Positions 1 to 64,000 of a stretch of DNA of 64,000 nt are shown here, one piece after another. Location: the NCBI RefSeq assembly GCF_900169365.1, contig NZ_FXZH01000006.1, forward strand, positions 1 through 64,000, written 5' to 3'. Both the position numbers and the translations under genes were made by a program. Source of the stretch: Brevibacterium sp. 239c. GTDB lineage: Bacteria > Actinomycetota > Actinomycetes > Actinomycetales > Brevibacteriaceae. Position 1 is the stretch's first letter. Each line of letters starts with the position of its first letter. Below the pieces are notes generated by a model that saw nothing but the letters and a program-made list of their open reading frames with translations, did not search any database and was not told where the DNA came from.

Positions 1-531
1 CAAGGGTGTCGAGTCGGCAGAATGTCGTGAGGTCAGGCGTCGAGAAAGTAGGCTTGTCCACGTCGAGGTCTTTCGGATGGGCAGTGTGAGAACTTCCATC
101 ATCGGAAGACCTCGACGTCTATCCGGGCAGCGACTCGCCCTATTTCAGATTCACCGACCTACACTCTCGTTTGCGAAGAGCCGGATATATGGATGGTTGG
201 CCAGGCAAAGCACTATCAAAAGACCAAAGTTTCCACGCCGGATCTTCGTGAGCTCGTCGGATCGGTGCAGCTGGCGCGGGCCAAGGCGTTCGCAGATGAT
301 GGCCGAGCGCTTCAAGGTCTTGACCTAAGGGCATGTGACCCAGTTTTCTATTTATTTTTTACGACGGGAACAATAACTCTTGATGGGTATAAGCTCCTAA
401 AGGCTAGCGGAGTAGTCAGCATGGACGGAGCCCAGCTGGCTGCCTTTCTGGCGGATAATGACATCGGAATTACCGACGGCGACTTTGATGAATCAGCAGC
501 AAAATCATGGATAAACATCCATGACCAATAG
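1..531 (+). pseudogene. Restriction-endonuclease-like (Mrr-type) gene remnant, 3' part
   Basis: The only open part is 193..531, 112 residues. It begins inside a recognisable core (VGQAKHYQKTKVSTPDLREL) whose Q-A-K matches the [E/Q]-x-K nuclease motif of Mrr-like restriction endonucleases, followed by LFFTTGTIT and an AAFLADNDIGI segment near the C-terminus. The sequence upstream of 193 reads coherently only in another frame (ELPSSEDLDVYPGSDSPYF and FTDLHSRLRR), with an in-frame TGA at 87-89 and a shift of frame near 185-195. The gene therefore looks broken twice; its 5' end lies outside the window. A defence role is family knowledge, and loss of function is inferred. A short gene starting at 193 is the alternative, but no ribosome site supports it. 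Confidence 0.55.
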
Positions 532-712
532 CCGTGCCCATTGTCGAACGGCATATGCATTTTCTTCTGCTGATCCCTATCAAGAGGAAGCGCGATTTTT
601 CGAAGTTATTGCGAAATCATATGGAATATCGGCTGGAAATAATATCCTTCGATTCTAATTGCGCTTCGACGCAGAGAGGCCGGAGTCGAATTAATAATTT
701 TTGTGAGTGAGT

Positions 713-1258
713 TCAGCCCTCGCGGGGAATCCGCTCGGCGCCGATGACACCGCGCAGCAGCTCTTCGTCGATCGGCACACCTCTCCGAGTCACACTGATC
801 TGACCTGTCGGCTCGAGGATCACGCATGCCACCTCGGCGCGCTGTCGGATGCCTGCCATCCGCAGCTTCGAATACACCTCGGCGGAGTCGACATGAGCTC
901 GGGCAAGATTATCGATCAGCAGCTCGCTGCCGGCCATGAGCACGACGGCGGGACTGTTGACGATGCCGGCGATTCGGTGAACGCGACGGGCCTTCCCGGT
1001 CAGTGCCTGCAGGACCAGCAGAGTAGCCAGTCCCAACAGACCGGCGATCAGAGTCGGGGTGTCTCCTAGGATCGCACGGCCGATGATCGCGCCGAGGGCG
1101 ATGATGGCGGCCAGGTCGAAGCTCGAAAGGCTCGCAAGCGTGCGTTGGCCGAAGACGCGGACGAGGATGATGATGCCCAGATAGAACACGATGCAGGACA
1201 CGATGATCCGCACCGCATCGATGCCGTCGAGTCCGAATTCCATCCAGTTCAAGTCCAT
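713..1258 (-). CDS. DUF421 (YetF-like) membrane protein
   Basis: This 181-residue protein has three hydrophobic helices in its first about 85 residues (VSCIVFYLGIIILVRVFG, LAAIIALGAIIGRAIL, LIAGLLGLATLLVLQAL), then a soluble domain of about 95 residues with the DUF421 signature VNSPAVVLMAGSELLIDNL and an R-x-x-x-V-x-x-x-I pattern. It matches the YetF/DUF421 family in length and order of parts; in Bacillus these are membrane proteins of poorly defined, sporulation- or stress-related role. The ATG follows a strong GGAGG with a six-base gap. It is upstream of and codirectional with nothing obvious; the NAD(P)-binding gene starts behind it on the same strand. Substrate or partner cannot be read from the sequence. 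Confidence 0.85.
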   Translation of the reverse strand: MDLNWMEFGLDGIDAVRIIVSCIVFYLGIIILVRVFGQRTLASLSSFDLAAIIALGAIIGRAILGDTPTLIAGLLGLATLLVLQALTGKARRVHRIAGIVNSPAVVLMAGSELLIDNLARAHVDSAEVYSKLRMAGIRQRAEVACVILEPTGQISVTRRGVPIDEELLRGVIGAERIPREG

Positions 1259-1299
1259 GTCTTTCCTCCCGACTGGATCTTACAACTTCAGGGCTGGGC

Positions 1300-2073
1300 T
1301 CAGCTCTCTCGCAACCAGTCATCGATGGTGACGGCCGACAGCCTCGGCGAATCGGGGATGAGTCCTTCTGCAGACATCGGACCTGGGATCGGAATAGGAA
1401 CGATCTTCGTGGGCCGGGGCGAGCGTGCACCGACGCTCACCGTCGCATCTGCAGTCGACTTCCTCGCAGCGATCTTGCCGGCGATGGTCGGAAAGTCACT
1501 GATCTCAGGTCCGGCGACTTCGAGGGTGCCCCGCTCTGAAGCATCAATGGCCTCGGCCATCATTCGTGCGGCTTCGTCCGCGGCCAGAGCTTGGACTCGC
1601 ATCTTCGGAACGAACGCCAGCGGACCTGCATTGAACGTCATCGTCTCGACAAGTTCGAACCATTGGGTCGATCGGAACATCAGCAGCTGATCGGCGGGGA
1701 CCAGCCTGCTATAGACCCGCTCCTGCAGTTCTTTGGCCTGGTAGTAGCCGAGCAGTTTGGACTTCGCGACCTCGGGACGAAACGCAATGGACAGACACAC
1801 CATCGCGGCACCGGGATTCTCCGCAGCGGCCAGGGCGATCGAACGTGAGCTGCGGGAGAAGAAGTCGAGGGCCTTGTGCCGATTGTTGCTCATGTAATTG
1901 ACGCAGTCGACAAGGACATCGCTGCCTTCGGCCGCCTCGGTGACTCCCTCGCCGGCGTAGGTGTCGACTCCGATGCCTCGGTGGGCAGCGATCACCGAGT
2001 GATCACGTTCGCGCAGGTGTGCCACGAGCCTGCTGCCGAAGGTTCCTGTGGCTCCATAAACGGTGATCTGCAT
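1300..2073 (-). CDS. NAD(P)-binding Rossmann-fold protein (NmrA/atypical SDR type)
   Basis: The 257-residue product opens with a Rossmann dinucleotide motif, ITVYGATGTFGSRLVAHL, at residues 3-20, as in atypical short-chain dehydrogenases and NmrA-like proteins that bind NAD(P) near the N-terminus. No classical Y-x-x-x-K pair is placed where an active SDR would have it, so it may be an oxidoreductase or a redox-sensing binder. A central region with SNNRHKALDFF and YYQAKELQERV fits the NAD(P)H-binding SDR-like family common in actinobacteria. It is followed 41 bp downstream by the DUF421 gene on the same strand, so the two may be cotranscribed. The physiological substrate is unknown. Confidence 0.75.
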   Translation of the reverse strand: MQITVYGATGTFGSRLVAHLRERDHSVIAAHRGIGVDTYAGEGVTEAAEGSDVLVDCVNYMSNNRHKALDFFSRSSRSIALAAAENPGAAMVCLSIAFRPEVAKSKLLGYYQAKELQERVYSRLVPADQLLMFRSTQWFELVETMTFNAGPLAFVPKMRVQALAADEAARMMAEAIDASERGTLEVAGPEISDFPTIAGKIAARKSTADATVSVGARSPRPTKIVPIPIPGPMSAEGLIPDSPRLSAVTIDDWLRES

Positions 2074-2234
2074 GTCTCATCCCCTGATGTCGGTGGATCG
2101 GCGGCCTTCGAGTCGCAGGACCAGCGGACCACAGACCGAAGGTCAGTGCCCGCCGGCGGTTGCACCGACGGGCACCGTTATGTGCCAGTCTAGTTCCAGC
2201 GGCCCCGGTTGTGTCCTGCCTGGCTCTGCTTGAG

Positions 2235-3173
2235 CTAGTTCTGTTCGATGGTGATCGTGCCGGTGTCGGCACTCACCGCGACCGGGATGATCGTCTTGTC
2301 CTCGTCATCTTTGGAATTCTTCGAGGCATCGTATTTCTTGAGGTCCTTGGCCAGATCGACGCCGCCCTGATTCGAGTTCGCGTTGATGCGATAGAAGAGG
2401 TCCTTGGCGTCCATCTTCTCCTGTGCCAGGTCCAGACGCGGCAGCCGGAGGTCGATCGTGCCCTCATCGGCCTTGGCCACGATGCCAGACATCGGAACCG
2501 TGTCATTGGAGAAGTCGAGGTCGATCGTCCCCGTCGAGGTCACGGCGTCGACGTGTTCACGAACATTGAGGTTCGTGCCGTTGATGGTGCCCACCCCGGT
2601 CTTGGATTCGACGGTGCCGAAAGTTCCGCTCAGTTCCGTCATCCCGTAGTCCGTCGAAGTCTGCACGGACTCTGCCGAACCGCTGACCTCAACAGACCCT
2701 CCGTCTGTCTTTGCGACGATCTCCTGGTAGTCACCCGCAATGTTGATGGCGCCGAAGCCGCCCTTGAAGTCAAGCTTCATCTTCTTCGAAGTCTCGGCGG
2801 GGAGGATGACCTCGATCTGGGAGTTCTCGAGCTGTTTGTGATCGTCCACAGAGATGGTCGAGGCGGGGCCGGACTTTCTCACCTGAAGCTTCGGTATCTC
2901 ATCACGGGGCCCGGTGGCGTTGAGCCTGACGGAGGGCTGATCCGTGTCGCTGGTCTTGACGACCACCGAAGCACTGGTGTCGAGGTCGAACTTCAGATCC
3001 GTGATGGAGGTCGACAGCGGCTCCGTGACTTCGAGCTTCGTGTAGTTCAGTCGTGAGGCTCCATGCGCGACGCTGAAGGCGATGGGCACGAGGAGGACGA
3101 CGAGAGCGGCGATCGTGATGATCACGCGCAGGCTCGTGCGGGTGGATTCGCTGACGTGGACTGTGGCAGGCAT
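2235..3173 (-). CDS. DUF4097-type envelope protein, single-pass, last gene of a two-component operon
   Basis: The protein has 312 residues: a short cytoplasmic start, one transmembrane helix (IITIAALVVLLVPIAFSVAH, about residues 17-36) and an external domain of repeating short beta strands (for example KTDGGSVEVSGS, SKTGVGTINGTNLN, VTSTGTIDLDFS, VSADTGTITIEQN). This beta-solenoid look is typical of DUF4097/LiaG-like adhesin-type domains that accompany envelope-stress kinases. I chose ATG 3173 over an upstream start because it lies one base after the regulator's stop codon, giving a tight operon, and because residues before it are the antisense-like Ser/Pro/Arg-rich kind. It probably acts as an output or sensor accessory of the kinase and regulator encoded just upstream. 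A role in envelope stress is inferred. Confidence 0.75.
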   Translation of the reverse strand: MPATVHVSESTRTSLRVIITIAALVVLLVPIAFSVAHGASRLNYTKLEVTEPLSTSITDLKFDLDTSASVVVKTSDTDQPSVRLNATGPRDEIPKLQVRKSGPASTISVDDHKQLENSQIEVILPAETSKKMKLDFKGGFGAINIAGDYQEIVAKTDGGSVEVSGSAESVQTSTDYGMTELSGTFGTVESKTGVGTINGTNLNVREHVDAVTSTGTIDLDFSNDTVPMSGIVAKADEGTIDLRLPRLDLAQEKMDAKDLFYRINANSNQGGVDLAKDLKKYDASKNSKDDEDKTIIPVAVSADTGTITIEQN

Positions 3174-3174
3174 T

Positions 3175-3819
3175 CTAGGCTCCGAGGAATGTGAGGACGG
3201 CGAGGATCCGTCGATTGTCCGAGGTGTCGGCCGTGAGACCGAACTTGGTGAAGACCGAACTGATGTGCTTTTCAACCGCTCCCGCGCTGAGGTAGAGGGT
3301 GCGGGCGATCGCCGCATTCGATTTGCCTTCGGCCATGAGCTGGAGGACTTCGAGCTCGCGCGGGCTCAGCGTGGACAGCCCGTCCTTCTTGCGGGTGCGC
3401 ACGAGGATCTGCGAGACGACCTCCGGGTCGAGGACGGTGCCGCCGGAGGCGACCTCGTCGACGGCTGCGAGGAAATCCTCGACATCGGCGACGCGGTCCT
3501 TGAGCAGATATCCGAAGCCGCCGGTGTTCTCCGCGATGAGCTCGGATGCGTACTGCTCCTCCACATACTGGCTGAAGACGAGCACCTTGACGTCAGGGTT
3601 CTGTTTGCGGATGAGGACTGCGGCGCGGATGCCCTCGTCGGTGAACGTCGGCGGCATGCGCACGTCGATGATGGCAAGATCCGGCGGAGTGTTGTGAACT
3701 GTCGCGAGGAGCTCGTTGGCATCGGGGACGGCGGCGATCACTTCGTGCCCGGCATCGACCAGAAGCCTCTCGAGTCCGGCTCGCAAGATGGCAGAGTCTT
3801 CGGCAATTACGATGCGCAT
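3175..3819 (-). CDS. NarL/LuxR-family response regulator
   Basis: The 214-residue protein has a receiver domain (acidic pair E7-D8, phosphoacceptor D52 in LAIIDVRMP, conserved K near GGFGYLLKDRV) and a C-terminal LuxR helix-turn-helix (LSPRELEVLQLMAEGKSNAA, then GAVEKHISSVFTKF). It is the DNA-binding half of a two-component system. The start chosen, 3819, overlaps the kinase stop codon by 13 bp, so kinase and regulator are translationally coupled, and the DUF4097 gene follows after one base. The partner is therefore the kinase immediately upstream. Target promoters are not visible; regulation of its own operon is plausible but inferred. Confidence 0.93.
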   Translation of the reverse strand: MRIVIAEDSAILRAGLERLLVDAGHEVIAAVPDANELLATVHNTPPDLAIIDVRMPPTFTDEGIRAAVLIRKQNPDVKVLVFSQYVEEQYASELIAENTGGFGYLLKDRVADVEDFLAAVDEVASGGTVLDPEVVSQILVRTRKKDGLSTLSPRELEVLQLMAEGKSNAAIARTLYLSAGAVEKHISSVFTKFGLTADTSDNRRILAVLTFLGA

Positions 3820-5747
3820 GGCACCTCCACAACGACAGTAGTTGGCCCACCTGCGGGGCTGGTCAGGTTCAGTGTCCCACGAGCGGCTTCGACACGATCG
3901 ACCAATCCGGCGATCCCGGTGTGACGGCCTGAACGGTCGATGCGCGCACCACCCTGACCGTTGTCGGTGACGACGATCTGGACTCCGGTCTCGATCGGGG
4001 CGATGAAGACACGGGCATGTGTCGCACCCGAATGCTTGGTTATGTTGGTCAGGCATTCGGCGACGACGAAGTACGCCACAGCTTCGGCCTCTCGGTCGAT
4101 GCGTCCGGCCAGGCGGACATCAACCTCGACGGGGATCGTCGAGCGTCCGGCCAGAGCGGAGACAGCCGCGTCGAGACCGCGGTCGGTGAGCACTGCGGGG
4201 TGGATCCCCCGCGCCAACTGACGCAGCTCATTGACGATGCCCTTCGCCTCGGCGTGGGCTTCGGAGACCAGCTCCTTGGCCCGTTCGGGGTCGGTGTCGA
4301 TCTTCGATTTCGCCATGCCCAGAGTCATGCTCAGGGCGACCAGCCGGGGCTGTGCTCCATCGTGGAGGTCACGTTCGATGCGCAGACGCTCTGCACCGGC
4401 GGCCTCGATCCCGGCCATGCGGGCCCGGTCGAGATCGGTGACCTCGGCCTGCAGAGCAGCGGTCCGTGCGGGTGGGAGGAGGCTGCGGTCGAGTGCCCTG
4501 TCGAGGTACGGGGCGAACCAGAGGATAGCCACGGAGCTGGCGAGGACGATGAGGGAGCCGATGGCAACGCCGATGCGTCCCAGTCCGCCGGTGGTCCCAC
4601 GGAAGAAGAAGTCGGTGATGCCCTCAGGATTGATGGCACTGAAGATGCCGATGATTGCCCCGCAGATGCCTGCGATGGTGCCGAATACGACGATCGCACC
4701 GAGCAGCATCTTCACATAGTGGTGGGCGGTCGAGCGCCAGAACGAGCCGGACTTCACGTGGAGCCAGCGGTTGTGGAAGAAGCGGCCGAAACCTGATTCG
4801 CGGGTGCTGCGCGCGATCTTCGGAACCGGGATGCGATCACCGTAGATGAGTTCAGCCCGGTAGCGTTCGAACACGTTCGCACCCTGCTGGACGAGGACCC
4901 AGGCGACGAGAGCGAGTACGCCGAGACCGAGCGCGAAGATACCGCCGAAACCGGTGAATAGCAGACCGAGTGGGATCCAGGCCCAGACCACCGCCATCAC
5001 GGCAGAGAGCACGAGGTTCGCGACGCCGACTATTCCGACTCGCCTGTTCGGCCATTCGATCGGCCCGTCGGCCGGGATCTCGGTGACCGCGTCGCGAGTG
5101 AGAGGCATTGCCCCTGTCACCGGTGCGTAGGTGATGTTCTCGGCGCTCGGCTTCTTCCGCCGAGGTGGTTGCATCGGCTGCATCGGGAGCATCGGCATCT
5201 GTCCGTTGGGTCCAGGCACGGCTGCGGGCGCAGGATGTTGCTTGGGGTGCTGATTGTAATGGTTAGTGTGCTGGCCGTACTGGCTGGCGTACGTGCGCGG
5301 CTGGTAGCCGGGATGCGGAAGATTGCCTGGTCCTGAGAAATGTGGCGGCTGGGGAGGATACGCCTGAGAAAAGTGCTGCGAGGGTGATTGCTGCGAGGAC
5401 CCTTGCGAGGAGGGTGCCTGCGGTGGGTTGGTGTTCATCACGCGGGTCTGAGGGTATGCCCGCGTGTTCTGCTGTGTCGGATAGTTACCCGCCGACGACT
5501 GCCCTTCAGCACCGGCGCTGAAGGGCAGGTTCATGTCCATGGGAGCTGTCCGGAACTGTCCGGCCTCCGTCGCCGCAGGCGGGTCGGAGATTTCAGTGGT
5601 CGGGGGCGCGTTGACAATTGCCTCGGCTCCGAAAGACGTCTCGGATTCTCGTGTCACTTCCGGCGCTTCTTCTGGCGTCTGGGACTCCAAAGAATCGGCG
5701 CCCTGCGGCTCCGATTTATTCGGGTTCGTGGGGGTGTTCTCACTCAT
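3807..5747 (-). CDS. Sensor histidine kinase with long Pro/Gln-rich N-terminus
   Basis: The 646-residue kinase starts with about 200 residues of low-complexity Pro, Gln, Ser and His-rich sequence (for example SSQGSSQQSPSQHFSQAYPP), probably disordered and cytoplasmic. A membrane sensor block of four helices follows (about 235-430), resembling the actinobacterial putative sensor domain. The HisKA_3 dimerisation and phosphoacceptor motif is RIERDLHDGAQPRLVALS with H462, and the ATPase has an N box (FVVAECLTNITKHSGATHA) and a G box (VVTDNGQGG). It should phosphorylate the regulator it overlaps. The start at 5747 was chosen because upstream residues have no kinase-like character. Presence of a DUF4097 gene in the operon suggests envelope sensing, as in LiaFSR-like systems; the stimulus is inferred. 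Confidence 0.9.
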   Translation of the reverse strand: MSENTPTNPNKSEPQGADSLESQTPEEAPEVTRESETSFGAEAIVNAPPTTEISDPPAATEAGQFRTAPMDMNLPFSAGAEGQSSAGNYPTQQNTRAYPQTRVMNTNPPQAPSSQGSSQQSPSQHFSQAYPPQPPHFSGPGNLPHPGYQPRTYASQYGQHTNHYNQHPKQHPAPAAVPGPNGQMPMLPMQPMQPPRRKKPSAENITYAPVTGAMPLTRDAVTEIPADGPIEWPNRRVGIVGVANLVLSAVMAVVWAWIPLGLLFTGFGGIFALGLGVLALVAWVLVQQGANVFERYRAELIYGDRIPVPKIARSTRESGFGRFFHNRWLHVKSGSFWRSTAHHYVKMLLGAIVVFGTIAGICGAIIGIFSAINPEGITDFFFRGTTGGLGRIGVAIGSLIVLASSVAILWFAPYLDRALDRSLLPPARTAALQAEVTDLDRARMAGIEAAGAERLRIERDLHDGAQPRLVALSMTLGMAKSKIDTDPERAKELVSEAHAEAKGIVNELRQLARGIHPAVLTDRGLDAAVSALAGRSTIPVEVDVRLAGRIDREAEAVAYFVVAECLTNITKHSGATHARVFIAPIETGVQIVVTDNGQGGARIDRSGRHTGIAGLVDRVEAARGTLNLTSPAGGPTTVVVEVPCAS

Positions 5748-5952
5748 AGCAATTACGCTACGGGAGTCCGCGCGTCGCCGACAGCACGTTGACCACCTAC
5801 CCAGCATCGGGTTTTCCCCCCACACCACGTGAGCACGCACACACTCAGCGCACTCTCGGGCACCAACGCCGCCCCAGCACGACCCACCATGATCCGCGCC
5901 TGCACATCCACGCGCGACCACTGGTCCGGTGAGCGGAACTGCAAGCCTCAAC

Positions 5953-7215
5953 TCATACCACTGCAACAGGGTGTTCAAGAGCTGACGGTGAGTGGGCCGA
6001 TGCCGAAGCCTCCACGCCAGATCTCACACCATCCGGAATCTCTGCCGTCGCGGCGAGCGCTGACTCGAGGTCGGCGAGGATATCGGCGATATCCTCGATA
6101 CCCAGGGACAGCCGGATGAACGTCGGCGAGACGCTGAGTTCGCAGTCTGCAACCGCCAGATGAGTCATGGTCGCCGGATGGTCGATGAGGGACTCGACTC
6201 CCCCGAGCGATTCGGCCAGGGTGATAAGTTCGGTGCTCTGCACCAGTGACAGAGCACGCGCCTCGGTGTCGGTGCTGAAGGAGACAACTCCCCCGAAGCC
6301 GCTCATCTGCTTCTTCGCCACCTCATGACCGGGATGTGACGGCAGCCCTGGGTAGTGCACCTCGGCGATCTCGGGGCGGGCTTCCAACCATTCGGCCACA
6401 GCCTGTGCGTTCTCGCAGTGCTTGGCCATCCGCACCGGCAGGGTCTTGATGCCGCGCCGGGTCAGCCACGCGTCGAACGGGGCGATGCCCAACCCCACGG
6501 ATGCGAGGTGGGATTCGAGACGAGGAACCACCTCGGCGGCACGGGCACAGGTGGAGCCGTCACCGGCGAGGACGGCTCCACCGATGACATCGGAGTGGCC
6601 GTTGATGAACTTCGTCGTCGAGTGGATGATGACGTCGGCGCCGAGCTCGATCGGCCGCTGGAGGATCGGGGTGGCGAAGGTGGAGTCGACGGCGAGGATC
6701 GCGTTGGCGGCGTGAGCCAGCTTGGCTGTCTCCGCGATGTCGACGATGTCGAGGCCTGGGTTGCTTGGGGTCTCGACCCACACGATCGCGGTCTTCTCCG
6801 AGATCGCGGCGGCCAGCGCCTCGGCGTCGGTGAGGTCGACGGTGCGAATGCTGATGCCCCAGCGCTCGTACTCGTTCTTCAGCAGCCGGTAGGTGCCGCC
6901 ATAGATGTCGCGGGGGATGATGATCTCGTCGCCGGGACCCAGCAATGCGGAGAAGACCGCGACCTCGGCCGAGGTGCCGGAGTTCACTGCCGCTGCGAAA
7001 CTCGCGCTCTCGAGTTCGCACAGCACCTGTTCGAGGTCGCTGCGATTCGGGGTGCCGGTTCGCGCGTAGTCGAAGCCGGCGCGGGTCTGGCCCGGAGTAT
7101 CCATCATGAAGGTCGAGGTCTGGAAGATCGGGGCGACAACCGAACCGGTATGCGATTCAGGGTTGGCGCCCGAATGCACCGAACGGGTCGAGATTCCGAT
7201 GTGGGTGATGCTCAT
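5953..7215 (-). CDS. PLP-dependent cystathionine gamma-synthase/lyase family enzyme
   Basis: The 420-residue protein belongs to the Cys/Met metabolism PLP family. It shows the N-terminal RSVHSGANPE, the PLP phosphate-binding Y-A-R-T-G-T-P-N-R segment, D in LAVDSTFATPI, and the Schiff-base lysine in HSTTKFINGHSDVIGG. Family members make cystathionine from O-acyl-homoserine and cysteine, or cleave cystathionine to cysteine; sequence alone does not separate these well. The C-terminus runs about 25 residues past the usual end with an Ala/Ser-rich tail. The ATG at 7215 has AAGGA upstream on its strand and sits where homologues start. Its 144-bp upstream region contains a 12-bp palindrome that could bind a regulator. 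It is a single-gene unit. Confidence 0.9.
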   Translation of the reverse strand: MSITHIGISTRSVHSGANPESHTGSVVAPIFQTSTFMMDTPGQTRAGFDYARTGTPNRSDLEQVLCELESASFAAAVNSGTSAEVAVFSALLGPGDEIIIPRDIYGGTYRLLKNEYERWGISIRTVDLTDAEALAAAISEKTAIVWVETPSNPGLDIVDIAETAKLAHAANAILAVDSTFATPILQRPIELGADVIIHSTTKFINGHSDVIGGAVLAGDGSTCARAAEVVPRLESHLASVGLGIAPFDAWLTRRGIKTLPVRMAKHCENAQAVAEWLEARPEIAEVHYPGLPSHPGHEVAKKQMSGFGGVVSFSTDTEARALSLVQSTELITLAESLGGVESLIDHPATMTHLAVADCELSVSPTFIRLSLGIEDIADILADLESALAATAEIPDGVRSGVEASASAHSPSALEHPVAVV

Positions 7216-7323
7216 GGCGGGTCCTTCCTTCACTGGTGACCTTCGACTTCGCTGCCGAAGTATCACTAGTGTGAGCGGAGCATCGGGGCGCCGGCTTCGG
7301 TCATGACCTCGGGTGTCACTGGT

Positions 7324-7335
7324 CGTCATATGACG
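7324..7335. promoter_or_regulatory. Perfect 12-bp palindrome upstream of the cystathionine-enzyme gene
   Basis: CGTCATATGACG is a perfect palindrome about 110 bp upstream of the ATG of the PLP enzyme, and CGTCA is repeated nearby (GGCGTCAC, TTCGTCATG). This is the form of a dimeric regulator site. No regulator is assigned. Confidence 0.35.
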
Positions 7336-7430
7336 GTCTTCCGGCGTCACTATTCGTCATGAATGCATTCGAGCACAAAAACTGCTCAGGTCATCACGCC
7401 TGTCACACCACACCTGGGATGCTGAACTCC

Positions 7431-7740
7431 ATGGCTCAGTATTCGGATGAGCTCGATGCGATGTTCACTGGGCTTGCCGATCCCGCACGTCGCTTCGTAG
7501 TCCATCGCCTGGGCAGCGGACCGGCAAGCGTCGGAGAATCGGCAGAGCCGCTGTCGGTCGCGCACCCGGCACAACGGATCCCGACAAGCTGGCGAAGTGG
7601 TGGATCCCCACACCGCTCACCCTCCGCATCGACGCGCTGGAGCTGCGCCCCGGAGGTGCCTTCGTCACCATGATGAGCGAAGTCGGCGAATTGTTTGCGC
7701 CGCACGTAGGTGCGGTCTTCCTCGCCGTTGAGGACGCGTG
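7431..7740 (+). pseudogene. Fossil of an ArsR regulator gene fused to an SRPBCC (AHSA1-like) gene
   Basis: From ATG 7431 the first 45 residues (AQYSDELDAMFTGLADPARR, then GSGPASVGESAEPLSV) are the start of an ArsR-family HTH regulator, but the recognition helix and all that follows are missing. After about 7565 the reading moves to the +2 frame and gives TDPDKLAKWW and ALELRPGGAFVTMMSE, the core of an SRPBCC/AHSA1 START-like protein, which in turn stops being recognisable near 7740. Such genes are normally adjacent partners, regulator first. A deletion joining the two out of frame explains the structure exactly. A complete pair of this type is at 34576-35458. Loss of function is certain for the HTH, as it lacks DNA-binding residues. 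Confidence 0.7.
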
Positions 7741-7756
7741 CAGGGGCACACGCGGC

Positions 7757-7792
7757 GGCGCTGGCCAGCCTCAGCCGAGGCTGGCCAGCGCC
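7757..7792. terminator. Hairpin terminator overlapping the acyltransferase stop codon
   Basis: Sixteen-base perfect arms (7757-7772 and 7777-7792) separated by a four-base loop. The minus-strand stop codon of the acyltransferase gene (7771-7773) lies inside, so the last codons are part of the stem. No clear T run follows on either side. Confidence 0.6.
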
Positions 7793-9336
7793 CTGCCACG
7801 ATCCGCCACCGTCGGCACTTCGCTCCCCACTGGAATCTGTGCCTTCATGGTGGCGGCCAGCACCAGCGAAGCCAGGAGCGCCGCGACAGAGACGAGCGTC
7901 CAGATCAGCGGAGCGATGCCGATGAGAAGCGCAATCGCGATGCCACCCATTGCCAAAGTGACTGCAGTGAGTGCCCGAGGAACTGAACTCGACAGGCGCT
8001 CACCGGCACCAGGAACCTCGCTCACTTCGAGAGCTGAGGACTCGACTCGAGGCTCGGAAGTCGAGAAACTCTCCCTCACAACCCTCGCCGCTGCACTCCC
8101 GAATCTGGCCAACCTCGCCTCGCTGGGAAACGGGACCTTCGACAAGGCCATGGCCAAAACCGCAGCCAGCCCCATCACCGTGATCAGCCATGGCAGCCTA
8201 GTCAGCCACCACCAATTCGATTCGATCTCAGGGAGTACTATCCCGGCCGCCGAGAGTCCATCCCCCACCTGCACCCCAGACAGCAGCTGAGCTGCGTAGC
8301 CCAGAGCTCCGATGAGGGTGATGACGATCGGCATGTGCCACAGGTAGACCTGGATGCCGTAGGAGTTGCCCCAGGAGATGACACGCTCCCAGATGCGAGC
8401 ACGGTACTCGTGTCCGGCCGTAGTCCGATCCGAACCACCGGACACGATCTCGTTGAGACGCGAATGGCTCAGCCGCAGGACGCTCATCTGCGCCACTCCC
8501 AGCAGCACCAAGGCCCCGGTCGGTGGGTTGAGGTTGATGAGCATATTCGGGCTGTAGACCCCGAGTTCGACGAGCAATCCGAGGCTCACCAGGGACAGCA
8601 CCATCACGGTCCAGGCCGACCAGGCCCGCACGGGACGATGAATGGCATCGGCGTAGAAGAAGCCGAACTGCTGAATCAGGGGCCATACGAAGAGGAAGTT
8701 GAGATACCCCAGTCCAGTCACTCCCGTGAGTGCGACCAAACTATCCACCGCGATCACAGCACCGGCGAGCGCAGCGATCGTCCGCTTCGGCGCCCTTTCG
8801 TGAAAGTGCACCGCCAGGGGAACCAGGGAGGTCAGCCCGACGTAGACGGCGAGGAACCACAGAGGCTGCCCGATGCGAGTGCTCGCCTCGGCGAGCAGGT
8901 CTGCGGGAACTCCCAGTTCTGAGGCGATCGACAGTCCTGCGCCGGCGAGGCCGATGAGGGTGGCGACCGGAATGACGAGGCGGCGCAGACGGGCACGAAT
9001 ATAGTCGGCCCAGGTGCCTCCGGTAGCTTGGGTGCGTCGCCATCCGTTGATAGCGGCGTATCCGCCGATGAAGAAGAACAGCGGCATGATCTGGAAGAAC
9101 CACGATGCGGCTGTGAAGCCTGCGGTATGCAGCAGCGCCACCGTGGGCATAACGTCACCGTCTGCTCCGAGCACGGCTGCGCTCATCATCGAATGCAGGA
9201 TCACCACGACGACGAGGCAGCCGAAGCGGATCAGATCGATCGCCCGGTCCCGGTGCGGTCGACCAGTGGTGCCGCTGGACGGGATGGGCAGGTGGTTCGC
9301 CCCGGCCTCGGGCGGCCTGCTGAGGGTCAGTGACAT
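7771..9336 (-). CDS. Acyltransferase family 3 (OafA-like) membrane protein
   Basis: The 521-residue integral membrane protein carries the acyltransferase-3 signature: an R-D-R-A-I-D-L-I-R-F start to the first helix, with H in VVVILHSMMSA, followed by FFFIGGYAAINGWRR. About ten hydrophobic helices can be counted to residue 420 and two more (TLAMGGIAIALLIGIAPL and the next) near the C-terminus after a polar stretch. Family members transfer acetyl or other acyl groups from the cytoplasm to sugars or lipids outside the membrane. The ATG at 9336 follows AAGGAG on its strand, which decides against an upstream start at 9432. The acceptor is unknown; surface glycan modification is a reasonable but unproven role. 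Confidence 0.88.
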   Translation of the reverse strand: MSLTLSRPPEAGANHLPIPSSGTTGRPHRDRAIDLIRFGCLVVVVILHSMMSAAVLGADGDVMPTVALLHTAGFTAASWFFQIMPLFFFIGGYAAINGWRRTQATGGTWADYIRARLRRLVIPVATLIGLAGAGLSIASELGVPADLLAEASTRIGQPLWFLAVYVGLTSLVPLAVHFHERAPKRTIAALAGAVIAVDSLVALTGVTGLGYLNFLFVWPLIQQFGFFYADAIHRPVRAWSAWTVMVLSLVSLGLLVELGVYSPNMLINLNPPTGALVLLGVAQMSVLRLSHSRLNEIVSGGSDRTTAGHEYRARIWERVISWGNSYGIQVYLWHMPIVITLIGALGYAAQLLSGVQVGDGLSAAGIVLPEIESNWWWLTRLPWLITVMGLAAVLAMALSKVPFPSEARLARFGSAAARVVRESFSTSEPRVESSALEVSEVPGAGERLSSSVPRALTAVTLAMGGIAIALLIGIAPLIWTLVSVAALLASLVLAATMKAQIPVGSEVPTVADRGRALASLG

Positions 9337-9637
9337 GTCGGCTCCTTGTCGGATTGAGCTCCGTTGACTGCACGGAGTGCGGAGCTCGTCGTTCGATATA
9401 TCCGAAGCTATGGGCGCGATCGCCGCCCACACATCACCTCTGAGTTCCGACCTGAGCCCGCCCGAGCACTACTTTCGGGTGAGTCTGGACGCTCCGACTC
9501 CGTACCCTCATCGGCCCCGCCCCGAGAGCCTCGGCCCAACGTGAGTGTAAGAATGGCAACGAGAGCATCACCAGCTCAGGGACCCGACTCGTCCCGAACG
9601 TCCTATTGAGGAACGTCCTATTGAGGAGTGCGCAACG
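9337..9637. other. Divergent intergenic region
   Basis: This 301-bp gap separates the divergent acyltransferase and nitronate monooxygenase genes. It must hold both promoters, but I see no clear -35/-10 pair. The only structure is the 15-bp tandem duplication at its right end. Small reading frames here lack ribosome sites. Confidence 0.4.
9596..9625 (+). repeat. Tandem 15-bp duplication in the leader of the nitronate monooxygenase gene
   Basis: GAACGTCCTATTGAG occurs twice head to tail, ending 12 bp before the ATG at 9638. Each copy ends in TTGAGGA, a partial Shine-Dalgarno core; only the second is at working distance (GAGGAG then GCGCAACG). Confidence 0.8.
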
Positions 9638-10672
9638 ATGACGACGATCGCCTTCGAGACCACCGACCTGCCCATCATCGGAGCCCCGATGGCGGGCGGA
9701 ACGACGACGCCCGAGCTCGCAGCCGCGGTCGCCCGTGCCGGCGGATTCTCCTTCGTGGCCGGCGGCTATCTCAGCGCCGAAGCATTGGCCCCTCTGGTCG
9801 AGCGCATGCGGGAGACGACCGAGAACTTCGGCGTCAATCTCTTCGCCCCGAACTCTGTGCCCATCGATCGCGGTGCCTTCGACGCCTTCGTCTCGGCACT
9901 CGAGCCTGTCGCGGCCGATCGCGGCGTCGCCATCGATCCCGAGCCCGTAGGTGACGACGATCATTACACCGACAAGGTCGACTACCTCGTCGACAACCCC
10001 GTGCCCCTGGTGTCGATGACGTTCAACATCCCCACCGCCGAGGTGGTCGATCGTCTCCATTCCGTCGGCACTCAGGTCGTGGCCACCGTGACGACCGCCG
10101 CCGAGGCGCGCACCGCTGCCGACCGCGGCGTTGACGCCCTCATCGTTCAGGGCCCCCGCGCCGGCGGGCACTCGGGCACCGCCGATCCGACACGGTCCAT
10201 CGAGGATCGGGCCACCGTCGATCTCGTGAAAGATGTCATCGCCGAGGTGAATCTGCCGCTGGCTGCCGGAGGTGGAGTCGACAGCCAGGAGTCTGTCGAC
10301 GAGCTGCTGCAGGCTGGGGCGAGCGCCGTGGTCGTGGGCACTCTTCTGCTGCTGAGCGATGAGGCAGGCACTGCGCCGACTCATCGGGCGGCCCTGCAGT
10401 CCGCGGACTTCGACGAGACACAGCTGACCAGGGCATTCACCGGCCGACCAGCTCGTGCGCTGGTCAATGACTTTGTACGGAAGTTCGATCCGATCGCGGT
10501 CGATGCTTACCCGGCTCTTCATCACCTGACGAAGTCATTCCGCGCCCAGGCGAAGAAGGATGATGACCCGCACGGCCTGCACCTGTGGGCCGGCACCGGC
10601 TATCGCAGCGCCCAGACATGCTCAGCGGAGACGATCGTCAAAGAACTCGGCGCCCCCTTCACCCGGAACTAG
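9638..10672 (+). CDS. Nitronate monooxygenase (2-nitropropane dioxygenase family)
   Basis: The 344-residue protein has the FMN-binding TIM-barrel pattern of class I nitronate monooxygenases: N-terminal LPIIGAPMAGG, the strand VSMTFNIP, the catalytic/flavin segment ALIVQGPRAGGHSG with its His, and the phosphate-binding LPLAAGGGVDS and ASAVVVGTLLLLS. These enzymes oxidise alkyl nitronates such as propionate-3-nitronate, detoxifying nitro compounds. ATG 9638 sits behind GAGGAG. The gene stands alone between divergent or convergent neighbours. Enzymes of this fold also include enoyl-reductase-like proteins, but the GGHSG histidine favours the nitronate assignment. Confidence 0.88.
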   Translation: MTTIAFETTDLPIIGAPMAGGTTTPELAAAVARAGGFSFVAGGYLSAEALAPLVERMRETTENFGVNLFAPNSVPIDRGAFDAFVSALEPVAADRGVAIDPEPVGDDDHYTDKVDYLVDNPVPLVSMTFNIPTAEVVDRLHSVGTQVVATVTTAAEARTAADRGVDALIVQGPRAGGHSGTADPTRSIEDRATVDLVKDVIAEVNLPLAAGGGVDSQESVDELLQAGASAVVVGTLLLLSDEAGTAPTHRAALQSADFDETQLTRAFTGRPARALVNDFVRKFDPIAVDAYPALHHLTKSFRAQAKKDDDPHGLHLWAGTGYRSAQTCSAETIVKELGAPFTRN

Positions 10673-10726
10673 GCACCCGCTCCTCCCCGCGGCGGCACTG
10701 CCGTCCGAGGTCCGACGCTGCTGCGC

Positions 10727-11488
10727 TCAGCTGCCGGCGATGACCAGACCCGATTCGTAGGCGGCGACGACGATCTGAGTGCGATCGCGCAGTCCCAGCT
10801 TCGACAGGATCCGGGACACGTGGGTCTTCACCGTCTGCTCGGCCAGGAACAGGTGCGCAGCCACCTCGGCGTTGGCATGACCCTTGGCCACCAACGTCAT
10901 GACGTCGATCTCACGGTCGGTCAGCTGCCCGAGCACGGCTGTGTCCTTGGTGACTCTGGGCCCGCTCACGTACTCGGAGATGAGGCGGCGGGTCACGGAC
11001 GGCGCCAAGAGCGACTGGCCGTCGGCGACCACGCGCACAGCGGTGATCATGTCTTCGGCTGTGGCGTCCTTGAGCAGAAACCCGCTCGCTCCCGCGCGCA
11101 GTGCCGAGAACACGTACTCATCGGCATCGAAGGTGGTGAGCATGATGACCTTCGGGTGGTCCCCCGGCATCGAGAACACCGCGCGGGTGGCATCCAAGCC
11201 GTTGAGCTTCGGCATACGGATGTCCATGAGGATGACGTCGGGCGAGGTTCTGCGCACGAGGTCGACGACCTGCGAACCGTCCTCAGCACTGCCGACGACA
11301 CTCATGTCCGGCTGCGCATCGAGAAGGGCTCCGAACCCCTGGCGAACCATGGCCTGGTCATCAACGATGGCGACCCGCGTCGTCTCGGACGAGGGCGGCG
11401 GCACACCGTCGCGCGCAATCGATCCCGGCGCGGGACTCGGCGTTGGGCGCGGTGTCGGACTCAAACCTGGCGCTCCTGCTTCTGGCAT
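10727..11488 (-). CDS. NarL/LuxR-family response regulator
   Basis: The 253-residue protein has a Pro/Ala-rich N-terminal extension of about 37 residues, then a receiver (DD at 43-44, phosphoacceptor D89 in VILMDIRMPKLNG, K in GFLLKDATAED) and a C-terminal LuxR HTH (LTDREIDVMTLVAKGHANAE, VKTHVSRILSKLGL). It is transcribed away from the DMT transporter and the kinase at 12583-14625, which has no adjacent regulator of its own. I infer that these two form one system split by the transporter gene. The Pro-rich extension is unusual for a receiver protein; a later start such as a codon near residue 30 would remove it, but no better ribosome site is evident. Confidence 0.9.
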   Translation of the reverse strand: MPEAGAPGLSPTPRPTPSPAPGSIARDGVPPPSSETTRVAIVDDQAMVRQGFGALLDAQPDMSVVGSAEDGSQVVDLVRRTSPDVILMDIRMPKLNGLDATRAVFSMPGDHPKVIMLTTFDADEYVFSALRAGASGFLLKDATAEDMITAVRVVADGQSLLAPSVTRRLISEYVSGPRVTKDTAVLGQLTDREIDVMTLVAKGHANAEVAAHLFLAEQTVKTHVSRILSKLGLRDRTQIVVAAYESGLVIAGS

Positions 11489-11647
11489 GCTCTTACGCTA
11501 CCCGACCCGCACTGCCAAAGCCCCTCGAAAACCCGTGAAATCAAGCCAACGGCTCCCTGCCTGCGCCGATTTCATCCTCAAGTAGCACTCCTCCGTCAGC
11601 ACAATCACTCCTTCGTATGATGCGCCCCATGACACCGGGTCCTTAGC

Positions 11648-12586
11648 GTGCACACCATGATCATCACCGCGATAATACTCGCCACGCTCGCAGCCTTCTG
11701 CTTGGCACTCGGCACGCACTTCCAGCAGTACGCCGTCGCCACCATGACACCCGGGCCCAAACGTCGGACAACCTGGGTCACCGGCCTGGGGCTGATGGGC
11801 ATGGTGACCGTCCTCAACGTCATCGCCCTGGGACTCGGCCCTGTTGCCATCGTCCAACCCATCGGCGCGATCTCCCTCGTCTTCGCCGCGCTCATCAGCC
11901 GCCGGTACTTCGGCCTGCAGCTCGGCGCCCCACTGCTCATCAGCATCGGGGTGACGATGTTCTCGATTTTCGCCTTCGTGACCACCTCGGCGCAGTTCTC
12001 CCACGAACTAGTCGCCACCGAGGAATCGCTGACCTGGCTGCTGGCGCTCCTCGTCGCTCTCAGCCTCTTCGGCGCACTCTTCGCACTCAGTCGTGCCGGG
12101 CACATTCCACGAGTCATCATGACCGGCATCATCTTCGGCACCGTCGCCGCTGCGACCCACGTCCTCGCCAGGACCGTCGTGACCGAGGGCCTGCCCGATT
12201 TCGGAACATCGGACTCGCAGTGGTGGATGATGCTGGCAGCCGTGGCCCTCGCCTCGGCGGTGGGATTCTGGCTGGTCCAGACCGCCTACGCCTCTGGTCC
12301 TCCAGAGACGGTGCTCGCGGGGCTGACCGTCATCGACCCGATCGTGGCGGTGGTCATCGGCGCAGCCTTCTTCGGCGAGTACGCGGGCCTCACCCCCATA
12401 GCCATCGGCCTGCTGCTGCTCGCCGCCGGTGGTGGGATCGCCGGAGTCTGGATGCTCTCGCAGTTCCATCCTCGCGTCCTCGAATCGAAATCGGTCCCCA
12501 CAGGGCGCATCTCAGCAGACGGTCCCGCACACCTCTCACCAGAGTCGCGAACACCGGCTCACAACAGCCAAGGAATCCGATCATGA
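11648..12586 (+). CDS. DMT-superfamily (EamA/NIPA-like) transporter
   Basis: The 312-residue protein has nine or ten hydrophobic helices in two related halves, beginning IITAIILATLAAFCLALGTH and containing VAIVQPIGAISLVFAALI and its counterpart PPETVLAGLTVIDPIVAVVI, the duplicated Pro-containing motif of DMT carriers. Substrates in this family include metabolites, drugs and magnesium; none can be assigned. Translation starts at GTG 11648 or, equally well, ATG 11657. The last about 40 residues are polar. The TGA overlaps the ATG of the downstream histidine kinase by four bases, so transporter and kinase are translated together. This coupling suggests that the transporter serves or informs the kinase. 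Confidence 0.83.
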   Translation: MHTMIITAIILATLAAFCLALGTHFQQYAVATMTPGPKRRTTWVTGLGLMGMVTVLNVIALGLGPVAIVQPIGAISLVFAALISRRYFGLQLGAPLLISIGVTMFSIFAFVTTSAQFSHELVATEESLTWLLALLVALSLFGALFALSRAGHIPRVIMTGIIFGTVAAATHVLARTVVTEGLPDFGTSDSQWWMMLAAVALASAVGFWLVQTAYASGPPETVLAGLTVIDPIVAVVIGAAFFGEYAGLTPIAIGLLLLAAGGGIAGVWMLSQFHPRVLESKSVPTGRISADGPAHLSPESRTPAHNSQGIRS

Positions 12587-14625
12587 ACCAAACCCTCGAA
12601 TCCTCATACACTGATGCGCCTTCGTGGCCGAGCACGTATTCTGAGAACGTGCCCCGTCTCCCAGATACGCCGCCGCAGACCCGGTCATGGTGGTCGCGGA
12701 TGTGGCACAACCTGGGCCGGGACGCCATCCTCGTCCTCCCCGGATTCTTCATCTCCCTCATCGGGTTCGTCGTACTCATCACGATGTTCTCGGTCTCAAT
12801 CTCCACCATCGTCATCTGGATAGGCGCCCTGCTCCTGCCTGTGACTCTCTACGTCGCGACCGGGTTCGCGAACCTCTCCCGGGCCCGCGCCCGGCAGTGG
12901 GGAGCCCCCATTGCCGAGGTGGTCCGTCGCCCCCGTGGACACGGAATCAGCGGGTGGTTCGGTGTCATGGCCGAAGGACGGCGCTGGCTCGACCTGCTGT
13001 TCGAAGCCGTCTTCGCCCTGCCCATCCGGCTCTTCACCTTCTCCGTGGTGATCCCCTGGTTCTTCGGTGCCCTGGGCGGGATGACCTACTTCATCTGGGG
13101 ACGCTTCCTTCCCAACGACAACACCGATCTCATCAGCTTCATCGCAGCTTGGTGGAACGACACCTCCGTGGTGGCTCTGGGATTCGGCGCTGAGGCGACC
13201 TTCCAGTTCATCGCGGGACTCATCCTCCTCGTCACCTTCCCCTTCGTCCTGCATGCCATGGCCCGGTTGGAGATCGCAGCGATCACGGCAGGGCTGGCGC
13301 CCGGCCACGATGAGGTGACCTCGGCGGGAAAAGCACGAACCGGTGACTCCACGAGCCACGCTCCCGACGGGACCGCCACGGCGACTTCCTCGGGATCGAG
13401 AGCTCTGGGGTTGCCGGCAGCCAACTCGTTCCTGACACGGGCCGCCGGCGAGGGCTGGTTCTGGCTGCTCAGCATCTTCGTCGGCGTGGTGCTCGTGGCC
13501 GTCGGATGGCCAGTGACTGCAGCGCTGTATGAATCGTCGACCGTCATTGCGATGCTCGTCGCCCTCGGCCAGAGCGGCGCCCTGGTGCTCGCCGTGCGCA
13601 GACCGGTCACCGCGATCATCGTCGGGCTGGCCTCTGCAACGGCTGGAATCGTGCTCACCGCGGATACGACCGGGCTGGTGTGGCCGTGGACGGCGACGTC
13701 GATCCTCTCACTGCTCTTCCTCCACCTCATCATCGGCCTGCGCCACAGCTGGTACCACCTCGTCATCCTGTGGTCACTGTCCACGGTGCTCGGCGTGCTG
13801 AGCCTGACCATGCCCCATGCGGGTGGGCTGTCGGGGGCGCTGGCGAACGTCATCACGACGGTCTCGCTCACTGCAGGGATCTCGATCGTCGCGGTGATCG
13901 GCAATCTGTGGATTCGCGGTCGCACTCAGCTGGCCACTGAGCGACAGCTCAGTGCCGAGGAGCTGGCCAAGCGTCAAGAGCTCGAGGAACGCAACAGGAT
14001 CGCACAAGAGCTCCATGACGTCGTCGCTCACAGCATGTCCGTCATCAGCGTCCAGGCAACCACGGCCCGCTACCGACTGCCCGAACTCGATACCCGAAGC
14101 GTTGAGGAGTTCGACTCGATCGCCGGCTCCGCTCGACAGGCGCTCAATGAGATGCGCGGTCTGTTGGCGATTCTGCGCGGTGGCCGTGATGCCGATCTGG
14201 CTCCGCAGCCGATGATCGATGGCATTCCCGACCTCGTCGAGGCCACGCGCGGTTCGGGCGCCGAGGTGGAACTCGACTTCCCCGCAGCTCCGCTCCCCCT
14301 GCACCCGACCACCGGGCTGACCGCCTTCCGCCTCGTCCAGGAGGCCCTGTCGAATGCTCTGCGCCATGCTCCCGGTGCACCAGTGAGGGTATCCGTTCGC
14401 ACCGATGACTCGCAGCTGTGGGTGGCCGTGGTCAATGGGGCGCCGGACCGGCACCGATCAGACCGGCCCGAACCCGATCGGGACAACCCCGCTGCGGGCC
14501 ACCTCAGCGGTGGATTCGGCCTCAAAGGCATGCGCGAGAGGGTCGAGGCCCTCGGCGGAACACTGCACGTGGGCCCGACTGTCGACAGCGGTTTCGAGGT
14601 ACTCGCGACCTTGCCCGCGGACTGA
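12583..14625 (+). CDS. Sensor histidine kinase with two membrane modules
   Basis: The 680-residue kinase begins at ATG 12583, inside the ATGA overlap with the transporter and behind AAGGAA. Residues about 45-235 form a four-helix sensor block (LVLPGFFISLIGFVVLIT, then a loop and further helices). After a polar segment rich in Thr and Ser (about 245-285) comes a second membrane block of five or six helices to about 440. A short coiled linker leads to the HisKA_3 motif RNRIAQELHDVVAHSMSVIS with H477, then the ATPase (FRLVQEALSNALRHAPGAP and GGFGLKGMRERVEALGG). The partner is probably the divergent regulator at 10727-11488. The stimulus is unknown. Confidence 0.9.
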   Translation: MNQTLESSYTDAPSWPSTYSENVPRLPDTPPQTRSWWSRMWHNLGRDAILVLPGFFISLIGFVVLITMFSVSISTIVIWIGALLLPVTLYVATGFANLSRARARQWGAPIAEVVRRPRGHGISGWFGVMAEGRRWLDLLFEAVFALPIRLFTFSVVIPWFFGALGGMTYFIWGRFLPNDNTDLISFIAAWWNDTSVVALGFGAEATFQFIAGLILLVTFPFVLHAMARLEIAAITAGLAPGHDEVTSAGKARTGDSTSHAPDGTATATSSGSRALGLPAANSFLTRAAGEGWFWLLSIFVGVVLVAVGWPVTAALYESSTVIAMLVALGQSGALVLAVRRPVTAIIVGLASATAGIVLTADTTGLVWPWTATSILSLLFLHLIIGLRHSWYHLVILWSLSTVLGVLSLTMPHAGGLSGALANVITTVSLTAGISIVAVIGNLWIRGRTQLATERQLSAEELAKRQELEERNRIAQELHDVVAHSMSVISVQATTARYRLPELDTRSVEEFDSIAGSARQALNEMRGLLAILRGGRDADLAPQPMIDGIPDLVEATRGSGAEVELDFPAAPLPLHPTTGLTAFRLVQEALSNALRHAPGAPVRVSVRTDDSQLWVAVVNGAPDRHRSDRPEPDRDNPAAGHLSGGFGLKGMRERVEALGGTLHVGPTVDSGFEVLATLPAD

Positions 14626-14731
14626 AGCCTCGGGGCGGATGGGAGTCGGCGAGGGCCGTTGGCCATCCGGGCGGTTGATCTCATCCTTTCGGGCGACAGC
14701 GTCAAGCGAGCGTGAGCGGTAGCCTCGAAGA

Positions 14732-16102
14732 GTGAGACTTCGACCCGACCGGCGCGCCCTGACCCATGCCCTCCTCTGGACGGGCATCTCGACGGCCATC
14801 GGCGTGTTCGCGCTCATCGTCATCGTCAGTACCGAATGGCCGGATTTCGAGGAGGCGGGTGCCCGCACCGGAGCGCTCAGTGCCGAACTGTTCATCCATA
14901 TCCTCTTCGGCCTCATCTCTTTGGCCTGCCTGCCCATCGTCCTTGCCTTCGACGGACGGACGATCCCCCGCAGATCACTGCGCCCCAAGGTGATTGCGGC
15001 CGAAAAGCTGCGCGATTTCCTCACGAACACTGGTCGCGGCGGCGTAGAATTCCTCGCCTCGGACGGCTCCGTAGAATCCCTGCAGCGTCGGCCCGGCGGC
15101 TGGGTTCCGGTGTCGGTCGGATTCCTCGGCATCGTCACCGGTACGATCGGCGTCCTCGGTGCATTCGCCGGACTGCTCATCCTCATCACCCTCACGTCTC
15201 GACGCAGCTGGTCACTCGACTTCACCTGCCTCGCTGCCGCGATCATCTCCCAGGGCCTGACGTACACGCTCACCCCGACGGCGGTCGGAGCCTTCGAACT
15301 TCCACTGTTCCTCGTCAACGGAACCGTCTACGCAATGATCGTCGTCATCGGCGTCATCCGCGGATCCCGCGAACAAGGGCTCATCGACACCGCCGCGCAG
15401 ACGCTTCTGCGCGAACGCTCGCGCCAGGACCGTGCCGTCGCTGAGGTGCGGCGCGGCATCGCCCGCGACATGCACGACTCCCTCTCGCACCACCTCAGCG
15501 TGATCGCCATGTACTCCGGTGCACTGTCCGTCAGGCGAGACCTCGACCCCGAGTCCGTCCACGAAAGCGCCCGACTCATCGCCAGCAGCGCCCGCCGCTC
15601 GGGAATCGAGCTGCGAGAGGTTCTGACGATGCTGCGCGGAGACGACCAAGGCACAGTGATCGACCCCGATCTCAACCGCCTCGTCGCCGACCGCCCGGAG
15701 TCGGTGACCCTGATCTACTCCGAACCGCTCACCTCCGAATCACTGCACGCCCTGGGCAGCCTCGAACGAATGACGATCTACCGCTTCGTCCAAGAGACCA
15801 TGACCAATGCCCTCAAACACGCGCTCGGTGAGATGCTCACCATCACCATCGGCGACGAGGGCGATGACGCCGTTCGATATATCACGATGACCGCGCACAA
15901 TCACTACCCGGACAGCCTCCTCGGAGCCCCGGCACACGGCGAACCCCACCGCAAGCAGTACATCGCCGGCTCCGGCCTGGGGATTCTGGGCATCAAGGAG
16001 AGAGTGGAGGCGATGGGCGGTGACCTCGAGGTCAGCCACTATCCTGACTTCGAACTGCGAGCTCGCATCCCCGTCCAGAACACGGAAGAGATCAGCGCAT
16101 GA
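14732..16102 (+). CDS. Sensor histidine kinase
   Basis: The 456-residue kinase starts at GTG 14732. Two helices lie at about residues 15-33 and 50-70; a polar stretch is followed by three or four more helices (about 125-212). The HisKA_3 box is RRGIARDMHDSLSHHLSVIA with H248, the N box FVQETMTNALKHALGE and the G box SGLGILGIKERVEAMGG. The short membrane input region is typical of LiaS/DesK-like kinases that sense events in the membrane. The TGA overlaps the ATG of the response regulator by four bases, which fixes its partner. No input ligand can be named. Confidence 0.9.
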   Translation: MRLRPDRRALTHALLWTGISTAIGVFALIVIVSTEWPDFEEAGARTGALSAELFIHILFGLISLACLPIVLAFDGRTIPRRSLRPKVIAAEKLRDFLTNTGRGGVEFLASDGSVESLQRRPGGWVPVSVGFLGIVTGTIGVLGAFAGLLILITLTSRRSWSLDFTCLAAAIISQGLTYTLTPTAVGAFELPLFLVNGTVYAMIVVIGVIRGSREQGLIDTAAQTLLRERSRQDRAVAEVRRGIARDMHDSLSHHLSVIAMYSGALSVRRDLDPESVHESARLIASSARRSGIELREVLTMLRGDDQGTVIDPDLNRLVADRPESVTLIYSEPLTSESLHALGSLERMTIYRFVQETMTNALKHALGEMLTITIGDEGDDAVRYITMTAHNHYPDSLLGAPAHGEPHRKQYIAGSGLGILGIKERVEAMGGDLEVSHYPDFELRARIPVQNTEEISA

Positions 16103-16767
16103 GCATCAGAACGATCATCGCCGACGACGAGTCCCTCATGCGCTCGGGTCTGCGCCTGCTCCTCGGCGCGGCCGATGACATCGATATCATCGCCGAGGCG
16201 GCCAACGGTGCCGAGGCCATCGAGCTCGCCCGAGAGCTGAGTCCAGACCTCATCCTCATGGACATCCGCATGCCGGTCATGGACGGACTCGAGGCCACCC
16301 GTGCCCTCGTGGCTCAGACTCTTCATCCGGAGGTTCTCATCCTCACGGCCTTCGGCACCGACGAATTCGTGCTTCAGGCACTGCGCTCGGGAGCGGCCGG
16401 CTACATCCTCAAGGACACTCCGCCAGAAGATCTCATCCACGCGGTTCGGGCAGCCGCGAACGGCACACGAACCTTGTCACCAAGTGCGGTCGAGTCCCTG
16501 CTGGGACGTGACACCACCTCGGCGACAGGGGTGGCTGGTGCTTCGAATTGGAACAGCACCCCGATCGGACCTGATCCCCTGGAGCCCCTGACCACACGAG
16601 AACGGGAGATCGCCGAGGCAGTCGCTCAGGGGATGACGAATGCACAGGTGGCGCGGGCGCTGTTCGTCTCCACGGCCACGGTGAAGACCCACCTGGCGCG
16701 CATCTTCTACAAACTCGACGTCAGCACCCGCGTGCAATTGGCCCTGCTCGTCAACGAACGGCGCTGA
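16099..16767 (+). CDS. NarL/LuxR-family response regulator
   Basis: This 222-residue regulator has a receiver (DD at 9-10, phosphoacceptor D55 in LILMDIRMPVMDG, K in GYILKDTPPED) and a LuxR-type HTH (LTTREREIAEAVAQGMTNAQ and VKTHLARIFYKLDVS). An unusually Thr/Ser/Gly-rich linker of about 30 residues joins the two. It is translated from an ATG overlapping the stop codon of the kinase. It should be phosphorylated by that kinase and control transcription; targets are not visible. It ends 21 bp before a convergent SDR gene. Confidence 0.93.
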   Translation: MSIRTIIADDESLMRSGLRLLLGAADDIDIIAEAANGAEAIELARELSPDLILMDIRMPVMDGLEATRALVAQTLHPEVLILTAFGTDEFVLQALRSGAAGYILKDTPPEDLIHAVRAAANGTRTLSPSAVESLLGRDTTSATGVAGASNWNSTPIGPDPLEPLTTREREIAEAVAQGMTNAQVARALFVSTATVKTHLARIFYKLDVSTRVQLALLVNERR

Positions 16768-16788
16768 GCCTCGAGGGACGGACTCAGA

Positions 16789-17550
16789 TCATTTCGGGGC
16801 CATGCGGATGGCGCCGTCGAGGCGAATGGTCTCGCCGTTGAGCATCGGATTGGCGACGATCGATTCGACGAGCTGCGCGTACTCGGCTGGCTTGCCCAGT
16901 CGAGAGGGGTGGGGAATCGACTTCGCCAGGGACTCCTGGGCCTCTTCGGGCAGACCGGCCATCATCGGGGTCTCGAAGATGCCCGGCGCGATCGTCACCA
17001 CGCGGATCTGGGAGGATGCGAGTTCGCGTGCCATCGGCAGGGTCACCGAGGCGATGGCGCCCTTCGACGCGGAGTAGGCGATCTGTCCGATCTGACCGTC
17101 AAAGGCCGCGACCGAGGCGGTGTTGACGATGACACCGCGTTCTTCACCGGCGCTCTCCTGGGCCTGCATTGCGGCCGCGGCCAGGCGGCACACGTTGACG
17201 GTGCCGACGACATTGATGTTGAGCACCTTCGCAAACGCATCCAAGGCCAGCGGTCCCTTACGTGAGACGAGCTTGCCGGGGGTCGCGACGCCCGCGCAGT
17301 TGACGACCACGCGCAGCTGGCCGATGCCCGTCGCCGTGTCGATGGCCGCCTGAACCTGCTCTTCGTTGGTGACATCGGCGGAGACGAAATGGGCGCTGGA
17401 GCCCAGTTCCGATGCCACCTGCTGACCCACCTCGGCGTTGAGATCGATCATGACGACCTGGGCGCCGGCGGCCAAGAGCCGTTCCGTGGTGGCGCGGCCG
17501 AGCCCGGAGGCTCCACCGGTGACGAGTGCGACTGTGTTGTTGAGATCCAT
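16789..17550 (-). CDS. Short-chain dehydrogenase, 3-hydroxyacyl-CoA dehydrogenase type
   Basis: The 253-residue protein is a classical SDR: cofactor motif [11 protein letters not shown] at about 11-21, VVNCAG, the serine in [14 protein letters not shown] and the catalytic YSASK. The sequence around it ([11 protein letters not shown], then [20 protein letters not shown] and an [14 protein letters not shown] end) is characteristic of the HSD17B10-like type II 3-hydroxyacyl-CoA dehydrogenases that oxidise hydroxyacyl-CoA in fatty-acid or branched-chain breakdown using NAD. ATG 17550 with AAGGA in front is preferred to the upstream codon at 17568. An acyl-CoA metabolism role agrees with the acyl-CoA dehydrogenase elsewhere in the window only loosely. 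Confidence 0.88.
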
Positions 17551-17619
17551 GAGTATCCTTCGCATCACTGAAATGAAAGTTTGAGTTGCTTCGACTTTAA
17601 CGCAGGGCTGTGGGCACGA

Positions 17620-17654
17620 CGAAGCCCGCCGACCATCGGGTGCGGCGGGCTTCG
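17620..17654. terminator. GC-rich hairpin between FMN reductase and SDR genes
   Basis: Twelve-base perfect arms (CGAAGCCCGCCG and its complement, 17620-17631 and 17643-17654) with an 11-base loop lie downstream of the minus-strand FMN reductase gene. No T run, as is common in high-GC actinobacteria. Confidence 0.6.
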
Positions 17655-17717
17655 GACGTGTCAGCTGCTGAGGAGGCGCTGCCTCATCCGCAGTGTGCGC
17701 TGCTGACGATCAGGCAA

Positions 17718-17750
17718 TCGGGTGAAGATCAGCAGTCGGGTGAAGATCAG
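17718..17750. repeat. Two 15-bp direct repeats at the end of the FMN reductase gene
   Basis: TCGGGTGAAGATCAG occurs at 17718-17732 and 17736-17750. The second copy covers the stop codon (17747-17749) of the minus-strand FMN reductase gene. It looks like a small local duplication. Confidence 0.7.
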
Positions 17751-18328
17751 GCAGCCTGATCCTCGGAAGCAGCATCCTCACGCACGGACTTCAAGGCTTC
17801 GCCCCAGCTCACAAGGTCGGACACCATCGATGCGAACGGGACCGCGGAGACCTCGGTCGGGGTGAAGGTGCCGTCGGAGAAATCGGTGAAGAGGCTGAAG
17901 GAGGCCTGGTCGCGGACCACGGCGAGCTTGTAGTTGGCGAGGATGTGGCGCAGGTGCTCGGCGGCACGCACACCCTTGTCGGCGCCATAGTTCACGATTC
18001 CGGCGACCTTGTGGTTGAACTCGCTGGCCACGAAGTCCAGGGCGTTCTTCAGCGATCCGGAGATCGAGTGGTTGTACTCAGGGGTGACGAAGATGAATGC
18101 GTCGAACTCGGCGAGCTTGGCACCCCAGGCCTTGGTGTGGTCGTTCTCGTACATGTTCGCGCCGGCCGGAATGACCTCATCGAGCAGCGGCAAGTTGAAA
18201 TCACCGAAGTCGACGACCTCGGCGCGCACGTCCTCGCGGCCGGCCAACTGGTCCTTGGCCCAGGAGACGATCTGCGGGTTGAGTGCCTGCGGGCGCGAGG
18301 TTCCAGGAATGATGGCGATGTTGAGCAT
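17747..18328 (-). CDS. NADPH-dependent FMN reductase
   Basis: The 193-residue protein has a flavodoxin-like fold of the NADPH-dependent FMN reductase family: N-terminal phosphate-binding loop IIPGTSRPQALN and the FMN ring contact TPEYNHSISGSLKNALDF at about 75-95. Such enzymes supply reduced FMN to monooxygenases or reduce quinones, azo dyes or metals. It begins at ATG 18328. It is divergent from the TetR gene at 18675 and may be controlled by it, since an inverted repeat lies between them. The acidic Ala-rich C-terminus is slightly longer than in most homologues. Confidence 0.9.
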   Translation of the reverse strand: MLNIAIIPGTSRPQALNPQIVSWAKDQLAGREDVRAEVVDFGDFNLPLLDEVIPAGANMYENDHTKAWGAKLAEFDAFIFVTPEYNHSISGSLKNALDFVASEFNHKVAGIVNYGADKGVRAAEHLRHILANYKLAVVRDQASFSLFTDFSDGTFTPTEVSAVPFASMVSDLVSWGEALKSVREDAASEDQAA

Positions 18329-18674
18329 GTTCGTCCTCAGCTAGTTCATAGGGTGCAATGTCAGTGATGCTGGTTTCAGGTGATCGGCACTGGCGGTCTC
18401 CCGCCGTGCGACTCACACCTGCTCAACATGATTGAACCGTCAATCATTCCCGATTCGTGGAGTGATCGCCGTTACTTTCACATGACCGTCCGGGGTGGAC
18501 CAGACGACGGCCCGGGATAGGCGGACGTCTGGCGAACAGTGGAAACACGTCCTTCGACAAACCAGGGATCCCCGAATTCTGGCCGGAAACGGCCATTGAC
18601 AGGGCAACGTCATGTATTCTCGGTTGGCAAGTGAAAGATTGTTCGATATCCGACCGACAGGAAGCACAGGCACC
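18329..18674. other. Divergent intergenic region of FMN reductase and TetR genes
   Basis: About 350 bp without a supported gene if the regulator starts at GTG 18675. It holds the inverted repeat at 18431-18444 and a TTGACA hexamer at 18596-18601 whose best -10 match (TATTCT, 18615-18620) is only 13 bp away, too close for a normal promoter. Confidence 0.4.
18431..18444. promoter_or_regulatory. Inverted repeat, possible TetR operator
   Basis: ATTGA-ACCG-TCAAT is a five-base perfect inverted repeat about 100 bp upstream of the FMN reductase start, in the region shared with the TetR gene. Position suits an operator; the arms are short. Confidence 0.3.
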
Positions 18675-19337
18675 GTGAGATCAACCAACGGCCGCAACAA
18701 TATCCTCCGCTCGGCTCGGGACACCTTCGCGGCAAAGGGATTCGACGGCGCATCCATCCGCGATATTGCGCAGGCGGCCGGGCTGAGCCTGTCCGCACTT
18801 TACTACTACTTCCCGTCCAAACAGGAAGCACTGTACGAACTCGTGCACACGGCCTACACCTGGTACAGCGAGCACAGCCGAGCCGTCATCGCCGAGGTGG
18901 GTGACGACCCAACCGAGCAGCTAACCGTGGCCGTGCGCTACCTGTCCCGCTACCGCATGGAAAACGTATCGGTGTCCACAGTGCTGCTGCGCGACACGGA
19001 GCGACTGACCGGTGACAACGCCGCCCGCGTCAAGGAACTCCAGCACGAGGCGCGAGTCATCATGGGCGACATCGTCCAATCAGGCATCGACGCCGGAACA
19101 TTCCACGTCAACAGTGCTCAGCTCGTGACTCGTGCGATCCACTCGATCTGCAATTCGCTCTCGCTCTGGTACCGACCCACCGGCGACCTGACACCCGATG
19201 TCATCGAACGAGACTTCACTCAGTATTCGCTGCGCATGCTCGGCCTCGATCCCAGCCCCGAAGAGCTTGACCATCTGATGGCGCTGCCGATCAACCAGGC
19301 GGGCATGCTCGACTTCATCTCCGACGACAAGGACTGA
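18675..19337 (+). CDS. TetR/AcrR-family transcriptional regulator
   Basis: From GTG 18675 the protein has 220 residues. The N-terminal TetR HTH is clear: ILRSARDTFAAKGFDGASIR, DIAQAAGLSLSALYYYFPSK, QEALYELV. The ligand-binding half contains RYLSRYRMENVSVSTVLLR and an extended acidic end. GTG 18675 follows AGGAAG and removes a 21-residue extension that an ATG at 18612 would add; both are possible. The family represses nearby genes until a small hydrophobic ligand binds. The divergent FMN reductase is the likely target; regulators of this subgroup often govern acyl-CoA or aromatic catabolism, so SDR control is also possible. Confidence 0.88.
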   Translation: MRSTNGRNNILRSARDTFAAKGFDGASIRDIAQAAGLSLSALYYYFPSKQEALYELVHTAYTWYSEHSRAVIAEVGDDPTEQLTVAVRYLSRYRMENVSVSTVLLRDTERLTGDNAARVKELQHEARVIMGDIVQSGIDAGTFHVNSAQLVTRAIHSICNSLSLWYRPTGDLTPDVIERDFTQYSLRMLGLDPSPEELDHLMALPINQAGMLDFISDDKD

Positions 19338-19366
19338 GCGCTCCGCAGCGTCAACAACCTCACTGC

Positions 19367-19426
19367 AGATACCCGAAGGTGCTAATTACGCGCGGCGCCG
19401 CGCGTAATTAGCACCTTCGGGTATCT
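19367..19426. terminator. 60-bp perfect palindrome, bidirectional terminator
   Basis: Thirty-base arms with no loop, centred between 19396 and 19397, identical without a mismatch. It sits between the TetR gene end and a minus-strand ATPase gene remnant, that is, between convergent reading frames. TTTAG follows on the plus strand. Confidence 0.75.
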
Positions 19427-19443
19427 TTAGGCCCTCCCCCGAC

Positions 19444-19502
19444 TCAGCCGACGGAGGTGCGCAGACTGCGGGCGAGGTCGCAGCGCTTGGCCTGCTCGGT
19501 CA
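19444..19502 (-). pseudogene. Remnant of the 3' end of a second DppDF-type ATPase gene
   Basis: Read on the minus strand this gives EQAKRCDLARSLRTSVG and a stop, against EQAKRRELARSLRSSVG and a stop at the end of the intact transporter ATPase gene (21987-23744). The DNA is about 87% identical by eye over 59 bases, so it is a diverged copy and not a recent duplication. Similarity ends at about 19501, where AT-richer DNA begins. No promoter or start belongs to it. Confidence 0.7.
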
Positions 19503-20157
19503 AAAGTATTTTTATTACAACCACCCATGTAACCATAGATCTGTACATCTAGGCTCCTTGAGCGATGCACCTCACAGTGCACCAACGAAGAAGGAGAAAC
19601 ACAAAGCTATTACGCATCCACCAGGCAATCCATCACGGCTTGTCTGTTCCTTGCACTTGGCGATAATTGCCACAGTTCAACCATCACAAGCAGTCGCAGC
19701 GTCAGCGCAGCATTCATATACTCACAACGGCTGGACTGCCACATGGAGCCAGTCGGATTATGACGATCTTCAAATTAACAAGACTCCAGGAAAGGCTCCC
19801 TCAAAGACTGACGCCAGAGACGCAGAGATAGGTAACTGGTCATTGACACCTGGGTCAACACATACGGAGACCCAGGCAAATCAACTGCAATGGGGAGTCC
19901 AAATGATTGCACAAAGGTCCCAGACGGCTATGGCGCCGCAAACTTCAAACCTGCATGCGACAAACCTGATATTTGCTATGGGTCGTCGACTGACAGAATC
20001 AGCTGCGACAAGAAGCTTCGGTCCAACTTGAAGGCTGCATGCAAAGCAGGATACCCCACCCTAACGCTGCCGACGGTCGCCGATGAATACAACAAGTGCA
20101 TAGCTATGTCGACCGTCTACTACGACGGTGTAAGAAAGTTCGGAAAGAAACATTACG

Positions 20158-21558
20158 GGCTCTTCATAAATAGGGCTGTAGGAGCCTACTCATTCCGCCA
20201 GCGTGGAGCAGTGATCGGATGAGGTAGTTGCTCCGGTTACGGAATCCCAACGCGATCCCACGCAGATGCTCCAGCCTGCCGTTGATCGCTTCCGTGGGCC
20301 CGTTCGAGGTTCCTGGGTGATCGAAGTAGGCAAGAATATCGGCACGCCTGCGTTGGAACGTTGTCCGTAGGCTCCGTAGCTCCTTCAACTCATCCGGGAT
20401 CATCCCGGCCAGCTTGTCGATCAGCCCGGCCATGATTGCCTTGCCCTTCGCCGGTGCCGCAGCATAGGCGGCGATCGTGTCTTGGTAGAACTGCCAACAC
20501 ACCACCAAGGCAGCATGATCGTCGCCTGCGAAGACCGTGTTGAGTCGGTGTTTCTGCTTGTCTGAAAGGAGACTGACGCGGGTGCGTATGGTTTTCCTAA
20601 TCCCGTACAAGGCGTCACCAGATCGGCCCCTGCGCCCGTGAATCTCGGTTTGGAGTCTCCTCCTCGTCTCATCGAGCTTGGTCCCGACAAGAGCGACGAC
20701 ATGGAAGGGGTCCATGACCGTGGTGGCGTCGGGGAGGACGTCGGTAGCGGCTTTCTTGTACCCGGCGAACGCGTCCATGGCGACGTGATCAATGCCAGTC
20801 CGGAACTTATCAGGCTGGTTGTTTAGCCAATCGGAAAACACCTCGGCCGAGCGTCCGGGAACAATGTCAAGCAACCGCGCTGGCTGGCTGGAGAGATCGA
20901 CGATGACAGTGACCCATCGGTCGATGCCGCGGTGGGACCAACAGTGTTCATCGACACCGATCGTGGATACGCCATCGAGCCTGGTGGCATCGGCGAGCAA
21001 CAACGTGGCGCCGAGGTCGAGGACAGCCGTGCACACGGTGTTCCACGAGGTTGCGAGGTTCTGCGCGATGACGTGGATACTCATTTTGTCGATGACAACG
21101 GACTTCAACGCCCACAGGCGAGCGGTGCGGGAGAGCTTCGACCGGCCGACGCATGCCTTCGCTGGCGACTGCGACCAGCGCTGGCGGCAGTTCGGACACT
21201 GGAACGTACGGATGCGGATGGCCAGCGTCACTGCAGTCAGCCCGATCGGAGGATGGACGAGCCGGCGGATCCTCGTCGATCGGACTCGTCCCCGCTGCTG
21301 GGCGCAGTCGCGGCATTCGGAGTTGTCGTCGGTGATCAGGCACAACACGGTCAGATGCCTGCCGGTGTGGTGCTGGCCGATGGCGGTGAGTCCGAGTTCG
21401 TTCAGACGGAGTGTGGTGTCAAGGCATGGCGGGGTAAAGTTGTGCATCAGGGACCTTGGGTCGTGATGGAGTCTTGAACACCTACATCATTGCACCCAGG
21501 GTCCCGTTTCTTGTGCTGCTTGAGGGTGGCTACCGCACCGCCCTATTTATGAAGAGCC
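20158..21558. mobile_element. ISL3-family insertion sequence, 1401 bp, with 8-bp target duplication
   Basis: Terminal inverted repeats are 19 bp and perfect (GGCTCTTCATAAATAGGGC at 20158-20176, its complement at 21540-21558). GGCTCTTC ends are typical of ISL3-family elements. The element is flanked by the direct repeat ACATTACG at 20150-20157 and 21559-21566, an exact 8-bp target duplication as expected for the family. It carries one intact transposase gene on the minus strand whose stop lies inside the left repeat. It interrupts the phospholipase gene seven codons before its end. Confidence 0.95.
20164..21447 (-). CDS. ISL3-family transposase
   Basis: The 427-residue protein has a cysteine-containing N-terminal zinc-binding region (CLITDDNSECRDC, FQCPNCRQRW), then the DDE transposase core: D in TIGVDEHCW, D in HVAMDAFAGYKKA and E in GTSNGPTEAINGRL. 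These are the three catalytic positions of ISL3 transposases, which cut and paste with 8-bp target duplications. Length and motif order are complete, so the enzyme is probably active. The reading frame reaches within six bases of the element's left end. The element looks recently arrived because its repeats and target duplication are unmutated. Confidence 0.95.
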   Translation of the reverse strand: MHNFTPPCLDTTLRLNELGLTAIGQHHTGRHLTVLCLITDDNSECRDCAQQRGRVRSTRIRRLVHPPIGLTAVTLAIRIRTFQCPNCRQRWSQSPAKACVGRSKLSRTARLWALKSVVIDKMSIHVIAQNLATSWNTVCTAVLDLGATLLLADATRLDGVSTIGVDEHCWSHRGIDRWVTVIVDLSSQPARLLDIVPGRSAEVFSDWLNNQPDKFRTGIDHVAMDAFAGYKKAATDVLPDATTVMDPFHVVALVGTKLDETRRRLQTEIHGRRGRSGDALYGIRKTIRTRVSLLSDKQKHRLNTVFAGDDHAALVVCWQFYQDTIAAYAAAPAKGKAIMAGLIDKLAGMIPDELKELRSLRTTFQRRRADILAYFDHPGTSNGPTEAINGRLEHLRGIALGFRNRSNYLIRSLLHAGGMSRLLQPYL

Positions 21559-21612
21559 ACATTACGCAGGATCAGGCAACCCGGCATAATCGACGAGCGC
21601 GGAAGGACAGAT

Positions 21613-21852
21613 ATGACAAAACTGACTTGGATCGGCGGGCTCGTGATTACCGCGTTCGGCCTTGCCATTTGGGCTCTGGGGTGGTTCCTTAACACTTATA
21701 CGGGCGAGCCTGGCGACGCCGACATCGGAGCTGGAATTCTCTCCCTCGCTGGTTTGCCAATAGCCATCGTGGGAGTCATTCTGGTCGTTGTGGGCGCGAC
21801 CGTTGCGGGAGTCAACCGGATACGTAAACGCAAAGCACAAGACGCAGCCTGA
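21613..21852 (+). CDS. Small two-helix membrane protein
   Basis: The 79-residue protein starts at an ATG behind GGAAGGA and has two hydrophobic segments (about 7-27 and 42-66: ITAFGLAIWALGWFL and LPIAIVGVILVVVGATVAG), ending in a basic tail NRIRKRKAQDAA. It follows the phospholipase gene by 23 bp in the ancestral arrangement, so the two were probably one transcription unit; the IS now separates it from that promoter. I do not recognise the family. It might anchor or protect against a secreted enzyme, but nothing in the sequence shows this. It lies in the lower-GC insertion. Confidence 0.7.
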   Translation: MTKLTWIGGLVITAFGLAIWALGWFLNTYTGEPGDADIGAGILSLAGLPIAIVGVILVVVGATVAGVNRIRKRKAQDAA

Positions 21853-21899
21853 AGTCCAGAATGAGTTCTTCCTGCCAGGCTCCGCAAACACCCCCTCAA

Positions 21900-21961
21900 A
21901 ACTAACTGACGGCGGCCCACGCTACCTCGCGCGAGGTAGCGTGGGCCGCCGTCAGTTAGTT
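21900..21961. terminator. 62-bp perfect palindrome, bidirectional terminator
   Basis: Thirty-one-base arms without loop or mismatch, centred between 21930 and 21931. It lies between the small membrane protein gene and the convergent transporter ATPase gene. AAA precedes it and TTG follows. Its sequence is unrelated to the palindrome at 19367-19426, although both sit 17-26 bp from the same ATPase gene end. Confidence 0.8.
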
Positions 21962-21986
21962 GTGGCCCGACACGGTACCGCGTGGC

Positions 21987-23744
21987 TCAGCCGACGGAGC
22001 TGCGCAGGCTGCGTGCAAGTTCGCGGCGCTTGGCCTGCTCGTCCGGGTCGGGCACCGGCAGTGAAGCGATGAGTCGCTTCGTGTAGTCGTTGCTCGGCGA
22101 GCCGAGAACTTGTTCGCCCGTCCCTTCTTCCAGCAGCTCACCATGGAAGAGCACCCCAATGCGATCGGAGAGCATGTCGACGACGGCCAGGTCGTGGCTG
22201 ATGAACAGGGCCGCAAAGTCGAATCTGTTCTGCAGCTCGACGAACAGCTCAAGCACCTTGGCCTGCACCGACACGTCGAGGGCCGAGGTCGGCTCATCGG
22301 CGACGAGCAGCTCCGGATCGAGTGCCAAACCGCGGGCCAGGGATGCTCTCTGACGCTGACCGCCCGAGAGTTCATGCGGGTACCGGGCACCGTAGGCGCT
22401 GGGCAGCTGCACCGAATCGAGCAGTTCGCGCACTCGCTGCTCACGGTCCCTGGGTGACATGTCCCGCTGGTGGATGGCGAAGGGCTCCGCCACACACTCA
22501 CCGACCGTCAAGTGCGGGTTGAATGAGGCCGCAGGGTCCTGGAACACGAACCCGATTCGGCGCCTGACCGGAGAGAAGGCGCGTTCTTTGAATCCGACCA
22601 TCTCGTGCCCGAGCACCTGGAGGCTGCCTCCGCTGGCCCTGGTCAGGCCTGCGATGGCACGCCCGATAGTGGTCTTGCCCGATCCGGATTCGCCGACCAG
22701 TCCGTAGACCTCGCCGGCCTTGATATCGAAGCTCACCGAGGACACCGCCTGGAAGTCCGACCGTCCGAATCCTCCCGGATAGACGATGTCGAGGTTGCGA
22801 GCAACGACGATGGAATCGCGTTCGTCCCGAGGCTTGCCGGGGTCCGCATCAGCGCCTGCGGATTCGCCGGTGGATTCGCCTGCGCGATCCTGCTTCGCCG
22901 AGGCGGCAGCGGCCTTTCGGCTGCCTGCAACCGTCGAACCCAATCGGGGGACGGCACCGAGGAGGTCGCGTGTGTACTGCTCCTTCGGGTCACTGAAGAG
23001 CTGTTTGACCGAGGACACTTCGACGAGGTCTCCGCGGTACATCACGGCCACCCGGTCGGCCAGGTCGGCGACGACGCCCATGTTGTGGGTGATGAGCACG
23101 ATCGCTGTTCCCGTCTGATCGCGCAGATCCCGCAACAGGTCGAGGATCTCGGCCTGAACAGTGACGTCGAGGGCGGTCGTCGGCTCATCGGCGACGATGA
23201 GCTCGGCGCCGAGGGCAAGCGCCATGGCGATGACGATGCGTTGCTTCTGCCCGCCGGAGAACTGATGCGGAAAGTAGTCGAAGCGGTTCTGCGCATCGGG
23301 AATCCCGACCTGTTCCATCGCGGCGATGACCTTGGCTTTGAGCTCGGCCTTGCTGGCACGCTTGTGGTGGGCGCGCAGACCCTCCGCAATCTGCCATCCC
23401 ACTGTGTAGACGGGGTTGAGCGCCGTCGACGGCTCCTGGAACACCATCGACACATCGGTTCCACGCATCTTGCGCAGCTGCTCTCCGGAGACGGTGAGCA
23501 CGTCCTTGCCGGAGACGATCACCGCGCCCGATCGCTGCGCGGTTTCGGGCAGGAGACCGAGGATGCTGCGCGCGGTCACGGTCTTGCCGGAACCGGATTC
23601 GCCCACGATCGCGAGCACCTCCCCCGGGGTGACCGAAAGGGTCACGTTCTTCACCGCGTGGACGTCGCCGCCGTCAGTGGAGAAGGTGACGTTGAGGCCC
23701 TCGACGTTGAGGATGTTCTTCGCTGTGTTCACGTTCTCACTCAT
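21987..23744 (-). CDS. Fused dipeptide/oligopeptide ABC transporter ATPase (DppD-DppF)
   Basis: The 585-residue protein has two complete ABC ATPase domains. Each has a Walker A (GESGSGKT near 49 and 358), a signature (FSGGQKQR and LSGGQRQR) and Walker B with ADEPT(T/S)ALD. A polar linker of about 40 residues, rich in Ala, Gly, Ser and Glu, joins them. Each half ends in the oligopeptide-type C-terminal region (EQYTRDLLGAVPRLG, NDYTKRLIASLP). This layout energises peptide importers through both permeases encoded just upstream. The ATG at 23744 overlaps the DppC stop in TGATG; a GTG one codon earlier is possible. It is the last gene of the operon and abuts the palindrome at 21900-21961. Confidence 0.94.
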   Translation of the reverse strand: MSENVNTAKNILNVEGLNVTFSTDGGDVHAVKNVTLSVTPGEVLAIVGESGSGKTVTARSILGLLPETAQRSGAVIVSGKDVLTVSGEQLRKMRGTDVSMVFQEPSTALNPVYTVGWQIAEGLRAHHKRASKAELKAKVIAAMEQVGIPDAQNRFDYFPHQFSGGQKQRIVIAMALALGAELIVADEPTTALDVTVQAEILDLLRDLRDQTGTAIVLITHNMGVVADLADRVAVMYRGDLVEVSSVKQLFSDPKEQYTRDLLGAVPRLGSTVAGSRKAAAASAKQDRAGESTGESAGADADPGKPRDERDSIVVARNLDIVYPGGFGRSDFQAVSSVSFDIKAGEVYGLVGESGSGKTTIGRAIAGLTRASGGSLQVLGHEMVGFKERAFSPVRRRIGFVFQDPAASFNPHLTVGECVAEPFAIHQRDMSPRDREQRVRELLDSVQLPSAYGARYPHELSGGQRQRASLARGLALDPELLVADEPTSALDVSVQAKVLELFVELQNRFDFAALFISHDLAVVDMLSDRIGVLFHGELLEEGTGEQVLGSPSNDYTKRLIASLPVPDPDEQAKRRELARSLRSSVG

Positions 23745-24832
23745 CACTTGGCCTCCACACCTGTGGTCACGCCAGCACTCGCGGATTCCTTCGCGGGCTT
23801 GGCAGTCTTCGTCTTCGCTTTGCGACGGACCCGCAGCCGCGGATCGTTGAGGTCATTCATCGATTCGCCGACCAGGGTGATGCCCAGAACGGTGAGTACG
23901 ATTGCCAGGCCGGGGAAGACCGAGGTCCACCACACACCGCTGGTCACATCCGGCAGTGCCTTGTTGAGGTCGTAGCCCCATTCCGACGCCGAGGTGGGTT
24001 CGATTCCGAAGCCCAGGAACCCCAGTCCGGCCAGAGTCAGAATCGCCTCGGAGGAGTTGAGAGTGAAGATCAGCGGCAGTGTGCGGGTGGCGTTGCGGAA
24101 GATGTGCTTCGAAATGATCCGGGTCTTCGAGGCGCCGAGCACGATCGCCGATTCGACGAAGGGCTCTGCCTTGAGTCGCAGGGTCTCCGCGCGAACGACG
24201 CGGAAGTACTGCGGGATGAAGACCACGGTGATCGAGAACGCGGCTGCGGCGATGCCGCCCCAGGCACTGGATTGGCCACCGGAGATCGCAATCGACATGA
24301 CGAGGGCGAGCAGCAGAGTCGGGAAGGCGTAGACCGCGTCGGCGATGACGACGAGGATCCGGTCGAGCCAGCCGCCGAGGTAGCCCGAGACGAGTCCCAG
24401 GATGACACCGGCGAAGAGTGACATGACCACGGCCACGATGATGACGGCGACCGCGGTCTGGGCTCCCCAGACCACACGGGAGAAGACGTCGTAGCCGCCG
24501 ACGGTGGTGCCCCAGATGTGCGAGCCGCCAGGTGGCAGCTTCGACCCGAAGTTCCCATCGGCGGTGCCGAGCTGGTTGAACCCGTAGGGGGCGATGAGCG
24601 GGGCGAAGATCGCGCTGATGAGGACGATGCCACACAGGATGAGACCCGTGATGAGCATCCCGCGCTGCAGGCCGACGGACTGCCGCAGGTGGGAGACGAT
24701 CGGCAGACGGGAGAACCAGGATTTCTTAGCTCTGTCGTCGAACGCGATGGCGGGGACGCCGGAGCCCGGGACCGCCTCGGCGAAGATCTCGTTATTGTCT
24801 GGAGCCTGTGATGTGTTGTCTTCAGTGGACAT
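23744..24832 (-). CDS. Dipeptide/oligopeptide ABC transporter permease (DppC type)
   Basis: The 362-residue permease has a polar N-terminal region of about 55 residues, a first helix (LITGLILCGIVLISAIFAPLI) and five more helices after a periplasmic loop holding GGSHIWGTTVGGYDVFSR, the usual DppC/OppC pattern. The EAA loop that contacts the ATPase is ESAIVLGASKTRIISKHIF. The C-terminus ends in a Lys/Ala-rich tail. Its ATG overlaps the DppB stop (TGATG), so translation is coupled. With DppB it forms the pore of the peptide importer. Confidence 0.94.
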   Translation of the reverse strand: MSTEDNTSQAPDNNEIFAEAVPGSGVPAIAFDDRAKKSWFSRLPIVSHLRQSVGLQRGMLITGLILCGIVLISAIFAPLIAPYGFNQLGTADGNFGSKLPPGGSHIWGTTVGGYDVFSRVVWGAQTAVAVIIVAVVMSLFAGVILGLVSGYLGGWLDRILVVIADAVYAFPTLLLALVMSIAISGGQSSAWGGIAAAAFSITVVFIPQYFRVVRAETLRLKAEPFVESAIVLGASKTRIISKHIFRNATRTLPLIFTLNSSEAILTLAGLGFLGFGIEPTSASEWGYDLNKALPDVTSGVWWTSVFPGLAIVLTVLGITLVGESMNDLNDPRLRVRRKAKTKTAKPAKESASAGVTTGVEAK

Positions 24833-25923
24833 CAGTACCTCACTCGGGGGTCGATGAAGGCTGCGATGACGTCGACGAGGAAGTTAGTCAGCGCCACGAT
24901 GATGGCGAGGAATACCACAATTCCTTGGACGGCCACGAAGTCACGAGCGGTGAGATACTCGGCGAGCTTGAAACCGAGCCCCTTCCACTCGAACGTCGTC
25001 TCCGTGAGCACGGCACCGGCGAGCATGAGGGCGATCTGCATGCCCATGACCGTGATGATCGGGATCAGCGCGGGACGGTAGGCGTGCTTGGTGACCAGGC
25101 GGTATTCGGAGATTCCGCGCGATCGGCCCGAATCGATGTACTGCTGGCCCAGGGTGCCGATGAGGTTCGTGCGCACGAGCCGGAGGAAGACGCCGGCGGT
25201 GAGCACGCCGAGGGCTATCGCGGGCAGAACCGCGTGGGCGAGCACGTCTCCGAGAACTTCGAAGTTGCCGATGCGGATCGCATCGATGATGTAGAACCGG
25301 GTGGGCCCGACCACGCCCGACATGATGTATTCGGTCTGGGTCGTGCCGCGTCCTGCGACGGGCAGGATGGGCAGGAAGACGCCGAAGATCAGTTTGAGGA
25401 TCATGCCGGCGAAGAACACGGGGGTGGCGTAGCCGAGGATCGCGAGGATGCGCAGTGCGGCATCCGGCGCCTTGTCCCGGTGGTAGGCGGCGAGCATTCC
25501 GAGTGGGATTCCGAGGATGAACGCGACGATGAGGGCGTAGAAGACGAGCTCGACGGTCGCGGTTCCGTAGTTGAGGAGGATAGACGACACGGGCTGGCCG
25601 TCGGAGACCGCGGTGCCGAAGTCGCCCTTGAGCAGATTGCCCATGTATTCGAAGTACTGGACGAGGATCGGCCGGTCGTAGCCGGCGGCGTGGATACGCT
25701 CGGCCAGCTGGGACTGGGTCAGGCGCCCGCCCAGGGATGCGGTGATCGGGTCACCGGTGATCCGCATGAGGAAGAAGACCAGAGTGGTGAGGATGAAGAT
25801 GGTCGGAATGATGAGGAGGAATCGGATGACGACGTAGCGTCCCAATCCGCCCCCCGAGGGCTTCTTCACCGCGACCGAGGTCTCGGCGGCTTCTGCCCCT
25901 GGTTCGCTGATGGCTGCAGACAT
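24832..25923 (-). CDS. Dipeptide/oligopeptide ABC transporter permease (DppB type)
   Basis: From ATG 25923 the protein has 363 residues. The first helix (YVVIRFLLIIPTIFILTTLVF) and MRITGDP are the DppB signature; five further helices and the EAA loop QYIDSGRSRGISEYRLVTKH follow. The chosen start has AAGGAA three bases in front; starts at 25935 or 25992 add Ser/His-rich residues without support. Relative to classical DppB the protein has an extra polar N-terminal part of about 30 residues. It lies 248 bp downstream of the binding-protein gene, behind two hairpins, and is the first of three overlapping genes. Confidence 0.93.
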   Translation of the reverse strand: MSAAISEPGAEAAETSVAVKKPSGGGLGRYVVIRFLLIIPTIFILTTLVFFLMRITGDPITASLGGRLTQSQLAERIHAAGYDRPILVQYFEYMGNLLKGDFGTAVSDGQPVSSILLNYGTATVELVFYALIVAFILGIPLGMLAAYHRDKAPDAALRILAILGYATPVFFAGMILKLIFGVFLPILPVAGRGTTQTEYIMSGVVGPTRFYIIDAIRIGNFEVLGDVLAHAVLPAIALGVLTAGVFLRLVRTNLIGTLGQQYIDSGRSRGISEYRLVTKHAYRPALIPIITVMGMQIALMLAGAVLTETTFEWKGLGFKLAEYLTARDFVAVQGIVVFLAIIVALTNFLVDVIAAFIDPRVRY

Positions 25924-26052
25924 GTGTTCCTTCATTGCTGGCGTCGAAGCTCGATGATCTCGAGTGTCGACGTGGTTCTCGTTCGATGCCACAGAGCGCG
26001 GGCACGATGGGGTGCGGGTGCGGGCAGACCGAGAGGCCGGCGCGAACGCACC

Positions 26053-26092
26053 ACGAGGTGCAGGTGGGCCGGGCGGCTCACCTGCACCTCGT
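26053..26092. terminator. Hairpin between binding-protein and permease genes
   Basis: Perfect 14-base arms (26053-26066 and 26079-26092) around a 12-base loop in the 248-bp gap between the lipoprotein gene and dppB, both on the minus strand. Likely a partial terminator that lowers permease expression relative to the binding protein. Confidence 0.6.
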
Positions 26093-26093
26093 A

Positions 26094-26119
26094 CCGACGA
26101 TCAGTTCGGTGATCGTCGG
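26094..26119. terminator. Second tandem hairpin
   Basis: CCGACGATCA and its complement (26094-26103, 26110-26119) with a six-base loop lie one base from the previous hairpin. On the minus strand it is met first by polymerase leaving the binding-protein gene. Confidence 0.5.
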
Positions 26120-26171
26120 GGCAGAGCCCTGCGCACTCTCACGTCGATGGCGACGTGCGTGGTTCGCGCTC

Positions 26172-27803
26172 TCATTTGCTCAGCAGCGCCAACCGGAACT
26201 GGAACGCCGGGTCAAGGGTGTCGTCGACGCCCTTGACATCCTTGCCTGACACCGCGATCTGGTTGCCCTGAAGCAGCGGCAGGGACGGCAGCTCATCGGC
26301 CAACTGACCCTGGATCTTCTTCAGCGCTTCCGCCCGCTTGCCCTCGTCGTCGATGGAGGACTGAGCATTCAGTTCCTTGTTCATCGTCTTGTCACGGTAG
26401 TGGTTCGCCAGGAAGCTGGGCGTCTCGTCGGTGTCGTAGAAGAACGGCACCAGGTAGTTGTCGGCATCCGAGTAGTCGGGGAACCAACCCAGCTGGTACA
26501 TCGGGTAGGCGTCATCGGTGCGGTCCTTGTTGTACTGCACCCATTCGGTCGACTGCAGCTTGACCTTGAACAGCCCCGTCTTGTCCAGCTGATCCTTGAC
26601 CAGAGCGTATTCATCGCCCGAGGAAGGACCGTAGTGGTCGGGGTTGTACTGCAGGTTGAGCGTGACAGGGGTCTTGACGCCGGCGTCCTTGAGAGCCTTC
26701 TTGGCCTTGTCGACGTCGGCACCGCCCTGACCGTCTCCGTACTCCGACTTCAACGGTTCATCGGCTCCCGGCAGTCCGTCGGGAACGTGGGAATACAGAG
26801 GAGTGAAGGTGTCCTTGTACACCTGGGAGGCAATGGCCTGGCGATCGACCGAGTCTGCCATGGCCTGACGCACGGCCAAGGACTTCTTCTTATCCGCGTC
26901 ATCGGTCTTGGCACCGAAGGGCATCGTGTCCATGTTGAAGACGATGTAGCGGATCTCGCCGCCAGGGCCCTTGTGGACCTTGAGGTCCTCGTTCTTGCCG
27001 AGGTCTTCGACATCGGTGGCCGAGAGCGAACGCCAGGCCACGTCGATCGTGTTTTCCTGGACGTCGAGCTTCATGTTGTTGGCGTCCGAGTAGTACTTCA
27101 TCTGCACGGTGTCGGTCTTCGCAGGCTCGAGGTAGCCCGCGTAGTCCTTGTACGCCTTGTAGGTGATCAGTTCGTTGAACTTGAAGCCGTCGATCGTGTA
27201 CGGACCTGCAAAGGCCTTGCCGTCGACGATGTCCTGGTTCTCGGTGATCTTGTCCGGTTCGAATACGTCCTCATCGACGATCGGCCCCACGGCGCTGGCC
27301 AGCACGCCTGGCCAGGTCTGGTCATTCTTGCGCTTGAGGTTGAAGATGACCGTGGAGTCATCCGGGGTCTCCACTGATTTCAGGCCGCCGAGGAGGGACG
27401 ACGGTCCGTTCGGATCCTGGATCTTCAGCTGTCGATCGAATGAGAACTTCACATCCGAGGAGGTGAGTTCGTTTCCGTTGGCGAACTTCAGTCCGTCCTT
27501 GAGCTTGACCTCATACTTCGTCGGCTCGCTGAAGTCCGCCGATTCTGCGATGGAGGGGTTGAGCTCCGCGGTTCCCGGCTTGTACGCCAGGATGAACGGG
27601 TAGACCTGCTGCTCGACGAGCGAGCTTCCGTTGTCATAGGCACCGGCCGGGTCGAGAGCAACAACCTTGTCTGTGGTGCCCACTGTGAGGGAACCACCGC
27701 CCTCTTTGCCGTCTTTGTCGGTGGCCGAGGTAGAGCATGCCGAGAGTAGCAAAGCGCCGGCAGCGGCGATGGCCACTGCCTTTGCACCAGTTCGACTTTT
27801 CAT
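26172..27803 (-). CDS. Peptide ABC transporter substrate-binding lipoprotein (SBP family 5)
   Basis: The 543-residue precursor begins at ATG 27803 behind AAGGAA. It has a lipoprotein signal peptide with lipobox LLLSAC, so the mature N-terminal cysteine is near residue 23. The rest is a family 5 extracellular solute-binding protein: YEVKLKDGLKFANGNELTSS, DVKFSF, RQAMADSVDRQAIASQVY and a Tyr/Asp-rich ligand region YQLGWFPDYSDADNYLVPF. It captures peptides or similar compounds outside the membrane for the DppB-DppC-DppDF complex downstream. Upstream starts (27818, 27866) lack ribosome sites. Its promoter region faces the divergent AGCS symporter gene. Confidence 0.93.
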   Translation of the reverse strand: MKSRTGAKAVAIAAAGALLLSACSTSATDKDGKEGGGSLTVGTTDKVVALDPAGAYDNGSSLVEQQVYPFILAYKPGTAELNPSIAESADFSEPTKYEVKLKDGLKFANGNELTSSDVKFSFDRQLKIQDPNGPSSLLGGLKSVETPDDSTVIFNLKRKNDQTWPGVLASAVGPIVDEDVFEPDKITENQDIVDGKAFAGPYTIDGFKFNELITYKAYKDYAGYLEPAKTDTVQMKYYSDANNMKLDVQENTIDVAWRSLSATDVEDLGKNEDLKVHKGPGGEIRYIVFNMDTMPFGAKTDDADKKKSLAVRQAMADSVDRQAIASQVYKDTFTPLYSHVPDGLPGADEPLKSEYGDGQGGADVDKAKKALKDAGVKTPVTLNLQYNPDHYGPSSGDEYALVKDQLDKTGLFKVKLQSTEWVQYNKDRTDDAYPMYQLGWFPDYSDADNYLVPFFYDTDETPSFLANHYRDKTMNKELNAQSSIDDEGKRAEALKKIQGQLADELPSLPLLQGNQIAVSGKDVKGVDDTLDPAFQFRLALLSK

Positions 27804-28152
27804 TGTGTTCCTTGTCATCCAAAGTGCTCTCCGTGTCGTCTTTGCTCGAAGAGATCCGCACCACATCCTACGGCGGCCGTCCCAAATAGTGAACCGAATA
27901 CTATGATTCGGCCCACTCTGTCATCACTTTGAAACATGGCGATGGCTCCACCGAAAACGGAGACCGGCCTGATTTCTCGGGCTGTGACTACGAGATTTGC
28001 GTCGCGGGTCACAATCCGTTTGACTTATGAGGTCGGTCACAGCGAAATCCCATGCTCCCTTCCGTGATCGCCCATGCAAATGCTTGGTCCGGCTCCTTGC
28101 TGGATTCCGCTCACTGTTCGATTCCATTGTTTGCCTCCCTGATTGGAGAAGC
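27804..28152. other. Divergent intergenic region of peptide importer and AGCS symporter
   Basis: A 349-bp gap. An in-frame extension of the symporter reading frame to 28027 is present, but the codons read as a Cys/Arg-rich leader without a ribosome site. The inverted repeat at 27894-27911 is the only regulatory-looking element that I can see. Confidence 0.4.
27894..27911. promoter_or_regulatory. Inverted repeat in a divergent promoter region
   Basis: CCGAAT-ACTATG-ATTCGG has six-base perfect arms and a six-base spacer. The spacer contains TACTAT, a fair -10 on the plus strand. It could serve as an operator for the peptide importer, the symporter or both. Confidence 0.35.
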
Positions 28153-29691
28153 ATGTCCGCAGTCCTCGACTGGCTCAACAACATCATTTGGTCATCTGCC
28201 CTCGTCTACCTGTGCCTCGGTGCCGGTGTCTACTTCACAATCCGCTCGCGCGCAGTCCAGATCCGACAGATCAAAGCCATCTTCACGCAGATGTTCCGCG
28301 GCAAGAGCTCCGATGAGGGTGTCTCTTCATTCCAGGCACTTGCGATGTCGCTGGCCGGTCGTGTGGGCGTCGGCAACATCGCCGGCGTCGCCACCGCCAT
28401 CGGCTTCGGCGGCCCCGGAGCGATCGTGTGGATGTGGATCTCTGCGCTGCTGGGCGCGTCGACCTCCTATGTCGAATCAACGCTCGGTCAGGTGTTCAAG
28501 GAGCAGGACCCCAAGACCGGCGAGTACCGCGGTGGTCCGGCCTACTACATCGAGAAGGCCTATCGTCATACCAAGGCCAAGGGACTGTTCAAGGTCTACG
28601 GCATGGTCTTCGCGGCTGTAACCGTCTTGGCCATGAGCTTCATGCTTCCCGGCATTCAGTCCAACGCGATCTCCGGTGCCGTTGAGAACGCGTGGGGAAC
28701 TCCGACCTGGATCACGGCGGTCATCCTCGCGATCATCATGGGCTTCATCGTCATCGGCGGAGTCAAGCGCATCGCGCACTTCGCCTCATTGGCCGTACCC
28801 TTCATGGCCGTCATCTACATCATCGCCGCGATCGCCGTCACGCTCATCAACGCCGACCAGATCGTCCCGGTCTTCGAGCTCGTGTTCAAGTCGGCCTTCG
28901 GCATCGATGCCGGTCCAGAAGCCGCCTTCGGCGGAATCATCGGCATGGCCGTCCAGTGGGGCGTCCAGCGCGGAATCTACTCGAACGAAGCCGGTCAGGG
29001 CACCGGACCTCACGCGGCTGCGGCCGCCGAGGTCTCACACCCATCGAAGCAGGGCCTCGTCCAGGCCGGTTCGGTCTACATCGACACTCTGTTCGTGTGT
29101 TCCGCCACCGCGTTCATGATCCTCTCCACCGGCATGTACAAGGTCTTCGGTGATGATGGTGAGACGATCATCGGAACGGGCCGTGGTCAGATGGTCGAGT
29201 CGATCGCTGCGACTCCGGGCGAGAAGTGGCCACAGGCCGGTCTCGACACGATGATCTCCGGCTTCGGCGCTGGTTTCATCGCGATCTCGATCTTCCTCTT
29301 CGCACTGACGACTATCGTCGCGTACTACTACATGGCCGAGACCAATCTGGTCTACCTGCTGGGACGGTTCAAGAACCCCCTGGCGCTGACCATCGGCACA
29401 CGCGTCCTGCAGGTGCTCATCCTCGTCGCGGTCGCCGTCGGTGCAATGTCGACCTCCGGCAGCGCCTGGGCGCTCGGCGATATCGGTGTGGGGCTCATGG
29501 CATGGCTCAACATCATCGCGATCCTCTTCCTGCAGGGCCCGGCGTTCAAGCTCCTCCGGGACTTCGAACGTCAGAAGAAGCAGGGCCTGGATCCGGTCTT
29601 CGATCCCAAGGCGCTGAATATCAGAAATGCCGACTTCTGGGACAAACGATCCGCCCGTGTGAATGCGGGCGAAGCGGTCTCGGAAGGCTGA
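28153..29691 (+). CDS. Sodium:alanine/glycine symporter (AGCS family)
   Basis: The 512-residue carrier starts at ATG 28153 behind GGAGA. Family motifs are present: FQALAMSLAGRVGVGNIAGV near residue 60 and SNEAGQGTGPHAAAAAEVSH in the middle, plus VVGGxKRIA-like IVIGGVKRIAHFASLAVPFM. About eleven hydrophobic helices can be counted. These carriers take up alanine, glycine or related amino acids with sodium ions. The gene is alone on the plus strand and ends before a strong hairpin. Its divergence from a peptide importer suggests both serve amino-acid acquisition. Confidence 0.92.
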   Translation: MSAVLDWLNNIIWSSALVYLCLGAGVYFTIRSRAVQIRQIKAIFTQMFRGKSSDEGVSSFQALAMSLAGRVGVGNIAGVATAIGFGGPGAIVWMWISALLGASTSYVESTLGQVFKEQDPKTGEYRGGPAYYIEKAYRHTKAKGLFKVYGMVFAAVTVLAMSFMLPGIQSNAISGAVENAWGTPTWITAVILAIIMGFIVIGGVKRIAHFASLAVPFMAVIYIIAAIAVTLINADQIVPVFELVFKSAFGIDAGPEAAFGGIIGMAVQWGVQRGIYSNEAGQGTGPHAAAAAEVSHPSKQGLVQAGSVYIDTLFVCSATAFMILSTGMYKVFGDDGETIIGTGRGQMVESIAATPGEKWPQAGLDTMISGFGAGFIAISIFLFALTTIVAYYYMAETNLVYLLGRFKNPLALTIGTRVLQVLILVAVAVGAMSTSGSAWALGDIGVGLMAWLNIIAILFLQGPAFKLLRDFERQKKQGLDPVFDPKALNIRNADFWDKRSARVNAGEAVSEG

Positions 29692-29728
29692 GCACAACTC
29701 AATAATTGAATACAAGTCAGTGAATGCT

Positions 29729-29764
29729 CGCGAGGTCCGGGACAATGGCGTCCCGGACCTCGCG
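29729..29764. terminator. Terminator after the AGCS symporter gene
   Basis: Perfect 14-base arms CGCGAGGTCCGGGA and complement (29729-29742, 29751-29764) with an eight-base loop, 37 bp after the symporter stop and before the convergent aldolase gene. Confidence 0.75.
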
Positions 29765-29834
29765 TCGTACTGCTGAGCTGTTAGTGCTGGTGTGCTGTCA
29801 CTTCAACTTGCTGCACTGATCCTGAGTGTGCCGA

Positions 29835-30857
29835 TCACTTCAGGCTGGTGCCTGCGGAACCGAGGTTCTGGCAGGCCTCGACGATGCGATCAGCCATGCC
29901 GGCTTCGGCCGCCTTGCCATAGGCGCGCGGATCATAGATCTTCTTGTTCCCAACCTCACCGTCGATCTTGAGCACCGCGTCGTAGTTGCGGAACATGTGC
30001 TCGACGACCGGACGGGTGAAGGCGTACTGGGTATCCGTGTCGATGTTCATCTTCACGACACCGTGACGGACCGCCTCGGCGATCTCTTCGGCGCTCGAAC
30101 CCGAACCACCGTGGAAGACGAGGTCGAAGGGTTTGTCCTTGCCCACCTCGGCGCCGACATCGGTCTGGATCTCACCGAGCAGTTCCGGGCGCAGCTTCAC
30201 ATTGCCCGGCTTGTAGACACCGTGGACGTTTCCGAAGGTCAGAGCCGTGAGGTAGCGACCCTTCTCGCCCGAGCCCAAGGCCTTGACCGTAGCCAGGCCG
30301 TCGGCAACCGTGGTGTAGAGCTTGTCGTTGATCTCGTTCTCGACACCGTCCTCTTCACCGCCGACGACGCCGACCTCGATCTCGAGGATCGAGTGCGCGG
30401 CCGCCGAGAGCTCAAGCAGCTCCTCGGCGAGGACGAGATTCTCGTTCAGCGGGACAGCGGAACCGTCCCACATGTGCGACTGGAAGTAGGGCTCGCCACC
30501 ATTCTTCACACGTTCGGTCGACAGAGCCAGCAGCGGCTTCACCCACTCTTCGACCTCCTTCTTCGGGGCGTGGTCCGTGTGCAGTGCGATGTTGACGTCG
30601 TAGCTCTTGGCCACCTCGGCGGCGAAGACAGAGAACGCGATGGCACCGCGCACACGGTCCTTGATCGTCGGGCCGGACATGTATTCGGCACCGCCGGTCG
30701 AGATCTGAACGATTCCATCGGATCCGGCCTCAGCGAAGCCGCGGATGGCCGCATTGATCGTCTGGGAGGAGGTGCAGTTGATCGCGGGGTACGCGAAGCC
30801 CTCTGACTTCGCCCGGTTGATCATCTCGGCATACACTTCGGGGCTTGCAATAGGCAT
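29835..30857 (-). CDS. fbaA: Class II fructose-bisphosphate aldolase
   Basis: The 340-residue enzyme catalyses the reversible splitting of fructose 1,6-bisphosphate to dihydroxyacetone phosphate and glyceraldehyde 3-phosphate in glycolysis and gluconeogenesis. Visible features are the catalytic and zinc-binding IALHTDHAPKK, SHMWDGSAVPL, the zinc ligand region EIEVGVVGGEEDG, FGNVHGVYKPG and the phosphate-binding FHGGSGSS with KMNIDTDTQYAFT. Length and start agree with the family. ATG 30857 has AAGGAG in front. It is a single gene between terminators. Confidence in function is high because every catalytic segment is intact. Confidence 0.97.
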   Translation of the reverse strand: MPIASPEVYAEMINRAKSEGFAYPAINCTSSQTINAAIRGFAEAGSDGIVQISTGGAEYMSGPTIKDRVRGAIAFSVFAAEVAKSYDVNIALHTDHAPKKEVEEWVKPLLALSTERVKNGGEPYFQSHMWDGSAVPLNENLVLAEELLELSAAAHSILEIEVGVVGGEEDGVENEINDKLYTTVADGLATVKALGSGEKGRYLTALTFGNVHGVYKPGNVKLRPELLGEIQTDVGAEVGKDKPFDLVFHGGSGSSAEEIAEAVRHGVVKMNIDTDTQYAFTRPVVEHMFRNYDAVLKIDGEVGNKKIYDPRAYGKAAEAGMADRIVEACQNLGSAGTSLK

Positions 30858-30977
30858 ATGGGCTCCTTGGTCGTTCGGGGTGGTGCGCTTATCGGTTGAT
30901 CCCAGGTTACTCGGTCACCGGCGGGCGACAGAAGCACTCCCCGCCGTGCACACCAAATTCTCGTCGATGGCATGTGC

Positions 30978-31023
30978 AACGACAGAGGCGACCCGGGTTC
31001 CACCCCAAGTCGCCTCTGTCGTT
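30978..31023. terminator. Hairpin downstream of the BCCT transporter gene
   Basis: Fifteen-base arms (30978-30992, 31009-31023; AACGACAGAGGCGAC and its complement) with a 16-base loop, 17 bp after the BCCT stop codon on the minus strand and 120 bp before the aldolase start. Confidence 0.65.
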
Positions 31024-31040
31024 TCGGCAGTGCCGGCTGC

Positions 31041-32921
31041 CTAGTGAACGCCCTTGGACTTCCGGTCCTCCTTGGACGCCCTGCCCAGGACACCCTTGGT
31101 CCGCGACAAACGGTAGTCGATACGGGCATCGACCTTATCGCCGAGGTACTCGTCGAAGTCTTCAGCGATGTGCTCACCGACCTCATGGTAGCGCTGACCG
31201 GTTTCGATCTCGCGCGTCCGGGCGGCTTCAATTTGGAATGCACGAACGGTGGAGATCGATATCAATATGAGAATGATGCTGAAGGGCAGCGCCGTGGCCA
31301 AAGCGGCCGCCTGCAGCGCTCCGAGTCCGCCCGCCAAGAGCAGACCGATCGCCAGCACACCCTCAAGCCCGGCCCACAGGACGCGTGACCACATCGGTGG
31401 ATTCGGGTGCCCGCCGGAGGCGAGCATATCGACGACGAGCGAGCCCGAGTCCGAGGAGGTGATGAAGAAGATCGCCACCAGGATGATGGCTACTCCAGAG
31501 AGGATCCCACCCCAGGGAAGTGATCCGAGCACATCGAAGAGCACCTTCTCTGCGACGACTCCTTCATCCGGGTCGACCAGGTCGCCGGATCCGAAGAGCT
31601 GTTGGAAGATTCCTGTTCCGCCGAGCGCGGCGAACCAGATGAACCCGACTACTGTCGGTACAAGCAGGACACCGGCGATGAATTCCCGCACGGTCCGACC
31701 GCGAGAGATACGTGCGATGAATACGCCCACGAAAGGTGCCCACGAGATCCACCAACCCCAGTAGAAGATCGTCCACGTCGATGCCCAGGTGTTGCCTTCA
31801 TCACCGGTGTAGGCACCGACATCGAATGTCATATTGAAGAAGTTCGCGAGGTACACACCGAGGGATTCGATGAGGTTCTGGAACAGGAACAGCGTGGGGC
31901 CCAATAGCAGAATCGAGATCAGGAGGAGCCCGGCCATCGACAGGTTGATGTTCGAGAGCCACTTGATTCCCGCGCCCACTCCCGAGACGACGGACATCGT
32001 GGCCAGGAACGTGATGACAACGATGAGGATGACAAGGAACCCGTCGCCGTATTCGCCGACGAGTCCGATCTCCTTGAGCCCCGACGAGATCTGTTTGACT
32101 CCCAGCCCGAGCGAGGTCGCGATGCCGAAGACCGTGCCGAAGATGGCGAGGATATCGATGACATCACCCATCCATCCCCTGACGCGGTGCCCGAGCAACG
32201 GCTCAAGTGCCCACCGGATCGAAACAGGACGTCCGCGGCGGTGGATCGCATAGGCCAGTGCCAGACCGATCACCGCGTAGATCGCCCAGGGGTGCAGTCC
32301 CCAGTGGATGAAGGTCTGAGCCATTGACAATTTGGCGATGGTCGCTTCGTCACCCGACCAGCCCGGTTTGGGATCAGCTGTGGCATACGACAGGGGCTCG
32401 CCGACGCCGTAGAAGACCAAACCGATGCCCATACCAGCGGCGAAGAGCATCGCGAACCAGGAGAAGACGCCGAATTCGGGCTTCTCCCCGTCGCGACCGA
32501 GCGTGATCTTTCCGAATTTCGAGAATCCGAGAACGATTGAGAAGAGGACGAATCCGCCCACAACAAGCATGTAGTACCAGCCGAGGTTGGCCACGATCCA
32601 ATCGTTGACGTTGGTAAGAACCGTGTCCGTGCCCTTGGGCAGGAGAATCGCCAGCAGTGCCACCAGAATAATGGTGATCAGCGCGGGCCAGAACACGGCC
32701 GGAGCGATCAGGCCCTTGCCGAGGCGCACCCCCTGCGCTTTCAACTTGGCAGTGATCTCATCATCAGTGTCGGCTTCTGCCAGCGACACATCGCGCGACA
32801 GATGCAATCTGATCGGATCGGGTCCTTTGACCAACAGGTGAGGATTGTCTATGTCGTTTTTCGGCGCAGAGGAGGTCGTTTCTCCCACCTCATTGCCCTC
32901 TGCTTCGTCGGAGGTATCCAT
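31041..32921 (-). CDS. BCCT-family transporter (betaine/choline/carnitine type)
   Basis: The 626-residue protein has a polar cytoplasmic N-terminus of about 70 residues, twelve helices and a charged C-terminal tail of about 70 residues. BCCT hallmarks are FAAGMGIGLVFYGVGEPLSY and the Trp-rich helix-8 motif WTIFYWGWWISWAPFVGVF followed by ISRGRTVREFI. Members import compatible solutes (glycine betaine, ectoine, choline) with sodium or protons; long charged tails act as osmotic sensors in Corynebacterium BetP, and the tail here could do so. ATG 32921 with AAAGG is preferred to 32987. It is divergent from the MFS gene at 33121. Confidence 0.93.
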   Translation of the reverse strand: MDTSDEAEGNEVGETTSSAPKNDIDNPHLLVKGPDPIRLHLSRDVSLAEADTDDEITAKLKAQGVRLGKGLIAPAVFWPALITIILVALLAILLPKGTDTVLTNVNDWIVANLGWYYMLVVGGFVLFSIVLGFSKFGKITLGRDGEKPEFGVFSWFAMLFAAGMGIGLVFYGVGEPLSYATADPKPGWSGDEATIAKLSMAQTFIHWGLHPWAIYAVIGLALAYAIHRRGRPVSIRWALEPLLGHRVRGWMGDVIDILAIFGTVFGIATSLGLGVKQISSGLKEIGLVGEYGDGFLVILIVVITFLATMSVVSGVGAGIKWLSNINLSMAGLLLISILLLGPTLFLFQNLIESLGVYLANFFNMTFDVGAYTGDEGNTWASTWTIFYWGWWISWAPFVGVFIARISRGRTVREFIAGVLLVPTVVGFIWFAALGGTGIFQQLFGSGDLVDPDEGVVAEKVLFDVLGSLPWGGILSGVAIILVAIFFITSSDSGSLVVDMLASGGHPNPPMWSRVLWAGLEGVLAIGLLLAGGLGALQAAALATALPFSIILILISISTVRAFQIEAARTREIETGQRYHEVGEHIAEDFDEYLGDKVDARIDYRLSRTKGVLGRASKEDRKSKGVH

Positions 32922-33120
32922 GAGGCCTTTCGATTCGAGCGGTCGTGAACGACTACCCACTCTGCCGCAATACACCATTGCTATCAAGCCATCTCTCAGG
33001 AATCATGCGGGAAACTCACCATGAGCACCGCTCCTCTGGCTGATAGCAGCACTGGCGACCACCACCGGCACAAAGAGGGGGCAGGCACCGGCAGACGCGA
33101 AGATTGCGTACAGTGCAACC

Positions 33121-34440
33121 ATGGAGACACAAGGCAGCACCCGGCTGAGTCCCAGTTCTCGCATCCTCAGCTGGGCCCTTTGGGACTGGGGATCGGCATC
33201 GTTCAATGCCGTCATCATCACCTTCGTCTTCGCCCCCTACCTGACGAAGAGCGTGGCCGCGACCGAGGAGGCAGGCTCCTCTGCCCTCGGCTGGTCGACG
33301 GCTGCCGCCGGACTCATCATCGCGCTAGTAGCACCGGCAGCCGGCACTCGGGCAGACTCCGGCGGGCGGCACAAACTGTGGCTGGGAGTCCACACCGGGA
33401 TCGTCATTCTCACGATGTTCGGCCTCTTCTTCGTCCGCGACTCCCCCGAATATCTGTGGCTGGGTCTCCTCCTCATCGCCATGGGCAGCGTGTTCTTCGA
33501 ATTCGCCGAGGTGTCCTACAACGGCATCATGGTCCGCATCACCCAGCCCGACAATGTCGGGAAAGTCTCCGGCTTCGGCTGGGGCATGGGCTACGCCGGT
33601 GGCCTCGTGCTGCTCGTCATCCTGCTGGTCCTCGTCATCCAGCCCGAGGTGGGGCTCTTCGGCGCCGGCGATGAAGGTGGAATGCGATTCCGCGTCGTCG
33701 CCGCTCTGTCCGCAGTCTGGTTCGCCATCTTCGCTGTCCCGGTGATGTTCACAGCACCGAGCGCCAAGGCTTCAAAACCTTCGGGCGGACATCCGATCAA
33801 GGCATTCATCGCCGACTACGGCGCACTTGTGCGTCGGCTCGTGCGGATGTGGAAGCAGGAACACCAGACGCTGCGGTTCTTCATCGCCTCGGCAGTGTTC
33901 CGTGACGGACTGGCCGCAATCTTCGCCTTCGCCGGTGTCCTCGCGGCGGGCAGCTACGGCTTCTCCCCCGCCGAGATCATCATCCTGGGTGTGGCAGCCA
34001 ACGTCGCGGCCGGTGCTGGCGCCATGATCGCCGGAGTCTTCGATGACAGGCTCGGGCCAAAACCGGTGATCATCGCCGGACTCATCATTATCCTGCTCGG
34101 CGGCATGCCGATCCTCTTCAGCGATGCCCCGGTCGTGTTCTGGGTCTGCGCACTGGTGCTCAGCTTCTGCGTCGGGCCGGTGCAGTCTTCGAGTCGGTCG
34201 TTCCTGGCCAGGATCACTCCGCCTGAGAGAGCCGGAGAAAACTTCGGACTCTACGCCACGACCGGTCGCGCCGTGAGTTTCCTGGGTCCGGCCATGTTCG
34301 CCGTCTCGATCTCGATCTTCGGATTCCAGCGGGCCGGCACCCTGGGTATCCTCGTTGTGCTGTTCATCGGCCTGCTCCTCATCATCCGGGTCAGGCCCGA
34401 TGCCCCGGCTAAGTCGATGCAGGCACAAGTCGAAGGGTGA
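33121..34440 (+). CDS. MFS transporter, UMF1 (Atg22-like) type
   Basis: The 439-residue carrier has about twelve hydrophobic helices. The N-terminal WALWDWGSASFNAVIITFVF, the A-GTRADSGGRHKLW loop and FFEFAEVSYNGIMVRI are typical of the UMF1/Atg22-like major facilitator branch. In yeast, Atg22 exports amino acids from the vacuole; bacterial roles are undefined. ATG 33121 is chosen because the protein begins close to the first helix as in relatives. The gene converges on the SRPBCC gene, separated by a long hairpin. Substrate is unknown. Confidence 0.85.
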   Translation: METQGSTRLSPSSRILSWALWDWGSASFNAVIITFVFAPYLTKSVAATEEAGSSALGWSTAAAGLIIALVAPAAGTRADSGGRHKLWLGVHTGIVILTMFGLFFVRDSPEYLWLGLLLIAMGSVFFEFAEVSYNGIMVRITQPDNVGKVSGFGWGMGYAGGLVLLVILLVLVIQPEVGLFGAGDEGGMRFRVVAALSAVWFAIFAVPVMFTAPSAKASKPSGGHPIKAFIADYGALVRRLVRMWKQEHQTLRFFIASAVFRDGLAAIFAFAGVLAAGSYGFSPAEIIILGVAANVAAGAGAMIAGVFDDRLGPKPVIIAGLIIILLGGMPILFSDAPVVFWVCALVLSFCVGPVQSSSRSFLARITPPERAGENFGLYATTGRAVSFLGPAMFAVSISIFGFQRAGTLGILVVLFIGLLLIIRVRPDAPAKSMQAQVEG

Positions 34441-34480
34441 GAACGGGGCCGCGGGCTCGGACCTCTGTGCTGGAAGGCAA

Positions 34481-34539
34481 ACGGTTGGCATGTTCTCTTC
34501 GATCTGAGCACGACGATCGAAGAGAACATACCAATCGTT
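34481..34539. terminator. Long bidirectional hairpin between convergent genes
   Basis: A 15-base perfect stem (34490-34504, 34515-34529) with a 10-base loop continues outward to about 24 bases per arm with two mismatches. It is unusually AT-rich for this genome. It lies between the convergent MFS and SRPBCC genes. Confidence 0.75.
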
Positions 34540-34575
34540 TACGCATCCCGCACCGGCCTGCTTCGGTCGCCTGCT

Positions 34576-35064
34576 TCAGACTTTGACCAGCAGCTCGTCG
34601 ATCTGGTTGATCGCTCCGGTCGAGCCTTCGACGACGCCCATGTCGAGTACGGTCTTCAGACCCTCAAGGGAGTCGAAGGACGATTCGTAGGTGACGCGAG
34701 TGCCGCCCTCGATCGCTTCGAAGGTGTAGGTGTTAGTGCTACCCGGCATCGAATCGACTGCGTTGAAGTCTTCATCTGCGAAGTAGTCGCGAAAGACGAA
34801 GCGTGCAGGCTCCTCCACCGAGGAGACTTCCCAGAGCCCACAGAACTTCTCACCCTCTGGGCTGGTCATGTAGTAGGTGACCCTGCCGCCAGGAGTCAGC
34901 GAGTGGTCGACGACCGTGGCCGGATAGGTGGGTGGCCCCCAGACTCGCTCCAACTGGCGCGGGTCGGCGTAGACCTCCCAGACTCGCTCCGGCGTCGCCG
35001 CAAACTCAGCGACCAACGTCAGGGTCAGTGTCTCTTCATCATGAGTGGTGTCTAGAACTGGCAT
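34576..35064 (-). CDS. SRPBCC (AHSA1/START-like) domain protein
   Basis: The 162-residue protein is an activator-of-Hsp90-ATPase-like START-domain protein. It shows the family start L-V-A-E-F-A-A-T-P-E-R-V-W-E-V-Y-A-D-P, the W-G-P-P-T-Y-P segment, GGRVTYYM and a C-terminal helix ending NQIDELLVKV. Such domains form a helix-grip cavity for small hydrophobic ligands; the biochemical role in bacteria is mostly unknown. It follows the ArsR gene by 52 bp on the same strand, the standard arrangement for this pair, so it is presumably repressed by that regulator. A second, ruined pair of the same kind lies at 7431-7740. Confidence 0.9.
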   Translation of the reverse strand: MPVLDTTHDEETLTLTLVAEFAATPERVWEVYADPRQLERVWGPPTYPATVVDHSLTPGGRVTYYMTSPEGEKFCGLWEVSSVEEPARFVFRDYFADEDFNAVDSMPGSTNTYTFEAIEGGTRVTYESSFDSLEGLKTVLDMGVVEGSTGAINQIDELLVKV

Positions 35065-35116
35065 GGCTTCTCCTCGAATGTCTCATCTCCCGCCCAGTTG
35101 ACGGGATCGGGTCACT

Positions 35117-35458
35117 TCATCGACCGGCAGCCTCGTCGTCGGCAAGCAGGTCATCGATGCGCGCGACTCTCGCACGCCACATGTCCTCGAGCTCGTTCAG
35201 CAGCGACGCCGCGGTACGGATCGCTCTCATCTCGACTTGAGCGATCTGCGCCCTGCCGACCCGCCGCTTCGACACAAGTCCCGCGCGCTCAAGCACGGCA
35301 ACGTGCTTCTGCACCCCCGCGAAGCTCATCTCATAGGAGCCAGCGAGCTCGGACACCGAAAGCTCTTCATCCATGACACGCCGCACAATGTCCCGTCGCG
35401 TCCGATCGGCCAATGCGTGAAACATCGCATCCACCTGATCATCACGAAGATCTTCCAT
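35117..35458 (-). CDS. ArsR-family transcriptional regulator
   Basis: The 113-residue regulator starts at ATG 35458. Its winged-helix HTH reads MFHALADRTRRDIVRRV, LSVSELAGSYEMSFAGVQKH and VLERAGLVSKRRVGR, the pattern of the metal-independent ArsR group paired with SRPBCC genes. It has no CxC metal site, so it should not sense metals. An inverted repeat 12-29 bp upstream of the start codon probably is its operator. The longer frame extending to 35908 is excluded because it reads antisense to the TetR gene. The pair is likely autorepressed and responds to an unknown signal. Confidence 0.92.
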   Translation of the reverse strand: MEDLRDDQVDAMFHALADRTRRDIVRRVMDEELSVSELAGSYEMSFAGVQKHVAVLERAGLVSKRRVGRAQIAQVEMRAIRTAASLLNELEDMWRARVARIDDLLADDEAAGR

Positions 35459-35469
35459 GCCTCCAATCG

Positions 35470-35487
35470 TACAACCAGTTAGTTGTA
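35470..35487. promoter_or_regulatory. Probable ArsR operator
   Basis: TACAAC-CAGTTA-GTTGTA has six-base perfect arms and lies 12 bp upstream of the ArsR start codon. Its inner CCAGTTAG is also roughly symmetric. Position and symmetry suit autorepression. Confidence 0.5.
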
Positions 35488-35522
35488 TGTCAAGAACCCT
35501 CCGGAACCTATTGACTTGATGA

Positions 35523-35556
35523 TTGAACACGCGTTTAATATTAAACATGCGTTCAA
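35523..35556. promoter_or_regulatory. Probable TetR operator overlapping the start of the TetR gene
   Basis: TTGAACACGCGTTTAAT and ATTAAACATGCGTTCAA form a 34-bp inverted repeat with three mismatches per arm. It contains the likely -10 (TAATAT, 35536-35541), follows a TTGACT -35-like hexamer (35511-35516), and includes the ATG at 35547. Binding would block both promoter and start. Confidence 0.65.
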
Positions 35557-36371
35557 CACATGGTGATTCGAACTCGAAGAAGTCTGGCACAGAGAAGGAG
35601 CCGGACCCGGCTGGCGCGCGTTCAAGCCGCTCTCCCAATTCGTCTCCCGAGACAGCGGAGCGTATCCTCACGGCCGCCATCCAGGAGTTCGCCGAGCACG
35701 GATTTGCGAAGACGACGATCCGTTCCATCGCTTCGACGGCTGAGGTCTCTCCCGGCCTCGTCATCCACCATTTCGGCTCAAAGCAGGGTCTTCGCACGGC
35801 CTGTGATGACCACGTGTTCGAAGCCATCACCGATACGAAGTCCCGCAATGTCGAATATGCCTCCTTTGCTGTGCAGGCGATGTTCGAGGACCCTGCCATG
35901 ACCACCAACCTCAGCTACCTCATGAAGTCCCTGCTCGATCCCAGTGAACACGGGCAGCGCTATTTCGAGCATTACATCGACCTTGTCGAGAGCTACATCG
36001 CCCACGGCTTCGCCGGATACACGTTTCGACAAAGCGATGACCGCCGGGGCCAAGCAGCAACGATCGCGACCCTGGCTCTGGCCCCATCTCTCCTCGAACA
36101 CCGACTGCAGACGTCACTGGGCACGAACGACACAGCAGGGACGATGACGCGCCTTGCCCCTCATCTACTCGACCTCTACCTCAACGGAGCTCTCGCGACG
36201 GTCCCCGATGGTGCGAACCTCAGCGATATGGCCCCCGGCCCCAGCGACGGGAACAGCGACGGGAACAGCGACGGCCCCAGCGACGGCCCCAGCGACGGGA
36301 ACGCTGCAAGGACCCCTGACTCATCCGATTCCTCAGAACCCACAGATCCCCTTGGAGGCGATCAACTATGA
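35547..36371 (+). CDS. TetR-family repressor of the adjacent ABC exporter
   Basis: From ATG 35547 the protein has 274 residues. After a Ser/Pro/Lys-rich lead of about 38 residues comes the HTH ([40 protein letters not shown]), then the ligand-binding helices with [19 protein letters not shown]. The last 45 residues are a repetitive acidic tail of (P/N)SDG units. The -10-like element is about seven bases before the ATG, so the mRNA may be leaderless; a TTG at 35523 lies within the operator and is unlikely. The stop overlaps the exporter ATPase ATG. It should repress the operon until the exported compound binds. Confidence 0.88.
36241..36300 (+). repeat. Five 12-bp tandem repeats in the TetR gene
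   Basis: Five successive copies of a 12-bp unit with core AGCGACGG code for the SDG-x tail of the TetR protein. Units differ only at flanking positions (CC/AA and GA/CC). Because 12 is a multiple of three, copy number can change without frameshift. Confidence 0.8.
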
Positions 36372-37384
36372 CCACGACAACGAACATCCCAGCATCCGCC
36401 TCGGCGAGCCTTGCCCACGACACTGCAGCCATCTCCATGCGGGATGTGGTCAAGAGCTACGGCCGCGTACGCGCTCTCGACGGACTGTCCCTCGACGTCG
36501 CCCGCGGTGAGGTTCACGGCTTCCTCGGCCCGAATGGCGCGGGGAAGTCCACGACCATCAGAATTCTGTTGGGAATCCTCAAACACGATTCGGGCAGCAT
36601 CAGACTCCTCGGTGAAGACCCCTGGTCCAAGGCCGTGTCTCTGCACCGCAGACTCGCCTACGTTCCCGGCGACGTCGAACTGTGGCCCAGCCTGACCGGG
36701 GGCGAGGCAATCGACCTGTTCGCTCGGCTGCGCGGCGGAGTCGATACCCGCAGACGGAACGAACTCATCGAGCGCTTCGACCTCGATCCACGTAAGAGGG
36801 GCCGGACGTATTCGAAGGGCAATCGACAGAAGGTTGCGCTGATCTCCGCGCTGGCCTCCCACGTCGATCTTCTGCTCCTCGATGAGCCGACCGCCGGCCT
36901 CGACCCGCTCATGGAGGCCGTGTTCCAGCAGTGCATCAGAGAGGCGAAGGAGGAAGGCCGCACGGTTCTGCTATCGAGCCACATCCTTGCTCAGGTGGAG
37001 GCGCTGGCCGATCGTGTGTCGATCATCAGGTCCGGGACCATCGTCGAGTCCGGTGCTCTGGCAGACCTGCGTCACCTCTCGCGAACGACTGTCACAGTGC
37101 AGGTGGAATCGGACATTCCGCAATTGACTGACATGCCCGGCGTCCACGACCTGGTCCGGGAGGGACCACAGCTTCACTTCAGCGCCGATACCGCCGAGCT
37201 TCCTGCCATCATGCGCGCCCTCGGCGAGCACGACATACGATCGCTGACGGCCACTCCCCCGACGCTCGAACAGCTGTTGCTGCGCCACTACAGCGATCCC
37301 GGTGACGGTGGCAAACCCGGTGACGGTGGCAACCCTGTCGCCGGCAGCGCCGACCACGAAATCCTGACCAGGGAGGAATCATGA
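36368..37384 (+). CDS. Drug-type ABC exporter ATPase (DrrA-like)
   Basis: The 338-residue ATPase has Walker [10 protein letters not shown] at about 57-65, Q-loop region [17 protein letters not shown], the signature YSKGNRQKV (the divergent form seen in DrrA-like exporters), Walker [15 protein letters not shown] and the switch His in [13 protein letters not shown]. The C-terminal accessory domain ends in two GDGG(K/N)P repeats. It powers the permease encoded next, with which it overlaps by four bases, for outward transport of antibiotics or lipids. The TetR regulator gene precedes it, also overlapping by four bases. Confidence 0.93.
37298..37333 (+). repeat. Two 18-bp tandem repeats at the end of the exporter ATPase gene
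   Basis: CCCGGTGACGGTGGCAA(A/C) occurs at 37298-37315 and 37316-37333, coding for PGDGG(K/N) twice in the C-terminal tail. Confidence 0.8.
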
Positions 37385-39102
37385 CGCTGCAGACGAGCTC
37401 CGGGGACAGTTCCACACGCGGCCCCTCGGGGCACGAGACCTCGGTGCACAATCACACCCGCTATGGCCGTCATGCCGAGGATCGCTCAGGATCTGAGGTG
37501 GCAGGGTTGTGGACCCTGCTCAGACTCATGGTCAGACGAGACCGGTGGCGAGCGCCCATCTGGATTCTCAGCCTCACAGTTCTGACTGCCTACTTCGCGA
37601 ATGCGATCGCTGTTGTCATGGATGGCGACACTCTCGCATCGATGGTGGTGTTCGCGAAGAATCCCGTGATGGGGCTGATCACCGGCCCCGGCTATGGGAT
37701 GGATGACATCACGATTCCGCGCTTCGTCGTTGGCATGTACGGAGTCTTCCTCATGCTCGGTGCCGCCCTCATGTCGATCCAGACGATGACCAGGCACACT
37801 CGCGCCGAGGAGCAGACCGGCCGGGCGGAGCTGATTCGGGCGAATGTCACTGGTCGCCATACTCAGCTTCTCTCCGCTTTGATTCTCACCCTGGTGATGA
37901 ACCTTGTGGCCGGGTTCCTCATGTCACTGGCGTTCTTCTTCTCCGAGGCGAAGCCGGAGCCCTTCACCTCCGCGCTCCTCTTCGGTGCAAGCATCGCCGC
38001 AGCAGGGTGCGTATTCGCCGCGATCTCCGCAGTCACAGTGCAGCTGACGTCGTTCGCCCGCGCAGCCTCGGGCATCGCAGGTGCGGTGCTGGCCGCAGCA
38101 TTCGTCACCCGCGGTCTCGGCGACATGTCGGCCGTGGCTGGCGGCGATCTGTCGTGGTTGTCCTGGCTCTCCCCTCTGGGATGGTCACAGCAGACGGCAC
38201 CGTACACTCTCGACAGGTGGGCTCCGCTGCTGCTGTCGGCCGCGGCTGTGATCGTCCTCGTCCCTTTAGGCCTGTTCTTCCAAGCCCGCCGTGACCTGTC
38301 GGCGGGGATCTTCGCCGACCGCCTCGGTCGAGCCCACGCTTCAGCTGCACTGTCTACGAGCCTGGGATTGGCGTTGCGGCTGCAGCGGTCGAGCCTGACC
38401 TGGTGGTCGGTCGGCGTCTTCGTCATGGCGATGATCTTCGGATCCTTCACCGGAGCTATGAAAGAAGGAGCAGCAGGAATGCCCAAGGAGATCCTCGACC
38501 TCATGGGTGGTTCACGTGGGATCGTCGACGGATACATCGGCTACATGGCCCTCTACTTCGCCATGATCGTCGCCGCCTATGCGATCATCGCCGCCTCAGG
38601 TCTGCGGGCCGAAGAATCGGGTTTCCGCACGGAACCTGTACTCGCCACGGCCGTGGGGCGTGGCCGGTGGGTGCTGTCGTGGACGCTCGTAACTCTGCTC
38701 GGATCACTCTGGCTCATGACCCTGGCAGGTGTGGGCGAAGGACTGGGCACGGCTGCATCGACCGGAGACTGGTCATTGCTGGGGCCGGCAGTCCTCGGCC
38801 ACGTCGCTCAGACCGCCTCCGTGTGGGTTCTGCTCGGGCTCACTCTTGCGCTCTATGGAATCGCACCGAGGCTGCAGGGACTGGTCTGGATCATCTTCGT
38901 CTACAGTGCCGGCATGGCCCTGTTCGGTCAGATGATGCGCCTCGACGACGCAGTCCTCGACACCTCTGTGTTCGTCCACATCGGGCAGTACCCAGCCCAG
39001 GATCTGTCCGCCGAGGCGGTTGTGGTCCTGACCGCGGCCACAGCGGTTCTCGTTGCCCTAGCGGTGCTCGGATTTCGACGCAGGAACCTCATCACGGCGT
39101 GA
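37381..39102 (+). CDS. ABC exporter permease (polyketide-antibiotic-exporter type)
   Basis: The 573-residue protein has a polar start of about 45 residues and about twelve hydrophobic helices in two halves of six, the layout of the large permeases paired with DrrA-like ATPases in actinobacterial antibiotic exporters. After helix one it has [16 protein letters not shown], and the long extracytoplasmic loop [20 protein letters not shown] lies at the start of the second half, both typical. Its ATG overlaps the ATPase stop. The exported compound is unknown; no biosynthetic genes are adjacent, so resistance or self-made lipid export are both possible. Confidence 0.88.
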
Positions 39103-39262
39103 GCGGCACCTCGACTGCCTGCCTTCAGCTTTCTCACCACCGAATTCAACCAATATGTGCACTGTCAAGTAATCGGCGTGCGCTATTCCATCGACCACAC
39201 CGGCCGAGTACTATTTTCAAATATGATGAGTGCCTTCTCAAAGATGAGTGGAGCCATGCACA

Positions 39263-40567
39263 ATGGCTGTTCATACGACTGATGTTCTGGTCATCGGTGC
39301 GGGTCCGACGGGGATCGGCGCCGCAGTCCGGCTTCGTGAAAAGGGCGTCGAACACATCGTCGTCGATTCCGCAGACCGGTTCGGCGGCATGGCCGCTTCG
39401 CACACGGACGACAATGGCTTCACGTGGGATCTCGGTGGGCATGTCATCCACAGTCATTTCCCGGAATTCGATGACGCTGTTGCGCGCAGCCGTGCTCGGA
39501 TGCGCGAGGTGGTGAGGAACGGTGCGGTGTGGATGTCCGGTGATGACATCAAATCATTCATTCCGACTCCGGTGCAGGCTCAGCTTGAATCCTGGCCCAC
39601 AGACCTCGAGCCGGACAAACCTGCTGCAAACCTGGCGGAGTACTACCGCAATACCTTCGGTCAGCGACTCACAGACACTTTCTTCACCGGCTACAACGAG
39701 AAGATGTGGACTGTACCTTTGTCGCAGGTCGATCATCAGTGGACCTCACTGCGCAGCGGAGGCAAGAGCCGAAACGTTCCGCAGATGGGTTTGGCTGACG
39801 ACTTTCGCCCCAATCAGGAGACTTTCCCCTACCCAGTCGGCGGCAGCGGCACCCTGTGGTCAGCGATCGTAGCCAATCTGGCAGATGCCAGTGCCTTTCG
39901 TCTCGGAGCTCATGTGGAGAGGATCGAACCTGAACTCCACCGAGCCCACTTGGCAAGCGGAGAAATCATCGCCTACCGTCACTGCATCAGTTCGGCTCCG
40001 GTGACCTGGCTCATCGACTCCCTGCCGCCGCAGGCGAAGCGAGATACTCTGCAGGCCAGTGCCCAGCTGGCGATCGGACTCGGGTTCAGAGGACAGGCAC
40101 CTGAGGTCCTCAGTGACAAGAGCTGGATCTACTGTCCGGACAAGTCCGTGCCGTGGTTTCGGGCAACAATGCTGTCCAACTACGATCCCCTCAATGCTGG
40201 TCAGGGGCGCTGGAACATCCTGCTCGAGGTCACCGGCAAGAATGGGGGTCCTGTCGATCCCGCTCAGGCCGTCGATGAGTGCCTGGCGGGATTCGCTCGG
40301 ATCGGAGCGGATCTGGATTCCATCGAATCGATCTGGACCCACCGCATCGATCGCGGCTATCCCATCCCCACTCTGGGCCGCGACGATATCTTGGAGTCCG
40401 CCGACGAGGACCTGAGATCACACGATATCTATAGTCGCGGCAGGTTCGGTGGCTGGCGGTATGAATCGTGCAACCAGGACTACTCCTACATGCAGGGCCG
40501 ACAGGCCGTTGACGCTATCTACGACGGCACCCCCGAGGCTGTCTACTGGCACCCTGAGCAGTTTTGA
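39263..40567 (+). CDS. FAD-dependent oxidoreductase of the protoporphyrinogen oxidase/UDP-galactopyranose mutase-like group
   Basis: The 434-residue protein begins with an FAD-binding Rossmann motif (VLVIGAGPTGIGAAVRLRE, then VDSADRFGGMA) and has the GGHVIHSH segment that places a histidine near the flavin in UDP-galactopyranose-mutase-like enzymes, a YNEKMW-x-V-P-L segment and an R-Y/F-G-G-W-R-Y-E C-terminal flavin contact. ATG 39263 follows GGAG by nine bases; GTG 39248 is an alternative. Relatives often sit in glycan clusters and are annotated as protoporphyrinogen oxidase or amine oxidase without proof. Its position at the edge of the glycopolymer locus suggests action on a sugar intermediate, but heme synthesis cannot be excluded. 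Confidence 0.75.
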   Translation: MAVHTTDVLVIGAGPTGIGAAVRLREKGVEHIVVDSADRFGGMAASHTDDNGFTWDLGGHVIHSHFPEFDDAVARSRARMREVVRNGAVWMSGDDIKSFIPTPVQAQLESWPTDLEPDKPAANLAEYYRNTFGQRLTDTFFTGYNEKMWTVPLSQVDHQWTSLRSGGKSRNVPQMGLADDFRPNQETFPYPVGGSGTLWSAIVANLADASAFRLGAHVERIEPELHRAHLASGEIIAYRHCISSAPVTWLIDSLPPQAKRDTLQASAQLAIGLGFRGQAPEVLSDKSWIYCPDKSVPWFRATMLSNYDPLNAGQGRWNILLEVTGKNGGPVDPAQAVDECLAGFARIGADLDSIESIWTHRIDRGYPIPTLGRDDILESADEDLRSHDIYSRGRFGGWRYESCNQDYSYMQGRQAVDAIYDGTPEAVYWHPEQF

Positions 40568-40604
40568 ATATGTCACCGATCCGCTGGTGAGGTCGGGCAC
40601 TGGA

Positions 40605-41069
40605 ATGTCAGCTGCGCGAGCACGGACGACCCGGATCCGCTTGGCCACCTGGTTTCTTCTCCTTTATGCCGCGGTGCTGGCCATCGTCCTGTTCTCTCCC
40701 ATACCCGTGGACAGTCTCTTCTCTTCAGGGCTCGACGATGGGCTCTCCTGGGCTCAGGCTCATGGTGCCCCGGGCTTCGTCGACTATGCGTTCGTCGAGT
40801 TCACAGCGAATATCCTGGCCTTCGTTCCGATCGGCTGCATCGGAGTCCTTGCCTTCGGTTCCCACCGGTGGGAGTGGGTCGTGCTCTTGGGCATCGTGGC
40901 CTCCGCCACGGTCGAACTCACGCAGGCCCTGTTTCTCTCCGCCCGCACAGCCAGCCTCGCCGATATTCTCGCAAACAGCCTCGGCGTGCTGGTCGGGGCG
41001 CTGGCGTGCTGGCTGTGGGGCCATAGGCGTGAAGGGACCGCAAAGAAGCGAGCGCAGTTCAGCTATTGA
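40605..41069 (+). CDS. VanZ-family membrane protein
   Basis: The 154-residue protein has four hydrophobic helices (LATWFLLLYAAVLAIVLFSP, FTANILAFVPIGCIGVLAF, WVVLLGIVASATVELTQALF, ADILANSLGVLVGALACWLW). Together these give the VanZ pattern, including the N-I-L-x-F-x-P-x-G and the E-x-x-Q-x-x-F...R-x-x-x-x-x-D-x-x-x-N-x-x-G motifs. VanZ gives low-level teicoplanin resistance, and family members are thought to alter the cell wall or lipid carriers. The start at 40605 is the first with a plausible upstream GAGG. The 3' end overlaps the convergent LuxR gene by 11 bp. Confidence 0.85.
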   Translation: MSAARARTTRIRLATWFLLLYAAVLAIVLFSPIPVDSLFSSGLDDGLSWAQAHGAPGFVDYAFVEFTANILAFVPIGCIGVLAFGSHRWEWVVLLGIVASATVELTQALFLSARTASLADILANSLGVLVGALACWLWGHRREGTAKKRAQFSY

Positions 41070-43320
41070 GGAAGCCGAGCAGCTGAGCCTGATCGACGAC
41101 CTCGGCTCTGCTCGTCACTCCGAACTTATGGTAAAGGGCGGAGAGACGATTCTTGACCGTGCCGGTGACTTGTTGGAGCTCAACAGAGATCTCCATGATC
41201 GACAATCCTTGGGCAAGGAGTCCGAGGAGCTTCGCCTCACCGTCGGTCAGCTGCGGCATCGACGCTTCATCCACCGAGATCGCTCCGACCTCGCGCAGTC
41301 GGAAGAAGAGATCATCCTTGCTGCGGAAGTATCCACCGAAGACCGCGAAAGCACGGTCCCACTCCTCCGCATCTGCGGTCAGATCAAGGAGACCAAGCCG
41401 ATCCGGTCTCGGGAGGGACGCGATGGGCAGCAGGGAATTCACCCAGATGGAAAGCCCAAGGGCCGTGAGGAACTCGGCACGTGCCTCGGCGGTCTGGCCG
41501 GTCCGCAGCAGCGCTGTCGCCTTCAGCGCCGCCAGCGATGCACGGCTCTGCGGAGTCAGATACTGATGGTAGAACCACTTGTCCGCCAACACGACCACAT
41601 TCTCATATCGGCCGGCGATGAGCTCCACCTGAACGCTGAGGACGATGCGCAGATCGGAGGCCACCGACATGTGCTCGAGCTCCGACTCGGCCCATTTCAG
41701 CTGGCCGAGCCCGATGTGGACCATGCTTCGGCTCGCTCCCAACAGGTCTCTGCCCTTGCCCGAAATCGAAGTGCTGTCGTGAGGTCTGCCGACGCAGTCA
41801 TTCGACAGCAGCAGTTCGGGAGGAGTGCTCGCGCCGAGGATCGCGATGCTGACGCTGATGACGGGAAGGTAGACCCACAGCGGGCCAAGGTTCGCACATG
41901 CGGCCAGCAGTTCGTATTCCTGCCTGGCCCGGTCCAGATCGAGCCGGTCGAGGGCACGCAGTGCAGCAGCGATGTGGGTTGCCGGGAAAACCATTTCACC
42001 GATGATGTTGGGCAGGCTGAATTCGTCGAACAGCCATTCCAGATGCCGATCGGCTCGTTCGTTGTCGCCGCTGACCGTCGCCACGAGTGCTGTCCACGCG
42101 CCAATCGCAGGCAGAAGGAAATCACCATCGACATGTCGCTCGTCGGCGACGAGTTCGAGTTCGTGCAGAATCGACAATGCCCGGCGCGGTTCGGACGAGT
42201 GGAACATTGAGATCGCGGTCAGGAGTCTGATGATCAGGAGGCTACGATGACCACCGTGCTCTCCCGACCACTGCAATCCTGCCTGCGCAGCCTGTGCATG
42301 ATCTCCCGACTGCGCCAGGCCGACGAGGCGACGGATCTTTCCGAAACAGCCAAGCGGGGACTCGGCCTCGTCCTGGGCCAAGTTCTGGGGTGGGCCGGGG
42401 GTGATGGTTTCGGAGAAGAAGCGCCGCATCCGACCGCTGCGAGACTCCTCCACGAGTGCATCTCGGGTCGTTTCGACCGTGATGACGTTGTTCTGACGCG
42501 TCAGCAAGCTGTCCGCGAGCGAAGACAGGGCGGACAATTCGGGTTCCTGCTCGAGTACCTGCGCGGGCAGACCTGAATAGGCTGCGCATACCGCGCGAGG
42601 GGCGAGGAGGAACATCGGCAGTCCGATAGTCTCCTGCAGACGCACGAGGACTGACCACAGGCCATTTCTTCGCGCCAGCTCGGTGACGTCGGCGAGGACC
42701 TGCGGATCGACGGACTGAGACTTTTCAAGATGATCGACCAGCGCTCCAGCGAGGTCGTCGACGACACTTGAATAGTTCTCCCATTCCGAGGCGCTGCGAC
42801 GAAGTGCCGCCGCCAAAAAGACAGGTACGTGCAGATACTTCCGGCCGGATTCTTCTCGGTCGAGGACGAGGATTCCTGCCATCTGCAGGCGCATGAGGAC
42901 CCCCTCCGCATCGTGGAGACTGCTGTCACCGAGGTCCAGCGAACGTATCGAGGAGAGGCTCAGCAGCGCGGTCGGCTTGGTGAAAGACGTCATCTGCGAT
43001 AGCAGGAAGGCAATCTTCTCATCGCTGTCAGTGAGCCCGAGCTCAGGAAGTGACGCCAGCTGGGCCACATAGTCAGCGAAGCTCGTCGAAGTCATATCCG
43101 CCGGCAGCTCGGTGTGTTCGGCGATCTCGAGCACCGTTCGGGTTAGGCTCTTCCAGCCGCCGGTGGCGTGGTAGAGCTCAGCGGCGAATTCGGCCCCTGA
43201 TCGGTCCGGGTGCGACCCGATTGCAGCCGGGTGAGCTGATCCGGCGAGACCGAGCTCGCGTACGTATTCCTCGGGGCTCCGGCTTCGGTCCGAGTTCGCG
43301 GCTCCTGCAAAGACGTTCAC
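41059..43320 (-). CDS. Large LuxR-type regulator without a visible ATPase site
   Basis: The 753-residue protein ends in a LuxR HTH (LTDGEAKLLGLLAQGLSIME, GTVKNRLSALYHKFGVTSRA). The first 690 residues are helical and Leu/Ala-rich and resemble the repeat region of MalT-like regulators, but I find no Walker A motif; the protein begins within what would be a post-ATPase segment (ATGGWKSLTRTVLEIAEHTE). It may sense a partner through its repeats. The start overlaps the LCP gene stop by four bases (ATGA), so it is cotranslated with the glycopolymer genes and is their last gene. Feedback control of the locus is inferred. Confidence 0.85.
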   Translation of the reverse strand: MNVFAGAANSDRSRSPEEYVRELGLAGSAHPAAIGSHPDRSGAEFAAELYHATGGWKSLTRTVLEIAEHTELPADMTSTSFADYVAQLASLPELGLTDSDEKIAFLLSQMTSFTKPTALLSLSSIRSLDLGDSSLHDAEGVLMRLQMAGILVLDREESGRKYLHVPVFLAAALRRSASEWENYSSVVDDLAGALVDHLEKSQSVDPQVLADVTELARRNGLWSVLVRLQETIGLPMFLLAPRAVCAAYSGLPAQVLEQEPELSALSSLADSLLTRQNNVITVETTRDALVEESRSGRMRRFFSETITPGPPQNLAQDEAESPLGCFGKIRRLVGLAQSGDHAQAAQAGLQWSGEHGGHRSLLIIRLLTAISMFHSSEPRRALSILHELELVADERHVDGDFLLPAIGAWTALVATVSGDNERADRHLEWLFDEFSLPNIIGEMVFPATHIAAALRALDRLDLDRARQEYELLAACANLGPLWVYLPVISVSIAILGASTPPELLLSNDCVGRPHDSTSISGKGRDLLGASRSMVHIGLGQLKWAESELEHMSVASDLRIVLSVQVELIAGRYENVVVLADKWFYHQYLTPQSRASLAALKATALLRTGQTAEARAEFLTALGLSIWVNSLLPIASLPRPDRLGLLDLTADAEEWDRAFAVFGGYFRSKDDLFFRLREVGAISVDEASMPQLTDGEAKLLGLLAQGLSIMEISVELQQVTGTVKNRLSALYHKFGVTSRAEVVDQAQLLGFLNS

Positions 43321-44327
43321 AGCTGTTGGTCTCCCGCTTCGTCGATGTAGTCGGCAAGCGAGTCCTCGGCGAATGCCTGTCGCAGATCGGCGAGACCCTC
43401 GTCATCGACAACGAGGTACTGCTGTCCGTCATCGGCTTCTCCCGCGCCCGCAATCGGCGCAGTGGCGTAATCGACGGCTGCGGACGAACCTCCGCTGAAG
43501 TCTCTGGCCACATCGATGATGAGAGCAGAGTCGAGCCCCTTGTCAGTCGTGACGTACTGGCTGAAGTTCGTGATCGAACGAGCGAGCTTCGCCGGGTGGA
43601 GAAGCAGATCTGGCGACATCAGCTTCGAACTGAAGTTCGCGAGGAACTCCTGCTGATTGCGGACTCTCTGCAGGTCTCCGTCGGCGAATTGCTTCCGGGC
43701 CCTGACGAATTCGAGGGCAGCTGCACCGTCGAGATGGTTCGGGCCCTTGACGAAGGTGCTCGAGCCGTTGGTGAAGGCAGTGTCCGAATACACGTCGACC
43801 CCGCCTACCGCATCTGTAAGTTCCTCGAGTCCGGCGAAGTCGACGATCGCGACGTGGTCGATGCCGGCATCGATGAAGTCGGAGATGGTCTCGATCGACA
43901 ATGCCAGTCCCCCGTATGCGGCTGCTGCGTTGATCTTCGCCCGGCCGTACCCCTTGATCTCCACCCAGGAGTCACGTGGAATCGAGATCACTTGGAATCC
44001 CTGCCGGTCAGAGGGGATATGCAGCACCATGATGGTGTCGGTGCGAAATCCCCTCGCCGAGGTGTAGTCGACGTTCTCGAGCCGCGAATCCGATCCGAGA
44101 AGGAGGATGTTCATCGGAGCATTCGGCGCTGTCTGATGTCCGGACCCCGGGGCCCTAGGGGCGGGCGCGAGCTCTTCGGCGATGCTCGGGTCTTCGACCA
44201 GTGTCCGCTTGTCGTTCCAGGCCGAGGTCACGTACCACCCGTAGGCTCCCACCGTGGCCGCAGCCAGCAGGAGCAGGAGGGTGAGGAGCCCGCCCGTGAT
44301 CTTCCAGGCGTTCGCAATGCCAGTCAT
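43317..44327 (-). CDS. LCP (LytR-CpsA-Psr) family wall glycopolymer ligase
   Basis: The 336-residue protein has a short cytoplasmic start, one transmembrane helix (ITGGLLTLLLLLAAATVGAY) and an external LCP domain. Conserved stations are LLLGSDSR, the D in RTDTIMVLHIP, the substrate arginines in VISIPRDSWVEI with GRAKINAAAAYGG, and HLDGAAALEFVRARKQF with DLQRVRNQQEFL. LCP enzymes transfer undecaprenyl-linked teichoic acid or capsule chains to peptidoglycan outside the membrane. It lies three bases after the glycosidase gene and overlaps the LuxR gene, so it probably attaches the polymer made by this cluster. Confidence 0.94.
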   Translation of the reverse strand: MTGIANAWKITGGLLTLLLLLAAATVGAYGWYVTSAWNDKRTLVEDPSIAEELAPAPRAPGSGHQTAPNAPMNILLLGSDSRLENVDYTSARGFRTDTIMVLHIPSDRQGFQVISIPRDSWVEIKGYGRAKINAAAAYGGLALSIETISDFIDAGIDHVAIVDFAGLEELTDAVGGVDVYSDTAFTNGSSTFVKGPNHLDGAAALEFVRARKQFADGDLQRVRNQQEFLANFSSKLMSPDLLLHPAKLARSITNFSQYVTTDKGLDSALIIDVARDFSGGSSAAVDYATAPIAGAGEADDGQQYLVVDDEGLADLRQAFAEDSLADYIDEAGDQQL

Positions 44328-44330
44328 CTG

Positions 44331-45368
44331 TCATCCATTCGGGTAGTAGTGGGCGATGGCGGCGGCGACATCTGACACGGATGACTTCGGGGTCCCATCG
44401 ATGTTGAAGAGACCGAACCCGTCGTCCTGGTACGCACCGTCGTCGCGCAGGCGATAGACGAATACTGGGTCTGCCCTGGTTCTCGACAATTCGCCGATCG
44501 TCTTCGTCAGAGATTCGACCTGCTGATTCTCTGTGTACCGTCCGAGCCCTGTCTGGAGCCCGAACTCTCCCACGGACACAGCCATACCCTGGGCTTTCTC
44601 CAATCGTTCGATCCGATCGGGCAGAGACTTGATCGCAGGGGCGGAGAGGACGGGATAGAGATCGATAGTGCAGATGTCGAGATGGCCGGAGACAGCGGCG
44701 AAGAACCGCAGCCATTCCTTCTCCTTCTCATCATCGACCGGATAGCCACTGGCACTCGTCGTGATCCGAACGTGCGCTGCGTGCTGATGAATCGCTGCTC
44801 GTGCCACTCCCAGAGCTTCATCGAGATCGGAATAGTAGGCCTCGCGGCTGCCCTTGATGCCAGCTGCGGTCCGGAAGTCGATATCGCTGACCTCGTTGTA
44901 CACCTGCCACACCGCTACCGATGAGCCGTAACGCTGAGCCAGCAGCCCCCAGTACCGCTTCATCGTTGTCAGATACTGTGGGGTGTTCCGCGTTGCCGGA
45001 GCACCATCGACGGTGAGCAGGCAGATGCTCATGCCCATGGATTCGACGAAGGCAATGGCTTTGTCATAGATCTTCAGCCGCTCGGGATCGAAGTCCACTC
45101 GCCCTTCGACCGACCACGACCTCACGATCTGAAACCCGACGACGGGGAACCGCACCCAGGCCGCGCCAAGTGCCTTCACCTCTCTGACGTCTCGGACGAA
45201 TTCCTGCAATCCGGCTTTGGGTGAGCTCACGGTGAAGCCGAACCTACCGGCCATGGCCCTGGTCGGTTGGCTTCCGCTGACTACTGAGATCGCTGCGACC
45301 GACACGAACAGGCCGGTGCCGATCATCCAGCGACGCCGTGAGATCGAGGATGTCGTCTTCACAGCCAC
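44331..45368 (-). CDS. Secreted glycoside hydrolase-like protein (clan A fold)
   Basis: The 345-residue protein has a Tat-like signal (SISRRRWMIGTGLFVSVAAI) with cleavage near 38. The mature part reads as a (beta/alpha)8 glycosidase: W-V-R-F-P-V-V, the acid/base Glu in VWQVYNEVSD at about 155-164 and the nucleophile Glu in VSVGEFGLQTG at about 270. Clan A enzymes cut or rearrange beta-linked glycans. It overlaps the GT2 gene by ten bases and is followed by the LCP gene. A role in trimming or releasing the polymer of this locus is likely; the exact glycosidase family cannot be given. Confidence 0.8.
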   Translation of the reverse strand: MAVKTTSSISRRRWMIGTGLFVSVAAISVVSGSQPTRAMAGRFGFTVSSPKAGLQEFVRDVREVKALGAAWVRFPVVGFQIVRSWSVEGRVDFDPERLKIYDKAIAFVESMGMSICLLTVDGAPATRNTPQYLTTMKRYWGLLAQRYGSSVAVWQVYNEVSDIDFRTAAGIKGSREAYYSDLDEALGVARAAIHQHAAHVRITTSASGYPVDDEKEKEWLRFFAAVSGHLDICTIDLYPVLSAPAIKSLPDRIERLEKAQGMAVSVGEFGLQTGLGRYTENQQVESLTKTIGELSRTRADPVFVYRLRDDGAYQDDGFGLFNIDGTPKSSVSDVAAAIAHYYPNG

Positions 45369-46351
45369 CGCTCCTTGAGGCTGCCGCGCAGGCGGTAGGC
45401 ATAACTGTGAGTTCGCGGGGCCACCCGCGCTAGGGCCATCGAGAAGCCCCTGGCAGCCTGACGGGTCCTCAGCGCATCAACGACATGTGAGAATCGGATC
45501 TCGTTGCGACACCAGAAGTAAACGTCCGACTTCAGCCGGGGCGAGGAGGTGTCACCGGCTGCCTTGCTGAGCATGTAATTCAGCTGTGTCCACCGCATGC
45601 GATGGATGGCCTCCACCGCCTCCCGACCGATGTACATGGTTCTCAGTGCGCCCTCGAAGTCGTCAAGGACCGTGGCCAAGTCCCAGATGCGTTCACTCAG
45701 CTGTGCCGTCACCGAGTCAGAGAGGAGGAAATAGTTGTACATGGGGCGGGGCTCGAAGCTGACCGTGGACATCGTGGCGAGCAGATTGACGATGAAGCCG
45801 AGGTCGCTGTAGGTGTTGGGCTTCGCCCGCACATGGTTGGGTCGGAAGAGGTGGTGCTGGTTGGGGTGGACCCGTCCGTCGATAAAGTGCCGCAGGGCTC
45901 GTCCGGCGGGCACCGGTGAGGTCGTAGCGACGATCCCGTGAACGCTCACGGAACCTGTGGGCTCGAACGTCTTATGCGGAAGAACGACGAAATCGGAGTT
46001 CTCCGCCTCACCTCGTGCAACGAGGACCTCGATGCACTCAGGGTCGAGGGAGTCGTCGGAATCAAGGAACAGCACCCATGTGCTTGCGCTCATGTCCAGA
46101 GCATGGTTCGTCACAGCTGCATACCCCTGATTCCGGTGAAGTCGGTGCCCGAAGAAGCGGGGATCGTCCGGCATGAGCTCAAGCATCTCCTCGTTTGAAC
46201 CGTCATCGATGACGAGAACGCAGAAGTCAGAACTCGTCTGGGCCTGCAGTGATTTCAGCGCGCGAGGGAGTGTGGCGGCGCTGTTGTACGCGGGAACGAC
46301 AACGGTGACCTTGTAGGTGCGTGTGCCCTCAAGAATCTGGTCCGGACTCAT
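45359..46351 (-). CDS. Glycosyltransferase family 2
   Basis: The 330-residue protein has a GT-A fold start: VTVVVPAYNSAATLPRALKS, the nucleotide-binding D in VLVIDDGS, NQGYAAVTNHAL and the metal-binding VLFLDSDDSLDPEC. The rest resembles the C-terminal region of capsule and teichoic-acid GT2 enzymes. It adds one sugar from a nucleotide donor to a lipid-linked acceptor at the inner membrane face. I prefer ATG 46351 with GAAG upstream; a GTG at 46366 overlaps the flippase gene. Donor and linkage are unknown. Confidence 0.9.
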   Translation of the reverse strand: MSPDQILEGTRTYKVTVVVPAYNSAATLPRALKSLQAQTSSDFCVLVIDDGSNEEMLELMPDDPRFFGHRLHRNQGYAAVTNHALDMSASTWVLFLDSDDSLDPECIEVLVARGEAENSDFVVLPHKTFEPTGSVSVHGIVATTSPVPAGRALRHFIDGRVHPNQHHLFRPNHVRAKPNTYSDLGFIVNLLATMSTVSFEPRPMYNYFLLSDSVTAQLSERIWDLATVLDDFEGALRTMYIGREAVEAIHRMRWTQLNYMLSKAAGDTSSPRLKSDVYFWCRNEIRFSHVVDALRTRQAARGFSMALARVAPRTHSYAYRLRGSLKERWL

Positions 46352-46355
46352 TGCT

Positions 46356-47666
46356 TCAGATCTCACGATCGACGACTTCCTGTGCCATGCCTATTGACGG
46401 ACTGTCTATCGGCGGACTGGGTTCTGCTGCTCGCTTCGCCGCAGCTCGCCGACGCAGAAGGAAGAGGAGCCCGGTGATCAGGGTCTCCGCGAACACGAGG
46501 GCCCACGCCGCACCAGGAGCACCGAAGACGAGCGCCAGAGGTATGAGAGCGGCAAGGTGGATGGCAGCGCCGCACATCATGGCCGTCGCGGTCAGGGAGT
46601 AGAGTCGCTGCGAGTTGAGGTCGAGCATGAGCACGGCTACCCCACCACTGGCGATGAGCGCCAACCCGATGATCTGGGCGACCGGGACGACCTGTCCGAA
46701 CCCCTTCCCCAGATACCAGGGGACGAACCACGGGGCGACGAGGATGAGCGTGACTCCTCCTAATGCGAACATCGAGAAGATCATGATCATGATGAGCTTG
46801 GACTGGGACATTCCTCGATGTGCTGGGTCGTGAGCGTCGACCATGCGCGGCAGCAGAGCATCGGTGACGGCGAAGAGAACACCGCGCCCGGCATTTCCGA
46901 ATCGTTCTGCGGCACCGTAGTGGGCTGCCTGAATCGGGGCAGAGGCGATTCCGAGCACCACGACCGGTGCCGAGCCCATGATGCTGTGTGCGATCGATGA
47001 GAAGAAGAGGGTGCGGCCATCGGTCAATGCGAATTTCGCCGCTCCCAGGCTGGGCCTGCACCATTGCACCTCCCGATGGGCCAGGATCGGCCACATGATG
47101 AGTGAGGCGATGAGTGGAGGGGCGAACTGCCAGGTGATCGCCCACCCGATGTCGTGTGAGGTGTGCACTGTGACAATGAGTCCGAGCAACGCGATGATGC
47201 GCGAAACCGCTGTGATCACCGCGAACAGGCGGAGCTTCCGCAGTCCCTGGAGCAGCCATGAGGGGAATCCGATTCCACAGGCGATAACGAGCGTGCCGAT
47301 GAGATAGAGCTCGAAGTCTCCGCGCAGGGAGGGAATGACGGACACGATCGCCAGGAGCACACCGGTTCCAGCCACCCACAGGAGCAGCACCGCGAACAGG
47401 GTCGAGGTGATGACTTCAGATCGTTCACGCTTGGTCTTCGCAACGGCGAGCCTGCGGACTGCGCTGACGGAGAATCCGTAGTCGCACAGCCGCACGATCA
47501 GCTGCAGAATCGCAATGCTGATGATCACCCGGCCGAATGCGGTGACACCCAACAGCCGGGTCAGCAACGGCAGGCTGATGATCGGATAGGCAAAAGCCGC
47601 GAGCTGTCCGAGGCCCACAGCCATCGCATCGCCGCCGATTCTCTCCAGTGCCCCTGGGGTTCTCAT
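46356..47666 (-). CDS. Wzx-type polysaccharide flippase
   Basis: The 436-residue protein has about twelve to fourteen hydrophobic helices and the Wzx/MOP start GLGQLAAFAYPIISLPLLTRLLG with VTAFGRVIISIAILQL. Arg- and Lys-containing loops such as RRLAVAKTKRERSEVIT separate helices, as in polysaccharide flippases. It moves undecaprenyl-diphosphate-linked repeat units across the membrane. ATG 47666 overlaps the deacetylase stop by four bases, and the end meets the GT2 gene. It is the only flippase in the locus. Confidence 0.9.
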   Translation of the reverse strand: MRTPGALERIGGDAMAVGLGQLAAFAYPIISLPLLTRLLGVTAFGRVIISIAILQLIVRLCDYGFSVSAVRRLAVAKTKRERSEVITSTLFAVLLLWVAGTGVLLAIVSVIPSLRGDFELYLIGTLVIACGIGFPSWLLQGLRKLRLFAVITAVSRIIALLGLIVTVHTSHDIGWAITWQFAPPLIASLIMWPILAHREVQWCRPSLGAAKFALTDGRTLFFSSIAHSIMGSAPVVVLGIASAPIQAAHYGAAERFGNAGRGVLFAVTDALLPRMVDAHDPAHRGMSQSKLIMIMIFSMFALGGVTLILVAPWFVPWYLGKGFGQVVPVAQIIGLALIASGGVAVLMLDLNSQRLYSLTATAMMCGAAIHLAALIPLALVFGAPGAAWALVFAETLITGLLFLLRRRAAAKRAAEPSPPIDSPSIGMAQEVVDREI

Positions 47667-48361
47667 TCGAGGCCCCAGACGTCGAACCTGCTGACGCGCC
47701 GGACCGTGTGGAACGATTCGGCGAATTCGAGATTCACCTGGCTGCCGCGGAAGATGGCCAGAGATTCGAGGGCCCGCAGCGACCGCGGTCCCGGGTAGTC
47801 CTGCACCTGAGAGGCATAGGCGGCGAAGGACGACAGTTTGGCATCGATGTGATCCGAGACGTCGACGAACCAGTCGGGGACGAAGTTCGCTTCGATGTGC
47901 GGCGCATTCCAGTGGGTCTCCGAAATCGTCTCGTACAGTGCCACAGCAATGATCCCGGCGCCGGCCCCCAGCGGTCGGGTAGCGACCATGGCCGCTTCGA
48001 ACACGGCTTTGTGGTCGAGATGACGATCGGGAAACGGCGCCAGCACGAGATCGGGCCGCAGACGGTCGATGGCTCTCTGGATGCCGGAATTGAGCTCGGC
48101 CACGCCCATGCGAGCCAGCTCGACTGACGGATGCGGGAGGAACTCGGTGCTCGCGACACCGAGGAGTTCGTGCGCTCGCTGTGCCTCGTCCCGGAGCAGT
48201 CCCGCAGTGTCCGCCGGATACAGGGGCGGTTTGTCCTGTGATGCCACCAGGACGTGGACTTCGCATCCGTGTGCGCTGAGAGCGGCCATCGTACCGCCTG
48301 CACCGAGGACCTCGTCGTCGGGATGTGGTGCGATGACGAGCGCGCGTGAGAATCGGTTCAC
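47663..48361 (-). CDS. PIG-L family (LmbE-like) deacetylase
   Basis: The 232-residue protein has the zinc-binding IAPHPDDEVLGAGGTMAAL near its N-terminus and the third ligand and partner in FPDRHLDHKAVF at about 105-116, both diagnostic of PIG-L/LmbE deacetylases. These remove N-acetyl groups from GlcNAc-containing compounds such as GlcNAc-PI or mycothiol precursors. Here it overlaps the aminotransferase gene by four bases and the flippase gene by four bases. It therefore probably deacetylates a sugar of the repeat unit before export. It is unlikely to be MshB because of this context. Confidence 0.88.
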   Translation of the reverse strand: MNRFSRALVIAPHPDDEVLGAGGTMAALSAHGCEVHVLVASQDKPPLYPADTAGLLRDEAQRAHELLGVASTEFLPHPSVELARMGVAELNSGIQRAIDRLRPDLVLAPFPDRHLDHKAVFEAAMVATRPLGAGAGIIAVALYETISETHWNAPHIEANFVPDWFVDVSDHIDAKLSSFAAYASQVQDYPGPRSLRALESLAIFRGSQVNLEFAESFHTVRRVSRFDVWGLE

Positions 48362-49485
48362 AGCACTCTGCTCCTCGATTGGAAGAGCTCCACGACACCG
48401 GCGACGACCCGAGCGATCTGCTCCGCCTGCAGATTCGTGCTCGACGGCAGGACGATTCCCCTGCGATACAGGTCTTCCGCCTGGCCGGTGATGAAGGACA
48501 GATCGCAGTCGGAGTGCACCGGTTGCAGGTGCATCGGTTTGAATACCGGACGAGTCTCGATTCCGAGCTCGGCCAATGTCGTCGACAATTCGGCCGCATC
48601 GCGTTCGGTTTCGAGGATGAGCGTGTTCATCCAGCAGTTCCCGTCTGCAGGATCGAGGATGCTCACGCCTTCGATGCCCTCAGCCATGGCGCGATAGGTC
48701 TCGAAATGGGCGCGTTTGGCGCGCAGGATCTCCGGCAGCCGAGACAGCTGCGCCGATCCGAGTGCCGCCAGAATGTTCGAGAGCCGGTAATTGAATCCTG
48801 TCTCCGTATGCTCATAGTGACGCACGGGCTGCCGAGCCTGGCTGGCCAGATACCGCACGCGCTGCGCGCTCTCCTGGTCGGGGCACATCACCGCCCCACC
48901 CGAGGAGGTGGTGATGATCTTATTTCCGTTGAAAGACACGGCGGCAAACATTCCGAACGACGCTGCCGGACGACCGTCGAGCAGGCCTCCCAGCGACTCC
49001 GCTGCATCGGCGACGACGACAGCACCGAAATCACGGGCCACCTCGGCGATCGCGGGATGATCGACCGGCCGACCATAAACATCCACGGGGATGACGGCAC
49101 GGACCGGTCGACCGACAGCACCACGTTCACTCAACGCCAGACGAAGAAGCTCCGGAGACATCAGCCCCGACTCGTCACAGTCGATGAACAGAGGACGAGC
49201 CCCGGCATACGCCACTGCATTCGCCGACGCTGCGAATGTCAGCGTCGCCACTGCGACCTCATCGCCTGGCCTCACGCCCGCGGCGAGGAGAGCGAGGTGG
49301 AGCGCGGCGGTACCCGAACTGACGGTCACCACTTCGGGCCGGTCTGTGACTTCGGCAAGCTCGGCTTCGAACAGGTCGACCTGCGGCCCGGCCGGTGCCA
49401 CCCACCCTGATCGCAGGGCGTGTGACACTGCGGCTTCTTCCGCAGAACCGACGCTCGGAACACAGAGCGGGATGGGCTCGATCAT
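48358..49485 (-). CDS. DegT/DnrJ/EryC1-family sugar aminotransferase
   Basis: The 375-residue PLP enzyme starts IPLCVPSVGSAEEAAVSHAL and has the family SSGTAALHLAL phosphate-binding turn, DVYGRPVDHPAI, DAAESLGGLLDG and the Schiff-base lysine in SFNGNKIITTSSGG. Such enzymes add an amino group to 4-keto (or 3-keto) nucleotide sugars, with glutamate as donor. The dehydratase that makes 4-keto-6-deoxy sugars is encoded immediately upstream with a four-base overlap. The pair resembles PglF-PglE or the early FlmA-FlmB pathway. ATG 49485 is fixed by the overlap. Confidence 0.92.
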   Translation of the reverse strand: MIEPIPLCVPSVGSAEEAAVSHALRSGWVAPAGPQVDLFEAELAEVTDRPEVVTVSSGTAALHLALLAAGVRPGDEVAVATLTFAASANAVAYAGARPLFIDCDESGLMSPELLRLALSERGAVGRPVRAVIPVDVYGRPVDHPAIAEVARDFGAVVVADAAESLGGLLDGRPAASFGMFAAVSFNGNKIITTSSGGAVMCPDQESAQRVRYLASQARQPVRHYEHTETGFNYRLSNILAALGSAQLSRLPEILRAKRAHFETYRAMAEGIEGVSILDPADGNCWMNTLILETERDAAELSTTLAELGIETRPVFKPMHLQPVHSDCDLSFITGQAEDLYRRGIVLPSSTNLQAEQIARVVAGVVELFQSRSRVL

Positions 49486-51452
49486 CGGATCTGTCCCTTC
49501 GCGAGCTGGGAGCTGATTTCGGCGGTGCGTTCCATGGGCACAAGAATCGACTGATCGACCCGTGGTCCTGACTCGTATCTCCCAGACACCCGGATCCTCT
49601 CGTCCGTGATGTCTGTGGGCGCGGAGGTGATATCGGGTGCGGCATCCACCACGCCTTCTGCGAGGCACTTGCGATAGGCCTCCTGGATGAGCAGGAGATC
49701 GGCACCGGGTTCCTCGACGGACGAGGGTTCCAGCGACCTGATCCGCACATGCCAGGCACGTCCGTTCGTGCTCTTCTTCGCGCCTTCCTCAGGGGTGAAG
49801 AGCTCTTCGTGGAGTTTCTCGCCTTCGCGCAGACCGGTGTAGGTGATCGGGCAGGAGCGACCGGCGATCGTCATCATGCGCAGGGCGATGTCGATGATCC
49901 GCACGGGATCCCCCATGTCGAGCACCATCGTCTCCCCCGGCGCGCCCTCGGACGCTGCTTCGAGGACGAGGACGCAGGCCTCGGGAATGGTCATGAAGAA
50001 CCTCGTCACATCGGGGTGCGTCACTGTCAGTGGTGCACCGCGCCTGATCTGCTCAGAGAACGAGATGAGAACCGATCCTCGAGAACCCAGCACATTGCCG
50101 AATCGCACGCTCACGTACGGACGGCCTGTCACCTCGGCGAAATGAGCGGTCAGCCTCTCCGCCATGTACTTGGACCGTCCCAGCTCGCTCGTCGGATTGG
50201 CCGCCTTGTCGGTCGAGATGTTGACGAAGCGCTCGACCCCGGCCCGCTGAGCGCAGCGCAGCACATTGAGGGTGCCGTGAACGTTTGTCTTCCATCCTTC
50301 CCCGGGGAAGCTTTCGAGCATCGGCAGATGTTTGAGCGCTGCGGCGTGGAAGACCAGCTGCGGGCGAATGCGGTCGAAGACGGCCGCAAGAGCGTCGGCG
50401 TCGCGGATGTCGGCGAGGATGATGTCCTCGGAGTCCATCAGCGCCCGGCCATCCATGCTCAGGCACAGCGCATGCAGCGCCGATTCGTCACGGTCGAGGA
50501 TGACGAGGCGACGGGGTGCGTGCTTTGAGATGAGACGGCACAGTTCGGACCCGATCGAACCTCCTGCCCCGGTGACGAGCACGGTTCGACCGCCGACGAG
50601 GCTGCCGATCGTTTCCGGTTCCGGATCTACGACTTGCCTGCCGATGAGGTCAGCGACATCCATGGAGCGCAGCCTGGCGAGGTCAAGATCATCGGAGAGC
50701 AGCTCGGCCAGGGCGGGAACCGTCCGCACCCAGGTTCGGGTGAGATCGAGGCGACCGACCATCGTGGTGAACACTTCGGTGGAGGCCTGAGCGATGGCGA
50801 CGATGACACCATCGGCCCCGTGGTCGTCGACCACGGTCTGAATGTCGTCGATGCGGCCCCGCACGTGGACTCCCTGCAGAACGGATCTGCCTTTCGCCCG
50901 GTCGTCGTCGACCAGGGCGACGGGGATGTAGTCGCCGTTGGGATCGCTGAGCATCTGGCTGATGAGTGCACCCCCGACTTCACCGGCACCGACGACGACG
51001 ACCTTCTGGCCGACGTGGGGACGGAACTGGCTGTCGATCCACATCCTCAGGGCCTGACGGCCGGAGATCATCAGCACCTGGGCGCTCAGCAGAGCGAGCA
51101 GGAACCATGCCAGATCGAACGACAGGTTCGACAGGGTGGCGATGATGGTGCTCAACGCGGTGACGATGATCGCGCTGACTCCCTGTCTGCGCAGTTCGAG
51201 GGCCGAACCTATCTGGTAGCGATTGCGATAGAGAGACAACGCGGACCCGACGACGATCTGGCACAGCAGGATCGAGCCCAGGAGGACGAGGCCCTCTGGT
51301 GCATTGATATGAGATGACCATGTCACGATCATCATCCAGGCAAGGACTATCGAGACGATGTCGATGAGTCCGAGCACGAATAGTCGTGTCACAGACGAAT
51401 TTCTCTGCACACCGAGACGAGAAAGCTGCCTCGGCCAGTATGGGCGTGTCAT
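49482..51452 (-). CDS. Membrane NDP-sugar 4,6-dehydratase (CapD/PglF type)
   Basis: The 656-residue protein has four N-terminal helices (to about 125), a CoA-binding-like Rossmann domain (QKVVVVGAGEVGGAL) and a large SDR domain with VLVTGAGGSIGSELCRL, AAALKHLPMLE, NISTDKAANPTSELG and the lysine in RSKYMAE. Members dehydrate UDP-GlcNAc to a 4-keto-6-deoxy sugar. The position that is Tyr in classical SDRs is Leu here; Met or Leu is usual in this group. The C-terminus has about 60 extra residues. Overlaps with the Wzz-like gene and with the aminotransferase gene are both four bases. Confidence 0.93.
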   Translation of the reverse strand: MTRPYWPRQLSRLGVQRNSSVTRLFVLGLIDIVSIVLAWMMIVTWSSHINAPEGLVLLGSILLCQIVVGSALSLYRNRYQIGSALELRRQGVSAIIVTALSTIIATLSNLSFDLAWFLLALLSAQVLMISGRQALRMWIDSQFRPHVGQKVVVVGAGEVGGALISQMLSDPNGDYIPVALVDDDRAKGRSVLQGVHVRGRIDDIQTVVDDHGADGVIVAIAQASTEVFTTMVGRLDLTRTWVRTVPALAELLSDDLDLARLRSMDVADLIGRQVVDPEPETIGSLVGGRTVLVTGAGGSIGSELCRLISKHAPRRLVILDRDESALHALCLSMDGRALMDSEDIILADIRDADALAAVFDRIRPQLVFHAAALKHLPMLESFPGEGWKTNVHGTLNVLRCAQRAGVERFVNISTDKAANPTSELGRSKYMAERLTAHFAEVTGRPYVSVRFGNVLGSRGSVLISFSEQIRRGAPLTVTHPDVTRFFMTIPEACVLVLEAASEGAPGETMVLDMGDPVRIIDIALRMMTIAGRSCPITYTGLREGEKLHEELFTPEEGAKKSTNGRAWHVRIRSLEPSSVEEPGADLLLIQEAYRKCLAEGVVDAAPDITSAPTDITDERIRVSGRYESGPRVDQSILVPMERTAEISSQLAKGQIR

Positions 51453-52891
51453 GACTGTCCTCCATTTGCGTCGTTGCCGTTTGTCGGCGTTGCCAGTGCT
51501 GTGACGGCTCGCGGCCCCGGCACTATATCGAGTTCCTTCGTGGGCGTGTCGTGTCCCGCCGAGGTGGTCGTCGCCGAGCTGGCCCCCACCGAGGCGCTGC
51601 TCACAGATTCGCTGCCGGCGGGGTTCGCTGCCGGCTTTCTGAAAGCGTCGCGCCGGTGGTTGGTCGTCCCGGTGTCGGAGTCCGCCTCCAGTGGCTGATC
51701 CACGAGGACGAAACCGACCGGCAGGCTTTCTCCGGCCCGCAGTAGCTCCTGGGTCGACCGCAGATCGGCCCAAACCGGGTGAGGGGCAGTGACCACGACG
51801 GCGATGTCCGAGAGTTCGAGGAAGCTGCACGTCTGTGGGTGGGCTGCGAAATCGGAGCTGAGGCAGATGACGAGGTCGTAGTCCGCCAGCACCGCGCACA
51901 GGGCGTCGGCAAGTGCTCGGCCGATGAGGAGACTCTCACCGGAAAGCGAATTCGCGTCGACGACGCTGATTCCAGTGACCTGTGAGAGTTCGCGGTAATG
52001 GGAGGTGCTCAGTTCCGCAGGATCGGCGGAGACGAGAGCGCAGCTCATCCCACTGGCTGCTGCGGTCTCGACGAGATCTGCAGCCAGCTGATTGCCGACT
52101 CCCCCGACACCGCACAGTGTCACGACCGTCGACCCGCGGCGCCTGCCGGTGAGGTCGAGCCGCGCCAGGAGACCCGAAATCGAGGTGGAGGCACCGCAGT
52201 TCGCGGCCTGCCGGCGTATTGCACCTGATGGCTTGCGCATCCGCACGGCCAGCATCTCGGTTCCCAAGGTCCTTCTGATGTCGCCGAAGTCCCGAAGACG
52301 GGGGTCGAGCCCATGTCTGATCGGTGCGAGGAGAAGGCCCAGGACCAGCCCCGCCAGGGCGCCGAGGCCCACAAAGCGGACCAGGTCAGGGTACGCACCG
52401 TCTACGGAGGATTCGGACCTCTGCAGGACAGAGACGTCCAAACTGCTGACAGTGCCCAGCCGATCGGTGAGGAAGGATGTCGACATCGTCTGCGCCGCTC
52501 GGTCGGCCAGCACACGAGCCTGGCCGAGGTCCTGGTCCTGAACGTGCACCTCGATCACCGAGGTGTCGGGCACGAGGACGAAGTCCAAGGAATCCCGGAT
52601 CTGAGCTGTCGAACGGTCGACGTCGGAGCCTTTCGACACCTCATGCGCGAAATCGTTCGATCGGCTGACCTCCAACACGTTTGGCATCAGGTCGTCGATG
52701 TAGGTCCCCGATTCCACGGCACTGACATCGGTGCTTTCCGCCATCGAGACGATGACCTGAGCCTTGACGTCGTAGACGTGTGGGAGGGCTGTTGCCAGAC
52801 CCGCACCGACCAGGGTGCCGAGGATCACGGACCCGACGATCCACCACCGTCTGATGAGGAAGATTCTCACAATCTGTTCGCCGTTCATCAT
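51449..52891 (-). CDS. Wzz/YveK-like chain-length protein with degenerate tyrosine-kinase domain
   Basis: The 480-residue protein has the Wzz topology: first helix IVGSVILGTLVGAGLATALP at about 18-37, an external region to about 165 and a second helix (FVGLGALAGLVLGLLLAPI). The cytoplasmic part follows the fold order of BY-kinases, but the Walker A site reads LCGVGGVGNQLAAD without the essential Lys-Ser/Thr, the Walker A' Asp region is VISADPAEL-like only (SCALVSADPAEL), and the C-terminal tail has no tyrosine cluster. It should control polymer length but not phosphorylate. Starts at 52891 and 52888 are adjacent ATG codons. It overlaps both neighbouring genes. Confidence 0.82.
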   Translation of the reverse strand: MMNGEQIVRIFLIRRWWIVGSVILGTLVGAGLATALPHVYDVKAQVIVSMAESTDVSAVESGTYIDDLMPNVLEVSRSNDFAHEVSKGSDVDRSTAQIRDSLDFVLVPDTSVIEVHVQDQDLGQARVLADRAAQTMSTSFLTDRLGTVSSLDVSVLQRSESSVDGAYPDLVRFVGLGALAGLVLGLLLAPIRHGLDPRLRDFGDIRRTLGTEMLAVRMRKPSGAIRRQAANCGASTSISGLLARLDLTGRRRGSTVVTLCGVGGVGNQLAADLVETAAASGMSCALVSADPAELSTSHYRELSQVTGISVVDANSLSGESLLIGRALADALCAVLADYDLVICLSSDFAAHPQTCSFLELSDIAVVVTAPHPVWADLRSTQELLRAGESLPVGFVLVDQPLEADSDTGTTNHRRDAFRKPAANPAGSESVSSASVGASSATTTSAGHDTPTKELDIVPGPRAVTALATPTNGNDANGGQS

Positions 52892-54096
52892 GACCTGCTT
52901 TCTGCGTCGTCCGTAGACATGTGCTCGACCGGGTGGGCGTTCACCGACGGTGCGGTTGTAACTGTTGCTGTGGTTGCGGCCGTGGTTGCGAGGAAGCTTC
53001 GGTAGACGGCCAGGGACCGTTCGGCCAGTCCTGTTCGGCCGTGTTCATTGACTGCCCGGGTTCTCGCTGCCGCTCCGAGCTCTGTCCTGACTTCCGTGTC
53101 AAGGAGCCGTTCGAGTGCGGCGACCGCTTCTGCGACCGTTCTGAAGAGGAACCCGTTGGAGCCCTCTGTGATCAAGTCGCGGACTCCGACGACGTCGGAT
53201 CCGACCGCGGGAATCCCCATGCTCGCGGCTTCGAGCAGTGAGATCGGCATGCCTTCGCCGAAGGAGGTGAAGAGCAGGACGGATGCCTGTGAGAGTTGAA
53301 CTCGGATGCCCTCAGCGTCGAGCCAGCCGGTGATCTCGATTTCGACCTCTGCGTTTCGCTGGCCGCTGCTCTGCAGGAGCTGCCTGTCTCCTTCACCGAT
53401 CCAGGTGAATGAGAATCGACCGGGATGGGCGCTGTTGGCTCTCGCCGCGATCTCGGTGAAGAGCTCAGGCTGTTTCTGTGCGCTGATCCGCCCCAGATGC
53501 ACGATGTTGAGGATGGCACTCTGGGCTGGAGCGTCGGCGGCCGGGGGTGAGAATTTCGCGGTATCGACCACGTTTGGCAGCACGGCAGTTCGTGCTTGCG
53601 GCAAGTTCGAGGAGGCAAGTGCGGCCTCGCTGTCCGAGACCAGAATCAAGTCCGTCCCACCGTGCAGAGCCCACCGTTCCATTCTCAAGAACATGGATCC
53701 CTGCAGATCAGTGAAGTCAGTGCGATTGAATGCGAAGCCGTGCGGGCTGTAGACGATGTGCGCCTTCGGCGGCGTCACGCTCGCGATGAGTCGACCGAGG
53801 AATCCCGCACGAGATGAATGCAGGTGGATGACGTCTGCTTCGTCTCGGCGCAGCTCTCGCAGCAGCCCCCGCATCAGGCCGAGCAGTGCGGTACGGGGCG
53901 TCGTCGACCAACGGAGGACATCGACTCCCTCGCCCATTCCGGCCACGATCGATTCGTGTGGAGGCGAATCAGGTCGCGGAGTGTATCCGAACCGGACCTC
54001 GTCCACGCTCGTATTCGCGGCCTGCTCACGTGCCAGAGCGGTGACCGAGGCCAGAACACCGGCCGCTGCAGCATCAGTGACATGGAGGATTCTCAT
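52888..54096 (-). CDS. Glycosyltransferase family 4 (GT-B)
   Basis: The 402-residue protein begins RILHVTDAAAAGVLASV, has HLHSSRAGFLGRL and the C-terminal GT-B donor region with IVHLGRISAQKQPELF, TGWLDAEGI and FGEGMPISLLEAASMGIPAV. The E-x(7)-E motif lies in EGMPISLLE. It transfers a sugar from a nucleotide donor to the growing lipid-linked repeat unit. ATG 54096 has AAGGA with six bases spacing and is preferred to ATG 54102. A Thr/Ala-rich stretch near the C-terminus (ATTAATTATVTT) is unusual. It overlaps the polymerase candidate by 23 bp. Confidence 0.9.
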   Translation of the reverse strand: MRILHVTDAAAAGVLASVTALAREQAANTSVDEVRFGYTPRPDSPPHESIVAGMGEGVDVLRWSTTPRTALLGLMRGLLRELRRDEADVIHLHSSRAGFLGRLIASVTPPKAHIVYSPHGFAFNRTDFTDLQGSMFLRMERWALHGGTDLILVSDSEAALASSNLPQARTAVLPNVVDTAKFSPPAADAPAQSAILNIVHLGRISAQKQPELFTEIAARANSAHPGRFSFTWIGEGDRQLLQSSGQRNAEVEIEITGWLDAEGIRVQLSQASVLLFTSFGEGMPISLLEAASMGIPAVGSDVVGVRDLITEGSNGFLFRTVAEAVAALERLLDTEVRTELGAAARTRAVNEHGRTGLAERSLAVYRSFLATTAATTATVTTAPSVNAHPVEHMSTDDAESRS

Positions 54097-55252
54097 CGCC
54101 ATTCCTTTCCTTCGGGGCGGCCAGCAGGCGCTTCGGTGTTGACCGGTGGGTGCTTCGAGCGGCGAGGACATGTGTGTCCTCGGGTGTGAGGTGGCCAACA
54201 CCTCGACCCGGCGTTCGTTCGGATCGCCGGTGGGGAAGAAGTGCGAGGAACAGCGGCAGGAATGGGGTGAGGTGTTTGAGGTACGAGCCGTAGTCGGGTT
54301 CGAAGATCACCAGGACGATGAAGAGTGCGATCAGCAGCGCAGCGATCCATCCCGTTCTGCGTTCGTTCCGGGCACGTCCGCTGAAGATGGCTATGGCGAC
54401 CAGGGTCCACAGCATGGCGATGACCACACCGGCCACGAGGTAATAGGACGAGCCCATGGTGAACAGGGTGATCGGGACCAGGAGCTGAAAGGCGACGACG
54501 AGGATCGAGAGCACTCCCGCGATCGGGGTCGTCCCGAAGTCGGGATTGCGGATGAGGGTCGCCACGGAGGCGTCTTCGCGTCCCGAATTCACCATTTCCC
54601 TTGTGGCACCGAGGTGCTCACCCTGGAACAGCAGGAAGGCGAGCTCCAAACCGATGAACGCGACGATCACTGCCAGAACCACCACGATGGGGTTCCGCAC
54701 CCTTCGCAGGGTGAAGTAGATGACCGGCACGAGGGCGGCGATGATCAGCCAGTACGGCCGCACCAATGCTCCGTAGATGAGGCAGGCTCCGACGATGACA
54801 GTCATCCGCACGATCTCATGGCGTGATCTGACCGCCAGGAGCACCAGGAACGCGATGAGCAGAGACACGAACTCTTTGGTGTACTGCGCAAGATAGGCCA
54901 GGCCGAGACACATGGTCAGAACGAGGCCGCCGGCCCCGAGCATTCCCACCCGATTCCAATCCGCGAAGCCGATGGCCAGGAGCACGCAGATGATGAGCAC
55001 GGTGATCGACACGAGGCTGGCCAAAGCGGGTGATGCGTCAAGCCCCAGGGCCCTATAGAAGCCCGCCAGCATATGGAACGATGTGTCTTCGGGCGCCACA
55101 CCAGGGTTGGAGATGACCCGTTGCACGTGGCCGTCATCGAGGAGAAACCTCGGGGGCAGAAAACCTCGGACCAGGGACGCAAAGACCAAGGAAAGACCAC
55201 AGATGCCGAGCAGAACGAACTGGCCGAGACTGGGAAAACGACTGCTGGTCAT
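54074..55252 (-). CDS. Multi-spanning membrane protein, Wzy-type polymerase candidate
   Basis: The 392-residue protein has about ten hydrophobic helices to residue 340, with one sizeable external loop after helix one (GFLPPRFLLDDGHVQRVISN) and another near the middle (GEHLGATREMVNSGREDAS), and a polar C-terminus. No family motif is obvious to me. In the locus it takes the place of the missing O-antigen polymerase, which is usually a weakly conserved protein of this size and topology with a large loop. It overlaps the upstream glycosyltransferase by four bases. The polymerase assignment is by context only. Confidence 0.65.
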   Translation of the reverse strand: MTSSRFPSLGQFVLLGICGLSLVFASLVRGFLPPRFLLDDGHVQRVISNPGVAPEDTSFHMLAGFYRALGLDASPALASLVSITVLIICVLLAIGFADWNRVGMLGAGGLVLTMCLGLAYLAQYTKEFVSLLIAFLVLLAVRSRHEIVRMTVIVGACLIYGALVRPYWLIIAALVPVIYFTLRRVRNPIVVVLAVIVAFIGLELAFLLFQGEHLGATREMVNSGREDASVATLIRNPDFGTTPIAGVLSILVVAFQLLVPITLFTMGSSYYLVAGVVIAMLWTLVAIAIFSGRARNERRTGWIAALLIALFIVLVIFEPDYGSYLKHLTPFLPLFLALLPHRRSERTPGRGVGHLTPEDTHVLAARSTHRSTPKRLLAAPKERNGDENPPCH

Positions 55253-56418
55253 TGCCCGTTCACCTCGGCGGTGGGCGCCGGCCCGGTGACGGACAGGAGC
55301 GCGGCCTCGAACTCGGTGATGTAGTCATTTCCGGAGACCGAACGCGCCGCACGTGCCATTGCTGATTCCCGTCGACAATCCTCACTCGTCGCGACGATTC
55401 GGCTGGCGGCACGGGCATATGCTTCGGCGGAGATCTCGCTGCTTCCTCCCGCCGATGAGTCCATTTCCGGACTGCTCGGAACCCGCAGATGGATCGCATT
55501 GGTGCCGTCCTCGGTATAGCTGCGAATCGCTCCGACGGGAGTGACAACCGGTATGATCCCCAGCGCGAGGGCCTCGCGAACTGACATCGCAAGTCCCTCG
55601 AAGTCGCTGAGCTGAAGAAAGAAGCGGGCTCCGTCGGCATGAGCGAGGATTTCCTCGGGTGTCGCCGCGCCATGCCAGGTCACTGGCAAGCCGCGCTCAG
55701 CGGCGGTTTCGAGGATCGAGTTGAGCAGCCCACTGCTCGGCGCGATGATCTCGAGGCTGAATCCGCCTGGGCGCAGCCTCTCGAGCGCGCAGAGCAGGTC
55801 GAGCGAACGATCCAGCCTCTTCTGTGCGGCCGCCCGCCCCCAGTAGATGAGGCGGACCGGCTGCGCCACGTCCCGGCTGTCCCGTTGAGGCACACGAGAT
55901 TCGCCATTGTCTGTCCCGGTCTCGTCACCGGCCCAGCCACGTGCCAAATGCAGGAGTGCCGAGTCCGGGCAGACCACCTCAGCGTGGGACCGAAGGGGCA
56001 TCGGGACGAGAGCGTCGAGCGCGGCCGCGGAATCGCAGAGGATGCGATCAGCGAATCGGAACGCCACACGGTGGACGAGCCGGTCGATGAGGTGCGTGTA
56101 CCGCGAGTTGTGGATGAAGAGGACCCACGAGGTGTGCGGATGCCACAGCCGATTCAGACCGCCGACGATGACCGAGCGCCACAGGGAACTGACGACAACG
56201 TCGGGGCTCATCCGATGCAGCCGGATGAGCATTTCGATCACCGTTCGAGGCGAGTTCACGCCCGAGCCGGCGAAATCCGCTGAGACCCCGGCCGGGTCGA
56301 TCTGCTCGAAGGCGAGGACCTGATATCCGAGAGCAGTGGTGCTGCTCGACATCAGCTCGGCGGCGGTTTCGACTCCCCCGATGCCCGTTGTGTGGATGAG
56401 ATGCGCGACCTGGATCAT
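55249..56418 (-). CDS. Glycosyltransferase (GT4-like, GT-B)
   Basis: The 389-residue protein starts QVAHLIHTTGIGGVETAAEL, a GT4-like acceptor-domain loop, and has a C-terminal donor domain with RLIYWGRAAAQKRLDRSLDL, VTWHGAATPEEILAHADGAR and FEGLAMSVREALALGIIPVV, where E-x(7)-E is in the last segment. It transfers a sugar to the lipid-linked intermediate, probably second after the initiating transferase encoded immediately upstream, whose stop it overlaps by four bases. Donor sugar is unknown. Confidence 0.88.
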   Translation of the reverse strand: MIQVAHLIHTTGIGGVETAAELMSSSTTALGYQVLAFEQIDPAGVSADFAGSGVNSPRTVIEMLIRLHRMSPDVVVSSLWRSVIVGGLNRLWHPHTSWVLFIHNSRYTHLIDRLVHRVAFRFADRILCDSAAALDALVPMPLRSHAEVVCPDSALLHLARGWAGDETGTDNGESRVPQRDSRDVAQPVRLIYWGRAAAQKRLDRSLDLLCALERLRPGGFSLEIIAPSSGLLNSILETAAERGLPVTWHGAATPEEILAHADGARFFLQLSDFEGLAMSVREALALGIIPVVTPVGAIRSYTEDGTNAIHLRVPSSPEMDSSAGGSSEISAEAYARAASRIVATSEDCRRESAMARAARSVSGNDYITEFEAALLSVTGPAPTAEVNGQ

Positions 56419-57788
56419 TGCGCACCTGCGGCTCGCACAACGGCGCCGAAGGTGCGCAGAAGGATTGTGAGGTCGTTCTTCAGGTTCCAGTTGTGTGCGT
56501 AGTAGAGGTCGAACTCACGGGCCTGGGCCCAACCGAGGTCGGAACGTCCGCTGACTTGCCACAGGCCCGTCATCCCGGGACGAACACCGAGGCGGTGGTG
56601 GTCTGATCCCTGGTACAGAGCCACCTCGCCGTCCCGCTGCGGGCGGGGGCCGACAAGACTCATTGAGCCGCCGATGACGTTGAACAGCTGCGGAAGCTCG
56701 TCGATCGAGGACTTGCGCAACAGCTGCCCGAGGCGGGTGATCCGTGGGTCGGACGTCACTTTGAACAGTGGCTGAGTTGCAGTCCCCTGGGATTTGAGCA
56801 GTTCCTTGAGCTGTACATCTGCGTTGACGATCATCGAGCGGAACTTGATGATTCTGAAAGGGCGACCATCGAGACCGATTCGCTCCTGAGTGTAGAAGAC
56901 CGGACCGGGCATGGAGATCTTGATCGCGATCGCAACGACCAGCAGAGGGACGGAGAGGATCAGGACCAGGGCGCTTGCCGTCACAACGTCGAACATCCTC
57001 TTCAGGACTCTCACGAGCAGTACGGGTCGCGACGGTGAGATGAGCAGTCCTGAGCTGTCCGTGGCACTTCGGGCGTGGACACGGGCAGGGTCGAGCCCAA
57101 GGTCGAAGAGGGGAAAGTAGAGTTCGACATCACGGTTACGCAGTTCCCAGCAGAGCCGTCGCAGCACCTCCGCATCGATGCCGAAGGCGAGCTCGACGAG
57201 TTCGACATCACGACGCCTCACCTCTGCGAGGACTGCCGAGACGAAGGCATCGCTGTCCGACTTCGTTCTCCGGCTGACGACGAGGTCACTGGTGGTCGGG
57301 TTTCGGCCGCCGATCGCCTCGGTGACGATGCGAAGTGTGCGTTTGGGCAGAAGCGCTGGGATCAGTACGCGCACACCGGCAGTGGCACCCGCGGTCCCCC
57401 ACAGCGCCAGCAGGAAGACATTGTGGTCCTCGCCGGTGACCGAGCCGACGGACATGATTTCGTTCAAGGGGGTGAATGCGGCGATGAAGGCGACAGTCCC
57501 AGTGACGATGACAGCCGACAGCAATGGGATTCTGACTGAGCGGGAGAGCGTTCCCAGGGAGCTGCTGCCGCCGGAGAGGGCATCGAGCAGACACCACAGG
57601 AGGATCCACACGGCCTCGGGGCCGTGCGTCAGTGAGAAGACAAGGGAGGTGGAGAAGATCGTGATGACGACCTGTACGGAGATCGCGAGGAACATCCGCC
57701 GCCGACTGGCGAACACGGTGTCGATCTGCGCAGCGTAGGTGGCCGCTTGATAGGTGATTGCCCCCTGGGACAATGCGCTCGTGGTCAT
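56415..57788 (-). CDS. Initiating polyprenyl-phosphate sugar-1-phosphate transferase
   Basis: The 457-residue protein has four N-terminal helices and a soluble middle part, then the bacterial sugar transferase domain: VLKRMFDVVTASALVLIL, the re-entrant helix, GPVFYTQERIGLDGRPFRII with KFRSM, the catalytic LRKSSIDELPQLFNV and GPRPQRDGEVALY. It moves sugar phosphate from a UDP-sugar to undecaprenyl phosphate and begins repeat-unit synthesis. ATG 57788 follows GAGGA; a start at 57881 would add unsupported residues. It is the first biosynthetic gene of the long operon, so a promoter should lie in the 353-bp gap upstream. Confidence 0.93.
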   Translation of the reverse strand: MTTSALSQGAITYQAATYAAQIDTVFASRRRMFLAISVQVVITIFSTSLVFSLTHGPEAVWILLWCLLDALSGGSSSLGTLSRSVRIPLLSAVIVTGTVAFIAAFTPLNEIMSVGSVTGEDHNVFLLALWGTAGATAGVRVLIPALLPKRTLRIVTEAIGGRNPTTSDLVVSRRTKSDSDAFVSAVLAEVRRRDVELVELAFGIDAEVLRRLCWELRNRDVELYFPLFDLGLDPARVHARSATDSSGLLISPSRPVLLVRVLKRMFDVVTASALVLILSVPLLVVAIAIKISMPGPVFYTQERIGLDGRPFRIIKFRSMIVNADVQLKELLKSQGTATQPLFKVTSDPRITRLGQLLRKSSIDELPQLFNVIGGSMSLVGPRPQRDGEVALYQGSDHHRLGVRPGMTGLWQVSGRSDLGWAQAREFDLYYAHNWNLKNDLTILLRTFGAVVRAAGAQ

Positions 57789-58141
57789 CTTACTGTCCTC
57801 GGAGACAGCTTGGCCGGTCGCGCCGAGAGCATGGGAGAAAAGATCATGTTTCCCATCCTGGCTACTGCGAATTCGCATCATCAGGTGGTCATTACGGGAT
57901 CATTCCTTCGTTCATACTCAACTCGGAGGAAGGACGCATGCGCCCCTACTCGATTCAGGCCAGGACTGCGCAATTCGACCACTCAGTTCCCGAGTCACAA
58001 CGCTTCGCACTACTCATGATGTGGATCGAAGGCTGCGAGCCTTGTGCCTCCTCGGTCGCAGGCTGGAGGCGTCCCGAGCGCAGACTGGAGGCGTGCAGGC
58101 CCCAACCGTCCCGGCCGGTTTCAGACCTGACCTATCGCTGT
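57789..58141. other. Upstream region of the glycopolymer operon
   Basis: A 353-bp gap between the regulator gene at 58142 and the initiating transferase. It has no supported gene; plus-strand reading frames here have poor composition. A 12-bp palindrome TGCGAATTCGCA lies at 57866-57877, about 80 bp upstream of the operon start. I see no convincing -35/-10 pair. Confidence 0.4.
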
Positions 58142-60739
58142 TCAGACCAATCGTTGTTCGGCTCGCAGCTCGTGCAGAGCCCGACCAGCCTGCTCACGAC
58201 GCGTGATGCCCAATTTCTGGAATAGTCTGTAGGTGTGACCTTCAACGGTCCTCACTCGCACGCCCAGCTTCTCTGCGATCTCCGCGTTGGTGCTGCCGGC
58301 AATGATGAGGTTGCAGATCTGACGTTCTCGCGCAGTGAGTTTCGTCGGTGCGCTGGTCCGTGTCGCGGATGCTTCCTCACCAGCACTGAAGTGATCTGCC
58401 AATCTCCGGCAGAGAGCTGCCAGGTCAGGCATGATCTTGTCTTCGGCATCCGCAATGTCACGCAGGGCTGCGCCGTCACGGCCACGCAGGGCAGACCCGA
58501 GACTTCCGAGCAGGCGAAAGTCGCGCCCAGTACCGCGCCCTGCCAGCACGCACATCTCTTCGGACTCGACGACGTCGAAGTGTCTGAAGAGCATGAGTCT
58601 GATGAGAGCAGCGAGCCCGAACGAGCCGTCGTCCATCGCCTCGGCGAGCAGTTCGTTGAGCTTCTCGACCCAGACGGCCTCACCGGTGCGCAGACCTCTG
58701 GCGACGTAGAGGATGATCACCGCACGCCGGTACTCAATATACGGGCCGCGCACTGGCAGAGCGTCGAAACGCGACTCGTAGTGGGCGGCCATATCGACAT
58801 TGCCTCCCAGGACAGAGACATACGCGGCCTGCGCGATGGCCATTGCCAGGAAGGCCGTCTGGTTGCAATGTTCGAGCGCTTCCACAGCAGCATGAGTGGA
58901 CCGCGTGGCCTCGGGCAAGGCCCCGTCCTCCGTATTGATGCGGCTCCAGACGAGGTCGCTGGGACCGCTGCGGGCGGCGAGGTAGGCGATGTCATTGCTC
59001 GGCAGCTCATTGAGGATCCTCTTCGCCCTCTCCGTGTCGCCGTAGCCGGCGAGGGCACTGGCTCGGGTCATGGACAGAATCATCGGCCCTGTGCCCACGG
59101 CGTAGTTCCGCCCTGATTCATGATCGAGCAGTTCAAGTGCTTCCACGTTCTCGCCCTTCTCGATCTTCCGGCTGGCCAGTGCCACGGTCAGCAGCACTCG
59201 GAGCGAGTCGGACAGCCGCTCATCATGGATGGCCTCTGCGAGGAATTCTTCATCGGTCGCTGCCACCAGCAGCGATCTGGTGCCGAATCGATCGACGATG
59301 TTCCGAGCCGTCGCTCCATCGATTCCCTTGCACCCTATGTCCAGGCAGCGATCAGCGCCGGTCCCACTCGCGCCGTCCTCGGCTTCAAGACCCTCGACAC
59401 GGTCGAGGGCGATGCGGAATTTGTCCAGGCTCACGGTCGGTGAGGTGCGGTCGAAGTCCCTGTAGACCCAGACCACGAAGGCTTCGACGATGATGTCGAC
59501 GCAGCACGCCTTCTGCACTGCTTGGGCAAGGACATCTAAACCGAGCGCAGCCTGGTTCACCTCACAGTAGAGACGACCAAGATCGCAGAGTTCGTGTGCC
59601 TCCATGGAATCTGTCGGCACTTCGATGAGCATCCGCAGCGCCCGCTGCCATTCACCGATGCGCGCGGCCACGCGGGCGGCGTCAATGAGGTCTTGCACGT
59701 GGACGTCGGCGCCACATCCTAGGGCCCAGTCCATGCGCAGCATGAGTGACCGATCGGATGGGATCGAGGTGTCGCCGGAGACGACGAAGTCGTACATCCG
59801 TCTGCTTCGACCATCAGGAATCGTGTAGCGGATCGTCTCGGACCTGTGGTTCTCCACAGCGGCGTAGATTCGCCCCTGCCTATGTTTGAGAAGGATCTCG
59901 CCCGCGGCTACGAGGCTATCGGCGGCTTCTCCGAGGTCGGCGGTGAGCATGTGTTCGACGGTGATCTCACCTGCGAGGACGACGAGTTCAAGGGCTTCTC
60001 GTGTCGGGGCTGTGTACTCTTCGAGTTCGATGCGGGTGACGTCCCGGGCGCGTTCGTCGTAGTCGATATCCCGGCCGTCGAGGACCCAGACACCCTGGAG
60101 GTCGTAGAATCGCTGGGCCCGAGTCGTGTAGCGAAGAAGCTCGAGCATCGTCCCCGGCACCCTGCCGGAGTGGAATTCGATGATATCGAGTACCCCATGT
60201 GAGACGATACCGCCGAGCTGGTGCTCAACCATTTCAGCGTAGGAGTCCGGATCAAGAGCGTCGAGAATGATGTGGTCGAGGATGCCGTCCGCAACAAGGT
60301 CATCGAACGGATCGTCCTGCCCGCTTGGGTCCCTGCGCCGTGTGGCAACAATCTTGATATCGCCGTCATTGGACAGCTGGGACAGCACGTCCAGGCTGCG
60401 GCGGTCGATTCTGTGGGCATCATCGACGAAGATCACCGGCTTCGGCTGATCTCCTGCCAGCACAGACACAACACGGTGGAGCAGATCGGCCGGGTCTTCA
60501 TCGAGGTCCACGGACAACCCGAATACACCGAAATCGATTGCCTCGAATACCCGGTCACCGCGCAGCCACAGTTCCGTACCGCCGCGACGATGATGGACCA
60601 AGCTTGACAGAAGCGTCTTTCCAGAGCCCATCTCCCCTTCGATGAGAATTCCACCCGATGATGAGTCGCGCAGGGAGTTCTCGATGGTTTCGGTCTCACG
60701 ACTGCGACCGAAGACGATGGGCTCACCGTGGTCGCTCAC
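58142..60739 (-). CDS. Large LuxR-type regulator with P-loop ATPase domain (second of a pair)
   Basis: From GTG 60739 the protein has 865 residues. An AAA/STAND-type ATPase follows a short start: IVFGRSRETETIENSLRD, Walker A IEGEMGSGKTLLS near 30-42, Walker B KPVIFVDDAHRID. A helical repeat region of about 550 residues follows, then the LuxR HTH (LTARERQICNLIIAGSTNAE, RTVEGHTYRLFQKLGITRRE). GTG overlaps the stop of the partner gene in GTGA. Regulators of this architecture (MalT, LAL group) bind a small inducer and ATP, then activate promoters. Its place before the glycopolymer operon suggests control of it. Confidence 0.88.
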   Translation of the reverse strand: MSDHGEPIVFGRSRETETIENSLRDSSSGGILIEGEMGSGKTLLSSLVHHRRGGTELWLRGDRVFEAIDFGVFGLSVDLDEDPADLLHRVVSVLAGDQPKPVIFVDDAHRIDRRSLDVLSQLSNDGDIKIVATRRRDPSGQDDPFDDLVADGILDHIILDALDPDSYAEMVEHQLGGIVSHGVLDIIEFHSGRVPGTMLELLRYTTRAQRFYDLQGVWVLDGRDIDYDERARDVTRIELEEYTAPTREALELVVLAGEITVEHMLTADLGEAADSLVAAGEILLKHRQGRIYAAVENHRSETIRYTIPDGRSRRMYDFVVSGDTSIPSDRSLMLRMDWALGCGADVHVQDLIDAARVAARIGEWQRALRMLIEVPTDSMEAHELCDLGRLYCEVNQAALGLDVLAQAVQKACCVDIIVEAFVVWVYRDFDRTSPTVSLDKFRIALDRVEGLEAEDGASGTGADRCLDIGCKGIDGATARNIVDRFGTRSLLVAATDEEFLAEAIHDERLSDSLRVLLTVALASRKIEKGENVEALELLDHESGRNYAVGTGPMILSMTRASALAGYGDTERAKRILNELPSNDIAYLAARSGPSDLVWSRINTEDGALPEATRSTHAAVEALEHCNQTAFLAMAIAQAAYVSVLGGNVDMAAHYESRFDALPVRGPYIEYRRAVIILYVARGLRTGEAVWVEKLNELLAEAMDDGSFGLAALIRLMLFRHFDVVESEEMCVLAGRGTGRDFRLLGSLGSALRGRDGAALRDIADAEDKIMPDLAALCRRLADHFSAGEEASATRTSAPTKLTARERQICNLIIAGSTNAEIAEKLGVRVRTVEGHTYRLFQKLGITRREQAGRALHELRAEQRLV

Positions 60740-63276
60740 AGCTGATCGCCCCAAGAGGTGATCGCTTCTCGCAGCTCGCGGCGATTGGCCACTTGCAGGC
60801 GCCGGTAGATTCTGCTCAGATGCCATTCGATGGTTCGCGCGGACAGATGCTGCACGGCACCGAGCTCCTGACTGCTCTGCCCGGCCATGACTCCCTCGAC
60901 GAGCTGCCGTTCGAGGTCGGAGAGCACCGTCTGCAGTCTCGTCCCAGAGGCGCTGAATCTGATCCTTCGCTGACTGTTGCCGATGAGGATGCGGGCCTCC
61001 TTGGCGACCTGCTGATCCTGGGTGTCGATGGCACGAGACTGAGCGAGTTTGGCCAGGTCGGAACACAGAACCATGGCGCCGAACGCGGATGCGCCTCTGC
61101 TGGCTGCAATGAGCGCGGACGGCGATCCGTCGGCCATCGCGGCAGAGATGATGCCTGCGAGTCGACCTGGCTTTCCGTCGACTTCAGACGCGGCTCCGCT
61201 CAGCTCGACGATCGCGGCTCGATGCCCGAGGCAGGCCGCTTCCAGCCAGGCCGAGGCCGCCAATGTTGTCGCGCCGAGGGTCCTCGCCGTACCGCCGAGC
61301 GCATACAGACTTTCGGCAGCCTGTTCCGGCTTGGTCAGTGCCAGCGTCTGGAGCTGGAACAGTGAAGCTTCGAACTCCAACCAGTAGGAATAGTCGTCGC
61401 CCTCAGGCGGTTGAGCTTGGCTCGGGCGCCTCTCCTTAGGCACATCGCCCAACAGCGTACGGGCATAGTCAATGGCTGCGTTGATGCCCTCAAACCCGAT
61501 GTCTTCAACAGTCGTCTTGGTCCGCTCCAGAACGGCCAGGGCCCGGGCTGGGTGTCCGGTGCGCATGTCAATCAATGCGCCGGTGAAACCGGACAGTTGT
61601 GGACGCCCCTTGTTCCAGCTCCTCGTTTCGGCCCAGTTCAGCGCTGCTCGGGCTCTCTCCCAGTCGGCCGCGACGTACCTGGCGATGAAGAACTGGGGTG
61701 CCGCGTCCTCGCGTTCCAGGCTCGTCATGCCTGGCAGACCGAACATCAGTTCAGCCTGCTCTGTGAACTTCAACCCTGCTTCCACTTTGCCGGTGAGAAC
61801 CGAAGCCGTCCCGAGCACCGCGCAGGCACGGAGCCGGTGGCGGGTCAGGCACGAGTGATCCCGATAGACCCGGTCAGCTCTCTCGATCGCCTCGGCGAAC
61901 CGACCACCTTTGAGGTCGAACCGTGCAAGGGTGACGTCGAATCTGCCTTGATCAGCCGTGGTGTCGAAATGCTCGCGCAACCAACCGGTGCGAAGACGGT
62001 CGGGTTCGCGCGGGTCGGTCAGTCTCATGTCCATGACCCTCACGCGCGACAACAGCTGTGGACTCAGCTCTTCCCAATGCTGTCCTACGAGATCAAGCAC
62101 ACGGTCGAAGGCTCTGTTCGCCGCTCTGATGTTGCGTCTGCCTTTTTCAGCGCGGACAGTCTCGAGGAGCAGGTCGACCGGTTTCACAAAGGCGTGCTCA
62201 GCGAGTTCTGCCGCTCCCGAGTAGTCTCCTTCACGATTTGCCCAGGCCACAGCCTCGAGGATTTTCTCCGCTGGCTGGGCATATCCCAAATTCGCCCCCC
62301 AGGACAGGTACCCGAACAGAGCCTGTCCTTCCATCGTTTCACTATCTGCGACTTCGCTCAGCCCCTTCCAGAGGGACAGTGTGTGAGAGGGCCTGACCCG
62401 AGACCGCATTGACGCGGCGATCACGGGTTCGACGATTCTCACTGAGGCGTGCCTAGCCCTGGACATCTTGATGATCCCTGCTTCGACCAGAGAATCGAGC
62501 CCGTCGGCAGAGCACAGTTGGATGAGAGTCTCATAGTGGACTGCTCCTGCCATCGCGATCGTTTCGAGCACTGGCCGGAGCTCGGGGTCGATGTTCCACA
62601 GAATACGGTCCGTGGTCCGCAGCCGCTCGTGTTGGAAGAGGACGTGACTGAGAAGAAGCGGGTTCCCTCCGGTCTCTGCATGCAATTGGGCGACAGACCG
62701 ATCTTCGAATGCGTTGGATCCCGAGGTTTCGGCGAGTGCTGCCACGGTCGCTTCGTTGAGGCCGCTGAGGTCGACGCGGATGAGTCGTCCCGACAGCCAG
62801 AGGCTCGTTGCGAGATCGACGGGCGGGCGAATCGATTCAGCTGCGATGAGGAGTCTGACTCTCCTCGCCACGGCCAGTTGGGTCAGCACTGACAGAGAGA
62901 CCGCATCGACGAGATTCGCATTGTCGATGAGGACGATGGGGGTCGCTTCGGGATACCGTGCTTTCAGTTGTCTGCCGATTGACGACAAAGCCGTACCGGC
63001 CCCGACTTTCGAACTGCTGCCCGATTGCGAGAGGAGGATCTCAAGGATTCCGAGATCCCGACCGCGCAGTGGCTCTGAGCCGCGAAAACGCAGAACGGGA
63101 GTGTCTTTATCGATGCGCGCCAGTGCCGTGTTCATCATCGTGGTTTTCCCGATTCCGGCAGCGCCGATGACTAGCGCACCGAATCTGTCCGGGTCCGTGA
63201 GGGACGCGACCACCGCTTCCACTTCGTCTGTGTATCCGAGGATCTGATGCTGGACCGGTCGAAGGGCAGTTGACAT
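60736..63276 (-). CDS. Large LuxR-type regulator with P-loop ATPase domain (first of a pair)
   Basis: The 846-residue protein from ATG 63276 has QILGYTDEVEAVVASLTDP, Walker A IGAAGIGKTTMMN at about 38-50, Walker B ATPIVLIDNANLV and sensor-like VRLLIAAES. A repeat region of about 600 residues precedes the C-terminal HTH (VMAGQSSQELGAVQHLSART, IEWHLSRIYRRLQVANRREL). It is a LAL-type regulator like its downstream neighbour, with which it shares architecture but little close sequence. An upstream TTG at 63312 is less likely. The two are translated from one message and may act as a heteromer. Confidence 0.88.
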   Translation of the reverse strand: MSTALRPVQHQILGYTDEVEAVVASLTDPDRFGALVIGAAGIGKTTMMNTALARIDKDTPVLRFRGSEPLRGRDLGILEILLSQSGSSSKVGAGTALSSIGRQLKARYPEATPIVLIDNANLVDAVSLSVLTQLAVARRVRLLIAAESIRPPVDLATSLWLSGRLIRVDLSGLNEATVAALAETSGSNAFEDRSVAQLHAETGGNPLLLSHVLFQHERLRTTDRILWNIDPELRPVLETIAMAGAVHYETLIQLCSADGLDSLVEAGIIKMSRARHASVRIVEPVIAASMRSRVRPSHTLSLWKGLSEVADSETMEGQALFGYLSWGANLGYAQPAEKILEAVAWANREGDYSGAAELAEHAFVKPVDLLLETVRAEKGRRNIRAANRAFDRVLDLVGQHWEELSPQLLSRVRVMDMRLTDPREPDRLRTGWLREHFDTTADQGRFDVTLARFDLKGGRFAEAIERADRVYRDHSCLTRHRLRACAVLGTASVLTGKVEAGLKFTEQAELMFGLPGMTSLEREDAAPQFFIARYVAADWERARAALNWAETRSWNKGRPQLSGFTGALIDMRTGHPARALAVLERTKTTVEDIGFEGINAAIDYARTLLGDVPKERRPSQAQPPEGDDYSYWLEFEASLFQLQTLALTKPEQAAESLYALGGTARTLGATTLAASAWLEAACLGHRAAIVELSGAASEVDGKPGRLAGIISAAMADGSPSALIAASRGASAFGAMVLCSDLAKLAQSRAIDTQDQQVAKEARILIGNSQRRIRFSASGTRLQTVLSDLERQLVEGVMAGQSSQELGAVQHLSARTIEWHLSRIYRRLQVANRRELREAITSWGDQL

Positions 63277-63759
63277 CTGCACAGCTTTCTCTGCACCACT
63301 CGGCGAGGACAACGCAATGGTGACGAGACTGACTCGACGTCGAGTCTCTCGTCAACGCAGACCAGCGTCTTCCCCTGCGATTCGCTCCGCTCTACATTCA
63401 GCGAACCTCGGCTGGTGCCGCGCTTCTCAAATGCATTCACCGAATACATGAACTTTCTGCTATATCCGCATTATTTTATACTATTCACGGTGATTGCGCA
63501 CCAGAATCTTTTGGCTGACAGGACACCCTGCGCCGTACTTTCCCCGGTTCTGCCCTCACCTGGGCGGCCGATCAACTCGCCTCACGAGCAAGCTGCCCAC
63601 CTATGTGAGCCAGGTGCGTCGAATGGCGCCGCTGCCGCTGTACCCTCCTCCGCACCCCCAACCCAGCCCTGGCGCTTTCACAGCGACTGCCACTTGTGAG
63701 CCTGCACACCGAAACGTACTATTGGAGCTAAGTTACCGAACGATCAATCAGGAGTTTTC
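63277..63759. other. Divergent intergenic region with an AT-rich core
   Basis: A 483-bp gap between the LuxR-type regulator and the acyl-CoA dehydrogenase gene. Its core (about 63425-63490) is much richer in A and T than the surroundings and includes TATACTATT, suited to a promoter for the regulator pair. Plus-strand frames through 63415-63775 have no ribosome site or family resemblance. I see no further gene. Confidence 0.45.
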
Positions 63760-64000
63760 ATGGACACCTTGCTGAATGCAGAGGAGCGCGAGTTCGCGCA
63801 GAAGATGCGTCAGTTCTATCGCACGGAGATCCCCGAGGAACTGCGCTTCAAGGTCGCTACCGGCCAGGAGCTGACCAAAGAAGACATGGTCACTTCGCAG
63901 CGGATCCTCAATCAGCACGGTTACGCCGTGCCGAACTGGCCCGTCGAATGGGGCGGCCAGGACTGGACTCCTGTGCAGCGCCACATCTGGCTCGAAGAGA
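63760..64000 (+). CDS. Acyl-CoA dehydrogenase, N-terminal part (cut by window end)
   Basis: The visible 80 residues begin at ATG 63760 behind GGAG and show an acyl-CoA dehydrogenase N-terminal helical domain: LLNAEEREFAQKMRQFYRT, ILNQHGYAVPNWPVEWGGQ and DWTPVQRHIWLEE. The W-P-x-E-W-G-G-Q-x-W motif is typical of the FadE-like enzymes of actinobacteria that oxidise acyl-CoA or steroid side chains with FAD. The catalytic glutamate and flavin contacts lie beyond the window. It is divergent from the regulator pair. Substrate chain length cannot be judged. Confidence 0.88.
   Translation, partial: MDTLLNAEEREFAQKMRQFYRTEIPEELRFKVATGQELTKEDMVTSQRILNQHGYAVPNWPVEWGGQDWTPVQRHIWLEE

Follow-up and report, generated by a model that had tools for sequence, protein, structure and literature searches.

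Gene content of the glycan locus

The window (the whole stretch of DNA that was analysed, 64,000 nucleotides) carries on its minus strand, at 41059-63276, a glycan unit together with its three LuxR-type regulators, as established by profile searches and gene calls. A sequence-only reading had placed the span at 39263-63276, of which the part from 41059 onward stands. The remainder (39263-41069) holds plus-strand genes outside the unit, namely an FAD amine-oxidoreductase gene (39263-40567) and a second gene (40605-41069), both without an equivalent at the same place in the relatives compared. Thirteen genes run from wbaP to LAL3 (57788-41059), and the LAL1-LAL2 pair lies upstream with overlapping reading frames. 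The site is anchored on the left by an ABC-2-type permease gene (ABC2, 37381-39102) and on the right by the start of the acyl-CoA dehydrogenase gene R1 (63760-64000, running past the window), both on the plus strand. No Rfam elements were detected in the 64-kb window, and no tRNA anchor was found for the island. A CACTTGTGAG-type conserved sequence upstream of LAL1 was considered as an island element and rejected; it was assigned to the R1 side because the similar CCCACTTGTGG adjoins R1 at the empty sites of two relatives (G054 and G037).

Domains were called with Pfam and NCBIfam profiles. The initiating enzyme is a WbaP-like polyprenyl-phosphate sugar-phosphate transferase of 457 aa (56415-57788; PF02397, E 1e-62, EPS_sugtrans), which is followed by two GT4 glycosyltransferases (55249-56418, PF00534 and PF13692; 52888-54102, PF13692, E 3e-22) and, between them, by a candidate Wzy-like polymerase of 392 aa (54074-55252). 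Neither Pfam nor NCBIfam gave a match for the latter, which is proposed from its approximately nine hydrophobic segments and its place in the locus; the equivalent position is occupied in G040, G044, and G018, and an EpsG-family protein (PF14897) is present in a type B locus. The next gene encodes a Wzz/chain-length co-polymerase with a ParA-like tail (51449-52891; PF02706, E 2e-6; TIGR01006, weak). This tail reads GVGGVGNQL, lacks the Walker-A lysine, and does not form the Walker A motif of a BY-kinase; ParA/AAA_31 matches were also obtained in the Wzz proteins of one type B and one type C locus. Further along lie a Wzx flippase of 436 aa (46356-47666; PF01943, E 4e-26, approximately ten hydrophobic segments) and a GT2 glycosyltransferase (45359-46366; PF00535, E 2e-25). 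The longest open reading frame, starting at 48599, would make Wzx a 747-aa fusion, which was rejected as the gene caller places the deacetylase and aminotransferase genes there; the true start is 47666.

Three sugar-nucleotide genes, missing from the earlier gene list, stand between wzz and wzx. A PglF/CapD-like membrane UDP-sugar 4,6-dehydratase (49482-51452; PF02719, E 4e-95) has WlaL (PglF, 5bju) as its top PDB match (E 1e-61), and a DegT/PglE-like sugar-nucleotide aminotransferase (48358-49485; PF01041, E 9e-84) matches 7b0m, 1o61, and 4ztc (E 5e-62 for 4ztc). The third gene (47663-48361, 232 aa) had been guessed from its PglF/PglE neighbours to encode an acetyltransferase; this was rejected, as PF02585 (E 2e-22) identifies a PIG-L/BshB1-like de-N-acetylase. 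A search of the locus revealed no PglD-type acetyltransferase.

Toward the end of the unit lies a TIM-barrel glycosidase gene (44331-45362), whose product resembles clan GH-A and is predicted to be secreted through a Tat-like leader (RRRW). Its family matches are weak (PF00150, E 1e-3, below the cut-off; PslG profile, E 0.03), and the NE and E residues are conserved. The adjacent LCP glycopolymer transferase (43317-44327; PF03816, E 4e-41) has one hydrophobic segment, an N-terminal membrane anchor. The lcp gene is found in the window and in type D loci; the loci of G040 and of types B, C, and E lack it. The earlier gene list, matched here by PF02397, two GT4, GT2, PF01943, PF02706, PF03816, and a secreted glycosidase, was thus borne out, for the glycosidase by weak family matches.

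The three regulators

LAL1 (60736-63276, 846 aa) and LAL2 (58142-60739, 865 aa) are STAND/LuxR regulators with AAA_16/AAA_22 matches; LAL1 shows a P-loop (GAAGIGKT), a helical sensor, and a C-terminal GerE HTH, and the LAL2 P-loop reads GEMGSGKT, so that the two ATPase-LuxR regulators described earlier upstream of the glycan genes are confirmed. There is a 4-bp overlap between the LAL1 stop and the LAL2 start, and the two frames overlap in 29/29 loci. LAL3 (41059-43320, 753 aa), whose start overlaps the lcp stop, is a STAND-derived LuxR protein composed of a winged helix, a helical solenoid, and an HTH, with no nucleotide-binding domain. It had been described as a third, terminal LuxR protein without a visible ATPase, and the P-loop is indeed missing. 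Because its open frame comprises only 780 aa, the start cannot be shifted to take in a nucleotide-binding domain. Among orthologs, the P-loop is present in 26/30 LAL1 proteins (broken in the other 4/30), in all 30 LAL2 proteins, and in none of the 30 LAL3 proteins; it is also missing in 22/27 proteins of F12, the fourth LuxR protein of most loci. Judged by its sequence, LAL3 is STAND-derived and not a LAL proper.

All three proteins carry PF00196 (GerE/LuxR HTH) at the C-terminus (E 2e-7 to 7e-13). The HTH is the best-conserved part of LAL3, and the recognition helices differ within the regulator set. The predicted model of LAL3 has a pLDDT of 82. For the STAND architecture, the best Foldseek match was 6mfv, with the global TM-scores of the structure matches being low (approximately 0.2). 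An assignment of the LALs to a defence system was rejected, as the PADLOC matches span the HTH region only.

Distribution and exchange of the locus

The relatives comprised 57 Brevibacterium genomes with 29 readable loci; as the compared genomes are related, counts over genomes and loci are not independent. The order LAL3-cassette-LAL2-LAL1 on a single strand was found in 29/29 readable loci, LAL1 orthologs included, so chance is of no concern. The identical 33/57 genomes have orthologs of LAL2 and of LAL3, never of one alone, and both are absent from the other 24. This ran counter to the proposed refutation, namely that relatives would have the regulators away from glycan genes; a glycan cassette is framed in every readable locus.

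The island occupies one chromosomal site, which is empty in some relatives, and at least five cassette types are distinguished among the Brevibacterium loci. B. aurantiacum ATCC 9175, a laboratory strain, has the island with the window's cassette type. R1 is present in 55/57 genomes. At empty sites, R1 and ABC2 are separated by 234 bp (G054) or 189 bp (G037), and LAL1, LAL2, and LAL3 are gone; in G022, a scar at the site retains a remnant of the LAL3 HTH. With flanks controlled, regulator identity tracks cassette type (partial r 0.66-0.78, 0/300 permutations); its correlation with the flanking genes is r 0.07-0.32. Mean identity is 46-52% for the LALs, 62% for CapD and DegT, and 95% for the flanking R1, and LAL3 identity between cassette types is approximately 37%. 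A type-A cassette with LAL1/LAL2 homologs lies at a different chromosomal position in G044 and G018. G000 and G042 have LAL1/LAL2 in common (78/72%) although their cassettes differ, so that the tie between the pair and one chemistry is not strict. From the genome comparison, the locus is an exchangeable surface-glycan island whose regulators are inherited and lost together with the cassette.

Three regulators for one polymer had been called striking. That they are peculiar to this genome was not supported, as the majority of Brevibacterium loci encode four LuxR proteins, and tandem arrays of two to five occur in other genera; the multi-LuxR arrangement is a genus- and order-wide theme. In another family (f6), homologous tandem LALs lie at most seven genes from a PF02397 transferase in 15/24 loci and directly adjoin it in 10. 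The suggested surface switching was likewise not upheld in the form of a phase-variable or invertible promoter, since nothing convincing, invertible or simple-repeat, was found near the promoter. The visible switching is that of the whole cassette between strains.

As a separate observation, the f6 loci show a covarying hairpin before wbaP, which may be a new regulatory RNA. The best match to this hairpin in the Brevibacterium window (E 0.003, 30971-31033) was unconvincing.

A candidate operator upstream of wbaP

An operator-like array of three RTGAY units with an 11-bp period (ATGAT CCCGTA ATGAC CACCTG ATGAT; 57877-57903, minus strand) lies upstream of wbaP. In 29/29 loci, an RTGAY array with a top score of at least 13/15 stands before capD or the first gene of the cassette, whichever cassette is present. 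RTGAC-N6-RTGAC gave 52 intergenic vs 2 genic matches, and RTGAC pairs with other spacers gave 0-5 matches, except for 21 at 17 bp (two periods). Most island-bearing genomes have the triple repeat in the island, and it is rare elsewhere. In the window, the array has a more degenerate form (RTGAY); across its genome, the two-unit pattern was found 43 times vs 22 for the control, only about a twofold excess. The repeats were not seen upstream of LAL1, and the RTGAC array was not found in the f6 loci, nor in G044 and G018.

The same spacer contains a GAGTAGT motif (58009-58015, minus strand) with further [CT]GAGTA copies at 57947-57952 and 57915-57920. Across the genus, GAGTAGT reaches 2.95/kb in the LAL2-wbaP spacer vs 0.030/kb in genes, and it is also enriched after the LAL arrays of f6.

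Proposed mechanism and alternatives

The locus is probably a horizontally exchanged surface-glycan island with LAL1 and LAL2 as dedicated MalT/IniR-like activators and LAL3 as their ATPase-less partner. LAL1 and LAL2 would work like MalT and the mycobacterial IniR, with an ADP-bound, closed resting state, and their helical sensor would be bound by a small molecule of envelope sugar metabolism or by a partner protein. Precedents are the oligomerisation of MalT (PMC10427625) and the response of IniR to trehalose in envelope stress (PMC5760070). In their ATP-bound form, LAL1 and LAL2 would oligomerise and bind the repeats cooperatively, thereby activating the cassette. LAL3, which has no ATPase and is last in the unit, would be unable to cycle alone and is probably a feedback or adaptor subunit joining or capping the LAL1/LAL2 assembly. 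The polymer would be undecaprenyl-linked, with a 4-amino-4,6-dideoxy-HexNAc made by the PglF/PglE-like enzymes probably as its first or a contained sugar; it would be flipped by Wzx, polymerised by Wzy/Wzz, anchored by LCP, and trimmed by the secreted glycosidase.

OmpR-family regulators typically target 11-bp direct repeats. It is therefore possible, if unlikely, that a housekeeping OmpR/PhoB-type response regulator controls the cassette at these repeats, with the LALs binding elsewhere or acting indirectly. Read on the other strand, the repeats (GTCAY N6 GTCAY) show PHO-box-like spacing, and their absence upstream of LAL1 and from f6, G044, and G018 fits such a regulator. However, the triple repeat is sporadic outside the island, a pattern not expected of a global regulator's sites, and the GAGTAGT of the same spacer is shared with f6, where the common factor is the LAL1/LAL2 pair.

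An improbable extension would have LAL1, LAL2, LAL3, and the fourth protein form a heteromeric NLR-like sensor-helper switch, in which partners of the STAND type lacking an ATPase and sensor regions of fast divergence sense an insult at the envelope, such as a phage attack or a halt in lipid-linked glycan assembly, and toggle the cell's own surface glycan. If true, this would amount to a regulated, exchangeable surface-defence module across Micrococcales.

The exchange of segments between the conserved flanks is evident, and the LALs might accordingly have been linked by recombination while the genes under their control lie outside the cassette, such as the ABC transporter or acyl-CoA dehydrogenase genes of the flanks. 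This hitchhiking is quite improbable, as island-free genomes keep the flank genes without the LALs, G044 and G018 have the LAL pair ahead of the same cassette at a different position, the pair is found close to PF02397 genes in f6, and the conserved repeats stand only in front of cassette genes. A reading of LAL3 and of the fourth LuxR protein as functionless, decaying STAND remnants, which their missing P-loops and the low between-type identity of LAL3 could imply, is very unlikely given long frames intact in 30 genomes, an HTH that is most conserved, and the presence of LAL3 beside LAL2 in 33/33 genomes.

Relation to known systems and significance

Exchangeable Wzx/Wzy loci between fixed flanks are known from the pneumococcal cps, Klebsiella K, and Acinetobacter KL loci. 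The Brevibacterium island resembles these in its fixed site, swappable cassettes, PGT/GT/Wzx/Wzz set with a candidate Wzy, and empty and variant sites in relatives, but its cassettes bring three to four STAND/LuxR regulators that diverge faster than the cassette enzymes. Like the LALs of actinomycete antibiotic clusters, the regulators are large, cluster-situated LuxR-HTH proteins with an N-terminal ATPase; unlike them, they occur several together, include LAL3 without an ATPase, and would target a surface-glycan locus. The SARP-LAL PimR binds repeated 11-bp units (PMC5930380), although it does so via its SARP domain and has no LuxR HTH. MalT of E. coli and IniR of mycobacteria share the ATPase, helical sensor, and LuxR-type HTH, and IniR ties STAND sensing to envelope sugars (PMC5760070); both are single actors, whereas Brevibacterium has pairs or sets with differing recognition helices. 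The sugar-nucleotide genes recall the Campylobacter PglF/PglE UDP-bacillosamine pathway, which provides the best PDB match of the dehydratase and one of the best of the aminotransferase, but the locus has a PIG-L deacetylase and no PglD acetyltransferase. In the literature searched, which consisted largely of papers available without subscription, no earlier description of glycan loci framed by LALs, or of a capsule-type island in Brevibacterium, was found.

In gram-positive actinobacteria, surface-glycan loci have been poorly mapped; Brevibacterium comprises cheese-rind, skin, and environmental bacteria. The comparison defines a polymorphic island: five or more cassette types, the empty site, regulators co-inherited with the cassette, and a candidate operator that is conserved. 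It poses the testable question of why a coat locus bears its own fast-evolving STAND switches, some of them ATPase-less, and, as a tractable set of paralogs, would allow the cooperation of STAND activators on DNA to be studied.

The glycan island and its conservation

LAL1 (60736-63276) and LAL2 (58142-60739), two genes on the minus strand of contig C31 in a 4.38-Mb genome, encode STAND/LuxR regulators with a P-loop and a GerE-type HTH. On the same strand, a 353-bp spacer separates LAL2 from a run of 13 genes, which according to gene calls and family matches reads wbaP, GT4, wzy-like, GT4, wzz, pglF/capD-like, degT/pglE-like, PIG-L deacetylase, wzx, GT2, glycosidase, lcp, and LAL3, with overlaps of a few bp between most genes. 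LAL3 retains the HTH and starts inside the STAND module, past the nucleotide-binding part.

Orthologs of LAL3 (E < 1e-75) and LAL2 (E < 1e-100) were searched in 57 genomes of the same genus, Brevibacterium, and occur in an identical set of 33, both being absent in the remaining 24. Surroundings were fetched for 30 of these 33 genomes, and in all 29 readable loci the order LAL3-cassette-LAL2-LAL1 is kept on one strand, with overlapping LAL1/LAL2 reading frames. The glycopolymer locus with its regulators, as proposed by the sequence-only reading, is real and conserved, with stronger support than that reading could have. Named carriers of the island include B. aurantiacum ATCC 9175, B. casei CIP 102111, B. 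linens ATCC 9172, B. epidermidis NBRC 14811, and B. sandarakinum DSM 22082. On its right side the island is nearly always bordered by R1 (an acyl-CoA dehydrogenase gene), and on its left side usually by ABC2 (an ABC-2-type permease gene). The left boundary proposed earlier, 39263, had to be moved, as a plus-strand FAD oxidoreductase lies there that is not common to relatives at that place.

The spot between ABC2 and LAL3 is a small variable slot beside the island. An FAD amine-oxidoreductase and a 154-aa ORF (39263-41069) occupy it in this genome only; a different 540-580-aa gene (F27) does so in the relative G040 and in the genomes with cassette type D. Three further GerE-type HTH genes of response-regulator size are located in the left third of the window, at 3226-3372, 10760-10927 (minus strand), and 16585-16749 (plus strand).

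Gain, loss, and cassette types

R1 and ABC2 are only 234 bp (G054) and 189 bp (G037) apart at empty sites, and in G043, G031, and G016 R1 stands directly next to F32, the next gene outward. G022 carries a scar (C63:17219-17410, locus L121), where a 192-bp fragment between ABC2 and R1 encodes the LAL3 HTH (66% identity) and the rest of the island is gone. Together, these sites argue that gain and loss at this fixed site concern the 20-30 kb segment as a whole.

The site can be occupied by at least five cassette types, which have hardly more than CapD, DegT, and a PF02397 protein in common. Type A comprises the window and G040; types B and C encode FemAB-like proteins, an LMW phosphatase, and a Wzz with a ParA-like kinase domain, to which B adds an EpsG-family protein and C an Orn/DAP decarboxylase; D and E are two further distinct types. 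Types B-E also contain F12, a fourth LuxR protein of ~895 aa, mostly without a P-loop (present in 5/27). The Wzz protein of the window (51449-52891) has a C-terminal ParA/BY-kinase-like domain whose Walker A lysine is lost (GVGGVGNQL). The window locus lacks an LMW phosphatase; other cassette types have both the kinase-like Wzz and the phosphatase.

Across 27 loci, pairwise identity averages 46% for LAL3, 51% for LAL2 and LAL1, 52% for F12, 62% for CapD and DegT, 72% for ABC2, 86% for R2, and 95% for R1. LAL identity tracks cassette type rather than flank identity (partial rank correlation 0.66-0.78; 0/300 permutations), which argues that the regulators are inherited together with the cassette. 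An exception is the pair G000 and G042, with 78% (LAL1) and 72% (LAL2) identity yet different cassettes, which suggests that recombination took place between LAL2 and the cassette.

As the dehydratase matches the PglF (WlaL) structure and the aminotransferase PglE-like structures, the polymer likely contains a 4-amino-4,6-dideoxy sugar. A deacetylase gene stands where the PglF/PglE-type pathway has an acetyltransferase. The lcp gene suggests wall attachment of the polymer in the window strain; G040, with the same cassette, has no lcp at this locus.

Linkage of LAL genes and glycan genes elsewhere

Two Brevibacterium genomes without the island, G044 and G018, carry the entire type A cassette in the same gene order at another position (mostly 32-61% identity), with LAL1- and LAL2-like genes (~29%) immediately before it. 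These loci contain neither LAL3 nor lcp, and the one in G044 lies ~30 kb from R1. In G044, a near-perfect ~60-bp palindrome (GTCGAGTGGTCATGTTCGGTCGAATACTCG plus complement) with an internal TACTC motif precedes the LAL pair, whose LAL1-like gene is at L171:15164.

In f6, another family of the order, LAL1-like and LAL2-like genes form tandem arrays of 2-5 genes, commonly downstream of prs. Of 24 loci, 10 have a PF02397 transferase right next to the array and 15 have one at most seven genes away; in G413 and G230 sugar-nucleotide genes take its place. LAL1-like and LAL2-like proteins form separate groups in a quick tree of 51 proteins, in which several branches are long or weakly supported; the LAL1 group extends beyond the genus. 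The same tree groups LAL3 with LAL4, an ATPase-less LuxR protein of 805 aa encoded ~14 kb beyond the window (L055:14029-16446; C31:78029-80446, plus strand). LAL4-like proteins, found in many genomes of the genus, may be the source of LAL3.

A conserved hairpin of ~70 nt, with loop TGAGACC, 3' bulge CCCCAGCC, and six pairs with double compensatory changes, lies ~50-270 nt ahead of the wbaP-like gene that follows f6 LAL arrays, and in some cases in front of the array itself (for example, L178:8765-8841, L179:3963-4039, L180:5437-5513, L182:2316-2392, L186:12077-12153, L188:8485-8678, and L165:7851-7927). A covariance model finds 1-5 copies in 48 of 100 f6 genomes, and no Rfam family matches at gathering score, making the hairpin a candidate new cis-regulatory RNA.

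A candidate operator upstream of the cassette

RTGAC pairs were counted at spacers of 0-20 bp in the 29 loci (57.7 kb intergenic, 766 kb genic). On the island strand, a 6-bp spacer (11-bp period) gave 52 intergenic and 2 genic matches and other spacers 0-5, except 17 bp (two periods) with 21, counts that, like those for GAGTAGT, are inflated by kinship of the genomes. An array scoring at least 13/15 is present in every locus. It lies ahead of the cassette gene that is read first after LAL2; in type D loci it lies ahead of capD. Its consensus is CCaGTgaTGACC.....G.TGAC.GAGTAgTGAC, and the window copy of this RTGAY array lies at 57877-57903. In a scan of 57 genomes, most of those with the island have the triple RTGAY pattern inside it, and elsewhere the pattern is sporadic. 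A recurrent site outside the island, GTGACGTCACAATGACGAYGAARTGAT (G001, G008, G012, G013, G032, G033, G034, G050, G051; G008 is island-free), fits the triple-repeat pattern but is probably unrelated.

In the genus, GAGTAGT, part of the array unit, reaches 2.95/kb in the LAL2-cassette spacer versus 0.030/kb in genes, and it is absent from intergenic DNA outside the island. In f6, its density is 1.01/kb after the LAL array, compared with 0.028 within genes and 0.082 in intergenic DNA elsewhere. Since the LAL1/LAL2 pair is the factor common to both families, we infer that GAGTAGT is a candidate LAL half-site.

Regulator structure and proposed mechanism

The AlphaFold model of LAL3 (pLDDT 82) comprises a winged-helix-like region, a long helical solenoid, and the HTH; the model of LAL1 (pLDDT 79) has an alpha/beta P-loop domain in addition. 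For both models, Foldseek ranks the STAND protein 6mfv first, at low global TM-scores. The HTH is the most conserved part of the regulators, and its recognition helix is distinct in each of the four families.

In MalT, inducer and ATP lead to oligomerisation and cooperative binding to promoter sites (PMC10427625), and the mycobacterial STAND/LuxR regulator IniR mediates an envelope stress response via trehalose (PMC5760070). PimR, a SARP-LAL protein, binds three repeated 11-bp units (PMC5930380) by means of a DNA-binding domain unlike that of LAL1/LAL2. By analogy with MalT and IniR, LAL1 and LAL2 would be dedicated activators assembling on the phased repeats, and LAL3, the last product of the unit, would probably act as a feedback or adaptor subunit. 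The building blocks of this locus are already known.
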